Shown: positions 1 through 64,000 of the stretch, piece by piece
Numbering within the stretch: the stretch's first letter is position 1
How the letters are laid out: the number at the start of each line of letters is the position of its first letter
Assembly (NCBI RefSeq): GCF_947495625.1
Contig: NZ_CANLZW010000023.1
Coordinates: 1 to 64,000, forward strand
From: an uncultured Cocleimonas sp.
GTDB lineage: Bacteria; Pseudomonadota; Gammaproteobacteria; Thiotrichales; Thiotrichaceae
Length of the DNA stretch: 64,000 nucleotides
Direction: 5' to 3'
Translations under genes and position numbers: made by a program
The notes under the pieces: model-generated
What the model saw: the letters and a program-made list of their open reading frames with translations, nothing else
Databases searched by the model: none
Told to the model about the DNA's origin: nothing

Positions 1-369
1 TCCTCGTCTAAATGTGTAATAAGAAAGGTAGTATACTATGTCTATCAATGGCTTATAGTCTTAATTCAACGGCATTGCCCCCCCCCCTGCACTTTTTATC
101 TACCTCACCGAAAATTAGAGCAATTAATTGCTTATTTAATTGTAATTTTTAGAGCCATCGTAGAATTAAATAACATGCTTGATAGCTTCTTATGTCATCA
201 CTGCTTGTATATGCGATTTAAGTTTAGCTTACGAGCCACTTAAATCACTCATAAAATCATCTTCATAATAGCTCTAATCTGTAAAACAAACCGTTCTGAT
301 CATATGCTAATATACGTGCTTGTCTTCACTCCTAGTAACAATATCTAAATATTAAGTAGGACTATAGTC
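1..369. other. Gene-free left edge with a poly-C element variant
   Basis: I see no supported gene here. The stretch is AT-rich. It holds one run of ten C residues (78-87) followed by TGCACTTTTT, which looks like an expanded, diverged copy of the dispersed C-rich element found throughout the window. The promoter of the solute-binding gene at 370 should lie in the last 100 bases, but no hexamer pair is convincing enough to call. Confidence 0.5.
77..97 (+). repeat. C-rich dispersed element, diverged copy (C10)
   Basis: A C10 tract is followed by TGCACTTTTT, resembling the family core plus T-tract but with the core TAC missing. It is assigned by resemblance only. Confidence 0.35.
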
Positions 370-1137
370 TTGGCGAAAAACAACATTTTTTATTCAAAAG
401 TATTATTCATATTAGCGTTATTGCTACCTTCAATCTCGTTTGCAAACTGTATTATTAAAGTCAGAGTTTACGAGACTCCTCCTCAATACATGATAGAGAA
501 CAATAAATGGACTGGAAGGGCTGTTGAGTTGATGGAAGCACTCTTAGATGAAGCTGGCTGCAAAGCTGAATATCATAAGATGACCTGGAACAGAGCAATA
601 CTGGAACTAAAAAAAGGAACCATCGATGCTATGATGAATGTTGGGTTTAATGCTGAGCGAGCCAAATTTTTCCATTATATAAATCCAAATTCAAATGAGA
701 CAAAAGTTTTACTTGTACGAAAAGATAGTAATTTCCTCATTAATTCACTCGATGATTTAAAAAATCTACCTAACAAAATTGGTTATGAAAAAGGTAATAT
801 ATTTGATAAAAGGTTCACTCAAAAATTAAATTCTGATAAAGATTTTAAAAACAATTTATATCCGCACCCTTCAGTCAATCTAACAGAAATGGTCTACTTA
901 GGACGACTATCTGCTGTATTAAGAATGAAAGAAAATGCGAGATATGAACTTAAAATTCATCCAAAATACTCTAAAGAATTGGAGATACACCCATTTCATG
1001 TATCAAGCCTACCAACTTTTTTTGCTTTTAGTAAAAAATCCATTTCCCAAGAAATGCTACTTAAATTACAGCAAGCAAATATTCGCGCACTTGCTAGCGG
1101 TAAATATAAAACAGTTATAAACAAGTGGGACAACTAG
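370..1137 (+). CDS. Periplasmic solute-binding protein, SBP_bac_3 (amino-acid-binding) type
   Basis: This is probably a secreted binding protein of the family that serves polar amino-acid ABC transporters. The first 26 residues look like a signal peptide (basic start, hydrophobic core, ending SFA). The mature part follows the SBP_bac_3 pattern: a VRVYETPPQYM-type opening, WTGRAVELMEALLDEAG, a WNRAILELKKGTIDAM segment and an ERAKFFHY segment. At 255 residues the length is typical. The start codon is TTG at 370, chosen because an AAGTAGGA purine box lies about 9 bases upstream and because it restores a complete signal peptide. No permease or ATPase gene is adjacent, so it is an orphan, either a shared binding component or a sensor. 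The ligand cannot be read from the sequence. C-tract repeats lie on both sides. Confidence 0.75.
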   Translation: MAKNNIFYSKVLFILALLLPSISFANCIIKVRVYETPPQYMIENNKWTGRAVELMEALLDEAGCKAEYHKMTWNRAILELKKGTIDAMMNVGFNAERAKFFHYINPNSNETKVLLVRKDSNFLINSLDDLKNLPNKIGYEKGNIFDKRFTQKLNSDKDFKNNLYPHPSVNLTEMVYLGRLSAVLRMKENARYELKIHPKYSKELEIHPFHVSSLPTFFAFSKKSISQEMLLKLQQANIRALASGKYKTVINKWDN

Positions 1138-1159
1138 CTTTACGAAGGATATTTGTAAT

Positions 1160-1200
1160 GCCCCCCCCCTACTAGCCTTGAGCTTGCTATTTCGTTTTTT
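1160..1200 (+). repeat. C-rich dispersed element, C9 variant, with T-tract
   Basis: Nine C residues (1161-1169) are followed by TACTAGCC, then about 20 bases later by TTTTTT. It sits just after the stop of the solute-binding gene in the same orientation, the usual place for this family. It may act as that gene's terminator. Confidence 0.5.
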
Positions 1201-1330
1201 GAAATGGACAACTCATGTATGCTAAAGCTTAGAACTAGCTCGCCGATAGGCGATACTAGATTTTACCGTGTATTTAGGCACTTATTCCGTTTATAGTACG
1301 CCTTTTGACTGAATACGAAGCACATCAACA

Positions 1331-1672
1331 ATGATCATTATGTACGGCATCAAAAATTGCGACACAATCAAAAAAGCGCGCAGTTATCTGGAAAAAAATA
1401 ACATCCCCTATGAGTTTAAAGATTTTCGCGAAGATGGTTTAAACCCAGTGCAATTACGCGCATGGATGAAAGAATTAGGCTGGGAAAAAATCATCAATAA
1501 GCGCAGCACAACCTGGCGCAATCTCCCAGACGAAACCAAAGAAAACATGAATGAAACTCTGGCTTTAGTCGTTGCAGAAGATCAACCAACGATTATTAAG
1601 CGACCTGTTTTAGAACTTCCTGATCAGGTAATGGTTGGTTTTTCTGAAAAAACCTATGCCACTTTGCTGTAA
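1331..1672 (+). CDS. ArsC/Spx-family (YffB-like) thioredoxin-fold protein
   Basis: A 113-residue protein of the ArsC/Spx/YffB family, thioredoxin-fold proteins resembling glutaredoxin-dependent arsenate reductases. It opens with MIIMYGIKNCDTIKKA, which carries the single family cysteine (C10), and continues with the FKDFREDGL and INKRSTTWRNL segments typical of the family. E. coli YffB begins almost identically, which favours the ATG at 1331 over the in-frame ATG at 1340, although no good ribosome site is visible. It lies 9 bases before dapE, the same arrangement as yffB-dapE in enterobacteria, so the two are probably co-transcribed. The real substrate of YffB proteins is unclear, so arsenate reduction should not be assumed. 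Confidence 0.85.
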   Translation: MIIMYGIKNCDTIKKARSYLEKNNIPYEFKDFREDGLNPVQLRAWMKELGWEKIINKRSTTWRNLPDETKENMNETLALVVAEDQPTIIKRPVLELPDQVMVGFSEKTYATLL

Positions 1673-2809
<1,137 letters not shown>

Positions 2810-2829
2810 AAATACTTAAAATATTAATG

Positions 2830-2874
2830 CTAGGGAGGTGAATAGGTCACCCCCCTAGTTTAGAGGCGTTTTTT
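2830..2874. repeat. C-rich element as an inverted pair between convergent genes
   Basis: Arms 2830-2841 (CTAGGGAGGTGA) and 2847-2858 (TCACCCCCCTAG) pair with one mismatch around a 5-base loop. A T6 tract follows at 2869-2874. It sits between dapE (plus) and the chalcone-isomerase-like gene (minus), so it is a likely bidirectional terminator. Confidence 0.7.
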
Positions 2875-3436
2875 AGAAATCTTTACCCAGCATTTCTTCT
2901 TTAAGGCTAGTTTGCGCTGGCTTACCAGACAACCAGATTCCAAATAAAGCCTGTTTAATCGGTAATCCACGAACAACAGTAGTTTGTTTTTTATTCTTTA
3001 ACACTTGTGTTCCACCGCCCGGCGTATAAACCAAGTCGAATACATCACCTTTATTCACTTTTTCTGTAAAAGCAGCCTTCAAAAGCTGATCTATTTGTGG
3101 CTGAATCGGTGCAGTATTTCCACCTGTAGAATTATTGAAGCCAGTAATTAGTGCTTTTTTCATTTTATCTGCACTAGCAAATCCAGAAAGTACTTTCATG
3201 CGAATTGCCATCGGCGCGTTTGCCGCAACGATTTGTTTGGCATCGCCACTTTTTTTCTGTAGATAAAGTCCTGCACGGTAAACAGAAATTACAAATTTGG
3301 TTCGGGTTCCAACGCCATTCAAAACGAGTTGTTGTCCGCCCGCTGACAACGTCTTTGGCATATCAGCTGCAGAAGTAACTGAATAAGGTAGTATCAATAA
3401 GATAAAAGAAAGGAATGAAAGTGACAATAGTCGCAT
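2873..3436 (-). CDS. Exported chalcone-isomerase-fold protein
   Basis: A 187-residue protein with a clear signal peptide (basic start, LLSLSFLSFILLILPYS, cleavage near TSAAD). The mature part matches the bacterial chalcone-isomerase-like family: a LVLNGVGTRTKFVISVYRAGLYL-type opening, then AMKVLSGF-like, FNNSTGG and GDVFDLVYTPGGGTQV segments, ending in a GIWLSGKP motif. Bacterial members are periplasmic proteins of unknown role and are not flavonoid enzymes. It is a monocistronic minus-strand gene convergent with dapE. The family call is firm; the function is unknown. Confidence 0.8.
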   Translation of the reverse strand: MRLLSLSFLSFILLILPYSVTSAADMPKTLSAGGQQLVLNGVGTRTKFVISVYRAGLYLQKKSGDAKQIVAANAPMAIRMKVLSGFASADKMKKALITGFNNSTGGNTAPIQPQIDQLLKAAFTEKVNKGDVFDLVYTPGGGTQVLKNKKQTTVVRGLPIKQALFGIWLSGKPAQTSLKEEMLGKDF

Positions 3437-3538
3437 GTAAGTCTCCAGTGTAATATATGATTATTTTTGTAAGCTTTTAACCAGCTTATTTAGTGAGTAA
3501 TAAACTCGCTTAGCTTTGTTCATAAAACTCGAATATGA

Positions 3539-4231
3539 TTATAGGACATATTTACAGCGATATAGCACCTGACCAGCCTCCTTGTATTTTTTCTCAAATA
3601 AAGTCAAAGGTTTAAAAGACTCGCCGACATCAATCACCTCAACGCCAGAACTTTTCACGCCCTCTAACCCGCTATATGCAAGGGCCTGACAAAACTCGTC
3701 TGCATAAACTTTCCAATTGGTCCGCAGTTCGACCTCTCCTCCTAACGACAATAAAGACGGATAGGCAGGATGCGCGTGCCAGCGACGTTTCAAATGTTTG
3801 GATTTAGGATATGGGTTAGGATATAAAATGGTGTGCTTTACTGTTTTCCACCCCGCTCTTTGCGCCAACATCCAGAAATCAGCACAATCTGCCTGAACTA
3901 AAATCGCATTCTCAGGAACGTAGTCGTCATATTGTTTCGATAACCTAACCTCCGAACGATCTATCCCAATGACTAATGCATCTGGATTCTGTTTAGCGAT
4001 TATTCGGGTACTTACTGCAGTCCCACAAAAAGAGTCTATAAGTAGGGGGGTGCCTTTAGCTAATGCATTTTCTACTTGCTGCTCAATTTTGCTAAAAGCA
4101 ACTAAAGTGTGTTCCGCAATGGGTTTTCTATAGCTATTCCCAAAATGCTTACGCACTATTTTTTCAAGGTTTTCGTGAATACCTTGCTGTGCATCAGTGA
4201 TCGCGCGGGAGTTATTTTTATGGTTTTCCAT
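3539..4231 (-). CDS. TrmB-like SAM-dependent (tRNA guanine-N7-type) methyltransferase
   Basis: A 230-residue Rossmann-fold methyltransferase. SAM motif I is LIDSFCGTAVST, followed by an acidic ribose site (VIGIDRSEVR) and an ILYPNPYPKSKHLKRRWHAHP stretch equivalent to the FPDPWPKKRHHKRR signature of tRNA (m7G46) methyltransferase TrmB. It is divergent from canonical TrmB, so it may be a paralogue with another substrate. Its start overlaps the end of the upstream HAD phosphatase gene by 14 bases, implying translational coupling. The DNA encoding motif I (about 4032-4060) matches the dispersed C-rich element almost base for base. Confidence 0.75.
   Translation of the reverse strand: MENHKNNSRAITDAQQGIHENLEKIVRKHFGNSYRKPIAEHTLVAFSKIEQQVENALAKGTPLLIDSFCGTAVSTRIIAKQNPDALVIGIDRSEVRLSKQYDDYVPENAILVQADCADFWMLAQRAGWKTVKHTILYPNPYPKSKHLKRRWHAHPAYPSLLSLGGEVELRTNWKVYADEFCQALAYSGLEGVKSSGVEVIDVGESFKPLTLFEKKYKEAGQVLYRCKYVL
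4032..4060 (-). repeat. C-rich element match inside the TrmB-like CDS
   Basis: Read on the minus strand: GCACCCCCCTACTTATAG, then ACTCTTTTT. It matches the right arm of the 20726-20783 copy over the core and the T-tract. It encodes G-T-P-L-L-I-D-S-F of SAM motif I, so chance or selection on the protein is possible. Confidence 0.5.
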
Positions 4232-4982
4232 GTATCTGTTTGAGTAATTCTATATCAACGTAATCATAGCCCATTGCGTCACCCTCTATCACTGTAAAAG
4301 GCGAATTAGGCTCACCATATTGATCCAATACCAGACTGGCCCCAGTGAAATCATCGTCTTTGGTGTAATCGTTAATGGTAATAATGGTTTTAATATTTGC
4401 CGATAATGAGGACTTGATCCCATTAATTGAATCTTCAAATGCCAGACAAGCTTCTGCTTTAATATTCATCTGTTGCAACGCCCAGTTATAAATATCAGGC
4501 GCTGGTTTTTTAGCAGGGACGATATCCCCTGCTGCGATTACTTCAAACCAATCGATGGATTCTTTACCTAAGGTTGACGAAAGTAGATAGGTCACATTTT
4601 CAGGTGTGGTGGTCGTAGCAATTGCCAAACGCAATCCTGCTTCTCTTGCTGACAGAATCAATCTTTCCACACCTGATCGCAAAGGAATAGCGCCAGATTT
4701 AAGTAACTCTAGATAAAAATGCGTTTTACGCTTATGTAAATTTGCAGCAAAAGTGATGATATCTTCTTCAAGCTTGAAATCATTCAAGTATTTTTCGACG
4801 TAAAACCGAATACGTTCTTTCCCACCCGTCACTTGTAATAGTTCACCATAAAGCTCTGGCGTCCAATCCCAATCCAGCCCTGCTTCGGTAAATGCTTGAT
4901 TGAAGGCAATTCGATGACCATCTCGCTCGGTATCAGCCAATGTTCCATCAACATCAAAGATTAACGCTTCTAACTTACTCAT
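4218..4982 (-). CDS. HAD-IA hydrolase, CbbY/phosphoglycolate-phosphatase-like
   Basis: A 254-residue haloacid-dehalogenase-superfamily phosphatase. Motif I is FDVDGTLADTE near the N-terminus (nucleophile D and acid D+2). A helical cap follows (about residues 20-95), then motif II in LAIATTT, the motif III lysine in AAGDIVPAKKPAPDIY and motif IV in CLAFEDSINGI. This order and the long C-terminal tail resemble CbbY-type sugar-phosphate phosphatases. It is the first gene of a two-gene unit with the TrmB-like gene, overlapping it by 14 bases. The physiological substrate cannot be read. Confidence 0.85.
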   Translation of the reverse strand: MSKLEALIFDVDGTLADTERDGHRIAFNQAFTEAGLDWDWTPELYGELLQVTGGKERIRFYVEKYLNDFKLEEDIITFAANLHKRKTHFYLELLKSGAIPLRSGVERLILSAREAGLRLAIATTTTPENVTYLLSSTLGKESIDWFEVIAAGDIVPAKKPAPDIYNWALQQMNIKAEACLAFEDSINGIKSSLSANIKTIITINDYTKDDDFTGASLVLDQYGEPNSPFTVIEGDAMGYDYVDIELLKQIHGKP

Positions 4983-5093
4983 ATATACACTGTCTCAGTA
5001 CTTATTATGAAGGAAACTTTACTGGAGCATGCATCTATAAGCCATATAGCTTATGGGTAAGCGATTTATATCTAATTGTTATTAGCTACAAAC

Positions 5094-5125
5094 AAAAAAG
5101 CCATCGTAGATACGATGGCTTTTTT
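5094..5125. terminator. Bidirectional intrinsic terminator after rplM-rpsI
   Basis: A perfect 9-bp stem, GCCATCGTA (5100-5108) and TACGATGGC (5111-5119), is flanked by A6 (5094-5099) and T6 (5120-5125). It therefore works on the minus strand for rpsI and could also work on the plus strand. Confidence 0.92.
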
Positions 5126-5160
5126 GGTGTGTTTCTGTAAGAAACAGTAAACGTTGTAAA

Positions 5161-5553
5161 TTAACGTTTAGAGAACTGAGTCGCTCTACGTGCTTTACGA
5201 AGACCAACCTTCTTACGCTCAACTTTTCTTGCATCACGAGTTAAGTAACCCGCTTTCTTTAATGTTCCGCGTAGGCTTTCATCGTACTTTAGTAATGCAC
5301 GTGCAATACCTAAACGAATCGCGCCAGCTTGACCACTGTCGCCACCACCTTTTACTGTAACCATAAGGTCAAAACTTTCACTGTTCTCTGTAGTAACCAA
5401 TGGTTGCTTAAGAATCATGTGAGCTGTTTCACGTCCAAAGTACTCTTCAAGCGGAAGCTTGTTGATTACGATGTTACCCGTTCCTTTGCTCATGAAAACA
5501 CGCGCTGAAGAAGATTTGCGACGTCCGGTTCCGTAGTATTGTGTAGTTGCCAT
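5161..5553 (-). CDS. rpsI: 30S ribosomal protein S9
   Basis: A 130-residue S9/uS9 protein. It opens with [14 protein letters not shown], carries the [11 protein letters not shown] and [19 protein letters not shown] segments, and ends in the conserved basic tail [17 protein letters not shown], whose C-terminal residues reach the ribosomal P site in the known family. It lies 5 bases after rplM in the conserved rplM-rpsI operon and is followed by a perfect intrinsic terminator. Confidence 0.98.
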
Positions 5554-5558
5554 GTTTT

Positions 5559-5990
5559 TTAAATCTCTAATGCTAGTGGTTGCTGAGCGTGATGATTGTG
5601 CTCAGGACCTGCGTAAACTTTTAATTTTCTGTACATCTCACGACCTAAAGGACCTTTTGGAAGCATTCCTTTAACTGCAAGCTCGATAACACGCTCAGGC
5701 TTGTCATCTAACATCTTACCTAAAGATGCTTCTTTCAGATTACCAACATAACCTGTATGTCTGTAATACATCTTGTTCTTTAGCTTATTACCAGTCACGT
5801 GAATTTTTTCAGCGTTAACGATAACAATATAGTCACCTGTATCAACATGAGGTGTGTAAGTAGGCTTGTGCTTGCCGCGCAAACGTAAAGCTACCTCACT
5901 TGATAAACGTCCAAGTGTTTTACCATCAGCATCGATGACAAACCAGTCACGTTTTACTTCAGCAGGTTTAGTACTAACTGTAATTCCCAT
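5559..5990 (-). CDS. rplM: 50S ribosomal protein L13
   Basis: A 143-residue L13/uL13 protein, close to the 142 residues of E. coli. Signatures are [46 protein letters not shown] and [16 protein letters not shown]. The open frame extends upstream to 6056, but the start at 5990 is preferred: a GGAGA box sits about 7 bases upstream and the family N-terminus begins here. It is the first gene of the rplM-rpsI operon; the roughly 285-base region upstream should carry its promoter. Confidence 0.97.
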
Positions 5991-6275
5991 TTCAATTCTC
6001 CAGAAATGAAGGTCTATTCTTGCAAATAGCCAATGACCGCTCGACACGATCATCAACTAATAAATTATGAATGAACTGATTACTCTGTATCCTGATGTAT
6101 AAAATATACAAAAGATTCTCATAAGCATGCAGATTCAAAGAACGCGACATTTTAGGAGAATCCCACCCAGTATTCAAGCAGTACTTTCAATTAAATCCTT
6201 TTTTTTACTAATAAAAAGAACATCTGCATTAAATATAGATTTAAAACCTAAATAATATCGTTTATTTGTTGCGGA

Positions 6276-7763
6276 TTATTTCGCTATATCAAGTTTCAGA
6301 GTAGACAATGTATCTTCGCGAATACTCATAAATAAATTTTCATGAGATACAATCGATATACCATAAGAAGGAATAATCTCTTTAACTCTGCTTTGCCATT
6401 CTTCTGTAGCGAGTCTATCGGCAAAACATTCTTCAATCGTCTCTAAAATAATAGGGACAAGTAATGAAGCGCCCGGAGATGCACCTAAAAGCGCCGCCAG
6501 GGTACCATCAGAAGAATGAACGACTTCAGTACCAAATTCGATCTTACCGCCATTCTCTTCACACTTCTTAATAATTTGAACACGCTGCCCTGCTGTTAAT
6601 AAGGTCCAGTCTTCTTCTTTAGCTTCTGGATAATATTCGCGTAAGGCTTTCATGCGCGCACCTGATGACTGGAAAGTCTCCTTGATCAGATACTTGATCA
6701 AATCAAAGCTTTTCATCCCGACTCTCATCATTGGCCAAATATTATCCAATCGAATAGATTTAAATAAATCCAGTACTGAGCCTTTCTTTAAAAACTTTGT
6801 CGTAGAGCCCGCAAATGGTCCGAATAACAATGCCTTTTCATCACCGATGATTCTGGCATCTAAATGCGGCACCGACATCGGTGGTGCGCCTACGGAAGCT
6901 TTACCATACACTTTTGCCATGTGGCGCTTAACAATTTCTGGATTCTTACACACCAGGAATTGCCCACTGACCGGGAAACCACCATAACCATTTCCTTCTG
7001 GAATGCCTGATTTCTGTAACAAAGGTAGAGAAGCTCCACCAGCACCAATAAAAACAAAACCTGCTTTAATATCGTAATGCTCAGAAGTCACTTCATCTTT
7101 TAATGAAACGGTCCAACGCTTATCGGCATCTTGCTTCAAATCTTTCACTGAAGTGCTTAGCAACAAGTCAAAATGATCTTGCGTTTTCATATGCTCGATC
7201 ATTCCCATACTAACCGCAGCAAAATTAACATCGGTGCCATATGGAACTCGTGTCGCCGCAACTTTCTGCGAAGTATCTCTGCCTTCCATAACTAAAGGCA
7301 TCCACTCTTTGATTTCTTCAGGATCTTCTGAGAACTCCATTGCTGCAAACATTGGATGTCCAATAAGTGCTGCATGACGTTTACGCAAAAACTCTACATT
7401 ATCATCTCCCCACACAAAACTAACGTGCGGTACGGGATTAATAAATTTAGTAGGCTCAGGCAATGCTCCCAATTTTACTAAATAAGACCAATATTGAAGA
7501 CTTACCTCATATCTTGCATTAATACCGTAAGCTCTTTCAACATTCACACTGCCGTCTGGCTGTTGAGGGGTATAATTAAGCTCACAATAAGCCGCATGAC
7601 CTGTACCTGCGTTATTCCAACCATCACTACTTTCCTGCAATGGTTTATCAAGACGCTCAACAATAACAACGGATAAATCAGGATCCAACTGCTTTAGCAT
7701 AGAGCCAAGTGTGGCACTCATTGCTCCTGCTCCTACAAGTAGAATATCAACTTTTTTAATCAT
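6276..7763 (-). CDS. mqo: Malate:quinone oxidoreductase
   Basis: A membrane-associated FAD enzyme oxidising malate to oxaloacetate and passing electrons to quinone in the TCA cycle. The FAD-binding dinucleotide fold is at the N-terminus (LLVGAGAMSATLG, then VVIVERLD). Family segments follow: WNNAGTGHAAYCELNYTP, INPVPHVSFVWG, FIGAGGASLPLLQKSGIPE and FPVSGQFLVC. At 495 residues the length is usual. It is monocistronic. The 550-base region upstream contains a candidate minus-strand small RNA, transcribed towards mqo and terminated before its start. Confidence 0.96.
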   Translation of the reverse strand: MIKKVDILLVGAGAMSATLGSMLKQLDPDLSVVIVERLDKPLQESSDGWNNAGTGHAAYCELNYTPQQPDGSVNVERAYGINARYEVSLQYWSYLVKLGALPEPTKFINPVPHVSFVWGDDNVEFLRKRHAALIGHPMFAAMEFSEDPEEIKEWMPLVMEGRDTSQKVAATRVPYGTDVNFAAVSMGMIEHMKTQDHFDLLLSTSVKDLKQDADKRWTVSLKDEVTSEHYDIKAGFVFIGAGGASLPLLQKSGIPEGNGYGGFPVSGQFLVCKNPEIVKRHMAKVYGKASVGAPPMSVPHLDARIIGDEKALLFGPFAGSTTKFLKKGSVLDLFKSIRLDNIWPMMRVGMKSFDLIKYLIKETFQSSGARMKALREYYPEAKEEDWTLLTAGQRVQIIKKCEENGGKIEFGTEVVHSSDGTLAALLGASPGASLLVPIILETIEECFADRLATEEWQSRVKEIIPSYGISIVSHENLFMSIREDTLSTLKLDIAK

Positions 7764-8045
7764 AATTATTTTTATACACTGGTTTATTTAATAGTTGACG
7801 TAATAGTAAAGACAAGATTGACTCTTTTCCATTTATTCCTTGAATAATCGGATTAAAAAAGAAGAGCACAACCATTAAAAACTATATTTATCAGCATCAT
7901 AGAAGAACCCATGCTTACCTAATAATAATTATCACTTTTTCAATAGCAACAAATTTTATTCGAATAAAACGAGTTAACATAGTAAAACCATGGGTATATA
8001 TATGTTCGAAGTGGATAAAATATGGTGATTCACACATATTTCAGC

Positions 8046-8123
8046 AAAAAAAAAGCAGCCCTAAAATGAGCTGCCAAATACCACCAAAGGAGGATGGAGG
8101 GGATCAGTTGTTTAACTGAATAT
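8046..8123 (-). ncRNA. Candidate small regulatory RNA with anti-Shine-Dalgarno linker
   Basis: Reading the minus strand, a near-consensus promoter is followed about 7 bases after its -10 by a transcript of roughly 78 bases. A 5' hairpin (TCAGTT, AAAC loop, AACTGA; 8104-8119) is followed by a single-stranded pyrimidine-rich linker containing CCCCTCC and CCTCC, complementary to ribosome-binding sites. A terminator hairpin (GCAGC/GCTGC) with nine U closes it. This is the usual architecture of Hfq-dependent trans-acting sRNAs. No ORF with a ribosome site is visible in it. The targets are unknown; mqo is the nearest downstream gene. Confidence 0.65.
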
Positions 8124-8129
8124 GGGAAT

Positions 8130-8158
8130 ATAATAATACTCTTATATACTAATGTCAA
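8130..8158 (-). promoter_or_regulatory. Sigma-70 promoter of the candidate sRNA
   Basis: On the minus strand, -35 TTGACA (8158-8153) and -10 TATTAT (8135-8130) are separated by exactly 17 bases. This is one of the best sigma-70 matches I see in the window. Confidence 0.75.
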
Positions 8159-8313
8159 ATTTTTTTAAAAAAATAAAAATATTATTATTTGGGTCTAAAA
8201 TACTTTTTTTCTCGTTTCTATTAATAATCTAAAACGGTTATGTCCTCTCTTATAAGCTAAACTAAAAAGACAGTATAATTAAAGACATAACATGAAATAT
8301 AAGGAATAGATTC

Positions 8314-9336
8314 GTGTTTAATAATTTACGTAATTCGCTTTGGAAAAATATCGTTGACTGGCTTAACGATATCCCAAAAAGTAATCAGAACATGCAAGCA
8401 ATCAATAATTATGAAGATATGCTTTGTAATTTACGTCCCGCAGACGTTATTTTATTTGAAGGTAAAGCACGTGTTAGCGAAGTTATAAAAATTATTACCC
8501 TTTCCCCATGGACGCACGCCGCACTTTATATCGGCAAGCTCAACGAAATTGATAACCCCGAAACACTATCAATTATAAAACAACATTACGATGGCGACCC
8601 AGACGAGCACTTAATTGCTGAATCCCTCTTAGGCTTTGGGACAGTTATTAATAAACTCTCTGATTATAAAAACGATAACTTAAGGGTTTGCCGACCAGAA
8701 GGATTAAGTCCTGAAGACCAGAATGAAGTTGTGGGATTCGCTGCGGAACATTTAGGTATTGAATACGATGTACGTCAATTACTCGATTTAGCGCGATTCA
8801 TGTTCCCCTATGCCATATTACCCAGACAATGGCGCTCTTCCCTTTTTCAGCATAATGCAGGAAAACCAACCAATATTGTTTGTTCCAGCATGATTGCGCG
8901 ATGCTTCCACAGCGTTAATTATCCAATACTACCCACGATAGAGGGTGATCATAAAGACCGCCTTAAATTCCATAAACGCAATTTCCGTTTATTTGTGCCA
9001 TCAGATTTTGATTACTCACCTTATTTTGACGTACTAAAATTTCCAGCCTGGCCAATATCCATAAGTCAAAGTTACCGGAATTTACCGTGGCACGAAGAAC
9101 AATTAGGAACAGCATTAAAACCACACGTTATTTGTAATGATGACCGTAATACTGGCAGTGATGATAAAATCAACGATGCTACTGATCAGAAAAATGATTT
9201 AGTTGGTGTCACAAATACTGCAACAGTTACAATGAAAGAAAACAACACAGATAGTAAAAATTCATCTACCGGCTTTCTAAAATCTTTAATTAAAAAAAGA
9301 ACAAAATCAGAAACTATAAACAAATTACCTACCTAG
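8314..9336 (+). CDS. YiiX/YebB-like NlpC/P60-type cysteine hydrolase
   Basis: A 340-residue protein with the permuted papain-like fold of the YiiX/YebB family. Visible pieces are RPADVILFEGKARVSEVI, the catalytic-histidine segment SPWTHAALYIG, LIAESLLGFG, a DVRQLLDLARFMFPY helix and the catalytic-cysteine segment NIVCSSMIARCF. The last 80 residues are low-complexity and polar and probably disordered. The start is GTG at 8314, with AAGGAATAG upstream. It is the first gene of an operon with fadE (10-base gap), fadI and fadJ. Relatives of this fold act on lipids or amide bonds, so a link to lipid turnover is plausible, but that is inferred from context. Confidence 0.75.
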   Translation: MFNNLRNSLWKNIVDWLNDIPKSNQNMQAINNYEDMLCNLRPADVILFEGKARVSEVIKIITLSPWTHAALYIGKLNEIDNPETLSIIKQHYDGDPDEHLIAESLLGFGTVINKLSDYKNDNLRVCRPEGLSPEDQNEVVGFAAEHLGIEYDVRQLLDLARFMFPYAILPRQWRSSLFQHNAGKPTNIVCSSMIARCFHSVNYPILPTIEGDHKDRLKFHKRNFRLFVPSDFDYSPYFDVLKFPAWPISISQSYRNLPWHEEQLGTALKPHVICNDDRNTGSDDKINDATDQKNDLVGVTNTATVTMKENNTDSKNSSTGFLKSLIKKRTKSETINKLPT

Positions 9337-9346
9337 GAGAAAAACC

Positions 9347-11770
9347 ATGCTTTGGTTGTTAGCACTCATAATTATAATCGGGGTCATTGGCTATCTACGC
9401 TCATCCTTGAACCATGCAAGTTGGGCAATCGGTGCATGGCTTGTCATCAGTGCGTTCGCTGGCGCTTTATTTAGTTGGCTCTGGATAATTTGGGTCCCGG
9501 TCCTGCTGATTATCACTCTGATTAATATCCCAAGCTTACGTCAGTCACTCATCAGTAAACCGGCGATGAAATTACTTAAAGCCAATCTTCCAACCATATC
9601 GAAAACAGAACAAGAAGCACTGGATGGCGGAAATGTCTGGTGGGATGCCGAGCTATTCTCTGGAAAACCTGATTGGACACGATTACGCGATCTATCTTCA
9701 AGCTCACTCAGTAAAGAAGAACAGGAATTCATCGACGGCCCAGTAGAAACATTGTGCGGAATGTTAGATGACTGGAAAATCACTCACGAGCTACATGATT
9801 TACCCACCTCAGTTTGGGATTATATAAAAGAACAACGCTTTTTTGGCATGATCATCCCCAAAGAATACGGCGGTTTAGGCTTTTCAGCCCACGCTCACTC
9901 ACAAGTTGTGATGAAAGTTTCAGGCCGAAGCATTACTGCTGCTGTAACCATTATGGTACCGAACTCACTCGGTCCTGGTGAGTTATTGATGAAATATGGC
10001 AATAAAGATCAAAAAGATTTTTATCTTCCTCGTCTCGCAGTGGGTAAAGATATCCCCTGCTTTGCATTAACAGGTCCAGAAGCAGGCAGTGATGCAGGAT
10101 CTATTCCAGATATCGGCATTGTCTGTAAGCAAGAATTCAATGGTGAAGAAGATGTTCTTGGCATTCGTCTCAATTGGGAAAAACGCTACATCACCCTCTC
10201 CCCTGTTGCCACGCTATTAGGTTTAGCCTTCCAGCTTTACGATCCTGACAATCTATTAAGTGCAGATATTGAAAGAGAAGGCGATCACATCGGCATTACC
10301 GTTGCCCTGATTCCTACCAATACACCAGGCATTGATATTGGCAAACGCCACTTCCCTCTTAACAGTCCATTTATGAATGGCCCTAATTGGGGTAAAGACG
10401 TTTTCATTCCTATGGATTGGCTCATCGGTGGTGTTGATAATGTCGGTAAAGGCTGGCGCATGCTGGTTGAATGTCTTGGTGAAGGACGCGGTATTTCATT
10501 GCCGGCTCAATCTACCGGTGCTGCCAAGTTGGTCACTAGGTACACAGGTGCGTACGCTAGAGTCCGCAGACAATTTGGTCTCCCAATCGGTGTTTTCGAA
10601 GGCGTGGAAGAACCACTCGCAGAAATACTGGGTAATACCTACATCATGGATGGCGCGAGAAAACTAACAACCACCGCATTAGACCAAGGTCAGAGACCCG
10701 CAGTAGTAACTGCCCTACTCAAATATCAACTTACAGAGCGTATGCGTGTTGTCATTAACAACGCGATGGATATTCAAGGTGGATCAGGCATATGCCTTGG
10801 CCCATCGAATCTTATAGGTCGTGGCTATCAAGCAATTCCTATAGCTATTACGGTTGAAGGCGCAAATATCCTTACGCGCACGCTAATCGTGTTTGGGCAA
10901 GGAGCAATACGTTGTCATCCTTATCTATTAGATATTATGAAAGCAACGCAAGAAGATGATCTTAAAACACTCGATGATAAGTTATTCTCACACATCGGAT
11001 TTGTTGTAAGCAATCTATCTCGCAGTGTCTGGTTCGGTTTGACTAATGCCGTATTTGAAGTACCTGGCACACCATTAACACGTCAATATTATCGTCGCCT
11101 CACACGCTTAAGTGCAGGTTTCGCATTATTGTCTGACTATGCTCTGTTAACACTGGGAGGAAGTCTAAAACGTAAAGAGAGACTCTCAGGTCGATTTGCA
11201 GATATCTTAGCCAATATGTACCTATGTTCAGCCGCACTGAAGCACTTCGAAGACCAAGGTGAGCCAGAAGCTGATTTACCGCTTCTCCACTACGCTTGTC
11301 AGTCAACCATGCACGATGCACAACAAGCAATGTTAGCGGTTTTCTACAACTTACCTATTTCACCCATTGCCAAAACCTTGCGCGCATTAATGTTCCCATT
11401 CGGCAAGCCCTACTCGCCACCTTCGGATAAGTTGATTCACGAAGTAGCGCAACTGGCTTTAAGTCCGTCTGCTACCAGAGATCGTTTAACCGAAGGTTGC
11501 TATTTAACGGATGACCCAAATGATCCCGCTGGCAGAATCGAACACGCATTTAATCTGGCGATTAAAGCGGAAACCTTAGAGACCAAGTTCAAAAAACTCA
11601 TGAAAGAAGATAAATTGAGCAGCAGAACACACGAAGAACGCATGCAAGAAGCAGTAGAGAAGAAGCTATTGACCGAGGCAGAAGGCGAACAATTACATGA
11701 ATTATGGTTAGCGACTAGAGAAGCTATTCGCGTTGATCACTTTACCAGCAAGGAATTAAACCGTGCCTAA
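9347..11770 (+). CDS. fadE: FadE-type acyl-CoA dehydrogenase
   Basis: Catalyses the first beta-oxidation step, acyl-CoA to trans-2-enoyl-CoA, with FAD. At 807 residues it has the large FadE architecture. Two hydrophobic segments lie in the first 65 residues. The dehydrogenase core starts near residue 85 (GNVWWDAELFSGKPDW), with IPKEYGGLGFSAHAHS, CFALTGPEAGSDAGSIPD and DIQGGSGICLG. A helical C-terminal domain of the DUF1974 type follows. A TAGGAGA site lies 9 bases before the ATG. Its stop overlaps the fadI start, so the operon is translationally coupled. Confidence 0.95.
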   Translation: MLWLLALIIIIGVIGYLRSSLNHASWAIGAWLVISAFAGALFSWLWIIWVPVLLIITLINIPSLRQSLISKPAMKLLKANLPTISKTEQEALDGGNVWWDAELFSGKPDWTRLRDLSSSSLSKEEQEFIDGPVETLCGMLDDWKITHELHDLPTSVWDYIKEQRFFGMIIPKEYGGLGFSAHAHSQVVMKVSGRSITAAVTIMVPNSLGPGELLMKYGNKDQKDFYLPRLAVGKDIPCFALTGPEAGSDAGSIPDIGIVCKQEFNGEEDVLGIRLNWEKRYITLSPVATLLGLAFQLYDPDNLLSADIEREGDHIGITVALIPTNTPGIDIGKRHFPLNSPFMNGPNWGKDVFIPMDWLIGGVDNVGKGWRMLVECLGEGRGISLPAQSTGAAKLVTRYTGAYARVRRQFGLPIGVFEGVEEPLAEILGNTYIMDGARKLTTTALDQGQRPAVVTALLKYQLTERMRVVINNAMDIQGGSGICLGPSNLIGRGYQAIPIAITVEGANILTRTLIVFGQGAIRCHPYLLDIMKATQEDDLKTLDDKLFSHIGFVVSNLSRSVWFGLTNAVFEVPGTPLTRQYYRRLTRLSAGFALLSDYALLTLGGSLKRKERLSGRFADILANMYLCSAALKHFEDQGEPEADLPLLHYACQSTMHDAQQAMLAVFYNLPISPIAKTLRALMFPFGKPYSPPSDKLIHEVAQLALSPSATRDRLTEGCYLTDDPNDPAGRIEHAFNLAIKAETLETKFKKLMKEDKLSSRTHEERMQEAVEKKLLTEAEGEQLHELWLATREAIRVDHFTSKELNRA

Positions 11771-13076
11771 AAACTCTAAATCAAAAACCAGCTCGCAAGC
11801 AAGACCTGTTTATCTTGTCGATGGAGCGCGCACGCCATTTCTAAAAGCACCCGGTGCACCTGGCTTATTTAGTGCGACGCAACTTGCACTTGGCGCAACT
11901 AAACCGTTAATGCTAAGACAGCCATTTGAAGCATCTGATCTGGATGAGGTTATTTATGGTTGTATGATGCCGAGTGAGGACGAGGCAAATATCGCACGTG
12001 TAATCGCATTACGCATGGGTGGTGGAGATAAACTCACGGCCTTCACTGTCCAACGCAACTGCGCCTCAGGCATGCAAGCCATCGATAATGCAGTGAGAAA
12101 TATCTCACACGGTTATGCCGATATGATTATGGCTGGCGGTGTGGATGCAATGAGTAGAGCGCCATTATTACTGCGACAAGACATGGTGCACTGGTTAGCC
12201 AACTGGAATAAAGCAAAATCTGCAGGCGCAAAGATCAAAGCACTGGGTAAATTAAAAGGCCGTTACTTCGCGCCCATAATTGCGCTTCTGCGTGGTTTAA
12301 CTGATCCTGTAGTGGGTTTGAATATGGGTCAAACTGCCGAAAATCTGGCGTATAAATTCAATATTAGCCGTGAGCAAATGGACGAATACGCGGTACAAAG
12401 TCACTTGCGCTTAGTCGCCGCGATGGAAGCAGGTTCGCTTGAAGAAATCGAAGCGATTTATGATGATTCAGGAAAGATGTTTGATGCAGATGATGGCGTT
12501 CGACCTGATAGTTCGGTAGAAAAAATTGCCAAACTCAAACCTTTCTTTGATAAACCTTATGGAAAAGTGACACCAGCAAATAGCTCACAAATCACAGACG
12601 GTGCAACCAGTTTAATCGTTGCCAGCGAAGATGCAGTCAAAAAATACAAGCTTTCACCTATCGCCAAATTAAGTCCTGCTCAATGGGCAGGATTAGACCC
12701 GGCACAAATGGGTTTAGGCCCAGCGCACGCAATTGTAGAAACACTGAAATTCCATCATCTAATTATGGAAAATATAGATTACTGGGAAATCAACGAAGCC
12801 TTCGCTGCGCAAGTACAAGCCTGCGTGCTGGCACTGAACGACACAGAATACTGTAAGAATGAATTAGGCTTACTCAAGGAAGCAGGAAAAATCCCGATGG
12901 ATAAACTCAATGTTGATGGGGGTGCAATTGCACTCGGCCATCCGGTAGGTTCGAGTGGTGCTCGCATTGTGCTTCATTTGGCGCATGTGCTTAAACGGGA
13001 AAATGCCAAGAAAGGCATCGCATCACTTTGTATTGGTGGTGGTCAAGGTGGATCAATGTTGGTGGAGGCGGTATGA
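11763..13076 (+). CDS. fadI: Acetyl-CoA C-acyltransferase (3-ketoacyl-CoA thiolase)
   Basis: The thiolytic last step of beta-oxidation. The nucleophilic cysteine lies in QRNCASGMQAID (C100). The base/acid residues lie in NEAFAAQ (His-type region) and GGAIALGHPVGSSGARI, and the late cysteine is in ASLCIGGGQGGSM. At 437 residues it is close to FadI (436) rather than FadA. The start is GTG at 11763, overlapping the fadE stop by 8 bases; its own stop overlaps the fadJ start as ATGA. The enzyme presumably pairs with the FadJ-like protein as the alpha/beta complex. Confidence 0.93.
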   Translation: MPKNSKSKTSSQARPVYLVDGARTPFLKAPGAPGLFSATQLALGATKPLMLRQPFEASDLDEVIYGCMMPSEDEANIARVIALRMGGGDKLTAFTVQRNCASGMQAIDNAVRNISHGYADMIMAGGVDAMSRAPLLLRQDMVHWLANWNKAKSAGAKIKALGKLKGRYFAPIIALLRGLTDPVVGLNMGQTAENLAYKFNISREQMDEYAVQSHLRLVAAMEAGSLEEIEAIYDDSGKMFDADDGVRPDSSVEKIAKLKPFFDKPYGKVTPANSSQITDGATSLIVASEDAVKKYKLSPIAKLSPAQWAGLDPAQMGLGPAHAIVETLKFHHLIMENIDYWEINEAFAAQVQACVLALNDTEYCKNELGLLKEAGKIPMDKLNVDGGAIALGHPVGSSGARIVLHLAHVLKRENAKKGIASLCIGGGQGGSMLVEAV

Positions 13077-15046
13077 GCAACAGTATAGAAAATAACAAAA
13101 ACACTTACAAAAACCTTTCACTCTCTGTTGAAAATGAACTCGCATGGTTAACACTCGATGTTAAAGACGAAGCAGCAAATGTGATTAACCCTGATGTTGT
13201 TGCAGAACTATCAAAAGCCTGTGATGAAGTCAAAGCCATGTCCGGCATAAAAGGCTTAATTATTCATTCGGGCAAACCCAGCGGCTTTATCGCGGGTGCC
13301 GATGTGAAAAAATTCACCGAAGTCACCGACACGACACAAGCCTTGGTGTTTATCCACGCAGGTCAGGCTGCCTGTCAAAAAATTGAAGACTTGCCGATTC
13401 CCACTGTGGCGATGGTTCAAGGTTTTTGCATGGGTGGCGGTTTAGAAATTGCATTGTCTTGTGACTATATTGTCACTGACGATTCGCCATCGACCAAACT
13501 CTCACTACCCGAAGTCAAACTAGGCATTCACCCTGGCTTTGGTGGCACGGTTCGTTCGATTCGCCGTATGGGTGTATTAGCCGCTATGCCATTGATGCTA
13601 ACGGGTAGAAATGTATTACCTCGTCAGGCTAAGAAAATGGGACTCACGGATTTATGCGTGCCATTACGCCAGCTGAAAGCCTCTGCGATTCAAACGGCTT
13701 TACGCAAACCACCGAAACAACAAGCGCCCAAATCAGCAATGTTGCTAGAAGCTGGTCCGATGAGAAAACTAGTCACGATGCAAATGCGCAAACAGGTAGC
13801 CTCAAAAGCCAAGCAAGAGCACTACCCTGCCCCTTACGCCTTAATCAATATTTGGGAAATGCACGGCAGCAAAAGCAATGATATGTATGCTGCTGAAGCA
13901 GAGTCTGTTGCGCAGTTAGCGATGACTGAAACTGCACAGAATCTGGTACGCGTGTTCTTCTTACAAAATCGTTTAAAAGCCTTGGGTGATAAATCACTGT
14001 TTTCACCGAAGCATGTACATGTGATAGGTGGTGGCGTGATGGGTGGAGACATTGCAGCATGGTGTGCAATGCAAGGTTTCAAAGTCACCATTCAAGACCT
14101 TAGCCAAGATGCATTAGGTCGTGTCGTGGGTCGTGCTGTCAAAGGCTTCAAACGCCGTTATCGCAAAGACAAATTTCGTATTATGAGCGCACAAGATAAT
14201 CTCATCCCTGATATACATGGCCACGGAATTAGCAAAGCAGATGTCATTATCGAAGCCATTTTTGAAAACCTGGAAGCCAAGCAAACGATATTCAAAGACG
14301 TCGAAGCCAAAGCCAAACCCGATGCAATCATCGCGACCAATACCTCCAGTATTACGCTAAATGAAATTGCCGGAGTAATGAAAAACCCAAAGCGTTTAGT
14401 TGGCCTGCACTTCTTTAATCCCGTGTTTAAAATGCCGTTGCTGGAGATCATCTATACCCCTGACAAAACCGATCCTAAAATCATAGAATTGGCTCAATCG
14501 TTTGGCGCGCATATTGGCAAACTGCCGTTACCTGTTAAAAGCTCACCGGGCTTTTTGATCAATCGTATTTTGATGCCTTATATTCTTGAAGGCGTAACGA
14601 TTCATCAGGAAGGTGTTCCGGCTACAGTTGTAGATAAAGTCGCTGTCGATTACGGCATGCCAATGGGACCGTTAGAGCTGGCTGATACTGTCGGTCTGGA
14701 TATCTGTTTGCACGTGGGGAAAATTCTTGCGGATAAAGTCGGCGTGACCTTGCCAACCACTCTGGATAGTGAAGTAGAATCCGGTCGATTAGGTAAAAAA
14801 TCAGGACAAGGTTTCTATAATTGGAAAGCAGATAAGAAAATTAAGGAAAAAAACGCCCCAAAGTGGGGGGGTGACCTTGATCAATTAGAAAAGCGTCTCA
14901 TCGATAAGTTTTTAAACGAGTCACAGAAATGTCTCAATGAAGGACTGGTAGAAGACGCTGATTTACTCGATGCTGGCGTGATTTTTGGTACAGGCTTTGC
15001 CCCGTTTAGAGGTGGGCCAATGAATGTGATTAAAAACGCTGGATAA
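13073..15046 (+). CDS. fadJ: Bifunctional enoyl-CoA hydratase / 3-hydroxyacyl-CoA dehydrogenase
   Basis: The alpha subunit of the fatty-acid oxidation complex. The N-terminal crotonase domain has SGFIAGADVKKF, CMGGGLEIALSCDY and LPEVKLGIHPGFGG. The NAD-binding domain starts at VHVIGGGVMGGDIAAWCAMQG. The dehydrogenase domain has GLHFFNPVFKMPLLEI, and the C-terminal half repeat ends FGTGFAPFRGGPM. The start is taken at 13073 rather than 13028: the ATGA overlap with fadI and a GGTGGAGG box support it, giving 657 residues, shorter than E. coli FadJ (714). The linker between the two C-terminal helical repeats carries a copy of the dispersed C-rich element (14851-14877). Confidence 0.93.
   Translation: MSNSIENNKNTYKNLSLSVENELAWLTLDVKDEAANVINPDVVAELSKACDEVKAMSGIKGLIIHSGKPSGFIAGADVKKFTEVTDTTQALVFIHAGQAACQKIEDLPIPTVAMVQGFCMGGGLEIALSCDYIVTDDSPSTKLSLPEVKLGIHPGFGGTVRSIRRMGVLAAMPLMLTGRNVLPRQAKKMGLTDLCVPLRQLKASAIQTALRKPPKQQAPKSAMLLEAGPMRKLVTMQMRKQVASKAKQEHYPAPYALINIWEMHGSKSNDMYAAEAESVAQLAMTETAQNLVRVFFLQNRLKALGDKSLFSPKHVHVIGGGVMGGDIAAWCAMQGFKVTIQDLSQDALGRVVGRAVKGFKRRYRKDKFRIMSAQDNLIPDIHGHGISKADVIIEAIFENLEAKQTIFKDVEAKAKPDAIIATNTSSITLNEIAGVMKNPKRLVGLHFFNPVFKMPLLEIIYTPDKTDPKIIELAQSFGAHIGKLPLPVKSSPGFLINRILMPYILEGVTIHQEGVPATVVDKVAVDYGMPMGPLELADTVGLDICLHVGKILADKVGVTLPTTLDSEVESGRLGKKSGQGFYNWKADKKIKEKNAPKWGGDLDQLEKRLIDKFLNESQKCLNEGLVEDADLLDAGVIFGTGFAPFRGGPMNVIKNAG
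14848..14877 (-). repeat. C-rich element copy inside fadJ, antisense
   Basis: On the minus strand, GTCACCCCCCCACTTTGGGG is followed by CGTTTTTTT. CCCC and GGGG pair around CACTTT and a T-tract follows, an intrinsic-terminator-like structure antisense to fadJ. It could end transcripts of the convergent M28-like gene (stop at 15075). In the sense frame it encodes N-A-P-K-W-G-G-D. Confidence 0.7.
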
Positions 15047-15074
15047 GAACTCATTTTTAGAAGAGATCTTTAAA

Positions 15075-16181
15075 CTACAATTCAGCGGATAAGCCCTTGC
15101 GTTGCTCGGCAATCAAAGGCTTATTCGCTGGCTCTCCAGAATCCATCACCACCTGATACAAACCCTGTACCAACATTGCGACTTTTTCGTAATCGATATC
15201 GTTTTCAGGGACATGCTTGAGTTTGGATTTGGACGCACTTCGGCCCTTTCCTCCTTTTGGCTCATTCTTAGTTCTAAGTTCAGCCGTATCGCTCATCAAC
15301 ACTGCGGGATAGCCCATTTTCCAATAGTTTTGGTGGTCGACCGATTTCGACCCTAATAGATTTTGCGGAATACTCTGCGAATAAAGCGGTAATTTCGATA
15401 CCCGTTTAAAACTGCGCTTCAATTGCCTGACTTCGGAAAAATCCGTCAAACGTCCGGTGAGATTGATGTAATTCCCCTGCTCTGGATAAAACAGTTTCAT
15501 AAAATTATACGGATGTTTCTGGCTTTGCTTATCCGAGTTATAGATACCGACGCTGTCCAGCGACACCATCAGACGCACTTCTTTTCCTGAATCTTTCAAA
15601 GACTCCGCATGAATATAACTTCCTGTAGTTTCGATGCGGCTCGATTGATTACTGGATAACGGATAGGCCACCAAAACTACTCGTAGCGGCAACTTCTCTG
15701 CATTCTTCGATAACTGTCTCGCTAGCTCGATTAAGGCCGACACACCCGATGCGTTGCCTTCGGTATCATGCGAACTGTTCTCCGCATCATAATGCGCGCC
15801 TATCACAAAAACTTCTTTTGAATCTGCGCCTAAATTGAGTATCACATTTTGATAATTTCCCGCCAAGGTATTAATGTACTGATACCTCACCCTACCAAGA
15901 CCAATAAATTCATTTGAGATATATTTAGCGGTTTTTTTCAACTGCGCACTATCAAGTGTGCGAGGGGCATATTCATTCGTCAACATACGAACATGCCTCT
16001 CAAGCCTTTTCACATCAACTTCTGGGGCTGTATCTTCTTTGACAAAAGAAAAAATCGGTTGCGTCACCGTAAACCAGATCAATACACTTGCCACAAATAA
16101 AGCAATCAGCCAATCCGTCAGTTTACTAGCTAACCTTTTAGCGAGGTTACTAGTTTGGCTTTTGGCAAAAATATTTTGCAT
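15075..16181 (-). CDS. Membrane-anchored M28-family peptidase homologue, probably inactive
   Basis: A 368-residue protein with one N-terminal transmembrane segment (about residues 24-44, LIALFVASVLIWFTV) and an extracytoplasmic zinc-aminopeptidase-like domain. The first metal motif GAHYDAE is kept. The bridging-Asp position, usually DNASG, reads GNASG. The catalytic Glu-Glu pair (usually LEEPP before the NMGS segment) reads LSSNQ. The final histidine region is replaced by a charged loop (residues about 310-335). Active M28 relatives keep all of these, so it is more likely a binding pseudoenzyme. It is convergent with fadJ, and the two stop codons are about 30 bases apart. Confidence 0.75.
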   Translation of the reverse strand: MQNIFAKSQTSNLAKRLASKLTDWLIALFVASVLIWFTVTQPIFSFVKEDTAPEVDVKRLERHVRMLTNEYAPRTLDSAQLKKTAKYISNEFIGLGRVRYQYINTLAGNYQNVILNLGADSKEVFVIGAHYDAENSSHDTEGNASGVSALIELARQLSKNAEKLPLRVVLVAYPLSSNQSSRIETTGSYIHAESLKDSGKEVRLMVSLDSVGIYNSDKQSQKHPYNFMKLFYPEQGNYINLTGRLTDFSEVRQLKRSFKRVSKLPLYSQSIPQNLLGSKSVDHQNYWKMGYPAVLMSDTAELRTKNEPKGGKGRSASKSKLKHVPENDIDYEKVAMLVQGLYQVVMDSGEPANKPLIAEQRKGLSAEL

Positions 16182-16325
16182 GAGTTAATCAATAATGAGA
16201 TGAGACAGGAAGATCAATGTCTCACAGGGGTTCATTTATATTGGTTAGATAAATACTAACGGTATGTTTAGGGCGATTAAAAAAATCGAAAAGAGAGAGT
16301 TGATTAAAGATTAATCAAAGACAAT

Positions 16326-16354
16326 GTCATCCCCCTACTTTCAGGGGCTTTTTT
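16326..16354 (+). repeat. C-rich element with terminator hairpin
   Basis: GTCATCCCCCTACTTTCAGG is followed by GGCTTTTTT. CCCCT pairs with AGGGG over a 6-base loop, then T6. It is in plus orientation although both flanking genes are on the minus strand. Confidence 0.8.
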
Positions 16355-16374
16355 CCTATCAATCTCAAACTAAA

Positions 16375-17250
16375 CTAACTCCGTTCAGCCAACTGCGATT
16401 GCAATTCCTGATACAACAGCTGTGAAAGCTCAGACGATGATGTGCCTTTTCTTTGCACCAGCACAACATGGCGATGCACTTGCGGTTCGCCAAAAGGGAA
16501 TATTCTGAGATTTCTCGCGACTTCTAGCGACACCCTGCCCATAGGAACAATACCACTACCAAGTCCTGCCAGAGTCATTTGCACGATGGAATCGGTTGAA
16601 TCTAGTTCCATCGCTTCGTCTACGTTTAGATGAAACTGCTTTAACGCTTTATCAATTTGAATACCTAGACCAGCGTTTCGATTGAGTCGAATGAAATGAT
16701 CGGCTTCGAGGGCTTCCCGCCACGACTTTGGGTTTTTCGTTAAATCTGAAATCACCACTAGCGGCTCGCTGAAAATCGGAATTCGCTCCATAGATTCAGG
16801 TAACTCTGTCGCGTCACTGACAATTGCAGCATCCAATTCTTTGCGCATTACCCGCCGCATCAAAACTTGCGACTGACCTTCTTCGATGCGCACCCTTACC
16901 TCGGGATAACGCCTTACCAACGAACGTAATGTTTCGGGTAATAATGACGGGGTGATACCATTGATTGAACCTATCGATAATCGACCACGAATCGTACCCT
17001 CAGCCGCGGTAGATTTGAAATCATCAAACTCCTCTACCAGCTTACGCGCGCGCTCTAACAATGACTCACCCATTGTATTTATTCGGGGTGGTCGCAGTGA
17101 ACGATCAAACAATTGTAGATTTAACTCCTCCTCCAATTGTCGGATTTGCTGACTAACCGCTGCGGGTGTAATAAACAATAACTCCGCCGCGTCCGCAAAC
17201 GAATCGGCTTCCGCTACGGTTATTAACGCTTGTAAATGTCTCATCTCCAT
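16375..17250 (-). CDS. LysR-family transcriptional regulator
   Basis: A 291-residue LysR regulator. The winged helix-turn-helix occupies the first 60 residues (MEMRHLQALITVAEADSFADAAELL, ITPAAVSQQIRQLEEEL, LFDRS). An effector-binding domain of periplasmic-binding fold follows from about residue 90 (RGRLSIGSINGITPSLLP onward). No divergent partner gene is present: upstream is a 244-base AT-rich gap and then another minus-strand gene, so the target cannot be inferred from position. The ligand is unknown. Confidence 0.9.
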   Translation of the reverse strand: MEMRHLQALITVAEADSFADAAELLFITPAAVSQQIRQLEEELNLQLFDRSLRPPRINTMGESLLERARKLVEEFDDFKSTAAEGTIRGRLSIGSINGITPSLLPETLRSLVRRYPEVRVRIEEGQSQVLMRRVMRKELDAAIVSDATELPESMERIPIFSEPLVVISDLTKNPKSWREALEADHFIRLNRNAGLGIQIDKALKQFHLNVDEAMELDSTDSIVQMTLAGLGSGIVPMGRVSLEVARNLRIFPFGEPQVHRHVVLVQRKGTSSSELSQLLYQELQSQLAERS

Positions 17251-17494
17251 AGATTAAGTATAGATTAATCTATATATGAATAACTATCTTTTGATTTGAG
17301 TTCTACTAACAATTTATACACGTTTGATTAACTGCATTCATATAAATTACACATTGAAGACAATCACGAAAACAATCAAAGAGTTCGCGCCTTATTTAGT
17401 AATTATTACTGTATTGGTCGCTTTTAATTTACCGTTTTTATTGACCTGAGTTAAAACTAAATAACAATGAATAAAACGAGACAGCTAAATAAGA

Positions 17495-17785
17495 TCAATC
17501 ATTCTCATCAATAGTAGCAACACCTTTTGCAGTCAATTCCACATAGATGCTTTTCGCATTATTCAAGACTAAATCATCGATGCTTTCTGTAAGTGATAAC
17601 AGCGGTACTTTATTGGCAGTTTCTTCAGTTTGGCCAACTTTGCAATCGAAGCTCCAATACTTGGCGTCTGCCGGTAGGTTTTTGCTACGTTCTTTTTTCA
17701 GGAATTTTTTGATCTCGTGTTTAATCGAATCGACGATACGAGGTGTTTTGATTTTTGGGTGTTCTAGCTTAAAAGTCTTTTTCAT
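17495..17785 (-). CDS. Small conserved protein, DUF6172-like
   Basis: A 96-residue cytoplasmic protein with a very basic N-terminal half (MKKTFKLEHPKIKTPRIVDSIKHEI onward, FLKKERSKNLP) and a WSFDCKVGQ segment. I recognise this as resembling the small proteobacterial family DUF6172, of unknown function. It is monocistronic, with an AGGATTCC purine stretch upstream. No catalytic motif is visible. Confidence 0.7.
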   Translation of the reverse strand: MKKTFKLEHPKIKTPRIVDSIKHEIKKFLKKERSKNLPADAKYWSFDCKVGQTEETANKVPLLSLTESIDDLVLNNAKSIYVELTAKGVATIDEND

Positions 17786-17992
17786 TGGAATCCTAGTGGG
17801 ATGAGTCTTTCATTAGCCATCAACTACAGCTAATAAATAATTTAAGAGTAAATACAGAACGCAGAATAGCGTCTAACGGCGCGCAGTGTACATTTGAAAG
17901 AATGATACTACAAGATCTAGCGTTCGGATGAATTAAGGCGGGATTAGATGAATTTAAGAAGGGTCTGGAAATATCGAAACAGATTAATAGTA

Positions 17993-18035
17993 TCACCCCC
18001 CTACTTTAAAAAAGTGCTCAAAAGTAGGGGGGTGA
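17993..18035. repeat. C-rich element as a perfect inverted pair
   Basis: Arms 17993-18007 (TCACCCCCCTACTTT) and 18021-18035 (AAAGTAGGGGGGTGA) are exact reverse complements over 15 bp around a 13-base A-rich loop. It lies between two minus-strand genes. Confidence 0.92.
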
Positions 18036-18119
18036 CTTAAAGGTATGAATACGTTATTTAGTGGTTTCTACAAATCATAACGACTGCATCAGCGACCAAA
18101 CGTAATCACAGTAATTTGC

Positions 18120-18317
18120 TTAAGATTTATTCTTCTTCACAGAACAGGTATTAATACCAAACATCGCATATGGAGGGCACCAACCGATCAAACCTGTTAA
18201 CAACGGTACAGCACCAACAGCACCCCACCAGTTTTTCGCATACACACCCCAGGCAATAATAACCAAACCTGCGACAATTCTAATAATACGTTCGTATTTT
18301 CCGACATTAACATTCAT
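18120..18317 (-). CDS. DUF2892-family (YgaP-type) inner-membrane protein
   Basis: A 65-residue membrane protein. MNVNVGKYERIIRIVAG leads into two hydrophobic segments separated by AKNWWGA, then WCPPYAMFGINTC near the C-terminus, the pattern of DUF2892 proteins (the membrane domain also fused to rhodanese in YgaP). The open frame extends to 18446, but the start at 18317 has a GGAG box 9 bases upstream and matches the family start. The two cysteines fit a sulfur-related role, which is inference. A perfect 16-bp palindrome lies 164 bases upstream. Confidence 0.85.
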   Translation of the reverse strand: MNVNVGKYERIIRIVAGLVIIAWGVYAKNWWGAVGAVPLLTGLIGWCPPYAMFGINTCSVKKNKS

Positions 18318-18480
18318 TTCAATTAACTCCTTGTAAGTTAAATTGTAGGTTAAACACTCATCCGTAAAGATGAGAATTAACAAGAATCCAAGGTTCGTTT
18401 TTCGGGGAACTCGCCTTATACCAGCAAACACTTGTTTACTGGTCACTGCTAAAATTTATACCCATCAGATAACAATGTCT

Positions 18481-18496
18481 ATTAGAATATTCTAAT
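18481..18496. promoter_or_regulatory. Perfect 16-bp palindrome, candidate operator
   Basis: ATTAGAATATTCTAAT is an exact palindrome upstream of the DUF2892 gene. Sites of this AT-rich shape are used by ArsR-type repressors such as BigR/YgaV that control DUF2892 and rhodanese genes; that assignment is inference. No regulator gene is adjacent. Confidence 0.5.
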
Positions 18497-18726
18497 GTAT
18501 TGAAATGAATTATTGGTGAATTGGTTTAGGCCGAAATGCAAAGAACAAACAATCGCCGTACTTTTCCAGTTTTTTCTCGCCCTTTCACACTCTTTCACCT
18601 ATTGAAAATATACGATTCAGTTGAATGCACCATTTTAAAACTTAAATAACCTAAAATAGATCTTAAGTATTCAGAAAACTTTTTTCATTCATAAGATAAA
18701 AAACTTGATTATTTTTTTTCGTCAAC

Positions 18727-18773
18727 TTGTCCACAATATCTGTGGATAAGTCTGTGCATATCACTGTGCATTA
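18727..18773. promoter_or_regulatory. DnaA-box cluster with 12-bp spacing
   Basis: TTGTCCACA (18727-18735, one mismatch) is followed by TGTGGATAA (18741-18749, perfect reverse of TTATCCACA), then TGTGCATAT (18753-18761) and TGTGCATTA (18765-18773). The last three are spaced exactly 12 bp apart. An AT-rich tract lies to the left. The site could titrate or reactivate DnaA, or be part of an origin. Confidence 0.55.
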
Positions 18774-19085
18774 AGTCTTGAAGCCTCGCTAGAAGCAGGC
18801 GCTTTACAGATTGGTCAATTTTTAACCACTTGGTATTAACATATGTTTATCAATGACTTACAGAGCTTAATTAATCAATAAAAACAAAAAACGAGCGGAT
18901 GTTACATTTTTATGACATTTTAATGCTTGCTTTTTTGCTTGTGAATAAATCAGAAAAAATCCAGATTTAAGCCTCGATTTCGCTAAGTCATTGTTAAGTT
19001 TAGATTAAGGTGATTTAGTGCAGAGCAGATTGAAATAGATATCAATTACCCATCAATACAACAAATATTTAAAACAGGATAATTT

Positions 19086-19322
19086 ATGAATATGCAAGGT
19101 CATTCAAAAGCAAAAAAATACGGCTCTGGATTATTCCCGATGTACTTTTTTGTTTGCGGTAATGAATTTATTAGTTATAGCCCAGAGAGTCTGAACTCTT
19201 TGATTTATTATCGATCTGATAATGGGCATCTTATAATTCAGAATGTTAACGACCCTGCCCCTTTTTATATGCCTAATATAAGTCTAACTACTTTTTTCTT
19301 TGATGGCTCCTTTATTTGCTGA
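19086..19322 (+). CDS. Small hypothetical protein, doubtful
   Basis: A 78-residue frame with no recognisable domain and no membrane segment. An ACAGGATAATTT stretch before the ATG is an acceptable ribosome site, which is the main support. The last residues (FDGSFIC) fall in the first copy of a 19-bp tandem repeat, so the stop codon is defined by the repeat. It could equally be a chance frame in an AT-rich region. Confidence 0.3.
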   Translation: MNMQGHSKAKKYGSGLFPMYFFVCGNEFISYSPESLNSLIYYRSDNGHLIIQNVNDPAPFYMPNISLTTFFFDGSFIC

Positions 19323-19354
19323 TGGCTCCTTTATTTGCTGATGGCTCCTTTATT
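19302..19354 (+). repeat. 19-bp tandem repeat, 2.8 copies
   Basis: GATGGCTCCTTTATTTGCT occurs at 19302-19320 and 19321-19339, followed by a partial third copy from 19340. It sits between the doubtful ORF and the PGPGW-type gene. Confidence 0.9.
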
Positions 19355-19400
19355 AGTTGGTGACTCAGTGCGAAAACAGCCATAAAATAGATCCAATATA

Positions 19401-19823
19401 ATGCAGAACTTATTCGATAAATTACCCTTTAATCCTGAATGGTTGATAGCCCTTGCTATTGCCTCTCTAGTGCTGTTCTTACTATCCTTAATTTTTATTC
19501 CGTGGTTAATAACACGCTTACCCAGTGATTATTTTACCGATGAAACACGTCATATATCGAAAACCCGTGACACTCATCCATTAATTTATTATTCCTTACG
19601 ATTTTCCAAAAACATACTCGGAGGGTTCTTAATTATTGCAGGCATATTTATGCTGGTGTTACCAGGACAGGGAATTTTAACCATTTTGGTCGGCGTAGTA
19701 TTCGCTGATTTTCCGGGGAAATTTAGACTACTACGCAAAATCGCACAACAGCCTCCCGTTTTCAAAACGATGAACTGGATACGTAAAAAAACCAATAAAG
19801 AACCACTGCAAGAACCAATTTAG
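19401..19823 (+). CDS. PGPGW-family membrane protein
   Basis: A 140-residue inner-membrane protein with two hydrophobic spans: residues about 14-35 (LIALAIASLVLFLLSLIFIPWL) and about 73-100, the latter containing the LPGQGILTILVG signature of the PGPGW family of putative transmembrane proteins. The C-terminus is basic and polar. The function of the family is unknown. It is followed 30 bases after the stop by a sense-oriented C-rich element. Confidence 0.75.
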   Translation: MQNLFDKLPFNPEWLIALAIASLVLFLLSLIFIPWLITRLPSDYFTDETRHISKTRDTHPLIYYSLRFSKNILGGFLIIAGIFMLVLPGQGILTILVGVVFADFPGKFRLLRKIAQQPPVFKTMNWIRKKTNKEPLQEPI

Positions 19824-19852
19824 AAAAAGAGCAGGAATGGCTTTAATCTAAT

Positions 19853-19882
19853 GTCACCCCCCTACTTTTAAGCACAAATTTT
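19853..19882 (+). repeat. C-rich element after the PGPGW gene
   Basis: GTCACCCCCCTACTTTTAAG, then CACAAATTTT: a full core with a degraded T-tract, in sense orientation 30 bases after a plus-strand stop codon. Confidence 0.85.
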
Positions 19883-20086
19883 ATCTAACAATTTAATTAA
19901 AATTAAATATTTTAGAGATTCTTAATTTGCTATGGCTTTTAAAACACTAAACATAATCCGCGAATCAAAAGGTAGAAACCTAATAACTCCATAGTCACAC
20001 CAATAAGCGAAACTAAGCCCTGGCAGGAGTGGAGAGAAAGTTGAAAAAGAAGCGAGGATAAAGAGAGCTTAGCAAGAGCCAATCAA

Positions 20087-20521
20087 TCAAGCACTGTTTA
20101 CTGCTCGAATCGTAGGGTACAAATGCTCAATTTCACTTTGGATTCGGGAAAGCACCATCTCAAACATCTCATCGGTTTCCCTCATAAACTTCTCATGATT
20201 CTTACCGATAGAAAGTGCCTGACTGCTTTTATTACACCACTTCTTCACATAACTATTCATAATCCGCTTAATCTCCTGAGACCCAGACATAAAATTCTTA
20301 GCGGTATTATTAATCTCAGAAGAAGAATGCCTTAGTAAATCCGTATAAAGATTCGCCTCAACATCATGCATATGCTCGTTAACCCTATCAATATAATTGA
20401 AAAACAACTTACAGCAAGTCTCCGAATCACAAATCAAACGATCTTTAAGCAGAATAGCCAACACATTCGAAAGCTCAGTAATCTTATGGTTTTGCTCATT
20501 CAACTCATCATAGGTAATCAT
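20087..20521 (-). CDS. Hemerythrin-like (HHE) protein, tentative
   Basis: A 144-residue all-helical soluble protein. Histidine and acidic residues sit at hemerythrin-like spacings: NEQNHKI near the N-terminus, NEHMHDVEANLY in the middle, KNHEKFMRETDEMF and SEIEHLYP near the end. This suggests a four-helix bundle with a di-iron or similar site. The start at 20521 is chosen over 20539 because GAGAGGA lies 5 bases upstream of it. It is monocistronic, and upstream is a long gap carrying an inverted C-rich element. Ligand geometry cannot be confirmed by eye. Confidence 0.5.
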   Translation of the reverse strand: MITYDELNEQNHKITELSNVLAILLKDRLICDSETCCKLFFNYIDRVNEHMHDVEANLYTDLLRHSSSEINNTAKNFMSGSQEIKRIMNSYVKKWCNKSSQALSIGKNHEKFMRETDEMFEMVLSRIQSEIEHLYPTIRAVNSA

Positions 20522-20995
20522 AATTATCCTCTCAGGCATTAGTAACTAAAAACACAATCACTATATGATTAATTACAAAGCAAATTATTGATCTGCATTA
20601 AGAATGGTAAATTTTATTTTCAACAGCAGCAGACAGAATCTAAAACGAAAAGCCAAATAAATGGCTGGTTATTAATATGATTAGGAATAAAAAAATTGAG
20701 TTAGATGATCTTTGAATGATTTTAAGTCACCCCCCTACTTTCAGGCTGTTTTTTGAAAAAGTGCCTATAAGTAGGGGGGTGTACTTTTATCTATTGTTTT
20801 TGAGAGAGCTTCTTTGGACAACAACCCCCGATTACCAGCGCTCATGCCACAATCACCTCTCGGATCAATTCTTGATCTTTCGAGACGATTTTAAACACCC
20901 ATGATTTATGTCACCAAGTACTTTTCCTGTCTATGCTAGGGTAAACATGGGGATACAAAATCATCTATCTATTAGAAAAAAGCTGGAGATAAACC
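20522..20995. other. Divergent intergenic region with an inverted repeat element
   Basis: No gene. The notable content is the inverted C-rich unit at 20726-20783. The GTG start of the cytochrome gene is preceded by CTGGAGATAAACC. Confidence 0.6.
20726..20783. repeat. C-rich element as an inverted pair with second inner stem
   Basis: Outer arms 20728-20740 (CACCCCCCTACTT) and 20769-20781 (AAGTAGGGGGGTG) are exact complements; inner AGGC (20743-20746) pairs with GCCT (20763-20766). The loop carries T6 and A5. Each arm plus loop reads as a complete element in its own direction. Confidence 0.9.
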
Positions 20996-21472
20996 GTGCG
21001 AAATTCACAAGCAATACATAAGAGTAAAATCAACTTTAGTGCTGCAATCATCGCCGGGTGTGCCATTCTGCTCAGTGTTGCTAGCGTTAACGCGCTGGAT
21101 AAAAAAGCTCAGCTTAAGCTAGGCGAAATGGAATATCTAAATAACTGTGCAGCCTGCCATGGAAGAGATGGCAAGGGCAGTGGTCCTGTCGCAGAAGCAC
21201 TTACAAACAAGCCATACGATTTAACAATGATCTCGAAAAAGTACAGTGGCAAGTTTCCTGAAGACTTCGTCTACAAGGTTATCGTCGGCCATGACATTAT
21301 CAATTCACATGGCGAAACGGATATGGCGGTTTGGGGTGACCGTTATACATCTAAGGCAATTGAAACCGATGAAAGCATTGCGTTTCCCCTTCACGAACAG
21401 GATACTCAGGCGATGATTTTGGGTCGTATTACTTCACTAATAGGGTATTTGGAATCGATTCAAGCTAAGTGA
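20996..21472 (+). CDS. Periplasmic c-type cytochrome
   Basis: A 158-residue protein with a signal peptide (about residues 1-34, ending SVNA) and one covalent haem site, CAACH, in NNCAACHGRDGKGSG. The GxG sequence after the motif and an AVWGDRY segment are typical of class I cytochromes c. The start is GTG at 20996, supported by GGAG 8 bases upstream. It is a single gene with no oxidase or dehydrogenase partner nearby, so the electron donor and acceptor are unknown. Confidence 0.85.
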   Translation: MRNSQAIHKSKINFSAAIIAGCAILLSVASVNALDKKAQLKLGEMEYLNNCAACHGRDGKGSGPVAEALTNKPYDLTMISKKYSGKFPEDFVYKVIVGHDIINSHGETDMAVWGDRYTSKAIETDESIAFPLHEQDTQAMILGRITSLIGYLESIQAK

Positions 21473-21515
21473 TTTATTAGTATTAGTGATTAATGCTTGT
21501 GTTTGATGATTATGA

Positions 21516-22403
21516 TTAGGTATTAAAACCATCTTTATCGGTTCCTACATCCTCATTGCTATTATAATCACTGTCATCACGACGTTCATATTCTGCAATT
21601 AACTGTGCGCCAAACAAAAGTATGATTGCTGCCATTTCCAGAAATAACAGTGCAACGATGGTGGTGGCTAATGAGCCGTATATGAGGTTGACCATCGATA
21701 AAGTTGAAAAATACCAGACGAGAATATGTCGGGTTGCTTCCCACAGTATCACTACTGCAATACTTCCTATAAATGCATGACTAAATGAAATTTTGCCTAC
21801 TGGCATTACCATGTAAAACGAGGTTAGTAAAAGTGTTAAACCGATCATGCCGAGTCCGTATAAAAATACACCGGTCACATTATTCATTTGCCAGGTCCAG
21901 ATGAATACCGTGATCTGGTTTTGATCGAGCATATTCATGGCACCACTGATTAGCGTGATAATAAGTATGCTGAACCCTAAAAGTGCAATGTAAATGTAGG
22001 GAATGATCGCAGATATCAGGAAATGCCGACGATGGATGACGACACGATGAAAGAAGATCACTGACATCGCATTTTCCAGCACTGTAAACGCCATAGAACT
22101 GAAAAAGACTAGCACTAACAAGACTAACCAGCTGACGGTTTCTCGATGATCTATAAAGGTCGCTATTTGCTGTGTCAGCACTTGGGATTGATCGCCAATC
22201 AACAGGCTGAGGTTATTCTGAACAATAGCGAGTAGTTGTTCTTCTGCAAAAAAATGTGAAAGTCCCGTTAAAATTAAGGTGAACAGCGGAATTATAGATA
22301 GCAATGTGTAATAGGCGATTGCACCGGATAACAGAATACCCTGATTTGCCCTGAACCTGATTAGGGCGTTTTTAATGAATTGGAAATAGGGTTTTAAAAA
22401 CAT
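21516..22403 (-). CDS. YihY/BrkB-family inner-membrane protein
   Basis: A 295-residue polytopic protein of the YihY/BrkB family. It opens with a basic helix and LLSGAIAYYTLLSIIPLFTLIL, contains about six hydrophobic spans, and has the late ILWEATRHILVWYFSTLSMVNLIYGSLATTIVALLFLE block characteristic of the family. The tail is acidic and polar. The molecular role of the family is not established, and the older RNase BN label is wrong for it. It is monocistronic and convergent with the cytochrome gene. Confidence 0.9.
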   Translation of the reverse strand: MFLKPYFQFIKNALIRFRANQGILLSGAIAYYTLLSIIPLFTLILTGLSHFFAEEQLLAIVQNNLSLLIGDQSQVLTQQIATFIDHRETVSWLVLLVLVFFSSMAFTVLENAMSVIFFHRVVIHRRHFLISAIIPYIYIALLGFSILIITLISGAMNMLDQNQITVFIWTWQMNNVTGVFLYGLGMIGLTLLLTSFYMVMPVGKISFSHAFIGSIAVVILWEATRHILVWYFSTLSMVNLIYGSLATTIVALLFLEMAAIILLFGAQLIAEYERRDDSDYNSNEDVGTDKDGFNT

Positions 22404-22761
22404 TTGAGCGGATCCAGTGGCATAATTCTTCCTGTATGACAGTCAGCAGAGTATAAAGGATAAGCTGATAAAACTAATGACATGACTCAAGCAGTCTTTC
22501 TGTTTGTAAAAATAACTGGTTTTAAAGGTTTACGCTGTTAGCGACTTTAAAAAAAATTTTAAAAAATGGCACATAGCATCGTATTAATTCATTAAACAGA
22601 TTTTTGATTGGAATGAACCGATGAGAATATATTAGACGTTGCTACTGTTTCGTTTTTGCAATCGGCTGTTTGTAGCTTTCGCGAGTTCGTAGCTTTCGCG
22701 AGTTCGTAGCTTTCGCTATGATGTTAATATAAATCTTTCGTGCTAATTAGAGGTAACTATT
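22404..22761. other. Intergenic region with a 17-bp tandem repeat
   Basis: No gene. It holds the promoter region of the YihY-like gene (minus) and of the DUF1840 gene (plus), and the tandem repeat at 22672-22716. GAGGTAACTATT before 22762 is the ribosome site of the next gene. Confidence 0.6.
22672..22716 (+). repeat. 17-bp tandem repeat, about 2.6 copies
   Basis: GTAGCTTTCGCGAGTTC occurs at 22672-22688 and 22689-22705, followed by GTAGCTTTCGC. It ends about 45 bases before the DUF1840 start, so it may lie in that gene's promoter. Confidence 0.9.
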
Positions 22762-23094
22762 ATGTTAGTAAAATTCAGTAGTACATCGGGTCAAACGCTT
22801 TCCATGTTTGAAGATCAGGCGAAAAAAATGCTTCGCGCAATGGATATGACTGGGAATATTCCCGGTGCAATTAATCCTGAAGATCTTCAGGCGGCGCTTG
22901 ATCATCTTGAAGCCTCTATAGAAGCCGAAGCGAAAACAGAAAAACCAATGGAGTTTGGCGACGAGGTTTTTGATGATGAACGCAAAGCCATAGAAAGACA
23001 GATTGTCAGCGCTAAAGCCCGCGCATTTCCATTGATGGAGTTATTACGATTATCGATTAAACAACAGAAGAGCGTTATGTGGGAGTATGAGTAG
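22762..23094 (+). CDS. DUF1840-family protein
   Basis: A 110-residue soluble protein matching DUF1840: an opening MLVKFSSTSGQTLSMFEDQAKKML, the central GNIPGAINPEDLQAALDHLE and a C-terminal helix RAFPLMELLRLSIKQQ. The family is common in proteobacteria and has no known function. Its acidic middle and helical ends suggest an adaptor. A GAGG box precedes the ATG. Confidence 0.88.
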   Translation: MLVKFSSTSGQTLSMFEDQAKKMLRAMDMTGNIPGAINPEDLQAALDHLEASIEAEAKTEKPMEFGDEVFDDERKAIERQIVSAKARAFPLMELLRLSIKQQKSVMWEYE

Positions 23095-23240
23095 CCAAGA
23101 TATCGGATTGCGTTTCTTATCTTGGTTTCTTAACACAGCGTCTTGCTATACACTGCTCCACACGCTTTTCGACGAGCTTTTTATACGTTCAATCGAAATT
23201 AAATACGAGATAACTAAGTAATAAATTAAGAGACAACTAA

Positions 23241-23495
23241 GTGACAAATATAAAAGAAAAATTCCTTAAAAACCTTGAAGCACAGCTTCGTGAGTCTATG
23301 ACTGTGGCGAGAGCTGGCGGTAAGATTGCTGATGCAGATAAGCATCGCTGCGAAGGTTTTATGCAGGCAGGAGTTGAGTTAGAGCTTGTGACTGACGAAG
23401 ATATTCAGGAATTAATAAAAGCCGTGCATATAAGTGTTTATGGGGAGTCAATTACTGCGCGCCGTGGTAAAGAAAAGTTGGGAAGCCTACACTAG
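23241..23495 (+). CDS. Small conserved-looking protein of unknown function
   Basis: An 84-residue soluble, mixed-charge, mostly helical protein (KEKFLKNLEAQLRESMTVARAGGK, EDIQELIKAVHISVYGESITARR). I do not recognise the family. The start is GTG at 23241, with GAGACAACTAA upstream. It has good codon structure and no overlap with other genes, so it is probably real. It follows the DUF1840 gene by about 146 bases and may be transcribed separately. Confidence 0.55.
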   Translation: MTNIKEKFLKNLEAQLRESMTVARAGGKIADADKHRCEGFMQAGVELELVTDEDIQELIKAVHISVYGESITARRGKEKLGSLH

Positions 23496-23581
23496 GGCTT
23501 CATTCGCTCTAAGACTTAGCCAAGCCGCTAAATAGCGGTTTAATACAGCAATCTGAATAACACAAATAATAACTGTTATTA

Positions 23582-24601
23582 CTAATTTTCCCTCACGACA
23601 AAATCATCAAAGTAAATATATTCATCATGCGGATGCGCTGAGCTTTCAGGCGTATTACCACCAAAAAAAGTACTGAAGAGTATGGAATCTATAGCTAATT
23701 CAGGTACATCACGAAAACGTATATTAGTGCAATCGACAACGAGCTTGTCATCGAGCCAGATTTTTAGTTGTCCGTCACGATTACCTTCTGCAATATAATC
23801 TCCGATAGCAACACTATCTGTGTTTTTTTCCGGAATCGTATTCATCTTAATGAATTGTTTTATTTTATAGATACGCTCTGTTTTAAATCGGAATTCGTAT
23901 TCATCTGCTGCCCATTCGGATAAACATTTTTTACTGCTGTCATCATCGAAGGTGAAGTACTTATTACGTTTAATAACGCATAATTCGTGATCTAAACCAT
24001 AACGTGGGCAAGCATCTTGATTGTATTTGTCATTGCGCATATCCGGATAGTAAAGATAACCAAGTCCGCGACCTAATTGCCCCCACATGATACGAGATGT
24101 CCAACCGTTTTTTCCGTTTGCCTTTGCGCCGCCACTGATGGTTTCTCCACCCATTAAACCGGGGAGTTTGCCGCCGAAGAGTCCTTCTCGATCATATAAA
24201 AAACCTTCTTTAAACATGACTTTATATTCGAGCGAGAGCTGTTCGTATTTTTTAGGAAATTTCATCACCCAGGTTGCACCAGAAAGCGCTGAACCGAAGA
24301 GGTTTTCAGGGTATTTAATTTTTAACATGTGGCTATCGTGTTCGCCAACTTTCCTATCAACGACATTCACACGGTGCTGGCTTACTCCGAAATTTAAAAA
24401 ATTAACTTTGGTGCTTAAGCTTTGTAGATTAGGCCAGTCTTCGATAAGGTCTTCTGAAGTGTATAAACCCGTTTCGCGCTGTTCGAAATCTTGACAGAAG
24501 ATGGGTTTTGGGCTTTCTTGTTCTCTACAAAAATCGGGAGAAGCGAAGAGTGAATGGGTGGCGGATAATGATAGAAAAAATAATAAAAATCTTGGGAACA
24601 T
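23582..24601 (-). CDS. Secreted polysaccharide lyase, family 14-like
   Basis: A 339-residue exported protein (signal peptide about residues 1-20, ending LFAS) with the beta-jelly-roll pattern of polysaccharide lyase family 14, which cleaves alginate or other polyuronates. Segments seen are YKVMFKEGFLYDREGLFGGKLPGLMGG, NGWTSRIMWGQLGRGLGYLYYP, DGQLKIWLDDKLVVDC and the late FSTFFGGNTPESS. It is monocistronic, with no oligouronate transport or catabolic genes nearby. Exact specificity cannot be read. The cysteines suggest disulfides, fitting an extracytoplasmic site. Confidence 0.75.
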   Translation of the reverse strand: MFPRFLLFFLSLSATHSLFASPDFCREQESPKPIFCQDFEQRETGLYTSEDLIEDWPNLQSLSTKVNFLNFGVSQHRVNVVDRKVGEHDSHMLKIKYPENLFGSALSGATWVMKFPKKYEQLSLEYKVMFKEGFLYDREGLFGGKLPGLMGGETISGGAKANGKNGWTSRIMWGQLGRGLGYLYYPDMRNDKYNQDACPRYGLDHELCVIKRNKYFTFDDDSSKKCLSEWAADEYEFRFKTERIYKIKQFIKMNTIPEKNTDSVAIGDYIAEGNRDGQLKIWLDDKLVVDCTNIRFRDVPELAIDSILFSTFFGGNTPESSAHPHDEYIYFDDFVVREN

Positions 24602-24703
24602 ATAGCTTCACTTTGAATAATTAAACAGCGAGTTTTTGTTGCAGTTTATCCTATTTATTCTAATAAATACTGTTAGATATAAATACTTGATGAGGCTTTT
24701 TAT

Positions 24704-26095
24704 TTATTTTGATTCTGTTGGCTTAGTCAGCTGAGCTGGATCGAGTAAGCGTTCTAAGGTTTCTCTGTCTAAATCCGTCATTTCTAGCGCAACCTCTATC
24801 AATGGTCGTTGCTCGGCATTGGTTCGTTTGACAATTGCAGCGCCTTTTTCGTAACCGATAACGGAATTTAAAGCGGTAATCAGGATAGGATTTTGCGCCA
24901 GTGTTTGCGCTAACTTTTCTTGCTTATACTGCATATTGGCAATGCTGGTTTGAGCAAGCGCTTTTGAACCAGATGCGAGAATATCAACACTTTGTTGAAG
25001 ATTGTGGGCAACCAGTGGCAACATCACATTCAATTGAAAATTACCGGATTGTCCTGCGATGGTTAGCGCAGCATCGTTGCCAATGACTTGGGCAGCAATC
25101 ATACAGACCGCTTCGGGTATCACTGGGTTTACTTTTCCCGGCATGATGCTACTGCCCGGTTGAATGGCAGCTAATTGGATCTCGCCTAATCCTGCATATG
25201 GGCCGCTATTCATCCAGCGCAGATCATTGCTGATTTTCATCAGGCTGGTGGCGAGTGATTTGAATTCTCCGCTAAGACTTACAGCGGTATCTTGTGAGTT
25301 TAAACCGCGAAATGTATTCGACGTTTGCTGAAATTGATGTGTTGTTTGCGATGTAAGATATTCAGCAACCAATTTGCCGAAATCAGGATGTGCGTTGATG
25401 CCGGTACCTACGGCAGTTCCACCTATGGCGAGATTGCTTTGCATTTCTTCAGCGATATTGGTTATGCGTTGTTTGTGCGCGTTTATTTGTGATGTCCACG
25501 CGCTGAGTTCTTGAGCAACAGTTATCGGCATAGCATCCATCAAATGGGTACGCCCAGTTTTAATCAATTTGCCTTGTGTTGCTGCGACTGAATCGATGCT
25601 TTGTATCAATATTTCAAGCGCAGGTAAAAGCTTATTATAAACCGATAAAGAAATACTTAAGTGAATACAGGTGGGAATCACATCGTTGGAACTCTGGCTT
25701 TTGTTGACGTGATCATTCGGGTGAACTGTCTCACCCGAATAGCGACTAGCGAGATTGGCAATCACTTCATTAGCATTCATATTAGTACTGGTACCGGAGC
25801 CAGTCTGAAATACATCAATGGGAAATTGATCACTGTATTCGCCAGCAGCAATTTCTAAGGCTGCTTTTTCGATACCTTCAGCAATTTTATTATCCAGTAA
25901 TCCGAGTTTATGATTGGCATGAGCGCACGCACATTTAATCAAACCAAGTGCTTGAATAAATTCCTTGGGCATGGGTATCCCACTAAGTGGAAAATTCAGA
26001 ATTGCGCGTTGTGTTTGAGCCCCATAGAGTGCATCGACAGGTATTTCTATATCGCCCATGCTATCGGTAACAGTTCTGGTTTTATTCTGTTTCAT
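24704..26095 (-). CDS. fumC: Fumarate hydratase class II
   Basis: The iron-independent fumarase converting fumarate and malate in the TCA cycle. The N-terminus has the TDSMGDIEIPVDALYGAQTQRA signature. The catalytic regions are TGSGTSTNMNANEV, GRTHLMDAMPIT and the superfamily signature GSSIMPGKVNPV. At 463 residues it is full length. It stands alone on the minus strand. Together with mqo it indicates an aerobic TCA cycle using a quinone-linked malate step. Confidence 0.97.
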   Translation of the reverse strand: MKQNKTRTVTDSMGDIEIPVDALYGAQTQRAILNFPLSGIPMPKEFIQALGLIKCACAHANHKLGLLDNKIAEGIEKAALEIAAGEYSDQFPIDVFQTGSGTSTNMNANEVIANLASRYSGETVHPNDHVNKSQSSNDVIPTCIHLSISLSVYNKLLPALEILIQSIDSVAATQGKLIKTGRTHLMDAMPITVAQELSAWTSQINAHKQRITNIAEEMQSNLAIGGTAVGTGINAHPDFGKLVAEYLTSQTTHQFQQTSNTFRGLNSQDTAVSLSGEFKSLATSLMKISNDLRWMNSGPYAGLGEIQLAAIQPGSSIMPGKVNPVIPEAVCMIAAQVIGNDAALTIAGQSGNFQLNVMLPLVAHNLQQSVDILASGSKALAQTSIANMQYKQEKLAQTLAQNPILITALNSVIGYEKGAAIVKRTNAEQRPLIEVALEMTDLDRETLERLLDPAQLTKPTESK

Positions 26096-26270
26096 GCTGA
26101 AAATACTCTTTTGATATTTTTAACAACGTTTATCTTTATTAATGTTACTACTTTAGCATGAGTGTTGAATTAGGGATTAGTTGAGAGTCAGGACCTTGAT
26201 TAAAGTTAAGAATAAACGCTGAAATAGAAGTTGCTGACCTTATGCTTTTATCGTCATCCGAAACCTATAA

Positions 26271-26606
26271 CTAATCGGTGCATTTTATGCAACGCGTATA
26301 GGTAGGGTCTGCATCTAGGCGTTTTATATCGATGGCTTCTTCACAATAAAAACAAAACCCAAATGTTCCCGATTCAATGCGGCGTAAACCGCCTTCAATG
26401 CTATCTGCCAGCATTTCCCTTCGGCGAGAAGCTTCCAACGACATTTGCTGACTTTGCATTGCATCTATCCGCGAAAGCCTGCCCACACTGTTTTGATCAA
26501 GAATGACAGTATCACCAGATTGAGCAAATTCCTCTTCTAACTCATGCAGACCTTTCTGCAGTTTAAGTAATCTTTGCTTGAAATTGTTCAGTTGGGTTTG
26601 AGTCAT
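26271..26606 (-). CDS. TraR/DksA-family zinc-finger protein
   Basis: A 111-residue protein with an N-terminal coiled-coil-like helix (LNNFKQRLLKLQKGLHELEEEFAQ) and a C-terminal four-cysteine zinc finger (FCFYCEEAIDI onward to RCIKC). This is the DksA layout but shorter, as in TraR/YbiI-type members that insert into the RNA polymerase secondary channel. It lacks the long DksA N-terminus. Which promoters it affects is unknown. Confidence 0.85.
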   Translation of the reverse strand: MTQTQLNNFKQRLLKLQKGLHELEEEFAQSGDTVILDQNSVGRLSRIDAMQSQQMSLEASRRREMLADSIEGGLRRIESGTFGFCFYCEEAIDIKRLDADPTYTRCIKCTD

Positions 26607-26872
26607 TACAGTAGCCGTTTTGTTGTTTGGTAGCTATTAATAACATATTAATTTCTTATACCGAATTTAATTCGGATTTAAAATTTTTGTTAGTTTAATA
26701 GTGATTGAGTTTAAATTATTTGGTTTTAATCACTTTAGAGAATAATCAATTAATTAAAACACGCTCATTATTAATATTGACTAGGATAGGTTTTTCTTTC
26801 ATTAAATTTCAAATAGGGTAACATTATTTCCACACGAGAAATTCTCACACAATTATTCTAAGAGGAAACAAA

Positions 26873-27457
26873 ATGAGCATCACCCTATTTCAAGATCGTA
26901 TCTTCCCACGCCACATATCTGACTTAATGAATCTAATGCATATGATGGTTTTCAATGGCACTGACGGTGAAGAAAAGTGGGATACCTATCTGGATTTACG
27001 TCAAAAAGAATGTGTCGCACTAGCATTGGCACAATACTACCAATGCGATCATTGTGTTTCGCACCACTTAAAAGCAGCTCATAAGCTTGGCAAGATGGAG
27101 CCTGAAACGCTCCAACAGAACATCAGCAGAATTATTTTGTTTTTACGTATCGATACCAGAGCCATTAGCCAGTCAGAGAAAGAGCACTGGATTAATGCAT
27201 GGAAACGTTTCGCCCATAAAATTGCGGTTACTAGTGGCGATAATGCTACACCTTATTTGATTGGTTTAGCGATTGGCATAGCACGTGACGATGAGTTTTT
27301 AATTGATTTTTGTGGCAACGATATTAAGCAGATTCTTATCGATCAGGATATTGAAGTGCTCCCTGCTATTGGAGAATTGGAATCAATTGTGATTTTCATG
27401 AAAGCGGCGGCATCAAAGAATCGTGTGGCCGAAAAGCTGGGTAGAATTTTTTCTTAG
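26873..27457 (+). CDS. AhpD/carboxymuconolactone-decarboxylase-like protein
   Basis: A 194-residue soluble helical protein. The key block is LRQKECVALALAQYYQCDHCVSHHLKAAHKLG, with the CxxC-xxx-H redox motif (CDHC, then H) of the AhpD/CMD family, whose members reduce peroxiredoxins or act on small molecules. A second half with LAIGIARDDEFLIDFCG is unusual and longer than a minimal CMD domain. AGAGGAAACAAA precedes the ATG. Any peroxide-defence role is inferred from the motif. Confidence 0.65.
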   Translation: MSITLFQDRIFPRHISDLMNLMHMMVFNGTDGEEKWDTYLDLRQKECVALALAQYYQCDHCVSHHLKAAHKLGKMEPETLQQNISRIILFLRIDTRAISQSEKEHWINAWKRFAHKIAVTSGDNATPYLIGLAIGIARDDEFLIDFCGNDIKQILIDQDIEVLPAIGELESIVIFMKAAASKNRVAEKLGRIFS

Positions 27458-27596
27458 ACTAAATAAATCTCATAACTGTGAAGTAGTTACCCCTAAATAA
27501 GGGATGAAACAAAAAGCTACGAAAGTATCACTGGCATGAACCAAAACGACAAAAAACTCTCCTTACTCAATAACATCTGAGAAAAAGAGGACCATT

Positions 27597-28061
27597 ATGA
27601 AAAAACTTAAGTTTACAACAACGCTAACTGTAGCTATTGCGCTAAGCACACTTTTAACTGCTTGTTCAACGGCACCAGCTACCAGCAGCCGACCTAACAC
27701 TATAAAAAAACAACCGGTGATTCAGGTACAAAAAGCGACCATCTCTGAAGTTAAAAAAGTGTCAGTTGCTGATCCTAGCGCTAATAGCAGCGTGCTTCGA
27801 ACTACTGGCTCAATTGCTGGTTCTATTCTTGGCTCTGCAAGTATTGCCGGATCAATTATCGGCAGCATGATTGGAAGTGCAGCGGGTAGTAGTGCGGATA
27901 AAGATTTAAGTAGAAAACCGGGATTAGAAATTTCCCTGTTACTGGATAATGGAGAAAACGTTGTTGTGACTCAGCTTGAAAGTGAGACACAAACCTTCAA
28001 AACTGGCGACAAAGTTAAGCTAGTTAAAAATGAAAGTTATGCGCAGGTGCAGCATTTATAA
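27597..28061 (+). CDS. Glycine-zipper lipoprotein
   Basis: A 154-residue lipoprotein. The signal peptide ends in the lipobox LLTAC (cysteine at about residue 23), so it should be lipid-anchored, probably in the outer membrane since the +2 residue is Ser. A glycine/alanine zipper follows in the middle (SIAGSILGSASIAGSIIGSM), as in SlyB/Pcp-type proteins. The C-terminal 45 residues form a small beta-rich domain (ISLLLDNGENVVVTQLES). AAGAGGACC precedes the ATG. A strong hairpin follows the stop. Confidence 0.8.
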   Translation: MKKLKFTTTLTVAIALSTLLTACSTAPATSSRPNTIKKQPVIQVQKATISEVKKVSVADPSANSSVLRTTGSIAGSILGSASIAGSIIGSMIGSAAGSSADKDLSRKPGLEISLLLDNGENVVVTQLESETQTFKTGDKVKLVKNESYAQVQHL

Positions 28062-28138
28062 GCACTTGTATTATCATTTGATAATTATTCTCTAAAAAAA
28101 TCGAACAAACGCAATAACCACATCTATTCATATTAAAA

Positions 28139-28162
28139 GGGGTGTCATTAAAATGACACCCC
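28139..28162. terminator. Perfect 11-bp hairpin between convergent genes, fused to a C-rich element
   Basis: GGGGTGTCATT (28139-28149) pairs exactly with AATGACACCCC (28152-28162), followed by CGTACTTATAAGCATATTTTT. The right arm plus the following CGTACTTAT reads as the dispersed C-rich element. It serves the lipoprotein gene (plus) and probably the DUF533 gene (minus). Confidence 0.85.
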
Positions 28163-28198
28163 CGTACTTATAAGCATATTTTTAAAACAAATATTCGC

Positions 28199-28942
28199 TT
28201 AAGCTAATTCTTCTTCTTTCACTTTTTGCAATTGAGCCACCAAATCATCTGGCAATCCCATTTCTTTTGCTAATGAATCTAAATAATCGCGCTCCATAGA
28301 GTTCTCTCGATCCGTTACTACTGCCGAGACTAAGTAAATTTCTGACGCCATTGCCTGACTTTTCGCCATTGCCGCTATTTCTTTTACATCGAGTGGTCTC
28401 GCAATTTCTGCCTGCAGAATACCTTCTACTTCATCACCAAGCTCTAGTTTTACTATCTGCTCTTTGATTGCCGTTTCTTCTTTGCTATTCACATGGCCGT
28501 CTGCTTTAGCTGCAGCAACCATCGCTCTTAGTAAGGTTTGACTACGATCATTCGCTTGTTCTGGCTCGAGTTTGTCAAAATTAATTAAACGTCCCTCACT
28601 ATTACCTTGACCCGCCGCTTCTTTGGCAATGTCTTCATATTCCTGAGCGGTGGCATTTCTTTCTGACATCCAGTTTTGATAGGCTTTGTAACCAATGCCA
28701 CCAATTGCTGCGAGACTGCCAATTTTTAGTGCTGAACCTGTTACTCTGCGCCCTGCTCCAGTACCTAAAAGCAATGCAAGAACGCCTGCGGCCATTGCAC
28801 CTTTTTTCATACCATCTAATTTGGCATCACGCTCTTCGCCTGCTTCAGGTAATTGTAATTTTTCTTCTGCTATGGTTTGACCTTTACTCGCAAGGTCTTT
28901 GCCTGTTTTGAGTAATTCATCGAGGAATGATTTGGTATCCAT
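28199..28942 (-). CDS. DUF533-family (YebE-like) inner-membrane protein with TerB-like domain
   Basis: A 247-residue protein. An N-terminal helix (MDTKSFLDELLKTGKDL) is followed by a glycine-rich hydrophobic segment (about residues 48-82, GAMAAGVLALLLGTGAG, then IGSLAAIGGIGYKAYQ) and a C-terminal TerB-like helical domain (LLRAMVAAAKADGHVNSKEE, YLVSAVVTDREN). The open frame reaches 28966, but AGGAG 7 bases before the ATG at 28942 and the family start favour the shorter form. The function of DUF533 is unknown. Confidence 0.88.
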   Translation of the reverse strand: MDTKSFLDELLKTGKDLASKGQTIAEEKLQLPEAGEERDAKLDGMKKGAMAAGVLALLLGTGAGRRVTGSALKIGSLAAIGGIGYKAYQNWMSERNATAQEYEDIAKEAAGQGNSEGRLINFDKLEPEQANDRSQTLLRAMVAAAKADGHVNSKEETAIKEQIVKLELGDEVEGILQAEIARPLDVKEIAAMAKSQAMASEIYLVSAVVTDRENSMERDYLDSLAKEMGLPDDLVAQLQKVKEEELA

Positions 28943-29027
28943 GTTGTTGCTCCTTGTTAGTATCACTCTAATTAATAGGGGCTAAATGGTGTTTTTTCAA
29001 GTAATTAGGCAAAGTGTATTCAATTAA

Positions 29028-29045
29028 TGACCCCCCTCACCTTTG
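29028..29045 (+). repeat. C-rich element, degenerate copy
   Basis: TGACCCCCCTCACCTTTGG: C6 is present but the TACTT part is altered and no T-tract follows directly. Confidence 0.4.
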
Positions 29046-29126
29046 GATTAGTATTACATTTTTTTCGTTTAAAGAAGTAAATTGAATTAATGCTCCGCGA
29101 GCTACTTTTATATTTATTGCAGACAT

Positions 29127-29161
29127 AAAAAAAGCGAGACCTAAAGGACTCGCTTTTTTTT
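29127..29161. terminator. Intrinsic terminator of the cold-shock gene
   Basis: GCGAG (29134-29138) and CTCGC (29149-29153) are flanked by A7 and T8, so the hairpin with U-tract works on the minus strand 60 bases after the cold-shock stop codon. Confidence 0.88.
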
Positions 29162-29220
29162 GATCTCACCTCTTGCGAGGTAAGAACTACAATTTAATTA
29201 GTAGTTACAAAAGTAACAAA

Positions 29221-29427
29221 TTAAAGAGCAGTGATGTTCTCAGCTTGAGGACCTTTTTGGCCTTCAGTAACTGTGAACTCAACTTTTTGACCTTCTTGAA
29301 GAGTCTTGAAGCCGTCACCCTGAATCGCAGAGAAGTGTGCGAAAACGTCTGGGCCAGACTCTTGCTCGATAAAACCAAAGCCTTTAGATTCGTTGAACCA
29401 TTTAACAGTTCCAGTAGTAGTAGACAT
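29221..29427 (-). CDS. CspA-family cold-shock protein
   Basis: A 68-residue single cold-shock domain, the usual length. RNP1 is KGFGFIEQ and RNP2 is DVFAHFSAI, the single-stranded nucleic-acid-binding motifs; the N-terminus [11 protein letters not shown] is diagnostic. Such proteins melt RNA structure and act as transcription antiterminators. The gene has a strong promoter far upstream, giving a leader of about 180 bases, as in cold-inducible cspA genes, and its own terminator. Which paralogue it is cannot be decided. Confidence 0.96.
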
Positions 29428-29607
29428 AATATTTTCCTATTATTCAAAGTTTTTAAATGTGCCTTTTAAGCGTTTCCAGCATGGAAATACTCAGGCGGGT
29501 TTTGCTGAAGTGGTGTTGCTATGACTTTATGAATATCAGGACGAGGATCTAAACAGATGGAACTTCGAGATGGTGTTGCATAAATATTGTAACTTACTTT
29601 CAAGCTG
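29428..29607 (-). promoter_or_regulatory. Long 5' leader of the cold-shock mRNA
   Basis: The predicted start near 29607 leaves about 180 untranslated bases before the ATG at 29427. E. coli cspA has a comparably long leader that refolds with temperature. Thermosensing here is an inference from length and position. Confidence 0.5.
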
Positions 29608-29613
29608 TGACTA

Positions 29614-29641
29614 ATTATATAGTACACACACCATTAGTCAA
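29614..29641 (-). promoter_or_regulatory. Sigma-70 promoter of the cold-shock gene
   Basis: On the minus strand, TTGACT (29641-29636) and a perfect TATAAT (29619-29614) are separated by 16 bases. Confidence 0.7.
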
Positions 29642-30011
29642 ACAGAACACGAAAAAGTTCATAAAACTTTAATATAATGTTTGTTATTAGTTTTTATCTT
29701 ACGCTTTTGAAAATTAATAGCATAAACATCATAAAACTCTGATTATTCAATAATTTTGCTTAACGACTGACACCCCTTTCTAACAGCTATACACTTACTC
29801 TTTTTGATAAAATAAATAGATAAATTATTTATAATTTTGGAGATGAATATAATAAAAACTACCTAGATCCTCTTTTAATTGCAATCAATAGTTAATCAAA
29901 AACAGATAAAAAATAACTAATTCAGTCGTTACACTTGATATCGAGAAAGAATTAAATTACGAGATAAACAATAGATGCATCAAACCTTGTAACAGCTACT
30001 AAAACAAAAAT
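29642..30011. other. AT-rich gap between the cold-shock promoter and hda
   Basis: I see no gene, strong hairpin or repeat element in this stretch beyond A/T-rich sequence. Confidence 0.5.
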
Positions 30012-30731
30012 TTAGTCTAGCACCTGCTTTATAAAAGGTACGGTTATGACCGTTTTTTGAATCAGACTTTGCTCATCAAGTGTGTTTAAAATATCCATCA
30101 GGGATTCAATATCACGCGGATAACGACGAAACAAATATTCCAGCACACGATCACTCAATTCAAAACCGCGTTGCTCTGCTCTGGCCTGAAGGGCTTTGGG
30201 CTTATCTTCGTCACTCAGCGCATGGACCTGGTAACTCCCGCCCCAAATTAAACGCGAAGCCAAATCGGGCAACACACATTTCAAGTGTCTGGGATTTTCC
30301 TGAGAGCTCATAATCAAGCGCTGACCACGCTGGCGCGTACTATTAATCAAATTAAACAGCGCTGTCTCCCATTCCTTATCCCCTACAATTTCATCGACAT
30401 CGTCAATCGCAATAAAATTTGAATGACTTGTAATACCCGACAATATCTGGGTGCCATAGGTTTTAAGTTTTTTTAAAGGAATGTATGAAACGGGATATTT
30501 ATCGTTTGCGACTTCAGCACAACAAGCCTGCAACAAATGTGACTTACCTGATTTAGATTCTCCCCAGAGGATATTTTGCTGAGCTTCTGTTGATTGCGTA
30601 AATAATTTCAACGCGCCTATTAGCTCATGATTATCTAGCTCATGATTCTCGCCTGCCTCATCGACATAATATGAGGCAAAACGGTAGCCATCGCGGATTT
30701 GTACATTAAGTGTAAGCTGCTGGTTTGACAC
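30012..30731 (-). CDS. hda: DnaA regulatory inactivator Hda
   Basis: A 239-residue DnaA-like AAA+ protein that, with the DNA-loaded sliding clamp, stimulates ATP hydrolysis by DnaA and prevents re-initiation. The N-terminus MSNQQLTLNV contains a QLxL-type clamp-binding motif, as expected. Walker A is GESKSGKS (57-64), Walker B is FIAIDDVDEI, and a sensor region follows around SSQENPRHLK. It is the last gene of the run dapB, CDP-alcohol transferase, PerM-like, hda, with gaps of 24-50 bases. The perM-hda pairing is conserved in gammaproteobacteria. Confidence 0.93.
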   Translation of the reverse strand: MSNQQLTLNVQIRDGYRFASYYVDEAGENHELDNHELIGALKLFTQSTEAQQNILWGESKSGKSHLLQACCAEVANDKYPVSYIPLKKLKTYGTQILSGITSHSNFIAIDDVDEIVGDKEWETALFNLINSTRQRGQRLIMSSQENPRHLKCVLPDLASRLIWGGSYQVHALSDEDKPKALQARAEQRGFELSDRVLEYLFRRYPRDIESLMDILNTLDEQSLIQKTVITVPFIKQVLD

Positions 30732-30755
30732 GATTCTATTCAGTGATTAACTAAT

Positions 30756-31865
30756 TTAAGACGCTTTACTAGAGGCATCATCGTCATCGGCCGCTATTAA
30801 ACTATCCGGGGGCGAGCCATACAAATGGCTACCTTTGTAGGATTTATTCAAATGACGCATCACCACGGCAATTACAGCAAATACCGGTAACGCCAACAAA
30901 ATTCCAAAGAACCCAAATAACTGGCCTCCTGCTAACACTGCAAAGATAACAGCTACGGGATGTAAACCGATACGATCACCCACCAATAAAGGCGTAAGCA
31001 CAGTACCTTCGACCATCTGTGCAGCAACAAATACAGCGCCTACCCAGAGTAAATTCATCGGATCGTGTGTTTGCAATAGCACCGCAGCGCCAGCAACAAC
31101 AATACCTACGATTAATCCCATATACGGAATAAAACTTAACAGACCGGCGAGCATGCCAATCAATAATGAAAACTCTAAACCAACCAGCTTCAGACCTATT
31201 GAATAGATAGTACCGAGCGCCAGCATCACCATCATCTGACCGCGTAAAAATGCGCCCAGAACTTCATCTGACTCTTTAGCCAGAAGGCTGATTGTTGGCT
31301 CTACATCGCGAGGTAATAAATCGTGAATATAAGCAACAAGGCGATCCCAATCTCTTAGTAGATAGAAGCTAATGACTGGAATTAAAAATAGATTAGCTGC
31401 CCAGCCAATAACCACAAAACCCGAATGGGTGACCGTGCGCAACAGGCTCTTAAAGAAACTTCCGGCATGCGAGAAATAATCGGTGAAAGTCGATTTTAAT
31501 TGCTCTACTTCCAAAGCGGGAATATTGACACCAAAGGTTTCTTGCAGAGTAGGTTCTAAATTCACCATCAACCAGTCGATATAACTGGGCGCTTTAGTAA
31601 TGAGTAATCGAATCTGTGATTCCAAAAGGGGAATTAGAAACAGTAAAATCGGCAATACAATCAAAAAAGCAATGAAAAATACAACAACAACCGATAACGT
31701 CCGGGAAATATTAAATTTTTCTAAACGATCTACTAATGGATCACCCAGATATGCTAACAAAGCACCCGCAACAAAAGGCAATAAAATAGGCGCTAAAAAA
31801 TACAATAAACCTGCGCTGATTATGCCGATGGTTAGCCAAAACCAGCGCGAACTTTGAGTCATCAT
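30756..31865 (-). CDS. AI-2E-family (PerM/YdgG-like) transporter
   Basis: A 369-residue polytopic membrane protein of the AI-2E/UPF0118 family. It opens with SRWFWLTIGIISAGLLYFLAPILLPFVAGALLAYLGDP, has a soluble middle (about residues 85-150), and the late PYMGLIVGIVVAG, EGTVLTPLLVGDRIGLHPVAVIFAVLAGG and FGFFGILLALPVFAVIAV blocks diagnostic of the family. The neighbourhood next to hda fits PerM. Members include Na+/H+ antiporters and signal exporters, so the substrate is open. Confidence 0.9.
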   Translation of the reverse strand: MMTQSSRWFWLTIGIISAGLLYFLAPILLPFVAGALLAYLGDPLVDRLEKFNISRTLSVVVVFFIAFLIVLPILLFLIPLLESQIRLLITKAPSYIDWLMVNLEPTLQETFGVNIPALEVEQLKSTFTDYFSHAGSFFKSLLRTVTHSGFVVIGWAANLFLIPVISFYLLRDWDRLVAYIHDLLPRDVEPTISLLAKESDEVLGAFLRGQMMVMLALGTIYSIGLKLVGLEFSLLIGMLAGLLSFIPYMGLIVGIVVAGAAVLLQTHDPMNLLWVGAVFVAAQMVEGTVLTPLLVGDRIGLHPVAVIFAVLAGGQLFGFFGILLALPVFAVIAVVMRHLNKSYKGSHLYGSPPDSLIAADDDDASSKAS

Positions 31866-31915
31866 TTATTAGCCCTACTCTTAACCCTTTTAATAAAATT
31901 ATCTACTAACAATTG

Positions 31916-32488
31916 TCAGATTGCTCCGTTTTTATTGTGTTGTTTTTTGGAGAGATATTTAATTGTATATCGACTCCAATGAATCACATACATAATTCCG
32001 CTGAGCAGTGTTGTTATCGCCACACCATATTTAAGAATATTCAGTACTGGCTCGGTCATTGGGTTAATAGCCAAATGATACATCAAGGCCAGCACAAACG
32101 TTATCTGCATGGTGGTATTGATCTTGCTTATCAAAATCGGCGTCATACGTAACTCTCGTGTCACCCAGTGATAAACTATCGCCCCAAGCAATATAATCAA
32201 ATCACGAGAGATGACTAAAATCGCCAACCAGTTTGGGATAATATCTTTATAAGCGAGGGTAACGAATACAACGGTTAGCAATAATTTATCCGCTAATGGA
32301 TCTAGAAATCCACCGAGCTTACTTTGCCATTTATAGTTTCGCGCAAGAAATCCATCTATTGCGTCTGAAATTCCTGCTACAAAAATTAAAATTAAAGCAT
32401 TTTTCCACTCAGCATGTAATAACTGATGAGCAATTGGCAGCACTAATAAAATTCGTAAAGCACTGATTATATTTGGAATATGATGCAA
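31916..32488 (-). CDS. CDP-alcohol phosphatidyltransferase (PgsA-like)
   Basis: A 190-residue membrane enzyme of phospholipid synthesis. The catalytic signature DG-x2-AR-x8-G-x3-D-x3-D is complete in DAIDGFLARNYKWQSKLGGFLDPLADK, with six or so hydrophobic spans around it. Members transfer a phosphatidyl group from CDP-diacylglycerol to an alcohol; glycerol-3-phosphate is most likely, but this locus-specific type next to perM/hda may be a second PgsA-like paralogue, so no symbol is given. Confidence 0.87.
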   Translation of the reverse strand: MHHIPNIISALRILLVLPIAHQLLHAEWKNALILIFVAGISDAIDGFLARNYKWQSKLGGFLDPLADKLLLTVVFVTLAYKDIIPNWLAILVISRDLIILLGAIVYHWVTRELRMTPILISKINTTMQITFVLALMYHLAINPMTEPVLNILKYGVAITTLLSGIMYVIHWSRYTIKYLSKKQHNKNGAI

Positions 32489-32515
32489 TATAATTTCAAC
32501 CTGTTAATTAACTGC

Positions 32516-33367
<852 letters not shown>

Positions 33368-33375
33368 TCATTAAA

Positions 33376-33400
33376 TCACCCCCGTACTTTAAGGGGTTTA
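33376..33400 (+). repeat. C-rich element between dnaJ and dapB
   Basis: TCACCCCCGTACTTTAAGGG then GTTTATTT: CCCC pairs with GGGG over an 8-base loop, and the symmetrical arms give a hairpin on either strand. The dnaJ stop codon lies inside its right edge. Confidence 0.8.
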
Positions 33401-34558
33401 TTTGGTATCTGCTTCGTTTTCAAACCAGCCTTTCACTTCATCAAAGAATGATTTTGCCTTAGTACCCCAACCATGCTGTTGCGGACTGTGCTTCTCGCCA
33501 CCTTTTTCAAGTGCAGCCTGAAACTGCTCAAGTAACTTCTTTTGTTTTGAGGTTAGGTTGATCGGAGTTTCTACGTCGATACGACATAACAAATCACCTG
33601 TCATACTACTGCGCACAGACTTAACGCCTTTGCCACGCAAGCGGAAAACTTTAGCTGTTTGTGTTTCAGCAGGAATTTTTAAACTGACTTCACCCCTTAA
33701 CGTTGGTACGTTTATATTTCCACCTAAAGCAGCTTGTGTAAATGGAATCGGCATCACACAGTGCAAATCATTTCCATCACGGGTAAAAATCTCATGCTCT
33801 TTAAGGTGCATTTGAACATAAAGATCGCCTGATGGACCGCCATTTATGCCAGCTTCACCTTCGCCACTTAAGCGAATACGATCGCCCGTATCAACGCCTT
33901 CCGGAATTTTAACTTCGAGTGTTTTCTTCTGCTCTACACGACCTTCTCCATGACAATCATCACATGGATCTGAAATAACGGTTCCCGCACCATGACAATG
34001 AGGACAGGTTTGTTGTACCGAGAAAAAGCCTTGCTGAATTCTGACCTGGCCTTGTCCATGACAGGTACCACAAGTTTCTGGATGACTGCCTTCTTTCGCA
34101 CCACTACCGTCACAAGTCTCACACGTTTGTTTGCTTGGTACGCGAATGTCTACGCTTGTTCCGAAGACTGCTTCTTCTAAGGTAAGTTCTAGATTGTATT
34201 GTAAATCACTACCTCGATAAGCAGCAGTTCCGCCGCCTCCGCCACCACGTGATCCACCGAAGATATCTTCAAAGATATCACCAAATCCACCAAAGCCAGA
34301 ACCGCCACCACCGAAACCGCCGCCTTGTGAGCCATCAACACCAGCATGACCAAATTGGTCATAAGCTGCGCGTTTTTGTGAATCAGAGAGGATTTCATAT
34401 GCCTCTTTGATTTCTTTAAATTTTATTTCTGCTTCATGATTATCAGGGTTTCTATCAGGATGAAATTTCATAGCCATGCGGCGATATGCTTTTTTCAGAT
34501 CTGCTTCGCTACAACTTTTTGAAACACTCAAAATTTCGTAATAACATTGTTTGGACAT
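33398..34558 (-). CDS. dnaJ: Chaperone DnaJ (Hsp40)
   Basis: A 386-residue type I Hsp40 co-chaperone of DnaK. The J-domain runs from residue 1 to about 70 with HPD in MKFHPDRNP; a long Gly/Phe-rich linker follows (about residues 72-115). Four CxxCxGxG zinc-binding repeats follow ([32 protein letters not shown]), then the substrate-binding C-terminal domains. The N-terminal cysteines in [21 protein letters not shown] are unusual. It is separated from dnaK by about 200 bases containing two stem-loops. Confidence 0.97.
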
Positions 34559-34678
34559 GATGAAACCTTTTTTCTTTAAACTATATAAACAATAAATGTG
34601 CTGCGCTTAAACTAGAACCACTTAAAACAGAACCGTTTAAACCGAGTTTGTAAAACCAGTAGAACGCTAAAACAAAAT

Positions 34679-34752
34679 AAGGCGCAAAGGTTAAAAACCT
34701 ATGCACCTTATGTGTCTACCCACCTCTTAAATTAAAGTATTAAGAGGCATTT
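34679..34752. terminator. Two stem-loops between dnaK and dnaJ
   Basis: The first, nearest dnaK, pairs CCTCTTAA with TTAAGAGG (8 bp, about 34722-34745). The second pairs AAGGCGCAAAGGT (34679-34691) with ACCTATGCACCTT (34697-34709) over about 13 bp with one mismatch. Only weakly T-rich sequence follows, so they may attenuate or stabilise mRNA rather than fully terminate. Confidence 0.6.
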
Positions 34753-34760
34753 TTTGCGTT

Positions 34761-36677
34761 TTACTTCTTTTCGTCTTCTGCATCAACTTCTTCAAACTCA
34801 GCATCAACAACATCGTCATCTTCTGCAGAAGCTTGCTCACCTTCTGGTGCTGCACCTGCTTCGCCGCCTGCTGCAGCTTGAGCTAGAGCACCTGATGCTT
34901 CCATCAACTCTTGAGATTTCTTCTCAATCAAGTCTTTGTCATCACCTTTAAGTGCTTCTTTAAGTTCTTCAACTAATGCAGTGACTTTAGTCTTCTCTGC
35001 TTCATCAACCTTATCACCGTATTCTGCTAAAGACTTCTCAGTTGCGTGTACAAGACCATCAGCCTGATTACGTGCATCAATTAACTCACGCGCTTTCTTA
35101 TCTTCTTCAGCGTGTGCTTCAGCATCTTTAACCATTGCATCAACTTCTTCGTCACTCAAGCCAGATGAAGCTTTGATCTGGATAGATTGCTCTTTGCCAG
35201 TCGCTTTATCTTTTGCCGATACGTTCAAGATACCGTTTGCATCGATGTCTAAAGTAACTTCAATTTGTGGCTGTCCGCGTGGTGCAGGTGGGATGTCAGT
35301 TAAGTCGAAACGACCTAGTGACTTGTTACCCGTTGCCATTTCGCGTTCACCTTGAAGTACATGTACTGTTACTGCATTCTGATTATCATCTGCAGTTGAG
35401 AACACTTGCTGTGCCTTTGTAGGAATAGTTGTGTTCTTCTCAATAAGCTTGGTCATTACCCCGCCCATTGTTTCAATACCTAGTGATAAAGGTGTTACGT
35501 CAAGAAGTAATACATCTTTAACATCACCACCTAATACACCACCTTGAATCGCTGCACCAACTGCTACTGCTTCATCAGGATTAACGTCTTTACGTGGCTC
35601 TTTACCAAAGAAGTCCGTTACTGCTTGCTGAACCATTGGCATACGTGTTTGACCACCAACCAAGATTACGTCGTTGATTTCAGATCCTTTTAGACCAGCA
35701 TCTTTCAGTGCAACTTTACAAGGCTCGATAGTACGCTTAACTAAATCTTCAACCAGTGACTCTAACTTCGCACGAGTAAGTTTAACGTTTAAGTGCTTAG
35801 GTCCAGAAGCATCAGCGGTGATGTAAGGAAGATTCACATCAGTCTGAGTTGCAGATGAAAGCTCAATTTTCGCTTTTTCTGCAGCTTCTTTTAAACGTTG
35901 TAGCGCTAATGGATCGCTATGTAGATCAACACTATTGTCTTTCTTAAACTCGTCTGCAAGATAGTCGATAAGACGCATATCAAAGTCTTCACCACCAAGG
36001 AATGTATCACCATTGGTTGCTAGTACTTCGAACTGGTACTCGCCGTCGATCTCTGCAATTTCGATGATTGATACGTCAAACGTTCCACCACCCAGGTCGT
36101 AAACAGCAATCGTGCTATCGCCTTTCGCCATTTTATCCATACCGTAAGCAAGTGCTGCGGCAGTTGGCTCGTTGATAATACGCTTAACATCTAAACCAGC
36201 GATTTTACCCGCATCTTTAGTTGCTTGACGCTGTGAGTCATTGAAGTATGCAGGAACAGTAATAACTGCTTCTGTTACTGACTCACCTAAGTAAGCTTCA
36301 GCATCTTTCTTAAGTTTTTGAAGGATACGTGCTGACACCTCAGGAGGTGACATCTTCTTACCATTCGCTTCTACCCATGCATCGCCGTTATCAGCTTTCA
36401 TGATTTTGTATGGCACAAGCTTAATATCTTTTTGTACCGCTTCTTCTTCAAAAGTACGACCGATTAAACGCTTGATTGCATAAAGCGTGTTTTCAGGGTT
36501 CGTTACTGATTGACGCTTAGCTGGCTGACCTACTAATACTTCGTCGTTTGCAAATGCAACGATCGAAGGCGTTGTGCGATCGCCTTCAGCGTTCTCGATA
36601 ACTTTAGGCTTGTCACCTTCCATTACTGCGACACAGGAGTTTGTGGTTCCTAAGTCAATTCCGATTATTTTTCCCAT
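34761..36677 (-). CDS. dnaK: Chaperone DnaK (Hsp70)
   Basis: A 638-residue Hsp70 ATPase. The N-terminus [16 protein letters not shown] and the phosphate/adenosine motifs [13 protein letters not shown] and [14 protein letters not shown] are intact. The linker [16 protein letters not shown] leads to the peptide-binding domain and a helical lid. The C-terminal tail is acidic and ends in an [10 protein letters not shown]-type sequence. It lies downstream of grpE with a 226-base gap containing a weak sigma-32-like site. Confidence 0.98.
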
Positions 36678-36777
36678 GTTAATTCTCTCTTAAATGTGTT
36701 TATTACTGTCAATAACTTTGGACTGAATATTGTGTCAATCTAGAGTTACGTTAATATCAAAAAATGTTGTAATAAAT

Positions 36778-36803
36778 GTGTGGTTATTTGTTTATTTATC
36801 AAG
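36778..36803 (-). promoter_or_regulatory. Weak sigma-32-like site before dnaK
   Basis: On the minus strand, CTTGAT (36803-36798), a 14-base spacer and CCACAC (36783-36778). The spacing is right but the -10 half is only a partial match to CCCCAT. Confidence 0.3.
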
Positions 36804-36903
36804 GTTAAAATCAATAAAAAATCCACATTTATTTTATTTCTTTATTTGTTACCTAGTCAGATACACTTTTCGTGTTACTGAATAAGGCAGTCAAAATAAC
36901 TAT

Positions 36904-37500
36904 TTAGTTTTTAGCAACCATTACCATTGCAGGGCGAACCAGACGACCATTTAAGGTATAGCCTTTTTGCATAACCGCACTGACATGATCATTCTCATAT
37001 TCTTCGCTCGGCTGCATTGCCATTGCCTGATGCAGATCAGGATTAAATTTTTCACCCAATGGATCAACAGCAATAACATTAAACTTTTCCATTGCCGCTT
37101 TTAGGACATTCATGGTTAAGCCAATACCTTCGCGAATCTGTTCAACTTCACCTTCTACCGCATACCCCATTTCCAGGCTGTCAGCTACGGGTAAAATTTC
37201 TTCCACAAATTTCTTTACCGAATATTTATGCGCATCTTCAACCTGCTTTTCACAACGCTTACGTAAATTGTCCATCTCAGCTTGAATTCGCAGTGCCTTA
37301 TCCCAGTTATCATTGGCTTTGGCTTCTGCTTCTTCCAGCTTCTGTTGTAAAGATTCTATGGTGACTTCTTCAGCGCCATTGGGCATCTCGGCAGATGCTT
37401 CTTCTTGCTGATTAACATCGTTTTCTACGATGTTATCAACATTGTTCTCGACGTTATTTTCCATATTATCTTGGTTACTATTATTTTCAGATTCGCTCAT
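36904..37500 (-). CDS. grpE: Nucleotide exchange factor GrpE
   Basis: A 198-residue exchange factor for DnaK. A long Asn/Glu-rich disordered N-terminus (about 45 residues) is followed by the coiled-coil dimerisation helix (ESLQQKLEEAEAKANDNWDKALRIQAEMDNLRKR) and the beta-wing domain with the conserved DPLGEKFNPDLHQAM and GYTLNGRLVRPAMVMV. A good heat-shock promoter lies about 75-100 bases upstream. Confidence 0.96.
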   Translation of the reverse strand: MSESENNSNQDNMENNVENNVDNIVENDVNQQEEASAEMPNGAEEVTIESLQQKLEEAEAKANDNWDKALRIQAEMDNLRKRCEKQVEDAHKYSVKKFVEEILPVADSLEMGYAVEGEVEQIREGIGLTMNVLKAAMEKFNVIAVDPLGEKFNPDLHQAMAMQPSEEYENDHVSAVMQKGYTLNGRLVRPAMVMVAKN

Positions 37501-37575
37501 GAGCTATCGACCTAATATTTGTTTGTGTTTAATAAATTTTAATAAAGCTTTAATTCACTTAATGTGCGATAAAAA

Positions 37576-37601
37576 GTGGGGATTCTAAGTAATAATTCAA
37601 G
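37576..37601 (-). promoter_or_regulatory. Sigma-32 heat-shock promoter of grpE
   Basis: On the minus strand, CTTGAA (37601-37596), a 14-base spacer and CCCCAC (37581-37576), close to the RpoH consensus CTTGAAA/CCCCAT. Confidence 0.7.
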
Positions 37602-37636
37602 GAAATTTTATTGTTTTTTGCCTTTCTCGAATAATT

Positions 37637-38680
37637 TTATTTATTCAGCGCAGCCGAAAGAAGTTTAGCAGTGATATCAACCACTGGAATCACGCGATCA
37701 TAATGCATCCGTTTAGGACCAATAACACCCAAAACACCAATGTGAGTATCATCAATTTGATAAGGTGCAGTAACGACACTGCAATCACCAAATACTTCGT
37801 GACCTGACTCTCGACCAATGAATATTTGAACACCATCTGCCGTCATACAACGATCCAGCATATTCAGAATATCTCTTTTCTCGTTGAAGGCATTGAATAG
37901 CTGACGTAGTTTTGTGACATCTGACAAATCATCATAATCCATTAGATTGGTTTGACCTGCTACGACATAATCATCCTGAGTAACTTCTGTCATACCAGAG
38001 ACCGCTTGCTCGCCCAGATCAATGGCAGATAACATCATTGCATTCATATCCGCTCGCACTTGCTTCATTTCATTTAATAGAGCCGCACGCGCCTGAGCCA
38101 GGTCTTTACCCACTAAAACTTCATTTAGATAATTACTGCTTTGCTGTAAATCAGAACTGGATATTTCTCGATCCATCGTAATCATGCGGTTCTCGATATC
38201 GTTATTCGACATCACCAACACAACCAGTATTTGAGTTTCTGAAAGTTTGAGAAATTCTATTTTACGAATCGCACGCGCTTCCATTTGCGGCGCCATCACG
38301 ATACCTGTCAATTGGGTGAGCCCGGATAACATGGTTGAGGCCGACTGAATTAAATTGGCTGAAGATCGATTATCTAATTGAATTTCCAGGGTCTGACATT
38401 CTTGCTCAGCCAAAGGTGTAACATTCAATAAGGAATCAACGAATAAACGATAACCTTGTGAAGTCGGTACTCGGCCCGCAGAAGTATGTGGTGCATGGAT
38501 ATAGCCTGCATCTTCCAGAGACGCCATGACGTTTCTGATAGTAGCCGGACTTAAGTCCAAACCGCTACGTTTTGCTAACAAAGTCGAGCTGATCGGCTGA
38601 CCATCAGAAATATAGCCTTCGATTAAGACTTTTAATAAGTGTTTGGCACGATCGTTTAGATCACAGGCATCTTTTGACAT
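37637..38680 (-). CDS. hrcA: Heat-inducible transcription repressor HrcA
   Basis: A 347-residue HrcA repressor. The N-terminal winged helix has LNDRAKHLLKVLIEGYISDGQPISS, SGLDLSPATIRNVMASLEDAGYI and the HTSAGRVPT signature. The GAF-like middle and a late IGVLGVIGPKRMHYDRVIPVVD block are typical. HrcA binds CIRCE operators (TTAGCACTC-N9-GAGTGCTAA); I find none in the visible heat-shock region, so its targets, probably groESL, are elsewhere. It is located upstream of grpE, as is usual. Confidence 0.95.
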   Translation of the reverse strand: MSKDACDLNDRAKHLLKVLIEGYISDGQPISSTLLAKRSGLDLSPATIRNVMASLEDAGYIHAPHTSAGRVPTSQGYRLFVDSLLNVTPLAEQECQTLEIQLDNRSSANLIQSASTMLSGLTQLTGIVMAPQMEARAIRKIEFLKLSETQILVVLVMSNNDIENRMITMDREISSSDLQQSSNYLNEVLVGKDLAQARAALLNEMKQVRADMNAMMLSAIDLGEQAVSGMTEVTQDDYVVAGQTNLMDYDDLSDVTKLRQLFNAFNEKRDILNMLDRCMTADGVQIFIGRESGHEVFGDCSVVTAPYQIDDTHIGVLGVIGPKRMHYDRVIPVVDITAKLLSAALNK

Positions 38681-38738
38681 AAGCTTAATGATGATGTTTT
38701 TTTATAAGTTTTCAACCCTAAATGAACCGTTTAATTTA

Positions 38739-38767
38739 GTCACCCCCCTACTTATACGGCTTTTTTT
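38739..38767 (+). repeat. C-rich element between divergent hrcA and glycosyltransferase genes
   Basis: GTCACCCCCCTACTTATACG then GCTTTTTTT. It sits in a divergent promoter region with no gene to terminate on the plus strand. Confidence 0.88.
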
Positions 38768-38880
38768 ATTAATCCAACCAAACAGCTGGATAAAAATTGT
38801 ACACTTGAATCTGAGTTCCAGTCCTTTCATCTTATTCAATATTGATAAATAAAACCCTTATGAGAAAATCAAAAAACTAA

Positions 38881-40089
38881 ATGAATGATAACAATAAGGC
38901 AAAAAACAAGGTAACCAAAGTGATTAAAGTAGCTCATATATCTACAGGTCTAGAAACGGGTGGCGCAGAAGTTCAGCTGCTACGTTTATTGACTGATATC
39001 GATAAAAGTAAGTTTGAAATGATCGTCATTTCCTTACATAACGAAACCTATCTTGCGGATAGAATTCGTGAACTTGGTTTGCCTGTTCATTCATTACAGC
39101 TCAAAAAGAACCCATTAAATGTACGCAAAGCGTATTCAATCCTAAAAGAATTCAATCCAGACGTGATTCATGGAACCATGTATGAAGGCGGCGTTGTTGG
39201 CACACTATTCAACAAATTTCTGCCGAAAAAACCACCGGTTATCTGGACTGTTCATGAGCCTTTAGAGCATTACGACAAAGAGCCAATTCGCAAACGTTTA
39301 CAACTGCGTACCTGGGGGCTCATCTCAAAATTACCTGCGTGTATGATGTATGTTTCAAACCTGAATAAAGAACAACACGTTGCCTGGGGCTTTAATAACG
39401 AAAAATCAATTGTTATTCCGAATGGCGTCGACACCAGCAAATGTTTTCCTAATCGCCCTGCCGGACTTAAAGTTCGTCATAGCCTTATGATTCCTGATGA
39501 TGCTTTCGTGATTGGCAAAATAGCGCGTTTCCATCGCCAGAAAAATCATATCGGCTTTATGCATTCTGCAGCTATGCTGGCAAAGACTCAGCCGCATGTT
39601 CATTTTATGCTGGTAGGCACCAATGTCGATGAAAATAACGAAGAATTAGTCAACTTACGAAAAGAGCTTGGGCTTGAAGGCAAAGTACACATGCTAGGAA
39701 ATCGCGAAGATATTCCTGATGTAGTGAATGCATTTGACCTTGCAACGCTTACCTCTTTCGGCGAAGCCTTCCCACTTACATTAGGTGAAGCGATGGTATC
39801 TGGCATACCGTGCGTAGCGACTGCAGTGGGTGATAATGACTATATTATTGGTGATACTGGCCTGATTACTCCTATTGGAGATGATGAAGCAATGGCTGAA
39901 GCGTGGCAAAAAATGGTAGAAATCAAAAAAGAGACACCTGACACCTATGCCCAAATGGGACAAGCAGCTAGACAGAGAACCTTAGACAATTTCACACTGG
40001 AACAACAAGTGAAGCAGCACGAAGATCTTTATCGGAATTTATATAACAACAATAATGCTTCAGAATCTGATCTGATTGCCGAGTCTTAA
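38881..40089 (+). CDS. Glycosyltransferase, GT4 family
   Basis: A 402-residue GT-B glycosyltransferase. The N-terminal domain begins KVAHISTGLETGGAEVQLLRLL, the acceptor-side pattern of GT4 enzymes. The C-terminal donor-binding domain has IGKIARFHRQKNHIGFMHSA and the E-x7-E motif in FGEAFPLTLGEAMVSGIPCVAT. It is 21 bases before a GINT1-type gene, so the two probably work on the same glycan. Sugar specificity cannot be read. No strong ribosome site precedes the ATG. Confidence 0.85.
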   Translation: MNDNNKAKNKVTKVIKVAHISTGLETGGAEVQLLRLLTDIDKSKFEMIVISLHNETYLADRIRELGLPVHSLQLKKNPLNVRKAYSILKEFNPDVIHGTMYEGGVVGTLFNKFLPKKPPVIWTVHEPLEHYDKEPIRKRLQLRTWGLISKLPACMMYVSNLNKEQHVAWGFNNEKSIVIPNGVDTSKCFPNRPAGLKVRHSLMIPDDAFVIGKIARFHRQKNHIGFMHSAAMLAKTQPHVHFMLVGTNVDENNEELVNLRKELGLEGKVHMLGNREDIPDVVNAFDLATLTSFGEAFPLTLGEAMVSGIPCVATAVGDNDYIIGDTGLITPIGDDEAMAEAWQKMVEIKKETPDTYAQMGQAARQRTLDNFTLEQQVKQHEDLYRNLYNNNNASESDLIAES

Positions 40090-40110
40090 TTGGCCATTAC
40101 TCCCTTTTAG

Positions 40111-41304
40111 ATGCTTGCAAATTATACGCTTACGGTTACAGGTTGTAACTCACTACTCGAAGGTATCCACAAAGCATCGGTAAGCGATGGCTGTGTCGAA
40201 TTAGTATTCACCAAAGATGGCGAAACGATTCGTAAAGCGAGTTTGGCGGCAGACAGAAGATCACTAAGTCGTTCGCTACAATTGACGCATGAGAAAATAG
40301 AGCGCATTTGTTCAAGACTTGGCATCAATGAATCTGACCTCGAATACGATCGCAGCCCCTTATCCAAAGCTGATAAGTTGATTTATAAGCTGCTATTTTT
40401 GAAGAAAATCCTATTCGAAACGTTTATCCCAACTCAATGGGTAATCGTTTACAAGCAAGCTCATGAAACCAAATGGCACAAAATCATTCCTGATCCGACG
40501 CTGTTTCAAGCCGATCCTTTTGTGGTTTTCAAAGACGATAAATACTACGTGTTTTATGAAGAGCTAAAGTTTGAGGATTATCGCGGCTACCTTTGCGCGG
40601 CCGAACTCGATATTGAAAACAATCGCTTAATCAATGACAAAGTCATTCTAGACTTTGACTATCATTTGTCTTTTCCTAACGTATTCCTGGAAAACGGCAC
40701 GTACTACATGATCCCGGAAAGTGAAGAGAATAATAGCGTCGATTTATTTGAGTGCACTTCATTCCCCTATGAATGGAAAAAGAAAAAAACCTTAATCGAG
40801 AATGTTGGAGCAGTTGATAGCACGCCTTTAAAAATTAACAATACCTGGTATTTGTTTACTTCAGAAGGACAAACTGCAGCTGACTATAACGATGAATTAT
40901 CCATTTATAAATCGGCAGATTTATTAAACAGTCCTTTTCAAAAGCTCTATGACGAACCTGTTATTACTGATGTAACAAAAGCCAGAATGGCTGGGAATTT
41001 TATCCAGAAAAATGGCGAATTAATTCGAGTGTCTCAAGATTGCGCTAAACGATACGGACATCAAGTCCAACTCAACAAAGTCATCCAGATTGAAAATAGG
41101 TACATTGAAGAACCGCTAGAAACAATTACTCCGACTCAAGGCGCAATAGGCATCCACACTTATAATCAAGATCATGACCTGATTATTGCCGACATGGAAA
41201 TAGCGCGTTTTGACATCTATTCTTTAAAGCGTTTTGTTGGTGGCAACCTTAAGCGTATTTTTGAAATCATTATAGATACCGTTATGCGAAACAAAGGCTC
41301 ATAA
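40111..41304 (+). CDS. GINT1 N-terminal-like beta-propeller protein
   Basis: A 397-residue protein. From about residue 115 it has repeated blade-like segments: FQADPFVVFKDDKYYVFYEEL, YHLSFPNVFLENGTYYMIPE, VDLFECTSFPYEWKKKKTLIE and DSTPLKINNTWYLFTS. These match the five-bladed propeller domain also seen at the N-terminus of plant glucosamine inositolphosphorylceramide transferases and in bacterial glycan loci. The first 100 residues are a separate alpha/beta region. Catalysis is uncertain. It is co-directional with the GT4 gene, so a role in surface glycan modification is inferred. Confidence 0.65.
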   Translation: MLANYTLTVTGCNSLLEGIHKASVSDGCVELVFTKDGETIRKASLAADRRSLSRSLQLTHEKIERICSRLGINESDLEYDRSPLSKADKLIYKLLFLKKILFETFIPTQWVIVYKQAHETKWHKIIPDPTLFQADPFVVFKDDKYYVFYEELKFEDYRGYLCAAELDIENNRLINDKVILDFDYHLSFPNVFLENGTYYMIPESEENNSVDLFECTSFPYEWKKKKTLIENVGAVDSTPLKINNTWYLFTSEGQTAADYNDELSIYKSADLLNSPFQKLYDEPVITDVTKARMAGNFIQKNGELIRVSQDCAKRYGHQVQLNKVIQIENRYIEEPLETITPTQGAIGIHTYNQDHDLIIADMEIARFDIYSLKRFVGGNLKRIFEIIIDTVMRNKGS

Positions 41305-41376
41305 AAATAGCTAAAATACCCCTGCTTTTCGTTGGAATGTTTGTCAATAGAATGACTATTCACTGCACTTCCCGCC

Positions 41377-42297
41377 TCAATCAGCAATATTTTCTCTAAT
41401 TTTTAGTTTCGCCTTAGTTCCGGACAACGGAATCTGGGCAAGAATAATGCCCGCGAAGATTAAGCCAAAGCCCATTACCATGCGCATGGTGAGTTCTTCA
41501 TCAAGCAACCAAACTCCACCAATAACGGCAAACACAGCCTCTAGCGATAGAATCAAAGCCGCGTGATGCGAAGGTACAGATCGTTGTGCAAATACCTGAA
41601 GCGTATAGGCAACCGCTACGGATGCTACGCCGCCATAAAGTAATTCTAACCACCCACCTTTTACACCGACAAGCACTTCAGACCAAACCGTCTCATCAAA
41701 CAGAAAGACCGCAAACAGTGACAACACACCACAGGTATAAAACTGCACAATGGATAAACGTAGTGGATCGTAATACTTCACGGCTTTTTCAATCAGAATA
41801 ATATGTACTGCCCAAAAAATAGCAGAGGCTAACACCCAGTAATCACCGACATTAATCGAGTTAAACTCGCCCCCTTTTATCGATAATAGATACAATCCAG
41901 CAATCGCTAAAATGGCGGCAGGCCATATCTGAACGGCAAGCTTATGCCCTGAAAAAGATAGAAAAATAGGCACTAACAGAATATAAATAGCCGTTAAAAA
42001 GCCCCCCTTACCCGCCGTTGTTTCAACAATGCCAACCTGTTGCATCAGGGCACCAAAGGTCAGAACCACACCCATGGCTATTCCCATGATATAACCACGT
42101 CGATCCAGACGAGCACCACCAAACCATCTAAGCAAAAACACCAAACAGGTAGCACCTAGAACAAATCGAATTGCACTAAACATATACGGGCTGAGATGAT
42201 CCATCCCGGTTTTTTGTGCAACAAAGGCAAAGCCCCATAAAGCAGCGGTAATTATCATCAAGAAATTACCGGTAAGGGCTGATCGATTCTGTGTCAT
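41377..42297 (-). CDS. EamA-family (DMT) transporter
   Basis: A 306-residue inner-membrane protein with ten predicted spans arranged as two EamA repeats (residues about 10-140 and 155-290). AALWGFAFVAQKTGMDHLSPYMFSAIRFVLGA opens the first, and ASAIFWAVHIILIEKAVKYYDPLRLSIVQFYTCG the second. Members export amino acids or other metabolites, and the substrate is not inferable here. It is monocistronic and divergent from nadK. Confidence 0.9.
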   Translation of the reverse strand: MTQNRSALTGNFLMIITAALWGFAFVAQKTGMDHLSPYMFSAIRFVLGATCLVFLLRWFGGARLDRRGYIMGIAMGVVLTFGALMQQVGIVETTAGKGGFLTAIYILLVPIFLSFSGHKLAVQIWPAAILAIAGLYLLSIKGGEFNSINVGDYWVLASAIFWAVHIILIEKAVKYYDPLRLSIVQFYTCGVLSLFAVFLFDETVWSEVLVGVKGGWLELLYGGVASVAVAYTLQVFAQRSVPSHHAALILSLEAVFAVIGGVWLLDEELTMRMVMGFGLIFAGIILAQIPLSGTKAKLKIRENIAD

Positions 42298-42432
42298 TAC
42301 TCTCTTATTCTCTCTTCTTTTGCGCTTTTACGTTAATATAGGCCAACTTCTACTGAAGCCAGCATATTTAAGATACATGTTTACGCGACATTTTTAATGT
42401 ATCGTAGTTTAGTGATTTAAAAAGAGACCTGC

Positions 42433-43308
42433 ATGAAAAACTTCTCAACGATTGGTATTTTTTCCAAAGACAGTGATGACCGCGTAAAAGCGACGCTTAC
42501 AACACTTCATGATTTTCTGCTTAAAGAAAAGTTTACGGTTGTCGCGGAAAAAAATGCGGCCCAATACCTAAACATTAATGCTATTGATACTGAAAAATTT
42601 TGCGACTGTATTGATCTCGCTATCGTGGTTGGCGGTGATGGCACTTTACTGAAAGCAGGACGTTTACTTGCGGATAAAAATGTACCTGTTATTGGCATTA
42701 ATCTGGGACGATTAGGTTTTCTGGTCGATATTTCCCCCAATGAAATCACCAAACAATTAAGCCACATGCTGAAAGGCGAATACACCTTAGAAACACGTTC
42801 TTTGCTGTATGCAGAAGCCTTTAGAGGCGATAAAAGTCTGGGTGGCAGCATTGCCTTCAATGATGTTGTACTTCATGTGAGAAATGACATCCGCATGATT
42901 GAATTCACAACGCATATCGATGATAAATTTGTTAATACCCAACGCGCTGATGGAATCGTGGTAGCAACACCGACAGGCTCGACAGCCTACTCATTATCAA
43001 GTGGTGGACCAATTCTTCATCCGAGTTTAAACGCCGTCGTACTAGTCCCGATATGCCCGCACACATTGAGTAATCGCCCCATTGTGATAAGCAATGACAG
43101 CCTGATCAATATCAGCATGGAGGAAAGCCGAGACGTTGATGCGCGCGTATCTTTTGATGGCCAATCCAATATTGAATTAAAAGCCGGCGATAATGTGGTG
43201 ATTCGTCACAAATCTCATCAACTTCAATTAATGCACCCTAAAAATTATGACTATTATCATATCCTTAGGACTAAATTAGGTTGGAGTGTTAGACCAGACA
43301 AATACTAG
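42433..43308 (+). CDS. nadK: NAD kinase
   Basis: Phosphorylates NAD to NADP. The GGDGT motif is in AIVVGGDGTLLKAGRLL. The NE/D-type and glycine-rich motifs follow in IAFNDVVLH, RADGIVVATPTGSTAYSLSSGGPI and VPICPHTLSNRPIVI. At 291 residues it is full length, without extra domains. AAAAAGAGACCTGC precedes the ATG. A sense-oriented C-rich element follows the stop by 13 bases as a likely terminator. Confidence 0.97.
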   Translation: MKNFSTIGIFSKDSDDRVKATLTTLHDFLLKEKFTVVAEKNAAQYLNINAIDTEKFCDCIDLAIVVGGDGTLLKAGRLLADKNVPVIGINLGRLGFLVDISPNEITKQLSHMLKGEYTLETRSLLYAEAFRGDKSLGGSIAFNDVVLHVRNDIRMIEFTTHIDDKFVNTQRADGIVVATPTGSTAYSLSSGGPILHPSLNAVVLVPICPHTLSNRPIVISNDSLINISMEESRDVDARVSFDGQSNIELKAGDNVVIRHKSHQLQLMHPKNYDYYHILRTKLGWSVRPDKY

Positions 43309-43320
43309 TTAGAAAATAAA

Positions 43321-43349
43321 GCCACCCCCCTACTTTGAGGTGTTTTTTT
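43321..43349 (+). repeat. C-rich element after nadK
   Basis: GCCACCCCCCTACTTTGAGG then TGTTTTTTT. CACC can pair with GGTG, or CCT with AGG, before T7. It starts 13 bases after the nadK stop, in sense orientation. Confidence 0.88.
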
Positions 43350-43375
43350 AACGATTCATACTAATTCTATCTATC

Positions 43376-43918
43376 TTATTTTTCGGCTAGAAGCTTCTCT
43401 ATAGTCGCTTCAATCTGATTCGCTTGCGCAGTGTTTTTATGCGTTTCGCCAATATAACTGGCACGCACTCGACCTTTTTTATCAACGATATAATAGGCTG
43501 GCCAGTAACGGTTATTCATCGCACGCCAGTATCCCATATCATTATCAACCATCACTGGATTGGTAATTTTAAATTGTTTTATTTTCGCCTTGATATTGGC
43601 GTGAATTTTTTCATGGTCAAACTCAGGCGAGTGAATACCGATGATTTGAAAGCCTTTGCTTTTATATTTGTTTTCTATGCCGTGCAACCAGGGAAAGGAA
43701 CGATAGCAATTCCAGCAATCGAACGTCCAAAAATCAACCAGAGTAACTTTACCTAACAGATCTTTTTTTGTGAGTGGTTTCGAATTCAACCACTCTTGCG
43801 CAGATTTTTGTGTAAATTCAGGCAAAGCATAAGCATCTTTAGCCTGAGCAGGGAGAGCAAAAAACATCACAAATACTGCAAATAAAAAACGATTTCTTAG
43901 GTCTTTAAAAAGTTGCAT
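43376..43918 (-). CDS. TlpA-like thioredoxin-domain protein, exported
   Basis: A 180-residue protein with a signal peptide (about residues 1-26, LFAVFVMFFALPAQA) and a thioredoxin fold. The redox motif is CWNC in VDFWTFDCWNCYRSFPWL; the TlpA-type insertion (FQIIGIHSPEFDHEKI) and the cis-proline region RYWPAYYIVDKKGRV follow. The frame opens with GTG at 43933, but GGGAG 8 bases before the ATG at 43918 favours the shorter form. It is a periplasmic disulfide reductase or cytochrome-maturation-type protein; the partner is unknown. Confidence 0.87.
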   Translation of the reverse strand: MQLFKDLRNRFLFAVFVMFFALPAQAKDAYALPEFTQKSAQEWLNSKPLTKKDLLGKVTLVDFWTFDCWNCYRSFPWLHGIENKYKSKGFQIIGIHSPEFDHEKIHANIKAKIKQFKITNPVMVDNDMGYWRAMNNRYWPAYYIVDKKGRVRASYIGETHKNTAQANQIEATIEKLLAEK

Positions 43919-44039
43919 CTGTAAAACTCCCACGTATTTAATGATTCAGTGTGTTTAGATTTTGGTTCAGAACAAGGCACTTTCGAATACGAAAGTAACG
44001 CTGTGCTGGGGCAAAAGATGAATACACTGAACTATTAAA

Positions 44040-44348
44040 TCATTCGGTGGTGTCTTTACCCCACTCAATACTATTAAACGCGGCCATCTGCTCTTCAGAT
44101 GCTTTTTCCTGAAATTTATCTTTAAATTCGTCATACGGCATGCCGTAAACAATTTCACGCGCCTGATCATAATCGATCTCTTCACCACGTTCTTTTGCTT
44201 CGCCCATATACCATTTAGATAGGCAGTTACGGCAAAAACCCGCCATATTCATCAAATCAATATTCTGTACATCGGTACGTTTTTGAAAATGCTCCAGGGT
44301 TTTGCGCCAGGCTGCTGCTTCGATTTCTAATTGCGTTTGTTTATCCAC
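44040..44348 (-). CDS. DUF1244-family protein
   Basis: A 102-residue soluble protein matching DUF1244. The conserved block NIDLMNMAGFCRNCLSKWYMGEA has a CxxC pair, followed by the DYDQAREIVYGMPYDEFK segment. The family is widespread in proteobacteria with no assigned function. It is monocistronic, and a C-rich element belonging to the upstream DUF1704 gene precedes it. Confidence 0.9.
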   Translation of the reverse strand: MDKQTQLEIEAAAWRKTLEHFQKRTDVQNIDLMNMAGFCRNCLSKWYMGEAKERGEEIDYDQAREIVYGMPYDEFKDKFQEKASEEQMAAFNSIEWGKDTTE

Positions 44349-44425
44349 GATAAATCTCTCTTGAAAATATGTAAGGGTTAATTTAAGAATGATAGCCGAA
44401 ATAAATACAATTATCTCGGATGTAG

Positions 44426-44453
44426 AAAAAAGGCCTTTAAGTAGGGGGGTGAC
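44426..44453 (-). repeat. C-rich element after the DUF1704 gene
   Basis: On the minus strand, GTCACCCCCCTACTTAAAGG then CCTTTTTT, starting 14 bases after the stop of the minus-strand DUF1704 gene, in sense orientation. Confidence 0.9.
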
Positions 44454-44466
44454 TTTTTATAACTGA

Positions 44467-45732
44467 TTATGACCAATCCAGATGTGGCGCTTCATTCAAT
44501 AAAATATTGTAATGCTGCTTCACTTTTTTCATATCAATGTGATTGAGTAAAGATGAAAAAGCGAGATAACTTAGTAGGAAACGTTTATCGCTTGCCCATG
44601 GTGGTAAATATTTTGGTTTTTTGCACAGTCCTTCTTTCACTAACTGACCAAGTACAGTGATATCTTCCAAATCAAGCTTGCCACAAAATATCAAAGGAAA
44701 ACAATCTACACGTTTAGTATCAACAATAGCACGCAAGAAGCTATGCATCCGCAAGAGACCATCCAGATATACAATATCCTTTGTAAAAGGAGCACCGCCG
44801 GTTATTACGCCTCCTCTGAACACTCGTCGGGCGTTTTCGTAAGCTTGTTCCTCATTATCCAGCCGGTTTTCGAAAAACCTAAATACCTCGATAAAGTCTG
44901 CACCATCAATCGCCATTTGAATGCCCAGCACTCGATCAGATAGACGACGCATTCGATCTAAATCCATCGTTCCGGTAATGAATTCTGCAAATACAGCCAG
45001 GCCTTCCTGGGTGCGGGTTGTTCCTGCATGACTAGCGCCAAGCATGGGTAATAAATCTTGTTCTATACCGTTTAGAGAAGTGGCAACATGGATATGCGCC
45101 TCGTGATTTATCAATTGTAATACATCACGATCGGTAAATTTTGCACCTCGACGAATCTGAATGCTTTTAGAGCTTGCCAAGGCATTTGCGGAGAGATCAT
45201 CAACAATCAAAATTTCTGGCGCATCGCTAGCGAAGGTTTTCTTTACCTCCTTTAACATTTTTTCTGCAACATCATCTGCGGAGCGATCTGCATTAGCAGG
45301 AGCACCCAAATCAATATCGGAAAAAGATTCTAGCAGCTTCTCAAATTTTTGTGCCAGTGCCAGCGATGTTGTCATCCCATCTGTTAGAGGGTCTTTTGGC
45401 GCACCATATAACTCACGTGAATATTTATAAAATTGCTCTGTACCAGAAGCGCTTAACATCAAAGCACTTCCTGCAATATCCTGAGCCTGGCGATTCAGCC
45501 ATTGGTCCACAACAGTATCACCCAGCTCTGACTGAATTGATGATATTTGCATCAATACATTATGTGGTTCAAATCTTGGGTATTCTATTTCTGGTAATTG
45601 CTGTGCTTTATTTCTAAAAAACGTTTCGCGAACCTCAATAGGCCAACTAATATGCTTAAGAATTCGTATTTCTGTAGAAGCCTGATAGAGGCGTGAACTC
45701 AAATCTGAGATTCGCTGATTAGACTTATTCAT
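44467..45732 (-). CDS. DUF1704 / MATCAP-like metallopeptidase (QEGLA-motif protein)
   Basis: A 421-residue protein of the DUF1704 family, sometimes named for flavohaemoglobin-expression modulation and the QEGLA motif. The zinc-site-like motif is INHEAHIHVATSLNG (HExxH-type with the last histidine), followed by TRTQEGLAVFAEFITG, where the glutamate is the third ligand in the related eukaryotic tubulin-tyrosine carboxypeptidase MATCAP. The N-terminal 150 residues are helical. The bacterial substrate is unknown. A sense-oriented C-rich element follows its stop. Confidence 0.87.
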   Translation of the reverse strand: MNKSNQRISDLSSRLYQASTEIRILKHISWPIEVRETFFRNKAQQLPEIEYPRFEPHNVLMQISSIQSELGDTVVDQWLNRQAQDIAGSALMLSASGTEQFYKYSRELYGAPKDPLTDGMTTSLALAQKFEKLLESFSDIDLGAPANADRSADDVAEKMLKEVKKTFASDAPEILIVDDLSANALASSKSIQIRRGAKFTDRDVLQLINHEAHIHVATSLNGIEQDLLPMLGASHAGTTRTQEGLAVFAEFITGTMDLDRMRRLSDRVLGIQMAIDGADFIEVFRFFENRLDNEEQAYENARRVFRGGVITGGAPFTKDIVYLDGLLRMHSFLRAIVDTKRVDCFPLIFCGKLDLEDITVLGQLVKEGLCKKPKYLPPWASDKRFLLSYLAFSSLLNHIDMKKVKQHYNILLNEAPHLDWS

Positions 45733-45773
45733 AAATTATGACTCATATTTTCCAGTAGATTAAAAAGAGAATA

Positions 45774-45801
45774 AAAAACCGCCATAAGTAGGGGGGTGAC
45801 T
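45774..45801 (-). repeat. C-rich element after the MipA-like gene
   Basis: On the minus strand, GTCACCCCCCTACTTATGGC then GGTTTTTT, starting 2 bases after the MipA-like stop, in sense orientation. Confidence 0.9.
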
Positions 45802-45802
45802 T

Positions 45803-46654
45803 TTACTTTCTATGAACCCGTTGTTTCGATTTAAAGAAGTAATGGCTATACAGAAATCCGACAACCAGGTTCTCATTCGTTTCAACCATCGGCGAATCAT
45901 CAAACGTTGCGCCGTCAATATTCTCATAACGTAAAAAACCAAGGAGTAAACGCTTACGGTTATTAGACTTCAGCGTCAACTGTAAACGCGATCCTGAATA
46001 ACCGCTGGCGGTTGAATAAGCGGCTCTGTTTGACGTCACATCAGCCGTACCCACGCCGTAATAAATATCATGATAATCAGAATTACCAAATTGCGGCCCT
46101 AAAGAAACACCTGCAATCCATGAATTGTCGGCAAATGCCAAGTCGCGATGATAGGTCAAATGCGGGGAGAAATTGAAACCACGACTATCGAAACCATTTT
46201 CTCCAATTTCGACAATCGCTCGAAGGGGTAAATTCAAATGCAATCGACTGTTATCCGTTTCACCTAACAGCACCTCAAAAGAGGGACCGAACTCGACAAT
46301 ATTTCCGATATCATCCATACCTTCACGCAGATCAACATCATCACTCTCAATCTGAGCATTGAAATCCATACTGATATCTAATTTTGCGCGTTTATTTTTA
46401 AATAGTTGCGCACGCACGCCATCATCATCTGACTTTAAGATGTCGCCACGATAAACAGGCACGGGGATTGGCAGCAAAATAACACGCGATTGTTTAGTAC
46501 CCGTGTAGTACGACTGATGCACTGCGCCCAAGCCTAAACCTAACTCCCAAAGGGGCAATCCTTCTTCGTCTTTATCCGTCTCTGCGCTTGCTGTAGCGCC
46601 AACCACGAGAATTACCGTGAGTATAAACATCTGAAATATTGTGAAAAACTTCAT
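45803..46654 (-). CDS. MipA/OmpV-family outer-membrane protein
   Basis: A 283-residue outer-membrane beta-barrel. The signal peptide is residues 1-24 (MKFFTIFQMFILTVILVVG, ending ASA). The mature start LPLWELGLGLGAVHQSYYTGTKQ and alternating amphipathic strands to the end match MipA/OmpV. The open frame extends to 46753, but only the start at 46654 gives a signal peptide. It is divergent from the aryl-polyene operon, sharing a roughly 200-base promoter region. It may be regulated together with that operon, but this family is not a standard cluster component. Confidence 0.85.
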   Translation of the reverse strand: MKFFTIFQMFILTVILVVGATASAETDKDEEGLPLWELGLGLGAVHQSYYTGTKQSRVILLPIPVPVYRGDILKSDDDGVRAQLFKNKRAKLDISMDFNAQIESDDVDLREGMDDIGNIVEFGPSFEVLLGETDNSRLHLNLPLRAIVEIGENGFDSRGFNFSPHLTYHRDLAFADNSWIAGVSLGPQFGNSDYHDIYYGVGTADVTSNRAAYSTASGYSGSRLQLTLKSNNRKRLLLGFLRYENIDGATFDDSPMVETNENLVVGFLYSHYFFKSKQRVHRK

Positions 46655-46817
46655 CGTTTGCCCATAACCAATACAAAAAGGATTAGCATGGAAGTAATTC
46701 CCATTTATTGCAATAAAAATAGGCTGATATTTCAAGAAGTTCTGACAAACCAATAAAATATGAAAAAGTTAGTTAATGTATAAGCTAATTTGATAGAATC
46801 CACTTCTCTTTACCCCC

Positions 46818-46831
46818 TCTAATCTATTAGA
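46818..46831. promoter_or_regulatory. 14-bp palindrome before the pigment operon
   Basis: TCTAATCTATTAGA is an exact inverted repeat lying 20 bases upstream of the first ketosynthase start. It may be an operator or a 5'-leader hairpin; there is no further support. Confidence 0.3.
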
Positions 46832-46851
46832 TTTTATTGACTGCTTAATAC

Positions 46852-48054
46852 ATGAAAATACGCAATATACGCATTGTTGACTACGAATCCACAACCGCTG
46901 TCGCTGACAACATAGAGCAACTTCGCATTGCTATTAAAAATCAAAAAAGTGGACTTCGCAAAAATGACTTCCCTTTTTCTGATTTAGACACATGGATTGG
47001 ACGGGTAAGCGCTATTGATGATATTGATTTGGGTGAATGGCAAAGTCGCAACAATGCAATGGCGGCATACGGCTTGCAACAAGGAACAATTTTAGCGCAA
47101 CTTGAAAACCTGAAAACGCGTTTTCGTCCTAGTCGAGTCGGAATCATTATGGGATCCAGCACTTCAAGTATCGATCGCACTGAGACGGCTTACCGCCATC
47201 TCGATGAAAATGGCGCGCTGACGGCAGAATACCAACAAGCAACCGTACATAACCCGCATGGACCAGGGTTATTTGTCGCCCATCAAACAGGCGTGACGGG
47301 CCCTGCAATCACCATCAATACGGCCTGCTCCTCATCCGCAAAAGTTTTTGCCACAGGCGCAAGATGGCTCCAGAGTCTTGTTGTCGATGCTGTTTTAGTG
47401 GGTGGCGTTGATACCTTGTGCTATAGCGTTTTGCACGGTTTTGATTCCCTGCAATTACTCTCTCAAGATCCTTGTAAGCCGTTTGATAATGACAGAGACG
47501 GCATTAATCTGGGCGAAGCATCTGGCTATGCCATTTTAATGCGCGCAGAAGATTGTGAAACAGATACAGGCATCGAGTTAGCCGGTTACGGTGAAAGCTC
47601 GGATGCTCATCACATGTCGCACCCACATCCCGAAGGATTGGGCGCCAAACAGGCGATAGAAAGTGCGTTAACAATGGCAAAACTCCCTGCCGAAGAGATT
47701 GATTACATCAATCTACACGGCACATCGAGTCAGGCGAATGACTCTATCGAAGGAAAATTAATTGGCTCTATGTTTCCATCATCCACACAATGTTCTTCTA
47801 CAAAAGGCTGGATGGCACATACATTAGGTGCTGCGGGGATCACTGAAGCATTAATTGCTATTGATGCCGCGCGAACTGATTTAATCCCTGGTTCTTTGAA
47901 TTTAAGCAATCTGGATAATGAGCTGGATTTTTCTATTACGGCTGAAAATATCGAACGCCCACTGACTCATGTAATGTCCAACTCATTTGGTTTTGGTGGC
48001 AATAATTGCTGTCTGGTTTTCAGCAAGATTGATAGTAATAAGGATAGCGCTTGA
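46852..48054 (+). CDS. Beta-ketoacyl synthase of the aryl-polyene cluster
   Basis: A 400-residue KAS-type condensing enzyme. Active-site Cys159 lies in ITINTACSSSAK, His289 in INLHGTSSQ, and Lys318 and His323 in STKGWMAHTLGAAG, so it should be catalytic. It presumably extends the carrier-protein-bound aryl polyene chain with malonyl units, paired with the chain-length factor that follows (4-base overlap). It is the first gene of the plus-strand operon. No strong ribosome site is seen before the ATG at 46852, but the N-terminus looks complete for the family. Confidence 0.92.
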   Translation: MKIRNIRIVDYESTTAVADNIEQLRIAIKNQKSGLRKNDFPFSDLDTWIGRVSAIDDIDLGEWQSRNNAMAAYGLQQGTILAQLENLKTRFRPSRVGIIMGSSTSSIDRTETAYRHLDENGALTAEYQQATVHNPHGPGLFVAHQTGVTGPAITINTACSSSAKVFATGARWLQSLVVDAVLVGGVDTLCYSVLHGFDSLQLLSQDPCKPFDNDRDGINLGEASGYAILMRAEDCETDTGIELAGYGESSDAHHMSHPHPEGLGAKQAIESALTMAKLPAEEIDYINLHGTSSQANDSIEGKLIGSMFPSSTQCSSTKGWMAHTLGAAGITEALIAIDAARTDLIPGSLNLSNLDNELDFSITAENIERPLTHVMSNSFGFGGNNCCLVFSKIDSNKDSA

Positions 48055-48881
48055 TGAGTGATAATATTTTACGATGCTCCATCAAAGCCGTGGGCGGTTG
48101 GGGACAAAATTACACAAACTGGCAAGAACTTTCAGAATTGCTGACCACTGGCGCTACCGCTGAAAATACAGCAAGCAGTCCTAAGCCAGAAATTATCCCT
48201 GCCAACGAAAGACGACGAGCACCTCTGCCTGTAAAGCTTGCAGTTGAATCCTCATGGCAGGCGACACAATCGGCGGGTTTAGACCCGAAAGGTTTGGCAT
48301 GCGTTTTTGTTTCTGGTTTAGGAGACACTCAACTCACAGACTATATGTGCAAAGTGCTGGCTACCGAAAACATGCAATTATCGCCGACCAAATTTCATAA
48401 TTCGGTACACAACGCCGCCGCAGGTTACTGGACGATTAGTACGGGTTGCATGAAAGCTGCAAACTCTGTCGCAGGTTTTAATGAGTCTGTATCGCTAGCA
48501 ATACTCGAAGCGGTTACCCAGTGCGTTCAAGAACAAGCACCTGTGCAGATTACGTTTTATGACGCACCCTCTTCTGAAATTCTCAAACCGCTATTAAAAA
48601 ATGATCAGTCGTTCTCAGCCTCACTAATTATTGAGCCTGTTTTAGAATCAAATCAGAACGATTCAAACCTACTGGAAATGCAATTAGTGTCACAAGCAAC
48701 AGAATGGCCAGAACTCGATTTGGAAACTCACCTTGATACGAGCTACAAACAGAATCCATCCGCTAGAATTCTGGCAGTATTAAACATGCTGACAAAAGAC
48801 TCTGCGGATACTGTTTTACTTCCACTCAGCGCTGAAACATCGCTTCAGTTAACTTTACATAATCCCAAGCTAGTTAATTAA
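48054..48881 (+). CDS. Ketosynthase-like chain-length factor (Ketoacyl-synt_2)
   Basis: A 275-residue, ketosynthase-related protein without the active cysteine. The diagnostic segment is LSPTKFHNSVHNAAAGYWTISTG, typical of the short Ketoacyl-synt_2 partners in aryl-polyene and related clusters. It should heterodimerise with the preceding ketosynthase and set chain length. The start is the ATG at 48054 inside the upstream stop (TGATGA), favoured over the TTG at 48051. The next gene begins 1 base after its stop. Confidence 0.88.
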   Translation: MSDNILRCSIKAVGGWGQNYTNWQELSELLTTGATAENTASSPKPEIIPANERRRAPLPVKLAVESSWQATQSAGLDPKGLACVFVSGLGDTQLTDYMCKVLATENMQLSPTKFHNSVHNAAAGYWTISTGCMKAANSVAGFNESVSLAILEAVTQCVQEQAPVQITFYDAPSSEILKPLLKNDQSFSASLIIEPVLESNQNDSNLLEMQLVSQATEWPELDLETHLDTSYKQNPSARILAVLNMLTKDSADTVLLPLSAETSLQLTLHNPKLVN

Positions 48882-48882
48882 T

Positions 48883-50460
48883 ATGTCCAATACGCAAAAC
48901 TATGATGTCGTGATAGCAGGAGGCGGACTTGCTGGTCTGTCGCTTTCCATGCAACTCAAACAACAATCCCCTGATTTAGATGTTGCCGTTTTAGAACAAA
49001 GAACATTTCCTGTTCCTGAAACGATTGCCAAAGTGGGCGAATCTACGGTAGAAATTGGCTCTCATTACTTTAGTGAAGTATTGGGACTAAAAGACCATTT
49101 TGAGAAAGATCATCTACGTAAGTATGGGCTGCGTTGTTTTTTTGGTGAACAGCAATCAGACTTTTCAGATCAAGATGAGTTAGGTATTAGTGATCTATTC
49201 GGCATTCCTACCTACCAGATAGACCGAGGCGTGTTAGAAAACAAACTCCACAGGGAAGCGAGCAAGCTAGGCGTAAATGTCATAGATGGCATTTCAACCA
49301 GCAATATCAGACTTGATAAACACCATCAACAAATAGACATTGCGAATAACGGCGACATCAAAACGCTTAATTCCAAGTGGTTTGTGGATGCAGCCGGACG
49401 TCAAATGCTGGTTAAAAAAGAACTCAACCTGGCCAAAGAGAACTACCATAAAGCCAATGCAGTCTGGTTTCGAATTGATCGACAGGTGACTTTAGATGAC
49501 TGGACTTCAAATAGTGACTGGCAAAACCGCCTTGTTGAATCAGGCAAACGTTGGTTAAGTACTAATCACTTAATGGGTCCCGGCTACTGGGTTTGGGTAA
49601 TCCCTCTAGGTACAGGCACAACAAGTATTGGCATCGTTATGGATGATCAGGTTTTTGAAGAAAGTGACTTTAATGATTACGATGATGCATTCGCCTGGCT
49701 AGCAAAAAACCAACCATATTGTGCTAATGCAATTGAAGGTGCCGAGGTTTTAGATTACGTCGCTATAAGAGATTACTCTTATGACTGTAAAAAGTATTTT
49801 TCTGAAGATGGCTGGGGCTTAACGGGTGAAGCAGGCGTATTTGCTGACCCTTTCTATTCGCCAGGTAGTGATGCAATCGCGATGAGCAACACGTTTATAA
49901 GTAGCCTAATAAGCACTCAAAAAGAAAAGAACAATATCAGCCTCGAAAGTGTTGTTTTCAACAGCCTGCAAAATAATTATTACGAAAATACACTTTCTCT
50001 ATACACCCAGCAGTATGGTGGGTTTGGAGACCGTAGAATGATGGGCACCAAGCTACTTTGGGATTATTCGTATTACTGGGGCATATTGAGTTTATTGTTT
50101 TTCAAAAATACCTTTGTTGATATCGATACGATACGCGAGCTAAACCCTCTTCTAGCAAAAGCTAAAATGCTCCACCAGCAAGTTCAGGAGAAATTAAGAG
50201 AGAGGGCCAGCAAACGCATTATTCAACCTGCACAAGGCATTTTCCTTGATCAATACCTTATTCCTTGTTTACGCCATTTCAATGATGTCTTAAAAGACTA
50301 TGAAACGGTAGACATTAGAGAGGCTGTAGCCACCAATACTGAGATGCTCGAGCGCATTGCGAAATACTCACTTGAGTTTTTGTCTGACAACCCTAGCCAA
50401 TCTATCAGCGATGATGAAAGAGATTTGCTAGGTGAGTATCGACACAGTGTTTTAGCGTAA
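48883..50460 (+). CDS. Flavin-dependent halogenase-like oxidoreductase (first)
   Basis: A 525-residue FAD enzyme. GGGLAG (13-18) begins the dinucleotide fold. KVGEST (50-55) matches the region after the first strand in halogenases, and WVWVIP (236-241) fits the WxWxIP motif said to keep flavin-dependent halogenases from acting as monooxygenases. A GEAGVFADPFYSPGSDAI segment follows. The C-terminal 180 residues are mostly helical. The catalytic lysine cannot be placed by eye, so oxidation without halogenation remains possible. It is embedded in the pigment operon, 1 base after the chain-length factor. Confidence 0.8.
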   Translation: MSNTQNYDVVIAGGGLAGLSLSMQLKQQSPDLDVAVLEQRTFPVPETIAKVGESTVEIGSHYFSEVLGLKDHFEKDHLRKYGLRCFFGEQQSDFSDQDELGISDLFGIPTYQIDRGVLENKLHREASKLGVNVIDGISTSNIRLDKHHQQIDIANNGDIKTLNSKWFVDAAGRQMLVKKELNLAKENYHKANAVWFRIDRQVTLDDWTSNSDWQNRLVESGKRWLSTNHLMGPGYWVWVIPLGTGTTSIGIVMDDQVFEESDFNDYDDAFAWLAKNQPYCANAIEGAEVLDYVAIRDYSYDCKKYFSEDGWGLTGEAGVFADPFYSPGSDAIAMSNTFISSLISTQKEKNNISLESVVFNSLQNNYYENTLSLYTQQYGGFGDRRMMGTKLLWDYSYYWGILSLLFFKNTFVDIDTIRELNPLLAKAKMLHQQVQEKLRERASKRIIQPAQGIFLDQYLIPCLRHFNDVLKDYETVDIREAVATNTEMLERIAKYSLEFLSDNPSQSISDDERDLLGEYRHSVLA

Positions 50461-50517
50461 AGTGCTTACTAAGCTATTAAACTAAGTTATTAAATACGCC
50501 ATCAAAGATTAGATGCT

Positions 50518-51084
50518 GTGAATTCAAAAAAAATACTATATGCCCTGATAGCCATTGTGACTGTGGCCTATCCCTTTATCGTCTATTTCAGCCTCGATAG
50601 GTTTGGGCCTTCTCTGCTTTCTTTGGCGCTTTTTATTATTTTACTAGCACGAGTCATTCTAAGAGGTGAATTCCAAAGGCCGGAACAATATGCCCAACTG
50701 ATTTTAGTAGGTGGATTGTGTGTAATTGCAGCATGGTTTAATAGTGAAGAATTACTTCGTTATTATCCCGTCATGATGAATCTTGCTTTTGCAGGATTTT
50801 TTGCGTTGTCACTCACCACTGAAACATCCTTGGTTGAACGCTTTGCCCAGATGTTTATGAAAGAAATTCCCGATGAAGGTCGACAATATATGCGAAACCT
50901 TTCGATGGTCTGGGCCGTTATTCTTATTGTTAACGCAGCCATAGCCTTCTACACCGCATGCTGTCTTTCACTTCAAGCCTGGACTTTCTATAATGGCTTT
51001 TTAGCGTATATTTTCCTCGGTGGTTTTATGGCCCTTGAATATGGTTACCGTAAGATTCACATCAAAAGACACGAAGAAAAATGA
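50518..51084 (+). CDS. COG4648-family membrane protein of aryl-polyene clusters
   Basis: A 188-residue inner-membrane protein with about five hydrophobic spans and a basic C-terminus (GYRKIHIKRHEEK). Segments such as FAGFFALSLTTETSLVERFAQ and YNGFLAYIFLGGFMALEYGYRK match the COG4648 membrane proteins found in aryl-polyene loci, often misnamed gyrase subunit. It may help with translocation or final assembly, but its role is unproven. The start is GTG at 50518. It overlaps the next gene by 4 bases (ATGA). Confidence 0.78.
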   Translation: MNSKKILYALIAIVTVAYPFIVYFSLDRFGPSLLSLALFIILLARVILRGEFQRPEQYAQLILVGGLCVIAAWFNSEELLRYYPVMMNLAFAGFFALSLTTETSLVERFAQMFMKEIPDEGRQYMRNLSMVWAVILIVNAAIAFYTACCLSLQAWTFYNGFLAYIFLGGFMALEYGYRKIHIKRHEEK

Positions 51085-51533
51085 CAGGCATCAATCTAGC
51101 AATCACAGCAGAAGAGTTAAATCAGCAATATCCCGAGAAGGATAAATGGCCAACATTCTCTGTGTGTGAAACACCCAGCACTTTAGCCACTGATAACTCA
51201 TACGAAGTCATTTGTGACATTCCTGTGAGCTTATCCTATTTTAAAGGACACTTTCCAGATCAGGCGGTATTACCCGGCGTGGTTCAGATTAACTGGGCGA
51301 ATGATCTAGCGAAACGGTTATTCAAATACGAAGAATTCAGAGGCGTTAATTCTTTAAAATTTAACACCATGATTTTGCCTGAAACCAAGGTAATCTTATC
51401 GCTCACCTTAAACCCTGAAAAACACACTGTGAAATTTCGATATACCTCGATCACAGAAGACGATTCAATGACGGAAGAAAAGGATGAAATCCTTTTTTCA
51501 TCTGGCATATTAGTATTTTCAGAGGCTAAATAA
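51081..51533 (+). CDS. ApeI-like hot-dog dehydratase
   Basis: A 150-residue FabA/FabZ-like hot-dog protein. The motif YFKGHFPDQAVLPGVVQINWA contains the catalytic histidine and matches the ApeI-type dehydratases of aryl-polyene synthesis, which form the conjugated double bonds with a partner (here the protein from 53304). It overlaps the preceding gene by 4 bases. The C-terminal half is more divergent and acidic (TEDDSMTEEKDE). Confidence 0.85.
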   Translation: MTGINLAITAEELNQQYPEKDKWPTFSVCETPSTLATDNSYEVICDIPVSLSYFKGHFPDQAVLPGVVQINWANDLAKRLFKYEEFRGVNSLKFNTMILPETKVILSLTLNPEKHTVKFRYTSITEDDSMTEEKDEILFSSGILVFSEAK

Positions 51534-51541
51534 TTTATATC

Positions 51542-52273
51542 ATGTCTTATTGTCTTGCTGTCCCTCATTATAATCACTTCCAGTCTTTTGAAGCATTCTT
51601 GCCAAAACTAGAATCATTAGGCATGGCATGCATTGTTGTCGATGATGGCAGCGATGAAGATCAACGCAAAAAGCTTGAGGAATTGCTCTGTAACTATCCT
51701 GAAATAACACTACTCAAGCACGCATATAATCGAGGCAAAGGCGCAGCGATTTTGACTGCAGCCCATGCAGCAAGACAGGCTGGGCATACTCACATCATTC
51801 AAATTGACGCAGACGGCCAGCACAATATCGAAGATGTACAAAAACTCATTTCACATAGCGAGACTAACCCACACAAAATAGTTTCCGGTGCCCCCTATTT
51901 CGATGAGAGCGCCCCAAAAGCAAGAGTGTACGGCAGAAAGGTAACGAGCTTCTGGGTTGCCCTGGAAACACTGTCGTTTGATATTAAAGATAGCTTATGC
52001 GGCTTTAGAGTCTATCCGCTTAAAGAGTTTGAAATCGTATTTGATAATTACAATGTCGGCAAACGTATGACATTTGATACGGATATTTTAGTCAAATCAC
52101 ATTGGGAAGGCATCAAAACCGACTTTATCGACACAAAAGTCATTTACATCGAAAACAATGTGTCTCATTTTCATTATATGAGAGATAATTTACTCTTAAT
52201 CAAACTCCACACCAAGTTAATGCTAGGTATGCTGATTCGCATTCCTAAAATTATACTTCTAAAATTTAGCTAA
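51542..52273 (+). CDS. Glycosyltransferase, GT2 family
   Basis: A 243-residue GT-A enzyme. The nucleotide-sugar motifs are VVDDGSDEDQ and the DxD-type IQIDADGQHN. A later SLCGFRVYPLKEF block is typical of the GT2 proteins in aryl-polyene clusters, where they are thought to help attach the pigment to a lipid or sugar anchor. It is 8 bases after the ApeI-like gene and 2 bases before the acyltransferase. Donor and acceptor are unknown. Confidence 0.87.
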   Translation: MSYCLAVPHYNHFQSFEAFLPKLESLGMACIVVDDGSDEDQRKKLEELLCNYPEITLLKHAYNRGKGAAILTAAHAARQAGHTHIIQIDADGQHNIEDVQKLISHSETNPHKIVSGAPYFDESAPKARVYGRKVTSFWVALETLSFDIKDSLCGFRVYPLKEFEIVFDNYNVGKRMTFDTDILVKSHWEGIKTDFIDTKVIYIENNVSHFHYMRDNLLLIKLHTKLMLGMLIRIPKIILLKFS

Positions 52274-52275
52274 AC

Positions 52276-53307
52276 ATGAGTAATTCCAGTAACAGTAAGA
52301 ACAACGAGCAAAGAGCGGCAAGTGACGATTCTCACTGGTCTTCCGCTCAGGAAGCTGGGACTTTGTTTGGGTTACGTTTTCTCTGGTTGATCCATAAAAC
52401 ACTTGGACGAAAAGCTGTATCTATATTGTTATTACCTACGGTTGCTTACTTTGTGATTTTTCGTGCTGATTCACGTAAAGCATCGCAAGAATTCCTGAAA
52501 AATCATTACCAACAATACCCTGACTTCTGGAAGCGCAAACCTAAGTTTTCCGACACTATTCGTCACTTCCGTCAATTCGCCGAGACCGTTGTCGATAAAC
52601 TCTCATCCTGGTATGTGGAGCTTGATAGCGACCTGTTTAAAATTCACTCACCAGAAGTCGTTGAAACGTTACTAAACGATACTCGCGGACAATTGATTAT
52701 TGGCTCTCATTTTGGCAATCTGGAATTCTGTCGTGGTTTTATGCATCGCTATAAAGACAAATCTATCAACGTATTACTTCACGATAAGCATTCACAGAAC
52801 TACACCAACATCATGGCTCAATTGAATCCAGATTCGAGACTCAATGTGTATCAGGTTGATGAGTTCAATATCAATACGATTCTGTCTTTTAAGGAAAAGA
52901 TAGATGCAGGAGAATGGCTCTTTATAGCAGGAGACAGAATTCCACTAACTGGCGTGGAGCGTACGGTCACTGTCGATTTCTTTAATAAAAAAGCGGCATT
53001 ACCGATTGGCCCTTATTTACTGGCGAAGGCATTAGATTGCCCGGTAAAACTGATGTTTTCCTATCAAGACTTTGCAGATAAATCTGGGCAGATACAATTT
53101 GAAGTGGTCGACTTCGCTGAAAAGATTGTACTTAGCCGCAAACAACGACAAAGCGATATTGAAAACTATGCACAAAGGTTTGCCACAGAATTAGAAAAGC
53201 AGTGCGCTAAAGCACCTTTTCAATGGTTTAATTTTTATGATTTCTGGCTACCTGAAGAAAACCCACAGGAACAAATTAACACTATCGCTAACAAGGAAGT
53301 AGCATGA
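52276..53307 (+). CDS. LpxL/HtrB-type lysophospholipid acyltransferase
   Basis: A 343-residue membrane-associated acyltransferase. After a polar N-terminus there is a hydrophobic span (about residues 48-65, SILLLPTVAYFVIF). The HX4-D/E catalytic motif lies in IIGSHFGNLEFCRG, and GDRIPLTGVERTV and PIGPYLLAKALDCPV follow as in LpxL. In aryl-polyene loci such enzymes link the pigment or an extra acyl chain to the lipid anchor. Its 3' end overlaps the ApeP-like gene by 4 bases. Confidence 0.87.
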   Translation: MSNSSNSKNNEQRAASDDSHWSSAQEAGTLFGLRFLWLIHKTLGRKAVSILLLPTVAYFVIFRADSRKASQEFLKNHYQQYPDFWKRKPKFSDTIRHFRQFAETVVDKLSSWYVELDSDLFKIHSPEVVETLLNDTRGQLIIGSHFGNLEFCRGFMHRYKDKSINVLLHDKHSQNYTNIMAQLNPDSRLNVYQVDEFNINTILSFKEKIDAGEWLFIAGDRIPLTGVERTVTVDFFNKKAALPIGPYLLAKALDCPVKLMFSYQDFADKSGQIQFEVVDFAEKIVLSRKQRQSDIENYAQRFATELEKQCAKAPFQWFNFYDFWLPEENPQEQINTIANKEVA

Positions 53308-53777
53308 GCGATTTAGCAACACGCTTTGACCCAGAAATATTAACGTTAATTCCACACCGCCCACCTATGCTGTTGATTAACAGAATATTGGAAGTTAGCG
53401 AAAAACAATCGAGTGCTGAGGTGTTTATCGACAAGGAAACCACTTTTTATGAAAAAGATTTGGGCGTACCAGCAACCATTGGATTGGAATTCATGGGACA
53501 AACTGCTGCGTTAATCGCAGGCAATCAAGCGATAAAAAATCCGGCAGATGCCAAGCTTGGTTTTTTACTGGGAACTCGAAAATATCAATCCACACTATCT
53601 TATTTTAAAGAAAACAGTGTACTGGTCGTCGAATGCAGTGAAAGCGCTATGGTAGGAGAAACACTGGCAAGTTTTAGTTGTACAATTCGCTATAAAGACG
53701 AAGCAGAAATCATTGCCAGTGCCAACTTATCTGTACTTCGTCAGCCAATCAATAAATCACCTGCAGAGAATCATTAA
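53304..53777 (+). CDS. ApeP-like hot-dog dehydratase
   Basis: A 157-residue hot-dog-fold 3-hydroxyacyl-ACP dehydratase. It opens with LTLIPHRPPMLLINRILEVSE, the ApeP/FabZ-like HRPPM motif, and carries the helix GLEFMGQTAALIAGNQA. In the known aryl-polyene pathway the ApeP and ApeI types form a dehydratase pair, and both are present here. It is in the middle of the plus operon, with overlaps or 2-base gaps on both sides. Confidence 0.87.
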   Translation: MSDLATRFDPEILTLIPHRPPMLLINRILEVSEKQSSAEVFIDKETTFYEKDLGVPATIGLEFMGQTAALIAGNQAIKNPADAKLGFLLGTRKYQSTLSYFKENSVLVVECSESAMVGETLASFSCTIRYKDEAEIIASANLSVLRQPINKSPAENH

Positions 53778-53779
53778 TA

Positions 53780-55027
53780 ATGCCAGCTTCATCAAAATCA
53801 CCCAATCGAGTCGTTATCACTGGCGCTGGCAATATCTCGTCAATGGGCTCAACCTGGGAAGAAATAAAAACATCTTTTGAAAGCAAACAATCAAAAGTGT
53901 GTTACATGGAAGAATGGGATCAATACCCCGAGCTTAAAACGCGTCTGGCTGCACCCATCAAAGACTTTGAGCTACCAGACACCTATCGCCTAAAAAAGAA
54001 AAGAAGCATGGGTAGAGTTGCACAGATGGCTGTACGTGCCACTGAATTAGCGCTTAAAGAATCAGGTTTGTATGGTGAAGATGTCATTACTAACGGTCAG
54101 ACAGGCGTGAGCTTTGGCTCTGCAACGGGCAGCAGCGCGGGTGCTGTAGAATTCTTCAGCATGCTAGAAGAACAGTCGATGGAACGCATCAATACCACCA
54201 CCTATATTCGCATGATGAGCCACACAGCAGCGGTTAATATCGGCATATATTTTGGCACCAAAGGACGCGTATACACAACCTCTAGCGCTTGTGTCGCAGG
54301 AAGCCAGGGCATTGGTTATGCCTATGAAGCTATTCAGTCGGGCAAACAAAAAGTCATGATTGCTGGTGGCGCGGAAGAGCTTTGCCCAACTCAGGCAGCG
54401 GTTTTCGATACCATCTTTGCTGCCAGTATCACCAATGACACCCCCCACCTTTCGCCCCGTCCTTTTGATAAAGATCGTGATGGCCTTGTTCTTGGCGAAG
54501 GCGCTAGCTCACTGATATTAGAATCTTACGATCACGCTAAAGAACGCGGCGCTAATATTCTGGCTGAAATCATAGGATACGGTACAAACTCTGATGGCTC
54601 GCATATCATGCGTCCGAATCAGGAGACCATGCAAAGCGTGATGCAAATGAGCCTTGATGATGCCGGAGTTACAGCAGATCAAATTGGTTATGTTAGCGCG
54701 CACGCCACAGCGACCGAATACGGCGATATCGCAGAATCACAAGCGACGTTAAATGTACTCGGCAAAAAGCCAACCAGCTCGATTAAGAGCTATACTGCGC
54801 ATAGTCTTGGTGCCTGTGGTGCGTTTGAATTGTACTCCACTATCCAGATGATGAACGAAGGCTGGTTCGCGCCCACACTAAACCTGACTGAAGTTGATCC
54901 AAGGTGTGCTGATTTAGATTATATCCAAGGTGATCTAAGAGCGATTGATACTGATATGGTTATGAGCAATAACTTTGCATTTGGCGGGATAAATACATCT
55001 TTAATTGTAAAAAAGTTTAAAGATTAA
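53780..55027 (+). CDS. FabF-like ketosynthase of the aryl-polyene cluster (second)
   Basis: A 415-residue condensing enzyme, complete in its active site: Cys171 in TTSSACVAGSQG, His308 in VSAHATATEYGD, and Lys336 and His341 in SIKSYTAHSLGACGA. The N-terminus RVVITGAGNISSMGSTWEEIK and the SPRPFDKDRDGLVLGEGAS block are standard KAS II. It probably makes the elongation or starter condensations in the same pathway as the first ketosynthase. It is the last gene of the plus operon; a C-rich element with T-tract follows 9 bases after its stop. Confidence 0.93.
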   Translation: MPASSKSPNRVVITGAGNISSMGSTWEEIKTSFESKQSKVCYMEEWDQYPELKTRLAAPIKDFELPDTYRLKKKRSMGRVAQMAVRATELALKESGLYGEDVITNGQTGVSFGSATGSSAGAVEFFSMLEEQSMERINTTTYIRMMSHTAAVNIGIYFGTKGRVYTTSSACVAGSQGIGYAYEAIQSGKQKVMIAGGAEELCPTQAAVFDTIFAASITNDTPHLSPRPFDKDRDGLVLGEGASSLILESYDHAKERGANILAEIIGYGTNSDGSHIMRPNQETMQSVMQMSLDDAGVTADQIGYVSAHATATEYGDIAESQATLNVLGKKPTSSIKSYTAHSLGACGAFELYSTIQMMNEGWFAPTLNLTEVDPRCADLDYIQGDLRAIDTDMVMSNNFAFGGINTSLIVKKFKD

Positions 55028-55036
55028 TTAGACAAA

Positions 55037-55065
55037 GTCACCCCCCTACTTTAAGGAACTTTTTT
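55037..55065 (+). repeat. C-rich element between the convergent pigment operons
   Basis: GTCACCCCCCTACTTTAAGG then AACTTTTTT, 9 bases after the plus operon stop, in sense orientation; a likely terminator between convergent operons. Confidence 0.9.
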
Positions 55066-55076
55066 CACATTAAGTG

Positions 55077-55946
55077 TTAAGGAATATTCCTGTTTGTTAT
55101 CTCAACCGCTTTTCTTTCGTTTCTATCATTCCATGCTTGTCCGCGAGTTTTACGCATCAATCCTTCTACCGTTCTGGTCACGAAAATATTTTTTAATAGA
55201 CTTAAACGCTGACTAAACTTGGTAGGAAATGCGCGCAAAGTCATGGAAAAGCCAATGTCTTCATAGACAATATAATGCCAATAACCAGAGGGGATGAATA
55301 AAGCATCGCCGTGGTTTAATTCTGCCTCATAACCTTTAACGTACTTTAGCGCAGGGTATTTTTCAAAATCAGGATTTAAAAAATCCACATCGTACAAAGC
55401 ACTGAAAGAGAATGGCACTTTATACATAAATTGGGTTTGTTCTGGCGGAATAAGCAATACTTTTTTAACGCCACCGAAATGACACAGAATCAAATTCGCC
55501 AGATCAATATCGTAATGCATCTGGACTTTGGCGCCACGCCCACCAACGAATAAAACCGGTAGTTTCTTAAAGAACTTAAGACCGATATCAGGATAGGAGA
55601 AATCCTTAATCATCTGTGGTGCATTATTCAGAATATTATAAAAAAACATGCGTAAATCGTTTTCGCCGTTTTTCAGTAAATTCAAGTAATCACGCAACGG
55701 CATTTCCCTCGCAGCAGCATGTTGATGTGATTTGCCTACGGCTGGTTTACTGCTGTACACAGGTACAACCTCATCACCCAGGGTTTCAATTAAATAATCG
55801 ACATCCCATTTTTCTTTGGCAGGCCAGTCTTCCATAAGAGTGGGTAAGATTACCGGAATGCCAGTATCTTTATGATTTTTGAGAAATTGCTCCTTGGTAA
55901 TTTCCGAAACACGCTTTACTTTATTGGGGGCAATTTTTTCAAACAT
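55077..55946 (-). CDS. Cupin_8/JmjC-like 2-oxoglutarate oxygenase candidate
   Basis: A 289-residue protein of the cupin-like Cupin_8 (FIH/JmjC-type) family. The iron facial triad is visible: His144 and Asp146 in VQMHYDIDLANL and His224 in IPSGYWHYIVYED. The opening VKRVSEITKEQFLKNHKDTGIPVIL and the late MTLRAFP are usual. It could hydroxylate the pigment or a protein. It lies 1 base after the second halogenase-like gene, so its action on the same molecule is plausible but inferred. It is the last gene of the minus operon. Confidence 0.8.
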   Translation of the reverse strand: MFEKIAPNKVKRVSEITKEQFLKNHKDTGIPVILPTLMEDWPAKEKWDVDYLIETLGDEVVPVYSSKPAVGKSHQHAAAREMPLRDYLNLLKNGENDLRMFFYNILNNAPQMIKDFSYPDIGLKFFKKLPVLFVGGRGAKVQMHYDIDLANLILCHFGGVKKVLLIPPEQTQFMYKVPFSFSALYDVDFLNPDFEKYPALKYVKGYEAELNHGDALFIPSGYWHYIVYEDIGFSMTLRAFPTKFSQRLSLLKNIFVTRTVEGLMRKTRGQAWNDRNERKAVEITNRNIP

Positions 55947-55947
55947 A

Positions 55948-57264
55948 TCAGTGACTATTCTGTTCTTTTTTTATAAAGGGTTTTACCGCATAGCCGTTCA
56001 AGACTTCCTGATCCTTCAATAGCTGGCGACAGCCATGGTACAACAGGGATTGATTTACCTTAGAACGAGTTTTGATACCAGTGACCATCGATGAAATTAT
56101 TCTGCTGTATAGTTTCTCAGCCATTTTACCCACAACTGACGACTTGGGATTTTCCTGTATGGACTTGCCCTGTTCGGACAAACTCATCAATCGGCCATCG
56201 TAAAAATAATCAATCAGTGTCGTCCACGACTGATGCCAGCTATTTACCTGTTGAGAATATTTTTCTAAATTCGCCGAGGTAATTTTAGGACTACTGAATA
56301 CGATTTCATCAATGCTTTGTGCCGCATTTAAGGCCATAAAAACACCGGGGGATAACATCGGATCGACAAAACCAAAAGCATCACCCAACATAACCCAGCC
56401 CTTTCCATAGCCTTTTTCAGAAAGTAATTGGTAATTAGAATAACGCATGACTTTGCTTATACGTTTGGCGTTCTTTCCTTCGTCTTTTAGCAAGGAATTG
56501 TGTTTAATTACATTATCTAAACGTTCTTCCGGGGTTTCTCCGTAACTCTTGGCGGCCTGTTTATTAAGCACCACACCGACAGATAATCTCCCTTTCAAAG
56601 GTATTTGCCATGACCAGCCGTGATCTAATATGGAAACAACAATTTGGCCTTCAATCACTTCTTTGTATTCGAAGTTCTCAAAATGAGCAAAATACGCAAT
56701 ATCATCACGACCACCACGTTTTGCCGGAATATCAAGCAAGCGGCTAAAAAGACGACTTCTCCCCGACGCATCAATCAAAATATCTGGATGTGTTTCTGTG
56801 CTCAATCCAGCATCATTCAAAGACACTTCAGACAGAATTAAATCTCGCTCTGAATTCTCAGGCGCTAATTCTAATGTCGCTTTTTTATTCACAAATCGAA
56901 CACCAACCTCTTCAGCGCGTTGGCGTATCAGTGAATCTAGTTGTGGGCGAGGCGTATTGTAAGAAAAGTTAGGATAATGTTTACCGGGCGTTTGAAACGG
57001 GATATCCATGCGTATGCCACTGCCATGCCTAAAGGATGCACCCCGTTTAATTTGTGAAATAGCGGCGACTTTTTCTTCAATTCCTAAGCGACGGAAAATG
57101 GGCACGACTGCGGGCAAATTTGATTCGCCTACGATTAATTCTGGTTTGCTCAAATTATCATAAATAGTGACCGCGATACCTCTCTCTATGAGAAAGCATC
57201 CTAGCGCGCAGCCTGATGGCCCCGCACCTATAATCGCAACACTTTTAACTTGTTTATCCATCAC
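55948..57264 (-). CDS. Flavin-dependent halogenase-like oxidoreductase (second)
   Basis: A 438-residue FAD enzyme. IIGAGPSGCALG (11-22) is the FAD fold, VGESNLP follows, and GWSWQIPL (216-223) contains the WxWxIP halogenase motif. GWVMLGDAFGFVDPMLSPGVFMAL is the second FAD-contacting block, as in halogenases of the chlorination/bromination class that act on carrier-bound or free phenols. It differs strongly from the first flavoenzyme, so the two probably have different targets. The C-terminal 90 residues are helical and basic. Confidence 0.8.
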   Translation of the reverse strand: MMDKQVKSVAIIGAGPSGCALGCFLIERGIAVTIYDNLSKPELIVGESNLPAVVPIFRRLGIEEKVAAISQIKRGASFRHGSGIRMDIPFQTPGKHYPNFSYNTPRPQLDSLIRQRAEEVGVRFVNKKATLELAPENSERDLILSEVSLNDAGLSTETHPDILIDASGRSRLFSRLLDIPAKRGGRDDIAYFAHFENFEYKEVIEGQIVVSILDHGWSWQIPLKGRLSVGVVLNKQAAKSYGETPEERLDNVIKHNSLLKDEGKNAKRISKVMRYSNYQLLSEKGYGKGWVMLGDAFGFVDPMLSPGVFMALNAAQSIDEIVFSSPKITSANLEKYSQQVNSWHQSWTTLIDYFYDGRLMSLSEQGKSIQENPKSSVVGKMAEKLYSRIISSMVTGIKTRSKVNQSLLYHGCRQLLKDQEVLNGYAVKPFIKKEQNSH

Positions 57265-57307
57265 TTTTTGATTGTTGGTTTGCTAAAAACTATTTGTTCA
57301 TCGCAAG

Positions 57308-58051
57308 CTAACACATGCCACCATTGACGCTAATCGTCTGGCGCGTGATATAAGCCGCTTTATCAGAAAACAGAAAACTAATGGTTGATGATATATCACT
57401 GGCTTGACCAAAAGTGCCCATCGGGATCATCTTTTTAGCTTCTTTGACATAGGCCTCTTCTTTAAAAAGCCCCTCAGTCATATCTGTCTCGATGACTCCG
57501 GGAGCAACCGAATTAACAGTGATTTTACGTTTCGCCAATTCGATAGCGAGCGATTTACTTGCGCCTATAATACCTGCTTTGGCAGCACTATAATTTACCT
57601 GACCACGATTTCCGATTAAACCAGATACAGAGGTTAAGGTCACAATTCTACCGCCCTGTCTTAAACGAATCATTGGCATAATCAATGGGTATAACACATT
57701 ATAGAAGCCATCCAGATTGGTGTGAATCACACTATCCCACTGTTCGGCTTCCATCGCTGGGAATGCGGCGTCGTCAGCGATACCAGCATTACAAACAACA
57801 CCATAGAAAGCCCCGTTTTTCTCTAAATCTGCCTCTAACAAGGCTTTGGTTTGTTCTCTATCACCAATATCAAATTGCATGATTTGACCTGAGCCACCCG
57901 CTTTTTCGATAAGCTCAAGCACTTCATCCGCAGCTTTTTGATTACTATTGTAATGCACAGTGACATCAAAGCCATCAGCGGCAAGTTCAATCGCGGTTGC
58001 CTTGCCGATACCTCGACTGGCGCCAGTGACCAATACTCTTTTTTTACTCAT
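57308..58051 (-). CDS. FabG-like 3-ketoacyl-ACP reductase
   Basis: A 247-residue short-chain dehydrogenase/reductase. TGASRGIG is the NADPH motif, NAG is in VVCNAGIADD, and the Ser-Tyr-Lys triad lies in LTSVSGLIGNRGQVNYSAAKAG. The PGVIETDMTE segment and C-terminal ISVNGGMC fit FabG-type reductases of aryl-polyene clusters. It supplies the ketoreduction between condensation and dehydration. It sits between the MMPL exporter and the second halogenase-like gene in the minus operon. Confidence 0.92.
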   Translation of the reverse strand: MSKKRVLVTGASRGIGKATAIELAADGFDVTVHYNSNQKAADEVLELIEKAGGSGQIMQFDIGDREQTKALLEADLEKNGAFYGVVCNAGIADDAAFPAMEAEQWDSVIHTNLDGFYNVLYPLIMPMIRLRQGGRIVTLTSVSGLIGNRGQVNYSAAKAGIIGASKSLAIELAKRKITVNSVAPGVIETDMTEGLFKEEAYVKEAKKMIPMGTFGQASDISSTISFLFSDKAAYITRQTISVNGGMC

Positions 58052-58082
58052 GATTTGTTTTCCATAACAGCGAACTCTATCT

Positions 58083-60512
58083 CTATTTATAACGTGTTAT
58101 TGCTTTGTTTGCCAAAAACTCGGCATAGATCAACGAAGCAATTAAATTAAAACTATTTCCAATAAATAAAATCATACCAAAACTTTGTGCAACCGGAATA
58201 GCGCTTAAACCTAATAATCCGAAAGACAACAGGCTTGTGATTGCGGAAATAAAGATCGCCTGCTGCGTAACATTTCCGTCTTGAAGTTCATAGGCAAATA
58301 TACCGTAATCCATCCCCAAGCCCAGCACCAGAAACAATGCCATCACATGAAATAGATTGAAGGACACACCCAATACATTCAATAACACAATTAACGCTGC
58401 GGTGGCACACAATGGAACCAGAACAATGTTTAAAGCAGATAATTTACGATAGCGACTCAGTATTAAAAGTGCAATTAAAGCATAGGCTACAAGTAACAAT
58501 TGAGTGGCTGAAACGCGCTGATCTGCCAATGATTTTTTCGCGCTTTCGACCGTATTCACATAGTTTACAAAAGGCATCGTGTTGCTTAGCTTTTCTAGAG
58601 CTTCAAAGTCTGTTCCTTTGGCGATTAAGATAAAGTTTCGAAAATTGTCCCCAGCTTTGCTATTTTTATGCCCCTGTTCTACAGGACTTTTTGCAACCTG
58701 ATCTTTTTTTGTATACCAAAGCGGTGGCAGTATCTCTTTAAAAAGCTCGTTCAGTTGTTGCGGCTCTAGAATCAGTTTTTCTGAATTTGCATATTCAGTT
58801 TTGATGACTTTTGCCTTACTTTTTTCAGCACCCAATAAGGAATACAAGGCATCAACGGCTTGATTGTCTCCGTATAGCTTTCCCTGTATCTGATAGTTCT
58901 CACGCTGCTGTTGAGGCGTTGGCAACCATTGCGTAATACTTTTAAAATTATCGGCTATAAGTGGGGGGGTGGCTTTTACTTTATCGTAAAACGACTCTGT
59001 TAGGCCAATAAGCTCTTCAGAGCTCTGACCACTGATTACCACGAATCTACCTGGTTCATAGTCCGAAGCTATTTGGGATACAGCAACCTCACTCGCTAAT
59101 ATCTCTGGATCAGGCGTAAAGAAAAAACGTGGATCATCACTGGTTTTAACAGCAAATATACTGAGCGCCAAACTCAGCATTAATAGCACAATCGTTATAA
59201 CCACGATTCTGGGACTAAATACCGTTAAGGGTCGCTTGAAAATATTTAATATTGTATTGATGACTGTGTTATTCACCTTAATTCTTTTACTCGAATATTG
59301 CCCTAAACAGATAACGCTTAACCACGCCATTGTTAATCCACAGCAAGAAAACACAGCCACCTTTTTCAAGGCATCGAGTTGAGAAAAATATAAGGCCAAA
59401 TATCCTAATAGTGACGTCACCAAACTTAATAACAGCGCGCTATGTAATCTGGATTGCGAATGCTCAACACCACGTTCTGCGCCAGCACTTACGCCATCTG
59501 ATAAAGCCTGGGACTGATGGAAGAAATAATGAATCGAATAGTCGATTACAATACCAATCAAACTTGCGCCAAACACGATGGTTAATATGTGAATTTTTCC
59601 GTAAATAAAATGCGAAACAGCAAAGGCAAAAGCAACGCCAAAAGCAATCGATAAAAACGGCAGTATCAACGGCACCACACTACGAAACGTTAAGAGCAAT
59701 ACCAGCAGCACGCCAACCATCGAAATAGTGGATATAAAACTGATATCTTTTTTAGATTTACTCGCCGCATCCACGGCAAAGAAAAACACACCTGAGCGCA
59801 GTATTTCAATCTTGTATTTGTCTTTAAGGTCTTTACTAATCGTGTTGATATCAGCAAGCAGTTGATTCTGCCCGTCTAATCCCAGCCCATCTTTTTGCAA
59901 TTTAGTTTGGATAACAGCGTAATGTTTTTTGTGCTTTTTATTTTGCTCGGCATCATCACTACTGCTAGCTTCAGAACCATGGGTTTGCGCCTGTTCCAAA
60001 TCTGCGCTTATCTTTTGCAGAAACTCACTAAAATATTCGCTATGAACGCCTAGAGGGTCTTTTTCAAAAGACATGAGTGGTGCATTTGTGAGTCGAAACA
60101 GCTTCGCCTGAGCTTGTTTTGCAAGCTCTTCTGCACTTTCTTCTTTAATATTTTTCTGCGCTGTTGCAGTGAGTAAGTGAAACCGATATTTCGCCAGTGA
60201 ATCAATGATATCAGTCAGCGATAAAGCATCACTCGATAAAACAGTTAATGGCTTAAGTTCGGATAAGCGTTTGCTCAAATCTGCCTTTGCTGCATCAAGT
60301 TGTTGCTTATCATCAGCACCTACGACGAACAAAATATTACGACTGATATTTTCAGTCAGTCCATCCATCGCATCTTGTGTTGATTGATCTAATTCCAGAT
60401 CTGGTGAAAGATCACCAAGGCTGGTATCGACAACGAGTTTGCCGCTGTTTTGAAAAAAGAAGGCAAGCGTAAAAACAATGCAGATTACAAATAGTGATCG
60501 CCAAACAATCAT
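58083..60512 (-). CDS. MMPL/RND-type exporter of the pigment cluster
   Basis: An 809-residue inner-membrane protein with two large periplasmic loops (about residues 30-250 and 460-630) and two groups of hydrophobic spans, the first with GASLIGIVIDYSIHYFF and the second with VLGLGMDYGIFAYEL, the MMPL/SSD-type signatures. Such proteins accompany aryl-polyene and xanthomonadin loci as putative exporters towards the outer membrane. A copy of the C-rich element falls in the second periplasmic loop (58955-58980). It is 10 bases after the LolA-like gene. Confidence 0.9.
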   Translation of the reverse strand: MIVWRSLFVICIVFTLAFFFQNSGKLVVDTSLGDLSPDLELDQSTQDAMDGLTENISRNILFVVGADDKQQLDAAKADLSKRLSELKPLTVLSSDALSLTDIIDSLAKYRFHLLTATAQKNIKEESAEELAKQAQAKLFRLTNAPLMSFEKDPLGVHSEYFSEFLQKISADLEQAQTHGSEASSSDDAEQNKKHKKHYAVIQTKLQKDGLGLDGQNQLLADINTISKDLKDKYKIEILRSGVFFFAVDAASKSKKDISFISTISMVGVLLVLLLTFRSVVPLILPFLSIAFGVAFAFAVSHFIYGKIHILTIVFGASLIGIVIDYSIHYFFHQSQALSDGVSAGAERGVEHSQSRLHSALLLSLVTSLLGYLALYFSQLDALKKVAVFSCCGLTMAWLSVICLGQYSSKRIKVNNTVINTILNIFKRPLTVFSPRIVVITIVLLMLSLALSIFAVKTSDDPRFFFTPDPEILASEVAVSQIASDYEPGRFVVISGQSSEELIGLTESFYDKVKATPPLIADNFKSITQWLPTPQQQRENYQIQGKLYGDNQAVDALYSLLGAEKSKAKVIKTEYANSEKLILEPQQLNELFKEILPPLWYTKKDQVAKSPVEQGHKNSKAGDNFRNFILIAKGTDFEALEKLSNTMPFVNYVNTVESAKKSLADQRVSATQLLLVAYALIALLILSRYRKLSALNIVLVPLCATAALIVLLNVLGVSFNLFHVMALFLVLGLGMDYGIFAYELQDGNVTQQAIFISAITSLLSFGLLGLSAIPVAQSFGMILFIGNSFNLIASLIYAEFLANKAITRYK
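58951..58982 (-). repeat. C-rich element copy inside the MMPL gene
   Basis: On the minus strand, AGTAAAAGCCACCCCCCCAC then TTATAGCC. It differs at only two bases from the intergenic copy at 45774-45801 plus flank over about 24 bases. In frame it encodes V-K-A-T-P-P-L-I-A. Confidence 0.7.
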
Positions 60513-60522
60513 GAATGATTAC

Positions 60523-61227
60523 TCAGTTTTGGCCGCTGGTAGTGATACGAACTGGATTCAATAATAATTTACAGCCATCAGCAGAAAGCGATGCACACCT
60601 CTCTGAAAATGCAGCATCTTTAGAGAGTTTATCGTTCATCGCATATTGCTGTTTTTCGCTACTCACTATTCTGGTTACTTGCTGGTTTTTATCGGTGATT
60701 GAAATCTGTAACTCTTTTTTAGTATTTGGCTTTGCTAACACAACAGAATCAATAGCCTGTTTCACCATTTTATTTTTCGGTACTAAGCTTAACTCAACGC
60801 CTGTCGTATCATTCTTTGAAATCTGGAAATCGAATTCTTTTGCTATGAACTCAGTATTGCCAGCCATCAAGCCCAGTAACAGATTTGCCAAAAAGTCATG
60901 CTGAACGCCATCCAGAATTTCAACAGAAAGTTTTTCTGGCACTAAAAAGTTGAGTTTTTGATTAGTAAAAACCAGCGACTCGACAATCGGCTTTTGCGTT
61001 TTCCAGATTAAACCTAAATCACAGGAATAAATGAATTCGCCCATTGAAACCAATGGAACTGGTAGACTTTTTATTTGCTTGCTTTGACTGAACTCACCGG
61101 AGAAGTTACACGCTTCTGGCATCATAGACTTTAATGCTTTTATGTTTTCTGGCGTATTGGCGCTTAGTGAAACACTACTAACTACACTGGCCATCAAACA
61201 AAGCATTAACAAAAAAGGTCTAATCAT
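60523..61227 (-). CDS. LolA-like outer-membrane carrier protein
   Basis: A 234-residue periplasmic protein (signal peptide about residues 1-24, LLMLCLMASVVSSVSLSA) of the LolA-related type found in aryl-polyene clusters. CNFSGEFSQSKQIKSLPVPLVSMGEFIYS and GLIWKTQKPIVESLVFT resemble the LolA start. It probably carries the hydrophobic pigment or its lipid across the periplasm together with the MMPL protein. ATGA overlap with the thioesterase gene supports the start. Three late cysteines suggest a disulfide. Confidence 0.85.
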   Translation of the reverse strand: MIRPFLLMLCLMASVVSSVSLSANTPENIKALKSMMPEACNFSGEFSQSKQIKSLPVPLVSMGEFIYSCDLGLIWKTQKPIVESLVFTNQKLNFLVPEKLSVEILDGVQHDFLANLLLGLMAGNTEFIAKEFDFQISKNDTTGVELSLVPKNKMVKQAIDSVVLAKPNTKKELQISITDKNQQVTRIVSSEKQQYAMNDKLSKDAAFSERCASLSADGCKLLLNPVRITTSGQN

Positions 61228-61703
61228 GCATCACCTTGTTCTTCTGGTTTTTCATCAGCTAGGGCCTTAAATGCAGCATCGACGCTATCCAGGAGTTGTT
61301 TAGGCGCATCAAACTGGGTGATTTCTTCTGGCATCTTTACAGCAAATTGCGTCGTCTGCCCCTTGGTAACCACATCTCGCGTTGCGACATCAACAATTAG
61401 ATAATCGATAACGAGCTTATGCTCCCACTCTTTCAGTTCTGCAGTAATTTCAAACTGCTGTTCAAACCGCAAAGGCCTGATGTACTTGGTGTGCAGATCA
61501 ACCACTGGATAAAAATAGCCAGTTTCTTCCATATCTGCATAGGTGAAGCCTATTTTAGACAGCAATTTACAGCGCGCTATTTCAAAATATTTCGGGTAGT
61601 TGCCATGCCATACGATGCGATATGAATCGACATCATAAAAACCCACTTCCATGGGAAGTGTGACACTCAGTGTCGGACCTGCTTTTTTTGAATTGGTTTT
61701 CAT
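61224..61703 (-). CDS. Hot-dog thioesterase (4HBT type)
   Basis: A 159-residue 4-hydroxybenzoyl-CoA-thioesterase-like protein. The catalytic segment is VGFYDVDSYRIVWHGNYPKYFEIARCKLL, with the aspartate typical of the 4HBT group. YIRPLRFEQQFEI and a QTTQFAVKMP strand follow. In aryl-polyene loci such thioesterases edit or release the chain. It sits between the ACP gene and the LolA-like gene, with 16-base and overlap spacing. The tail (EKPEEQGDA) is disordered. Confidence 0.9.
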   Translation of the reverse strand: MKTNSKKAGPTLSVTLPMEVGFYDVDSYRIVWHGNYPKYFEIARCKLLSKIGFTYADMEETGYFYPVVDLHTKYIRPLRFEQQFEITAELKEWEHKLVIDYLIVDVATRDVVTKGQTTQFAVKMPEEITQFDAPKQLLDSVDAAFKALADEKPEEQGDA

Positions 61704-61719
61704 TAAACTGATATTTCTA

Positions 61720-61971
61720 TTAGATTTCTACGATGATTTTAACCACATCATCGATAGTTCTCGCATCTTTAAATAGCTTCGGTGATAAATCTTTGCCGGT
61801 ATGCTTTTTTAGCTCTACCATCAGATCAACCGTATCAATACTGTCAATATCAAGGTCTTGATAGAGGCGCGCATCTGCGACCAGTTCTGCTTCTTCTAAT
61901 TCAAATAACTCGATTAATTTTTCTTTCAACTGTTGAAGAGTTTGTTGGTAGCTTTGTTCATAACTGCTCAT
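61720..61971 (-). CDS. Acyl carrier protein
   Basis: An 83-residue carrier protein. The phosphopantetheine serine is Ser44 in DLDIDSIDTVDLMVEL, within the usual four-helix pattern. Aryl-polyene systems normally use two carrier proteins; only this one is in the window. It needs a phosphopantetheinyl transferase encoded elsewhere or beyond the edge. The gap to the upstream PlsC-like gene is 145 bases and contains a CATAAAT/ATTTATG hairpin followed by T9 on the minus strand, so the ACP onward may have separate transcript control. Confidence 0.92.
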   Translation of the reverse strand: MSSYEQSYQQTLQQLKEKLIELFELEEAELVADARLYQDLDIDSIDTVDLMVELKKHTGKDLSPKLFKDARTIDDVVKIIVEI

Positions 61972-62116
61972 ACTGTAACGCTCATATTTATTCTAACTCA
62001 CTGTATATATTCTTATGCGCAATTGTACTATTAAACGCATTATGAATCTTTCCAAAAAAAAACGCCTGAGCTCTGCATAAATTCCATTTATGTTTTTTAA
62101 CAACAAAAACATAATG

Positions 62117-62929
62117 TCATTCAAAGTGGGGGGGTGGCTTATCAGTTTTGGTTGTATAGTTATCTAATTGCTTAATTGCCGTTAGATAATAGTCTCTTAA
62201 AAAATCAGTTAAACGACGGTATTGAATAGTTCTTGCCAAGCTTGTATCAATGCATTCCTCAATGGTTAACGTAGGATTTATCCGCACTAAAATTTTTGAT
62301 TTGATATCAGGAAGCTGATACCAGCTTTCATACTTTTGCAAAGCACGCGGCGAACACGTTATAAGAAAAGGAACAATATCGCTATTTGCATGAATCGCAA
62401 TATTTGCGGCACCACGTTTGAATTCCAATTGAGTGTCGTATTGGTTACGCGTACCTTCAGGAAATATTAGAATATTTTCACCAGCGGCAAGTTTCTCCGC
62501 AGCCATGCCTACCAGATCTTCTTCATCATTAGGAATATAACCGGCCAGACTCACGGTTAGGCGTGTTACAAGATTACGAAAAAGTGCTTCTTTCACCACG
62601 CAACATACATCATCTACATAGGCTAAAATAAATAACGCATCAATCAACATAGAATGATTGGAAATGACAACTTTGCCTTTGATTTCATCGCTATTAAGTC
62701 GTTCTAAATCATAAGACATCAATCCCAGAAATTGCATAAAATCAACATAGAACTTACACAGTCTTTGTATGGTTTTACGGATTTTTTTCTGCTTCCCTTC
62801 CTGATCCTTTACAAAAACAACAATCAAAACAGCATGAATGACAGGAAAGAATGCGCCCACAGTAAATACAATATAACTAATGCCTGCAGCGATAATCCGC
62901 CAGTAATGGTTGAGAGATAGGATCTTCAA
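62117..62929 (-). CDS. PlsC-like 1-acylglycerol-3-phosphate O-acyltransferase
   Basis: A 270-residue membrane-associated acyltransferase. N-terminal hydrophobic spans are followed by the HX4D motif in VISNHSMLIDALF, then the FPEGTR motif in ILIFPEGTRNQYDTQLEFKRGA and NSDIVPFLI. It probably builds the lipid anchor of the pigment, complementing the LpxL-like enzyme. The last eight residues (DKPPPHFE) are encoded by a C-rich element, so the natural C-terminus may have been extended by it. Confidence 0.87.
   Translation of the reverse strand: MKILSLNHYWRIIAAGISYIVFTVGAFFPVIHAVLIVVFVKDQEGKQKKIRKTIQRLCKFYVDFMQFLGLMSYDLERLNSDEIKGKVVISNHSMLIDALFILAYVDDVCCVVKEALFRNLVTRLTVSLAGYIPNDEEDLVGMAAEKLAAGENILIFPEGTRNQYDTQLEFKRGAANIAIHANSDIVPFLITCSPRALQKYESWYQLPDIKSKILVRINPTLTIEECIDTSLARTIQYRRLTDFLRDYYLTAIKQLDNYTTKTDKPPPHFE
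62118..62145 (-). repeat. C-rich element forming the 3' end of the PlsC-like gene
   Basis: On the minus strand, AAGCCACCCCCCCACTTTGA then the stop TGA. The core is present with C7 and TAC changed to CAC; no T-tract follows directly. Confidence 0.65.
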
Positions 62930-62972
62930 GGATTTATCTGGGAATAGATAGAAGGACGTTTAAAGTCAAACA

Positions 62973-63917
62973 CTAAGCGCAATAGCATTCAACTTCGACA
63001 AGCAAGTTAGAACGGCAAATATCTGCAATTGTGTAAATTTTCGCCGCATCGGGAAAATCTATATCTAATGATTTCTTTGATTCTTCCAGGCAAGATTTAT
63101 TTCGCAGATACACTTTCATGGTTTGAATCGAATCAACTTCGTAGCCGGTTTTTTCCAGCAAGTGAAAAATATTATCTTTGGTGATTTGTAGTTGGGCGGC
63201 TAAATCACCCTCATGCAACGTCTCATGTCCAATGATACTAGCCGTACCAGAGATAAATAACAGATTGCCTTTAGGGTGTTCGAGACTGGTTGCACGCGCA
63301 AAAGATGGACTACTGATACCATATTGGCGCGGATACTGATAAGCGTTCTGCTGTTTATTATTGGTATGGTGAATGCCTTTGTAAACGCTGGATATTGCGT
63401 ATATCGTCATGCCGCCAGTGACATTTCCAACGGCAGTAGCAGCAGGAAAATCAGCATCGTTTATGCCCGCCTGTTTAAATGCTTTGAGGCGACCATTACA
63501 AAATAATTTATAGTTTTCGTTATCGCCCAGCCCTTTATTGATCGCAGGCACATAGTTCCAGAAACGTAACAGGTTTTGTTGTTCGGTTTGATTAATAAAT
63601 GCTAATAACTCAGCGTAAACAGACTCTGTTGCTGCCTCTAAGTCTTCACATTCTTCTGCTGTTAAGCTAATAGATGTAAACAAAAAACCGCCAGATTCAG
63701 ACCACTTGCATAAGCCAGATATTCCGCTGATTACAGGCTCATCTTTAATCTTCCATAATTCATGCACAAAATCGCTGGCATCGGTTCTACCGAGACCTGA
63801 AGGTATGTGATTTTGACTTTGACGAGTGATCGGACAATCGAAACCAATAACAGCCAAATTCTGGGATTCTGCATTGAGTTGTTCTGCCGATGCACTCGAA
63901 TAAGAATTAATAAGCAT
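62973..63917 (-). CDS. Chorismatase of the XanB2/FkbO/Hyg5 type
   Basis: A 314-residue enzyme that in its family splits chorismate to pyruvate and hydroxybenzoate (3-hydroxybenzoate, and 4-hydroxybenzoate in XanB2) or a cyclohexadiene acid (FkbO). Recognised segments are LLRFWNYVPAINKG, NYKLFCNGRLKAF, FPAATAVGN, ARATSLEHP, FISGTASIIGHETLHEGDLAAQL and ADICRSNLLVEVECY. The C-terminal part is YjgF/RutC-like, as is usual. Which product is made cannot be read by eye. It gives the cluster its own aromatic starter supply. Its start overlaps the gene at the right edge by 11 bases. Confidence 0.87.
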   Translation of the reverse strand: MLINSYSSASAEQLNAESQNLAVIGFDCPITRQSQNHIPSGLGRTDASDFVHELWKIKDEPVISGISGLCKWSESGGFLFTSISLTAEECEDLEAATESVYAELLAFINQTEQQNLLRFWNYVPAINKGLGDNENYKLFCNGRLKAFKQAGINDADFPAATAVGNVTGGMTIYAISSVYKGIHHTNNKQQNAYQYPRQYGISSPSFARATSLEHPKGNLLFISGTASIIGHETLHEGDLAAQLQITKDNIFHLLEKTGYEVDSIQTMKVYLRNKSCLEESKKSLDIDFPDAAKIYTIADICRSNLLVEVECYCA

Positions 63918-64000
63918 TTTCTGTATTCTCTAGCGAAGAATGTTCATATTCAGCCGAACGAGGACTAAAACATGAAAAAGGTTTTAAATGGAAATTAGCT
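63907..64000 (-). CDS. C-terminal fragment of an upstream gene, truncated by the window edge
   Basis: A frame open to the edge ends at 63907-63909 with 30 visible residues finishing ...AEYEHSSLENTENAY. It overlaps the chorismatase start by 11 bases, the pattern of a coupled operon. Nothing in the fragment identifies a family. Candidates from related clusters are an aryl-CoA/ACP ligase or a reductase, which cannot be tested here. Confidence 0.5.
   Translation of the reverse strand, partial: ANFHLKPFSCFSPRSAEYEHSSLENTENAY

Follow-up and report, generated by a model that had tools for sequence, protein, structure and literature searches.

A xanthomonadin-like aryl-polyene gene cluster in an uncultured Cocleimonas sp.

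Gene content and organization of the cluster

Searches of the contig with Pfam and NCBIfam profiles revealed an aryl-polyene (APE) cluster at positions 46852-63917 of the window, i.e. the whole stretch of 64,000 nucleotides analysed, with genes for a second acyl carrier protein (ACP2) and an AMP-ligase just beyond the window end. The cluster genes and the adjacent MipA gene were as follows:

45803..46753, minus strand: MipA-family outer-membrane protein (PF06629, 2.3e-34), divergent from the KS-CLF operon
46852..48054, plus strand: ketosynthase (KS) of the KS-CLF pair, ApeO-like (Pfam KS domains; NF006618 above cut-off)
48051..48881, plus strand: chain-length factor (CLF)-like protein, ApeC/Lysobacter ORF16-like (PF13723, 3.9e-24)
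48883..50460, plus strand: FDH1, flavin-dependent halogenase-like (Trp_halogenase, 7.2e-14; nearest PDB entry PltA)
50518..51084, plus strand: IspA-like small membrane protein (PF04279, 3.1e-7), with homologues in some relatives' clusters
51081..51533, plus strand: ApeI-like dehydratase (PF22818, 4.2e-13)
51542..52273, plus strand: glycosyltransferase family 2 (PF00535, 1.6e-16)
52276..53307, plus strand: LpxL-type acyltransferase (PF03279, 3.9e-10)
53304..53777, plus strand: ApeP-like dehydratase (PF22817, 1.4e-13)
53780..55027, plus strand: second ketosynthase, stand-alone, ApeR-type (NF006587, 649 bits)
55077..55946, minus strand: Cupin_8/JMJD5-like Fe(II)/2-oxoglutarate oxygenase (PF13621, 3.1e-34; JMJD5/FIH structures)
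55948..57264, minus strand: FDH2, halogenase-like flavoenzyme (Trp_halogenase, 4e-22; nearest PDB entry 8zop, a halogenase)
57308..58051, minus strand: FabG-like ketoreductase (KR), ApeQ-like (PF13561, 7.9e-57)
58083..60512, minus strand: MMPL-family exporter (PF03176, 1.3e-12)
60523..61227, minus strand: LolA-like periplasmic carrier (PF03548, 9.2e-6)
61224..61703, minus strand: 4HBT-type thioesterase (PF13279, 3.8e-12)
61720..61971, minus strand: ACP1 (PF00550, 3.6e-10; DLDIDSI site)
62117..62929, minus strand: AGPAT-type acyltransferase (PF01553, 1.4e-17)
62973..63917, minus strand: chorismatase of the FkbO/Hyg5/XanB2 superfamily (PF21168, 6.1e-31; TIGR04444, 192 bits, below the cut-off of 325)
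contig 64160-64441, plus strand, past the window end: ACP2 (93 aa)
contig 64468-65838, plus strand: AMP-ligase (PF00501, 1.7e-19)

These genes include a type II aryl-polyene set, comprising the KS-CLF pair, an ApeR-type KS, two dehydratases, a KR, two ACPs, a ligase, and a thioesterase, together with two acyltransferases, a glycosyltransferase, a LolA protein, an MMPL protein, and a chorismatase. Two operons converge at 55027/55077. Every gene of the aryl-polyene machinery named in an earlier note on this DNA was recovered by the Pfam/NCBIfam searches; the chorismatase, the two halogenase-like flavoenzymes, the Cupin_8 oxygenase, and the convergent layout that it described were present by profile match or coordinates. 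As that note had reported, neither an ammonia lyase nor a methyltransferase was found among the cluster genes scanned with these profiles. Its proposal to look beyond position 64000 yielded an AMP-ligase and a second ACP (contig 64160-65838). A reading with a single ACP was dropped, as the 93-aa ORF past the window is an ACP as well, in addition to that at 61720-61971. The second KS (53780-55027), the glycosyltransferase (51542-52273), and the IspA-like protein (50518-51084) belong to the cluster too, beyond the genes listed in the note.

The cluster is conserved. Indeed, all 20 query genes (the 18 cluster genes of the window, the MipA gene, and the ligase gene) occurred in identical order in a genome of the same genus (G001; 90-100% identity) and in one of another family (G412; 28-72% identity), so that their grouping reflects more than chance. 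The position of the MipA gene was kept in G001, G412, and G413, and a MipA gene (arcC) is reported for the arcuflavin cluster (PMC3949708); this gene is probably a member of the cluster.

The ketosynthases correspond to a two-KS APE system, with an ApeO-ApeC pair and a stand-alone ApeR-type KS. Inspection of the translations by eye showed the active-site cysteine (CSSS) and both histidines in the KS at 46852..48054, and no active-site cysteine in the CLF-like protein. The sole PDB match of the latter was the ApeO-ApeC entry (7f28; 7.9e-5), and the best PDB matches of the stand-alone KS were AbApeR (7f27) and 4ewg, termed an ApeR homologue; these structure matches concern the CLF and the stand-alone KS, the KS of the pair being ApeO-like by profile and residues. 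The AMP-ligase gene is predicted to serve the hydroxybenzoate starter.

Chorismatase and head group supply

A chorismatase of the XanB2/Hyg5 type, a mark of xanthomonadin-like clusters, lies inside the cluster, between the acyltransferase gene and the ACP2-ligase genes. Alignment placed its residues G224, C301, and E308 at Hyg5 positions G240, C327, and E334, and A162 at the position of Hyg5 G173. Two of the three residues of CH-II enzymes (Gly/Gly/Cys at Hyg5 173/240/327) are hence present (Ala162, Gly224, Cys301), so that typing by residues is ambiguous; at a guess, the enzyme may be of the CH-III type. The product of a chorismatase is described as not predictable from alignment alone (PMC3949708). 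Ala162 in place of the CH-II glycine and the TIGR04444 score below cut-off speak against a firm assignment of the product, which is predicted to be 3-hydroxybenzoate (3-HBA), perhaps with 4-hydroxybenzoate (4-HBA).

The earlier proposal of an aryl-polyene with a chorismatase-made hydroxybenzoate head group is supported by the ligase and ACP2 genes beyond 64000 and by co-occurrence. Indeed, the chorismatase was found in four of the 12 genomes of the genus, which are exactly the four with the ApeR-type KS of the cluster (at least 86% identity); the remaining eight contained KS matches of at most 37% and no chorismatase. According to the published summaries, ArcB makes both 3- and 4-HBA (PMC3949708), pigment is lost in cluster mutants of Azoarcus and Lysobacter (PMC3949708, PMC3691225), and a Lysobacter chorismatase mutant is restored by 3-HBA (PMC3691225).

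Halogenase-like flavoenzymes

A catalytic lysine and a WxWxIP motif are marks of flavin-dependent halogenases. Both occur in FDH1 (Lys in KYGLRCF; WVWVIP) and in FDH2 (Lys in KRGASF; WSWQIP), as does FxDPxxSxG (FADPFYSPG and FVDPMLSPG, respectively). These motifs suggest that FDH1 and FDH2 may halogenate. WxWxIP and FxDPxxSxG are also present in 3nix, whose annotation is no more specific than flavoprotein/dehydrogenase, so that the motifs do not amount to proof of halogenation. In a tree of 42 of the 43 halogenase-like ORFs, all from chorismatase stretches, FDH1 fell in clade A, which adjoins CLF genes, and FDH2 in a separate clade of its own (clade B). This tree was built with a quick method and contained one long branch (L132); L102 (333 aa) was left out, ORFs longer than 560 aa were shortened at the FAD motif when this was recognized, and the group labels were derived from a motif in the same proteins.

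Comparison with known polyene systems

The xanthomonadin (pig/xan) cluster of Xanthomonas and its unbrominated Lysobacter counterpart share with the present cluster a chorismatase (XanB2/ORF5), a KS with an N-terminal-only CLF, a KR, two dehydratases, an ACP, an acyltransferase, a LolA-like carrier, and exporters, as outlined in PMC3691225; the Xanthomonas cluster also has a halogenase gene beside the KS-CLF pair (PMC3691225). All components of the xanthomonadin KS/N-terminal-only CLF/KR/dehydratase/ACP set were found. Relative to the published descriptions, the ApeR-type second KS, the second ACP, the cluster thioesterase, the second halogenase clade, and Cupin_8 are additional here. For Lysobacter, the cluster description cited names one KS and no thioesterase (PMC3691225). 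Five Rhodanobacter/Oleiagrimonas genomes with chorismatase loci showed no ApeR-type KS, and three Dyella genomes carried it on a different contig from the chorismatase.

The arcuflavin cluster of Azoarcus sp. BH72 shares the halogenase (arcA), chorismatase (arcB), MipA (arcC), acyltransferases, glycosyltransferase, LolA, exporter, AMP-ligase, ACP, dehydratases, and KS, as summarized in PMC3949708. It differs in being split over two loci, whereas one locus occurs here, with neither a methyltransferase nor a DarB match above cut-off. FDH2 fell outside the chorismatase-adjacent FDH clade of the tree, which did not contain Azoarcus arcA itself. The APE clusters of Xenorhabdus and Acinetobacter share the ApeO-ApeC pair, the stand-alone ApeR KS, dehydratases, the ApeQ KR, and two ACPs, and a benzoyl-ACP ligase activity is reported there (PMC8358021), with a ligase gene here. 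In contrast to those clusters, the present one has halogenase-like genes and a head group predicted to come from the in-cluster chorismatase. Polyene clusters linked to a chorismatase also occur in Alteromonas, Saccharophagus, Mangrovimicrobium, and Stenotrophomonas; an ApeR-type KS of 59-66% identity was present in six of the seven genomes of these genera searched, and the stretches examined contained no Cupin_8. In the first three genera, the ligase adjoins the chorismatase and the gene blocks are as here; in Stenotrophomonas, gene order differs, and in three Alteromonadaceae loci (L093, L095, L098) ACP2 is found at the KS end and not next to the ligase. E. coli-type APE clusters are not known to have halogenase-like genes or an in-cluster chorismatase.

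A chorismatase near polyene genes is common: in 56 of the best-scoring 80 of at least 568 confirmed named chorismatase loci, three or more of 15 core genes lay close by, and the second ACP was found at 56 of these 80, with flanks of at most 10 kb, often less, so that counts are lower bounds where genes are missing. Since, moreover, this gene kit has already been described for both xanthomonadin and arcuflavin, the locus belongs with the xanthomonadin-like clusters, in a marine branch of the Gammaproteobacteria, and is not a new kind of system. The term hybrid in the earlier note overstates how special the locus is, as chorismatase, halogenase, MipA, LolA, exporter, acyltransferases, and AMP-ligase form the arcuflavin/xanthomonadin set reported in PMC3949708. 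A complete, chorismatase-fed, xanthomonadin-like aryl-polyene cluster is the best explanation of the locus as a whole, and a probable one. It extends chorismatase-fed, halogenase-bearing aryl-polyene clusters to marine Gammaproteobacteria, beyond the plant-associated Xanthomonadaceae, and joins APE machinery with two KSs and two ACPs to a head-group supply of the xanthomonadin type.

The operon junction

The part of the cluster that varies lies at the convergent junction, where a putative tailoring slot holds an unusual pair of enzymes, FDH2 of its own clade and the JMJD5-like Cupin_8; in other respects, the cluster is a typical representative of an extensive, known family of pigments. The HxD...H metal triad of Cupin_8 (H144-x-D146, H224) was invariant in five of five sequences. 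Both genes occurred together in one relative of the same genus (G001) and in two genomes of another family (G412, G317), the junction of G317 containing in addition about 10 kb of unrelated genes; other relatives examined lacked Cupin_8, FDH2, or both. Cupin_8 alone was found in G011 and G009, in which the core matches as far as the contigs reach and FDH2 is absent at the junction, and neither gene in G413 and G205. The 28 further stretches compared were chosen among the better matches, not at random, and at least four (G009, G205, G262, G393) are probably the same contigs as L087, L092, L108, and L155. Of the best 80 of at least 568 named loci, just two had a gene of the FDH2 clade: L099 of Mangrovimicrobium and L089 of an uncultured Pseudomonadales bacterium. 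Among the papers listed in a literature search at the abstract level, none described the cluster in Cocleimonas or Cupin_8 in an aryl-polyene cluster.

Proposed pathway and alternative explanations

With the substrate, the halogenation and its position, and the final ester as we infer them, the chorismatase would convert chorismate into 3-HBA, perhaps also 4-HBA, which the AMP-ligase would load onto one ACP. The KS-CLF pair and the ApeR-type KS, as second condensing enzyme, would elongate this starter on the other ACP by malonyl units, and the KR and the two dehydratases would produce the conjugated polyene. FDH1 and FDH2 may halogenate the polyene, most likely with bromine from seawater, and Cupin_8 may add a hydroxyl, this step being the least certain. 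A lipid carrier would receive the polyene through the action of the thioesterase, both acyltransferases, and the glycosyltransferase, and transport of the product to the outer membrane would be the task of the MMPL and LolA proteins, with MipA as a probable third component. The result would be a yellow membrane pigment, probably halogenated, like that of plant-associated Xanthomonas.

It is rather improbable that the chorismatase, like XanB2 in Xanthomonas, supplies 4-HBA for ubiquinone, whether in addition to serving the pigment or in place of it. XanB2-type enzymes are reported to yield both 3- and 4-HBA and to be tied to ubiquinone (PMC3949708), and the genome contained no clean ubiquinone UbiC: the weak UbiC match (PF04345, 30.6 bits), which as a genuine UbiC would have relieved the chorismatase of this duty, was rejected, as the same ORF scores higher with the Rv2949c-like family (64 bits) and lies in a type I PKS locus. 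Moreover, a more distant chorismatase was present in 22 of 25 genomes of two other genera of the family, with no other cluster gene in 11 of 11 short loci and one 20-kb stretch (G055), and 14 of the best 80 of at least 568 named loci had no core polyene gene in the stretch examined. However, eight of the 12 genomes of the genus lack a chorismatase entirely, it accompanies the cluster in all four that have one, its gene is enclosed by cluster genes, and an Rv2949c-like chorismate lyase occurs in nine of the 12, all of which speaks against this reading. An arcuflavin/flexirubin-type product, with the polyene esterified to a dialkylresorcinol, is highly improbable: the polyene kit is the same as that given for arcuflavin (PMC3949708), but the DarB-type model NF005293, the only one used, gave nothing above cut-off in this draft genome of 89 contigs (best score 49 bits versus 450), and the dialkylresorcinol ester was rejected.

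For the tailoring enzymes, oxidase or hydroxylase activity of FDH1 and FDH2, leaving the pigment unhalogenated, appears fairly unlikely. The superfamily includes non-halogenating members, the monooxygenase model QhpG (98 bits) came close behind CmlS (105 bits) for FDH2, and for both proteins, the NCBIfam models listed scored far under their curated cut-offs; the Lysobacter pigment is unbrominated, though its cluster, as described, has no halogenase gene (PMC3691225). Against this, the WxWxIP motif of both proteins aligned with 3nix, that of FDH1 also with PltA, and that of FDH2 also with 8zop; the lysine of both likewise aligned with 3nix, and that of FDH2 with 8zop too; and Xanthomonas clusters are reported with a halogenase gene and a brominated pigment (PMC3691225). 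A role of Cupin_8 and FDH2 as passengers, located at the operon junction without acting on the pigment, is possible without being probable. The changing content of the slot would fit it, as would Cupin_8 relatives of 53-60% identity in eight genomes, with no cluster gene nearby in the seven of them whose neighbourhoods were examined (only 4-9 kb in four), and a further FDH2 relative in G235 (41-43%), flanked on its 12.7-kb contig by no more than a weak, partial match to MMPL. Yet this junction holds both genes in two different families, in G000/G001 as well as in G412/G317, and holds FDH2 without Cupin_8 in Mangrovimicrobium L099. All six rows of the FDH2 clade come from polyene clusters, which is no independent test in a tree drawn only from chorismatase stretches. 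Tentatively, and with some doubt, the junction may be read as an exchangeable tailoring slot, in which FDH1 would act on, for example, the aryl ring, FDH2 on the polyene chain or another site of the carrier-bound chain, and Cupin_8, from the JMJD5-like hydroxylase family, would hydroxylate the polyene. If so, closely related marine bacteria would vary the halogenation and hydroxylation of an outer-membrane polyene by gain or loss of two genes. The presence and absence of FDH2 and Cupin_8 at one junction provide a natural series for comparing which enzyme halogenates which position.

Extent and gene content of the cluster

All genes listed in the earlier note for the chorismatase-fed aryl-polyene (APE) cluster were backed by Pfam and NCBIfam profile matches, which added a second ketosynthase (KS), a glycosyltransferase, and a small membrane protein. 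The cluster runs on past position 64000; the window covers bases 1-64000 of an 80491-base contig (genome of 4.60 Mb). Beyond it, the ligase and second acyl carrier protein (ACP) that the earlier note had suggested looking for were both retrieved:

Contig 64160-64441, opposite strand to the chorismatase and behind it: ACP of 93 residues (PP-binding, 2.6e-10)
Contig 64468-65838, opposite strand to the chorismatase, after the 93-residue ACP: AMP-ligase (AMP-binding, 1.7e-19)

The second ACP was 59-98% identical among relatives of the same branch and 47-58% in the remaining stretches, among the matches listed, and was present at 56 of the 80 named chorismatase loci (best 80 of 568). The ligase is followed by genes for an SMC-like ATPase, a TSP3-repeat protein, an HD phosphohydrolase, aroB- and aroK-type shikimate-pathway enzymes, and a secretin accompanied by PilP, PilO, and PilN; this series is left outside the cluster. 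A MATCAP-family metallopeptidase-like protein (window 44467-45732, minus strand; PF08014, 5.5e-121) adjoins MipA but is not counted as a cluster member. We judge the APE cluster to be real, complete, and xanthomonadin-like, a variation on a known kind. The name of Cocleimonas flava refers to a yellow colour.

In the proposed pathway, chorismate would yield 3-hydroxybenzoate (3-HBA), which the ligase would convert into 3-HBA-ACP. Repeated condensation, reduction, and dehydration would build the polyene, which may be halogenated on the carrier or after release, transferred by the acyltransferases to a lipid carrier, and exported by the MMPL and LolA proteins. Experimental support for the first steps in homologues of Azoarcus, Lysobacter, and Acinetobacter is given in PMC3949708, PMC3691225, and PMC8358021; for the Cocleimonas genome, we infer the whole pathway from its genes.

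Chain extension would involve the following proteins:

46852-48054: KS of the pair with a chain-length factor (CLF)
48051-48881: CLF-like partner
53780-55027: second KS, ApeR-type

The sole PDB match of the CLF-like partner was 7f28, the ApeO-ApeC structure, and the best PDB matches of the second KS were 7f27 (AbApeR) and 4ewg, which is described as homologous to ApeR. The cluster thus has the APE engine, comprising two KSs as well as two ACPs. In a survey of 19 genomes, reached via 19 of the 80 named loci, an ApeR-type KS of at least 54% identity was found in ten (Alteromonas sediminis, Alteromonas aquimaris, Mangrovimicrobium, Saccharophagus, two Stenotrophomonas, three Dyella, and Caballeronia). 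It was not found in the other nine (three Rhodanobacter, two Oleiagrimonas, Alteromonas indica, Methyloversatilis, Ectothiorhodospira, and Pelagicoccus), where matches did not exceed FabF level (up to 38%, and a single partial one at 41%). Judged from coordinates, this KS and the chorismatase lie on different contigs in the three Dyella and Caballeronia; both lie within one cluster in Stenotrophomonas (one genome examined). Three named Alteromonas loci (L094, L097, and L098) carry the same chorismatase-linked polyene cluster; that of A. indica (L098) has kept the neighbouring genes, yet the best match to the ApeR-type KS in this genome (35%) is not above FabF level.

Chorismatase and its predicted product

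The chorismatase matches known structures of FkbO and Hyg5 (chains of 5ag3 and 5a3k, which we take to be Hyg5, in agreement with the published Glu-334). Its Gly224, Cys301, and Glu308 align to Hyg5 Gly240, Cys327, and Glu334, FkbO having Ala at the position of Gly240, and Ala162 stands at that of Hyg5 Gly173. Compared with the characteristic CH-II residues in PMC7170507 (numbered there as in Nat-hyg5, with an offset of 9 relative to Hyg5), Ala162, Gly224, and Cys301 agree at two of three positions. The likelier assignment is a XanB2-like (CH-III) enzyme, which would give 3-HBA and some 4-hydroxybenzoate. According to PMC3949708, alignment does not settle the product of a chorismatase; the mechanism described for Hyg5 in PMC7170507 and PMC4685789 proceeds via an arene oxide.

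The chorismatase may also have a dual role, in both pigment and ubiquinone formation. This may hold because the UbiC match of the genome is weak, the same gene being better described as Rv2949c-like and sited in a type I polyketide synthase (PKS) locus; however, the chorismatase is absent from 8 of the 12 genomes of the genus. The Rv2949c-like chorismate lyase resides in a conserved locus (L171:5157-17430; contig C16, about 73156-85429) together with a P450, a PKS, an aminotransferase-fold enzyme resembling alpha-oxoamine synthase by eye, and a formyltransferase. The PKS is of the highly reducing type I (2628 residues; KS-AT-DH-MT-ER-KR-ACP). The lyase occurs in 9 of the 12 genomes, seven of which have a long PKS frame about 10 kb away on the same contig. 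The C16 locus suggests a 4-hydroxybenzoate-linked polyketide in Cocleimonas.

Conservation and distribution

The order of 20 query genes was identical in G001, of the same genus (90-100% identity), and in G412, of another family (28-72%). Within the genus, the chorismatase occurred in four of the 12 genomes, the same four containing a cluster-type KS of at least 86% identity; KS matches in the other eight reached at most 37%. A chorismatase-family match was found in 26 of 63 genomes of the family, 22 of these belonging to two other genera (32-42% identity), in which no further cluster gene was found at 11 short chorismatase loci and one longer stretch (G055). The class sample gave such a match for 71 of its 369 genomes. 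At least three of 15 core genes were nearby at 56 of the 80 named loci (best 80 of 568) and none at 14; for 28 further stretches, chosen from the better matches, these numbers were 18 and eight. Polyene genes beside a chorismatase are thus common, though not universal.

Halogenase-like flavoenzymes and the operon junction

The motifs WxWxIP and FxDPxxSxG, and a Lys, are taken here as marks of halogenase-like flavoenzymes. Among 43 FDH-like ORFs, all from the chorismatase stretches compared, WxWxIP occurred in 43 and FxDPxxSxG in 42. In a tree of 42 of them, FDH1 grouped with genes of Alteromonas, Saccharophagus, and Rhodanobacteraceae (clade A; 14 rows, support 100), mostly adjoining CLF or GT2 genes. 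FDH2 fell in a separate clade B (six rows, support 100). A third set (22 rows), from other bacteria, mostly adjoined the chorismatase and shares the position of arcA in Azoarcus. As with clade A, halogenase genes adjoining the KS-CLF pair, as in Xanthomonas, are reported in the Lysobacter study (PMC3691225). FDH1- and FDH2-type genes co-occurred in 3 of 108 comparison stretches (G001, G412, and G317). FDH2 had a match at 1e-40 in 7 of 369 class-sample genomes, exceeding 40% identity in four (its own, G317, G412, and G235); the G235 contig with this match contained no clear polyene cluster.

Cupin_8 and FDH2 lie between the convergent operons in the Cocleimonas cluster and G001, with another small gene between them in G412 and, in G317, accompanied by other genes spanning about 10 kb. 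Cupin_8 occurs there without FDH2 in G011 and the same-genus G009, FDH2 without Cupin_8 in Mangrovimicrobium (L099), and neither in G413 and G205; at L089, an FDH2-clade gene is situated elsewhere in the cluster, adjoining MipA and the ligase. The junction is a predicted, exchangeable tailoring slot. The Cupin_8 protein is JMJD5- and FIH-like, the HxD...H metal triad being kept in all five sequences. Close relatives elsewhere (53-60% identity) were found in 8 of 369 genomes; seven of these eight neighbourhoods were examined, and none had a cluster gene nearby (four stretches being just 4-9 kb long), so that Cupin_8 looks recruited. Of all parts of the model, its putative role in the pigment pathway is the least secure.

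The additional G317 genes (L060-L061) encode a peptidase C13, a PLP decarboxylase, an ArsR-family regulator, a LysR-like regulator (by eye), and a DUF885 protein; lying between FDH2, Cupin_8, and the ApeR-type KS, they represent a natural insertion into the slot. Relatives also carry, at or near the junction, a small protein whose N-terminus looks signal-like by eye:

L062:15454-15900, small junction protein
L090:7757-8212, small junction protein
L092:16478-16912, small junction protein
L094:16242-17066, small junction protein
L093:16264-17076, small junction protein

The L062 protein, the one of the five scanned, had no Pfam family match; two other small junction proteins, in G412 and G317, showed a weak HEAT_2 match.
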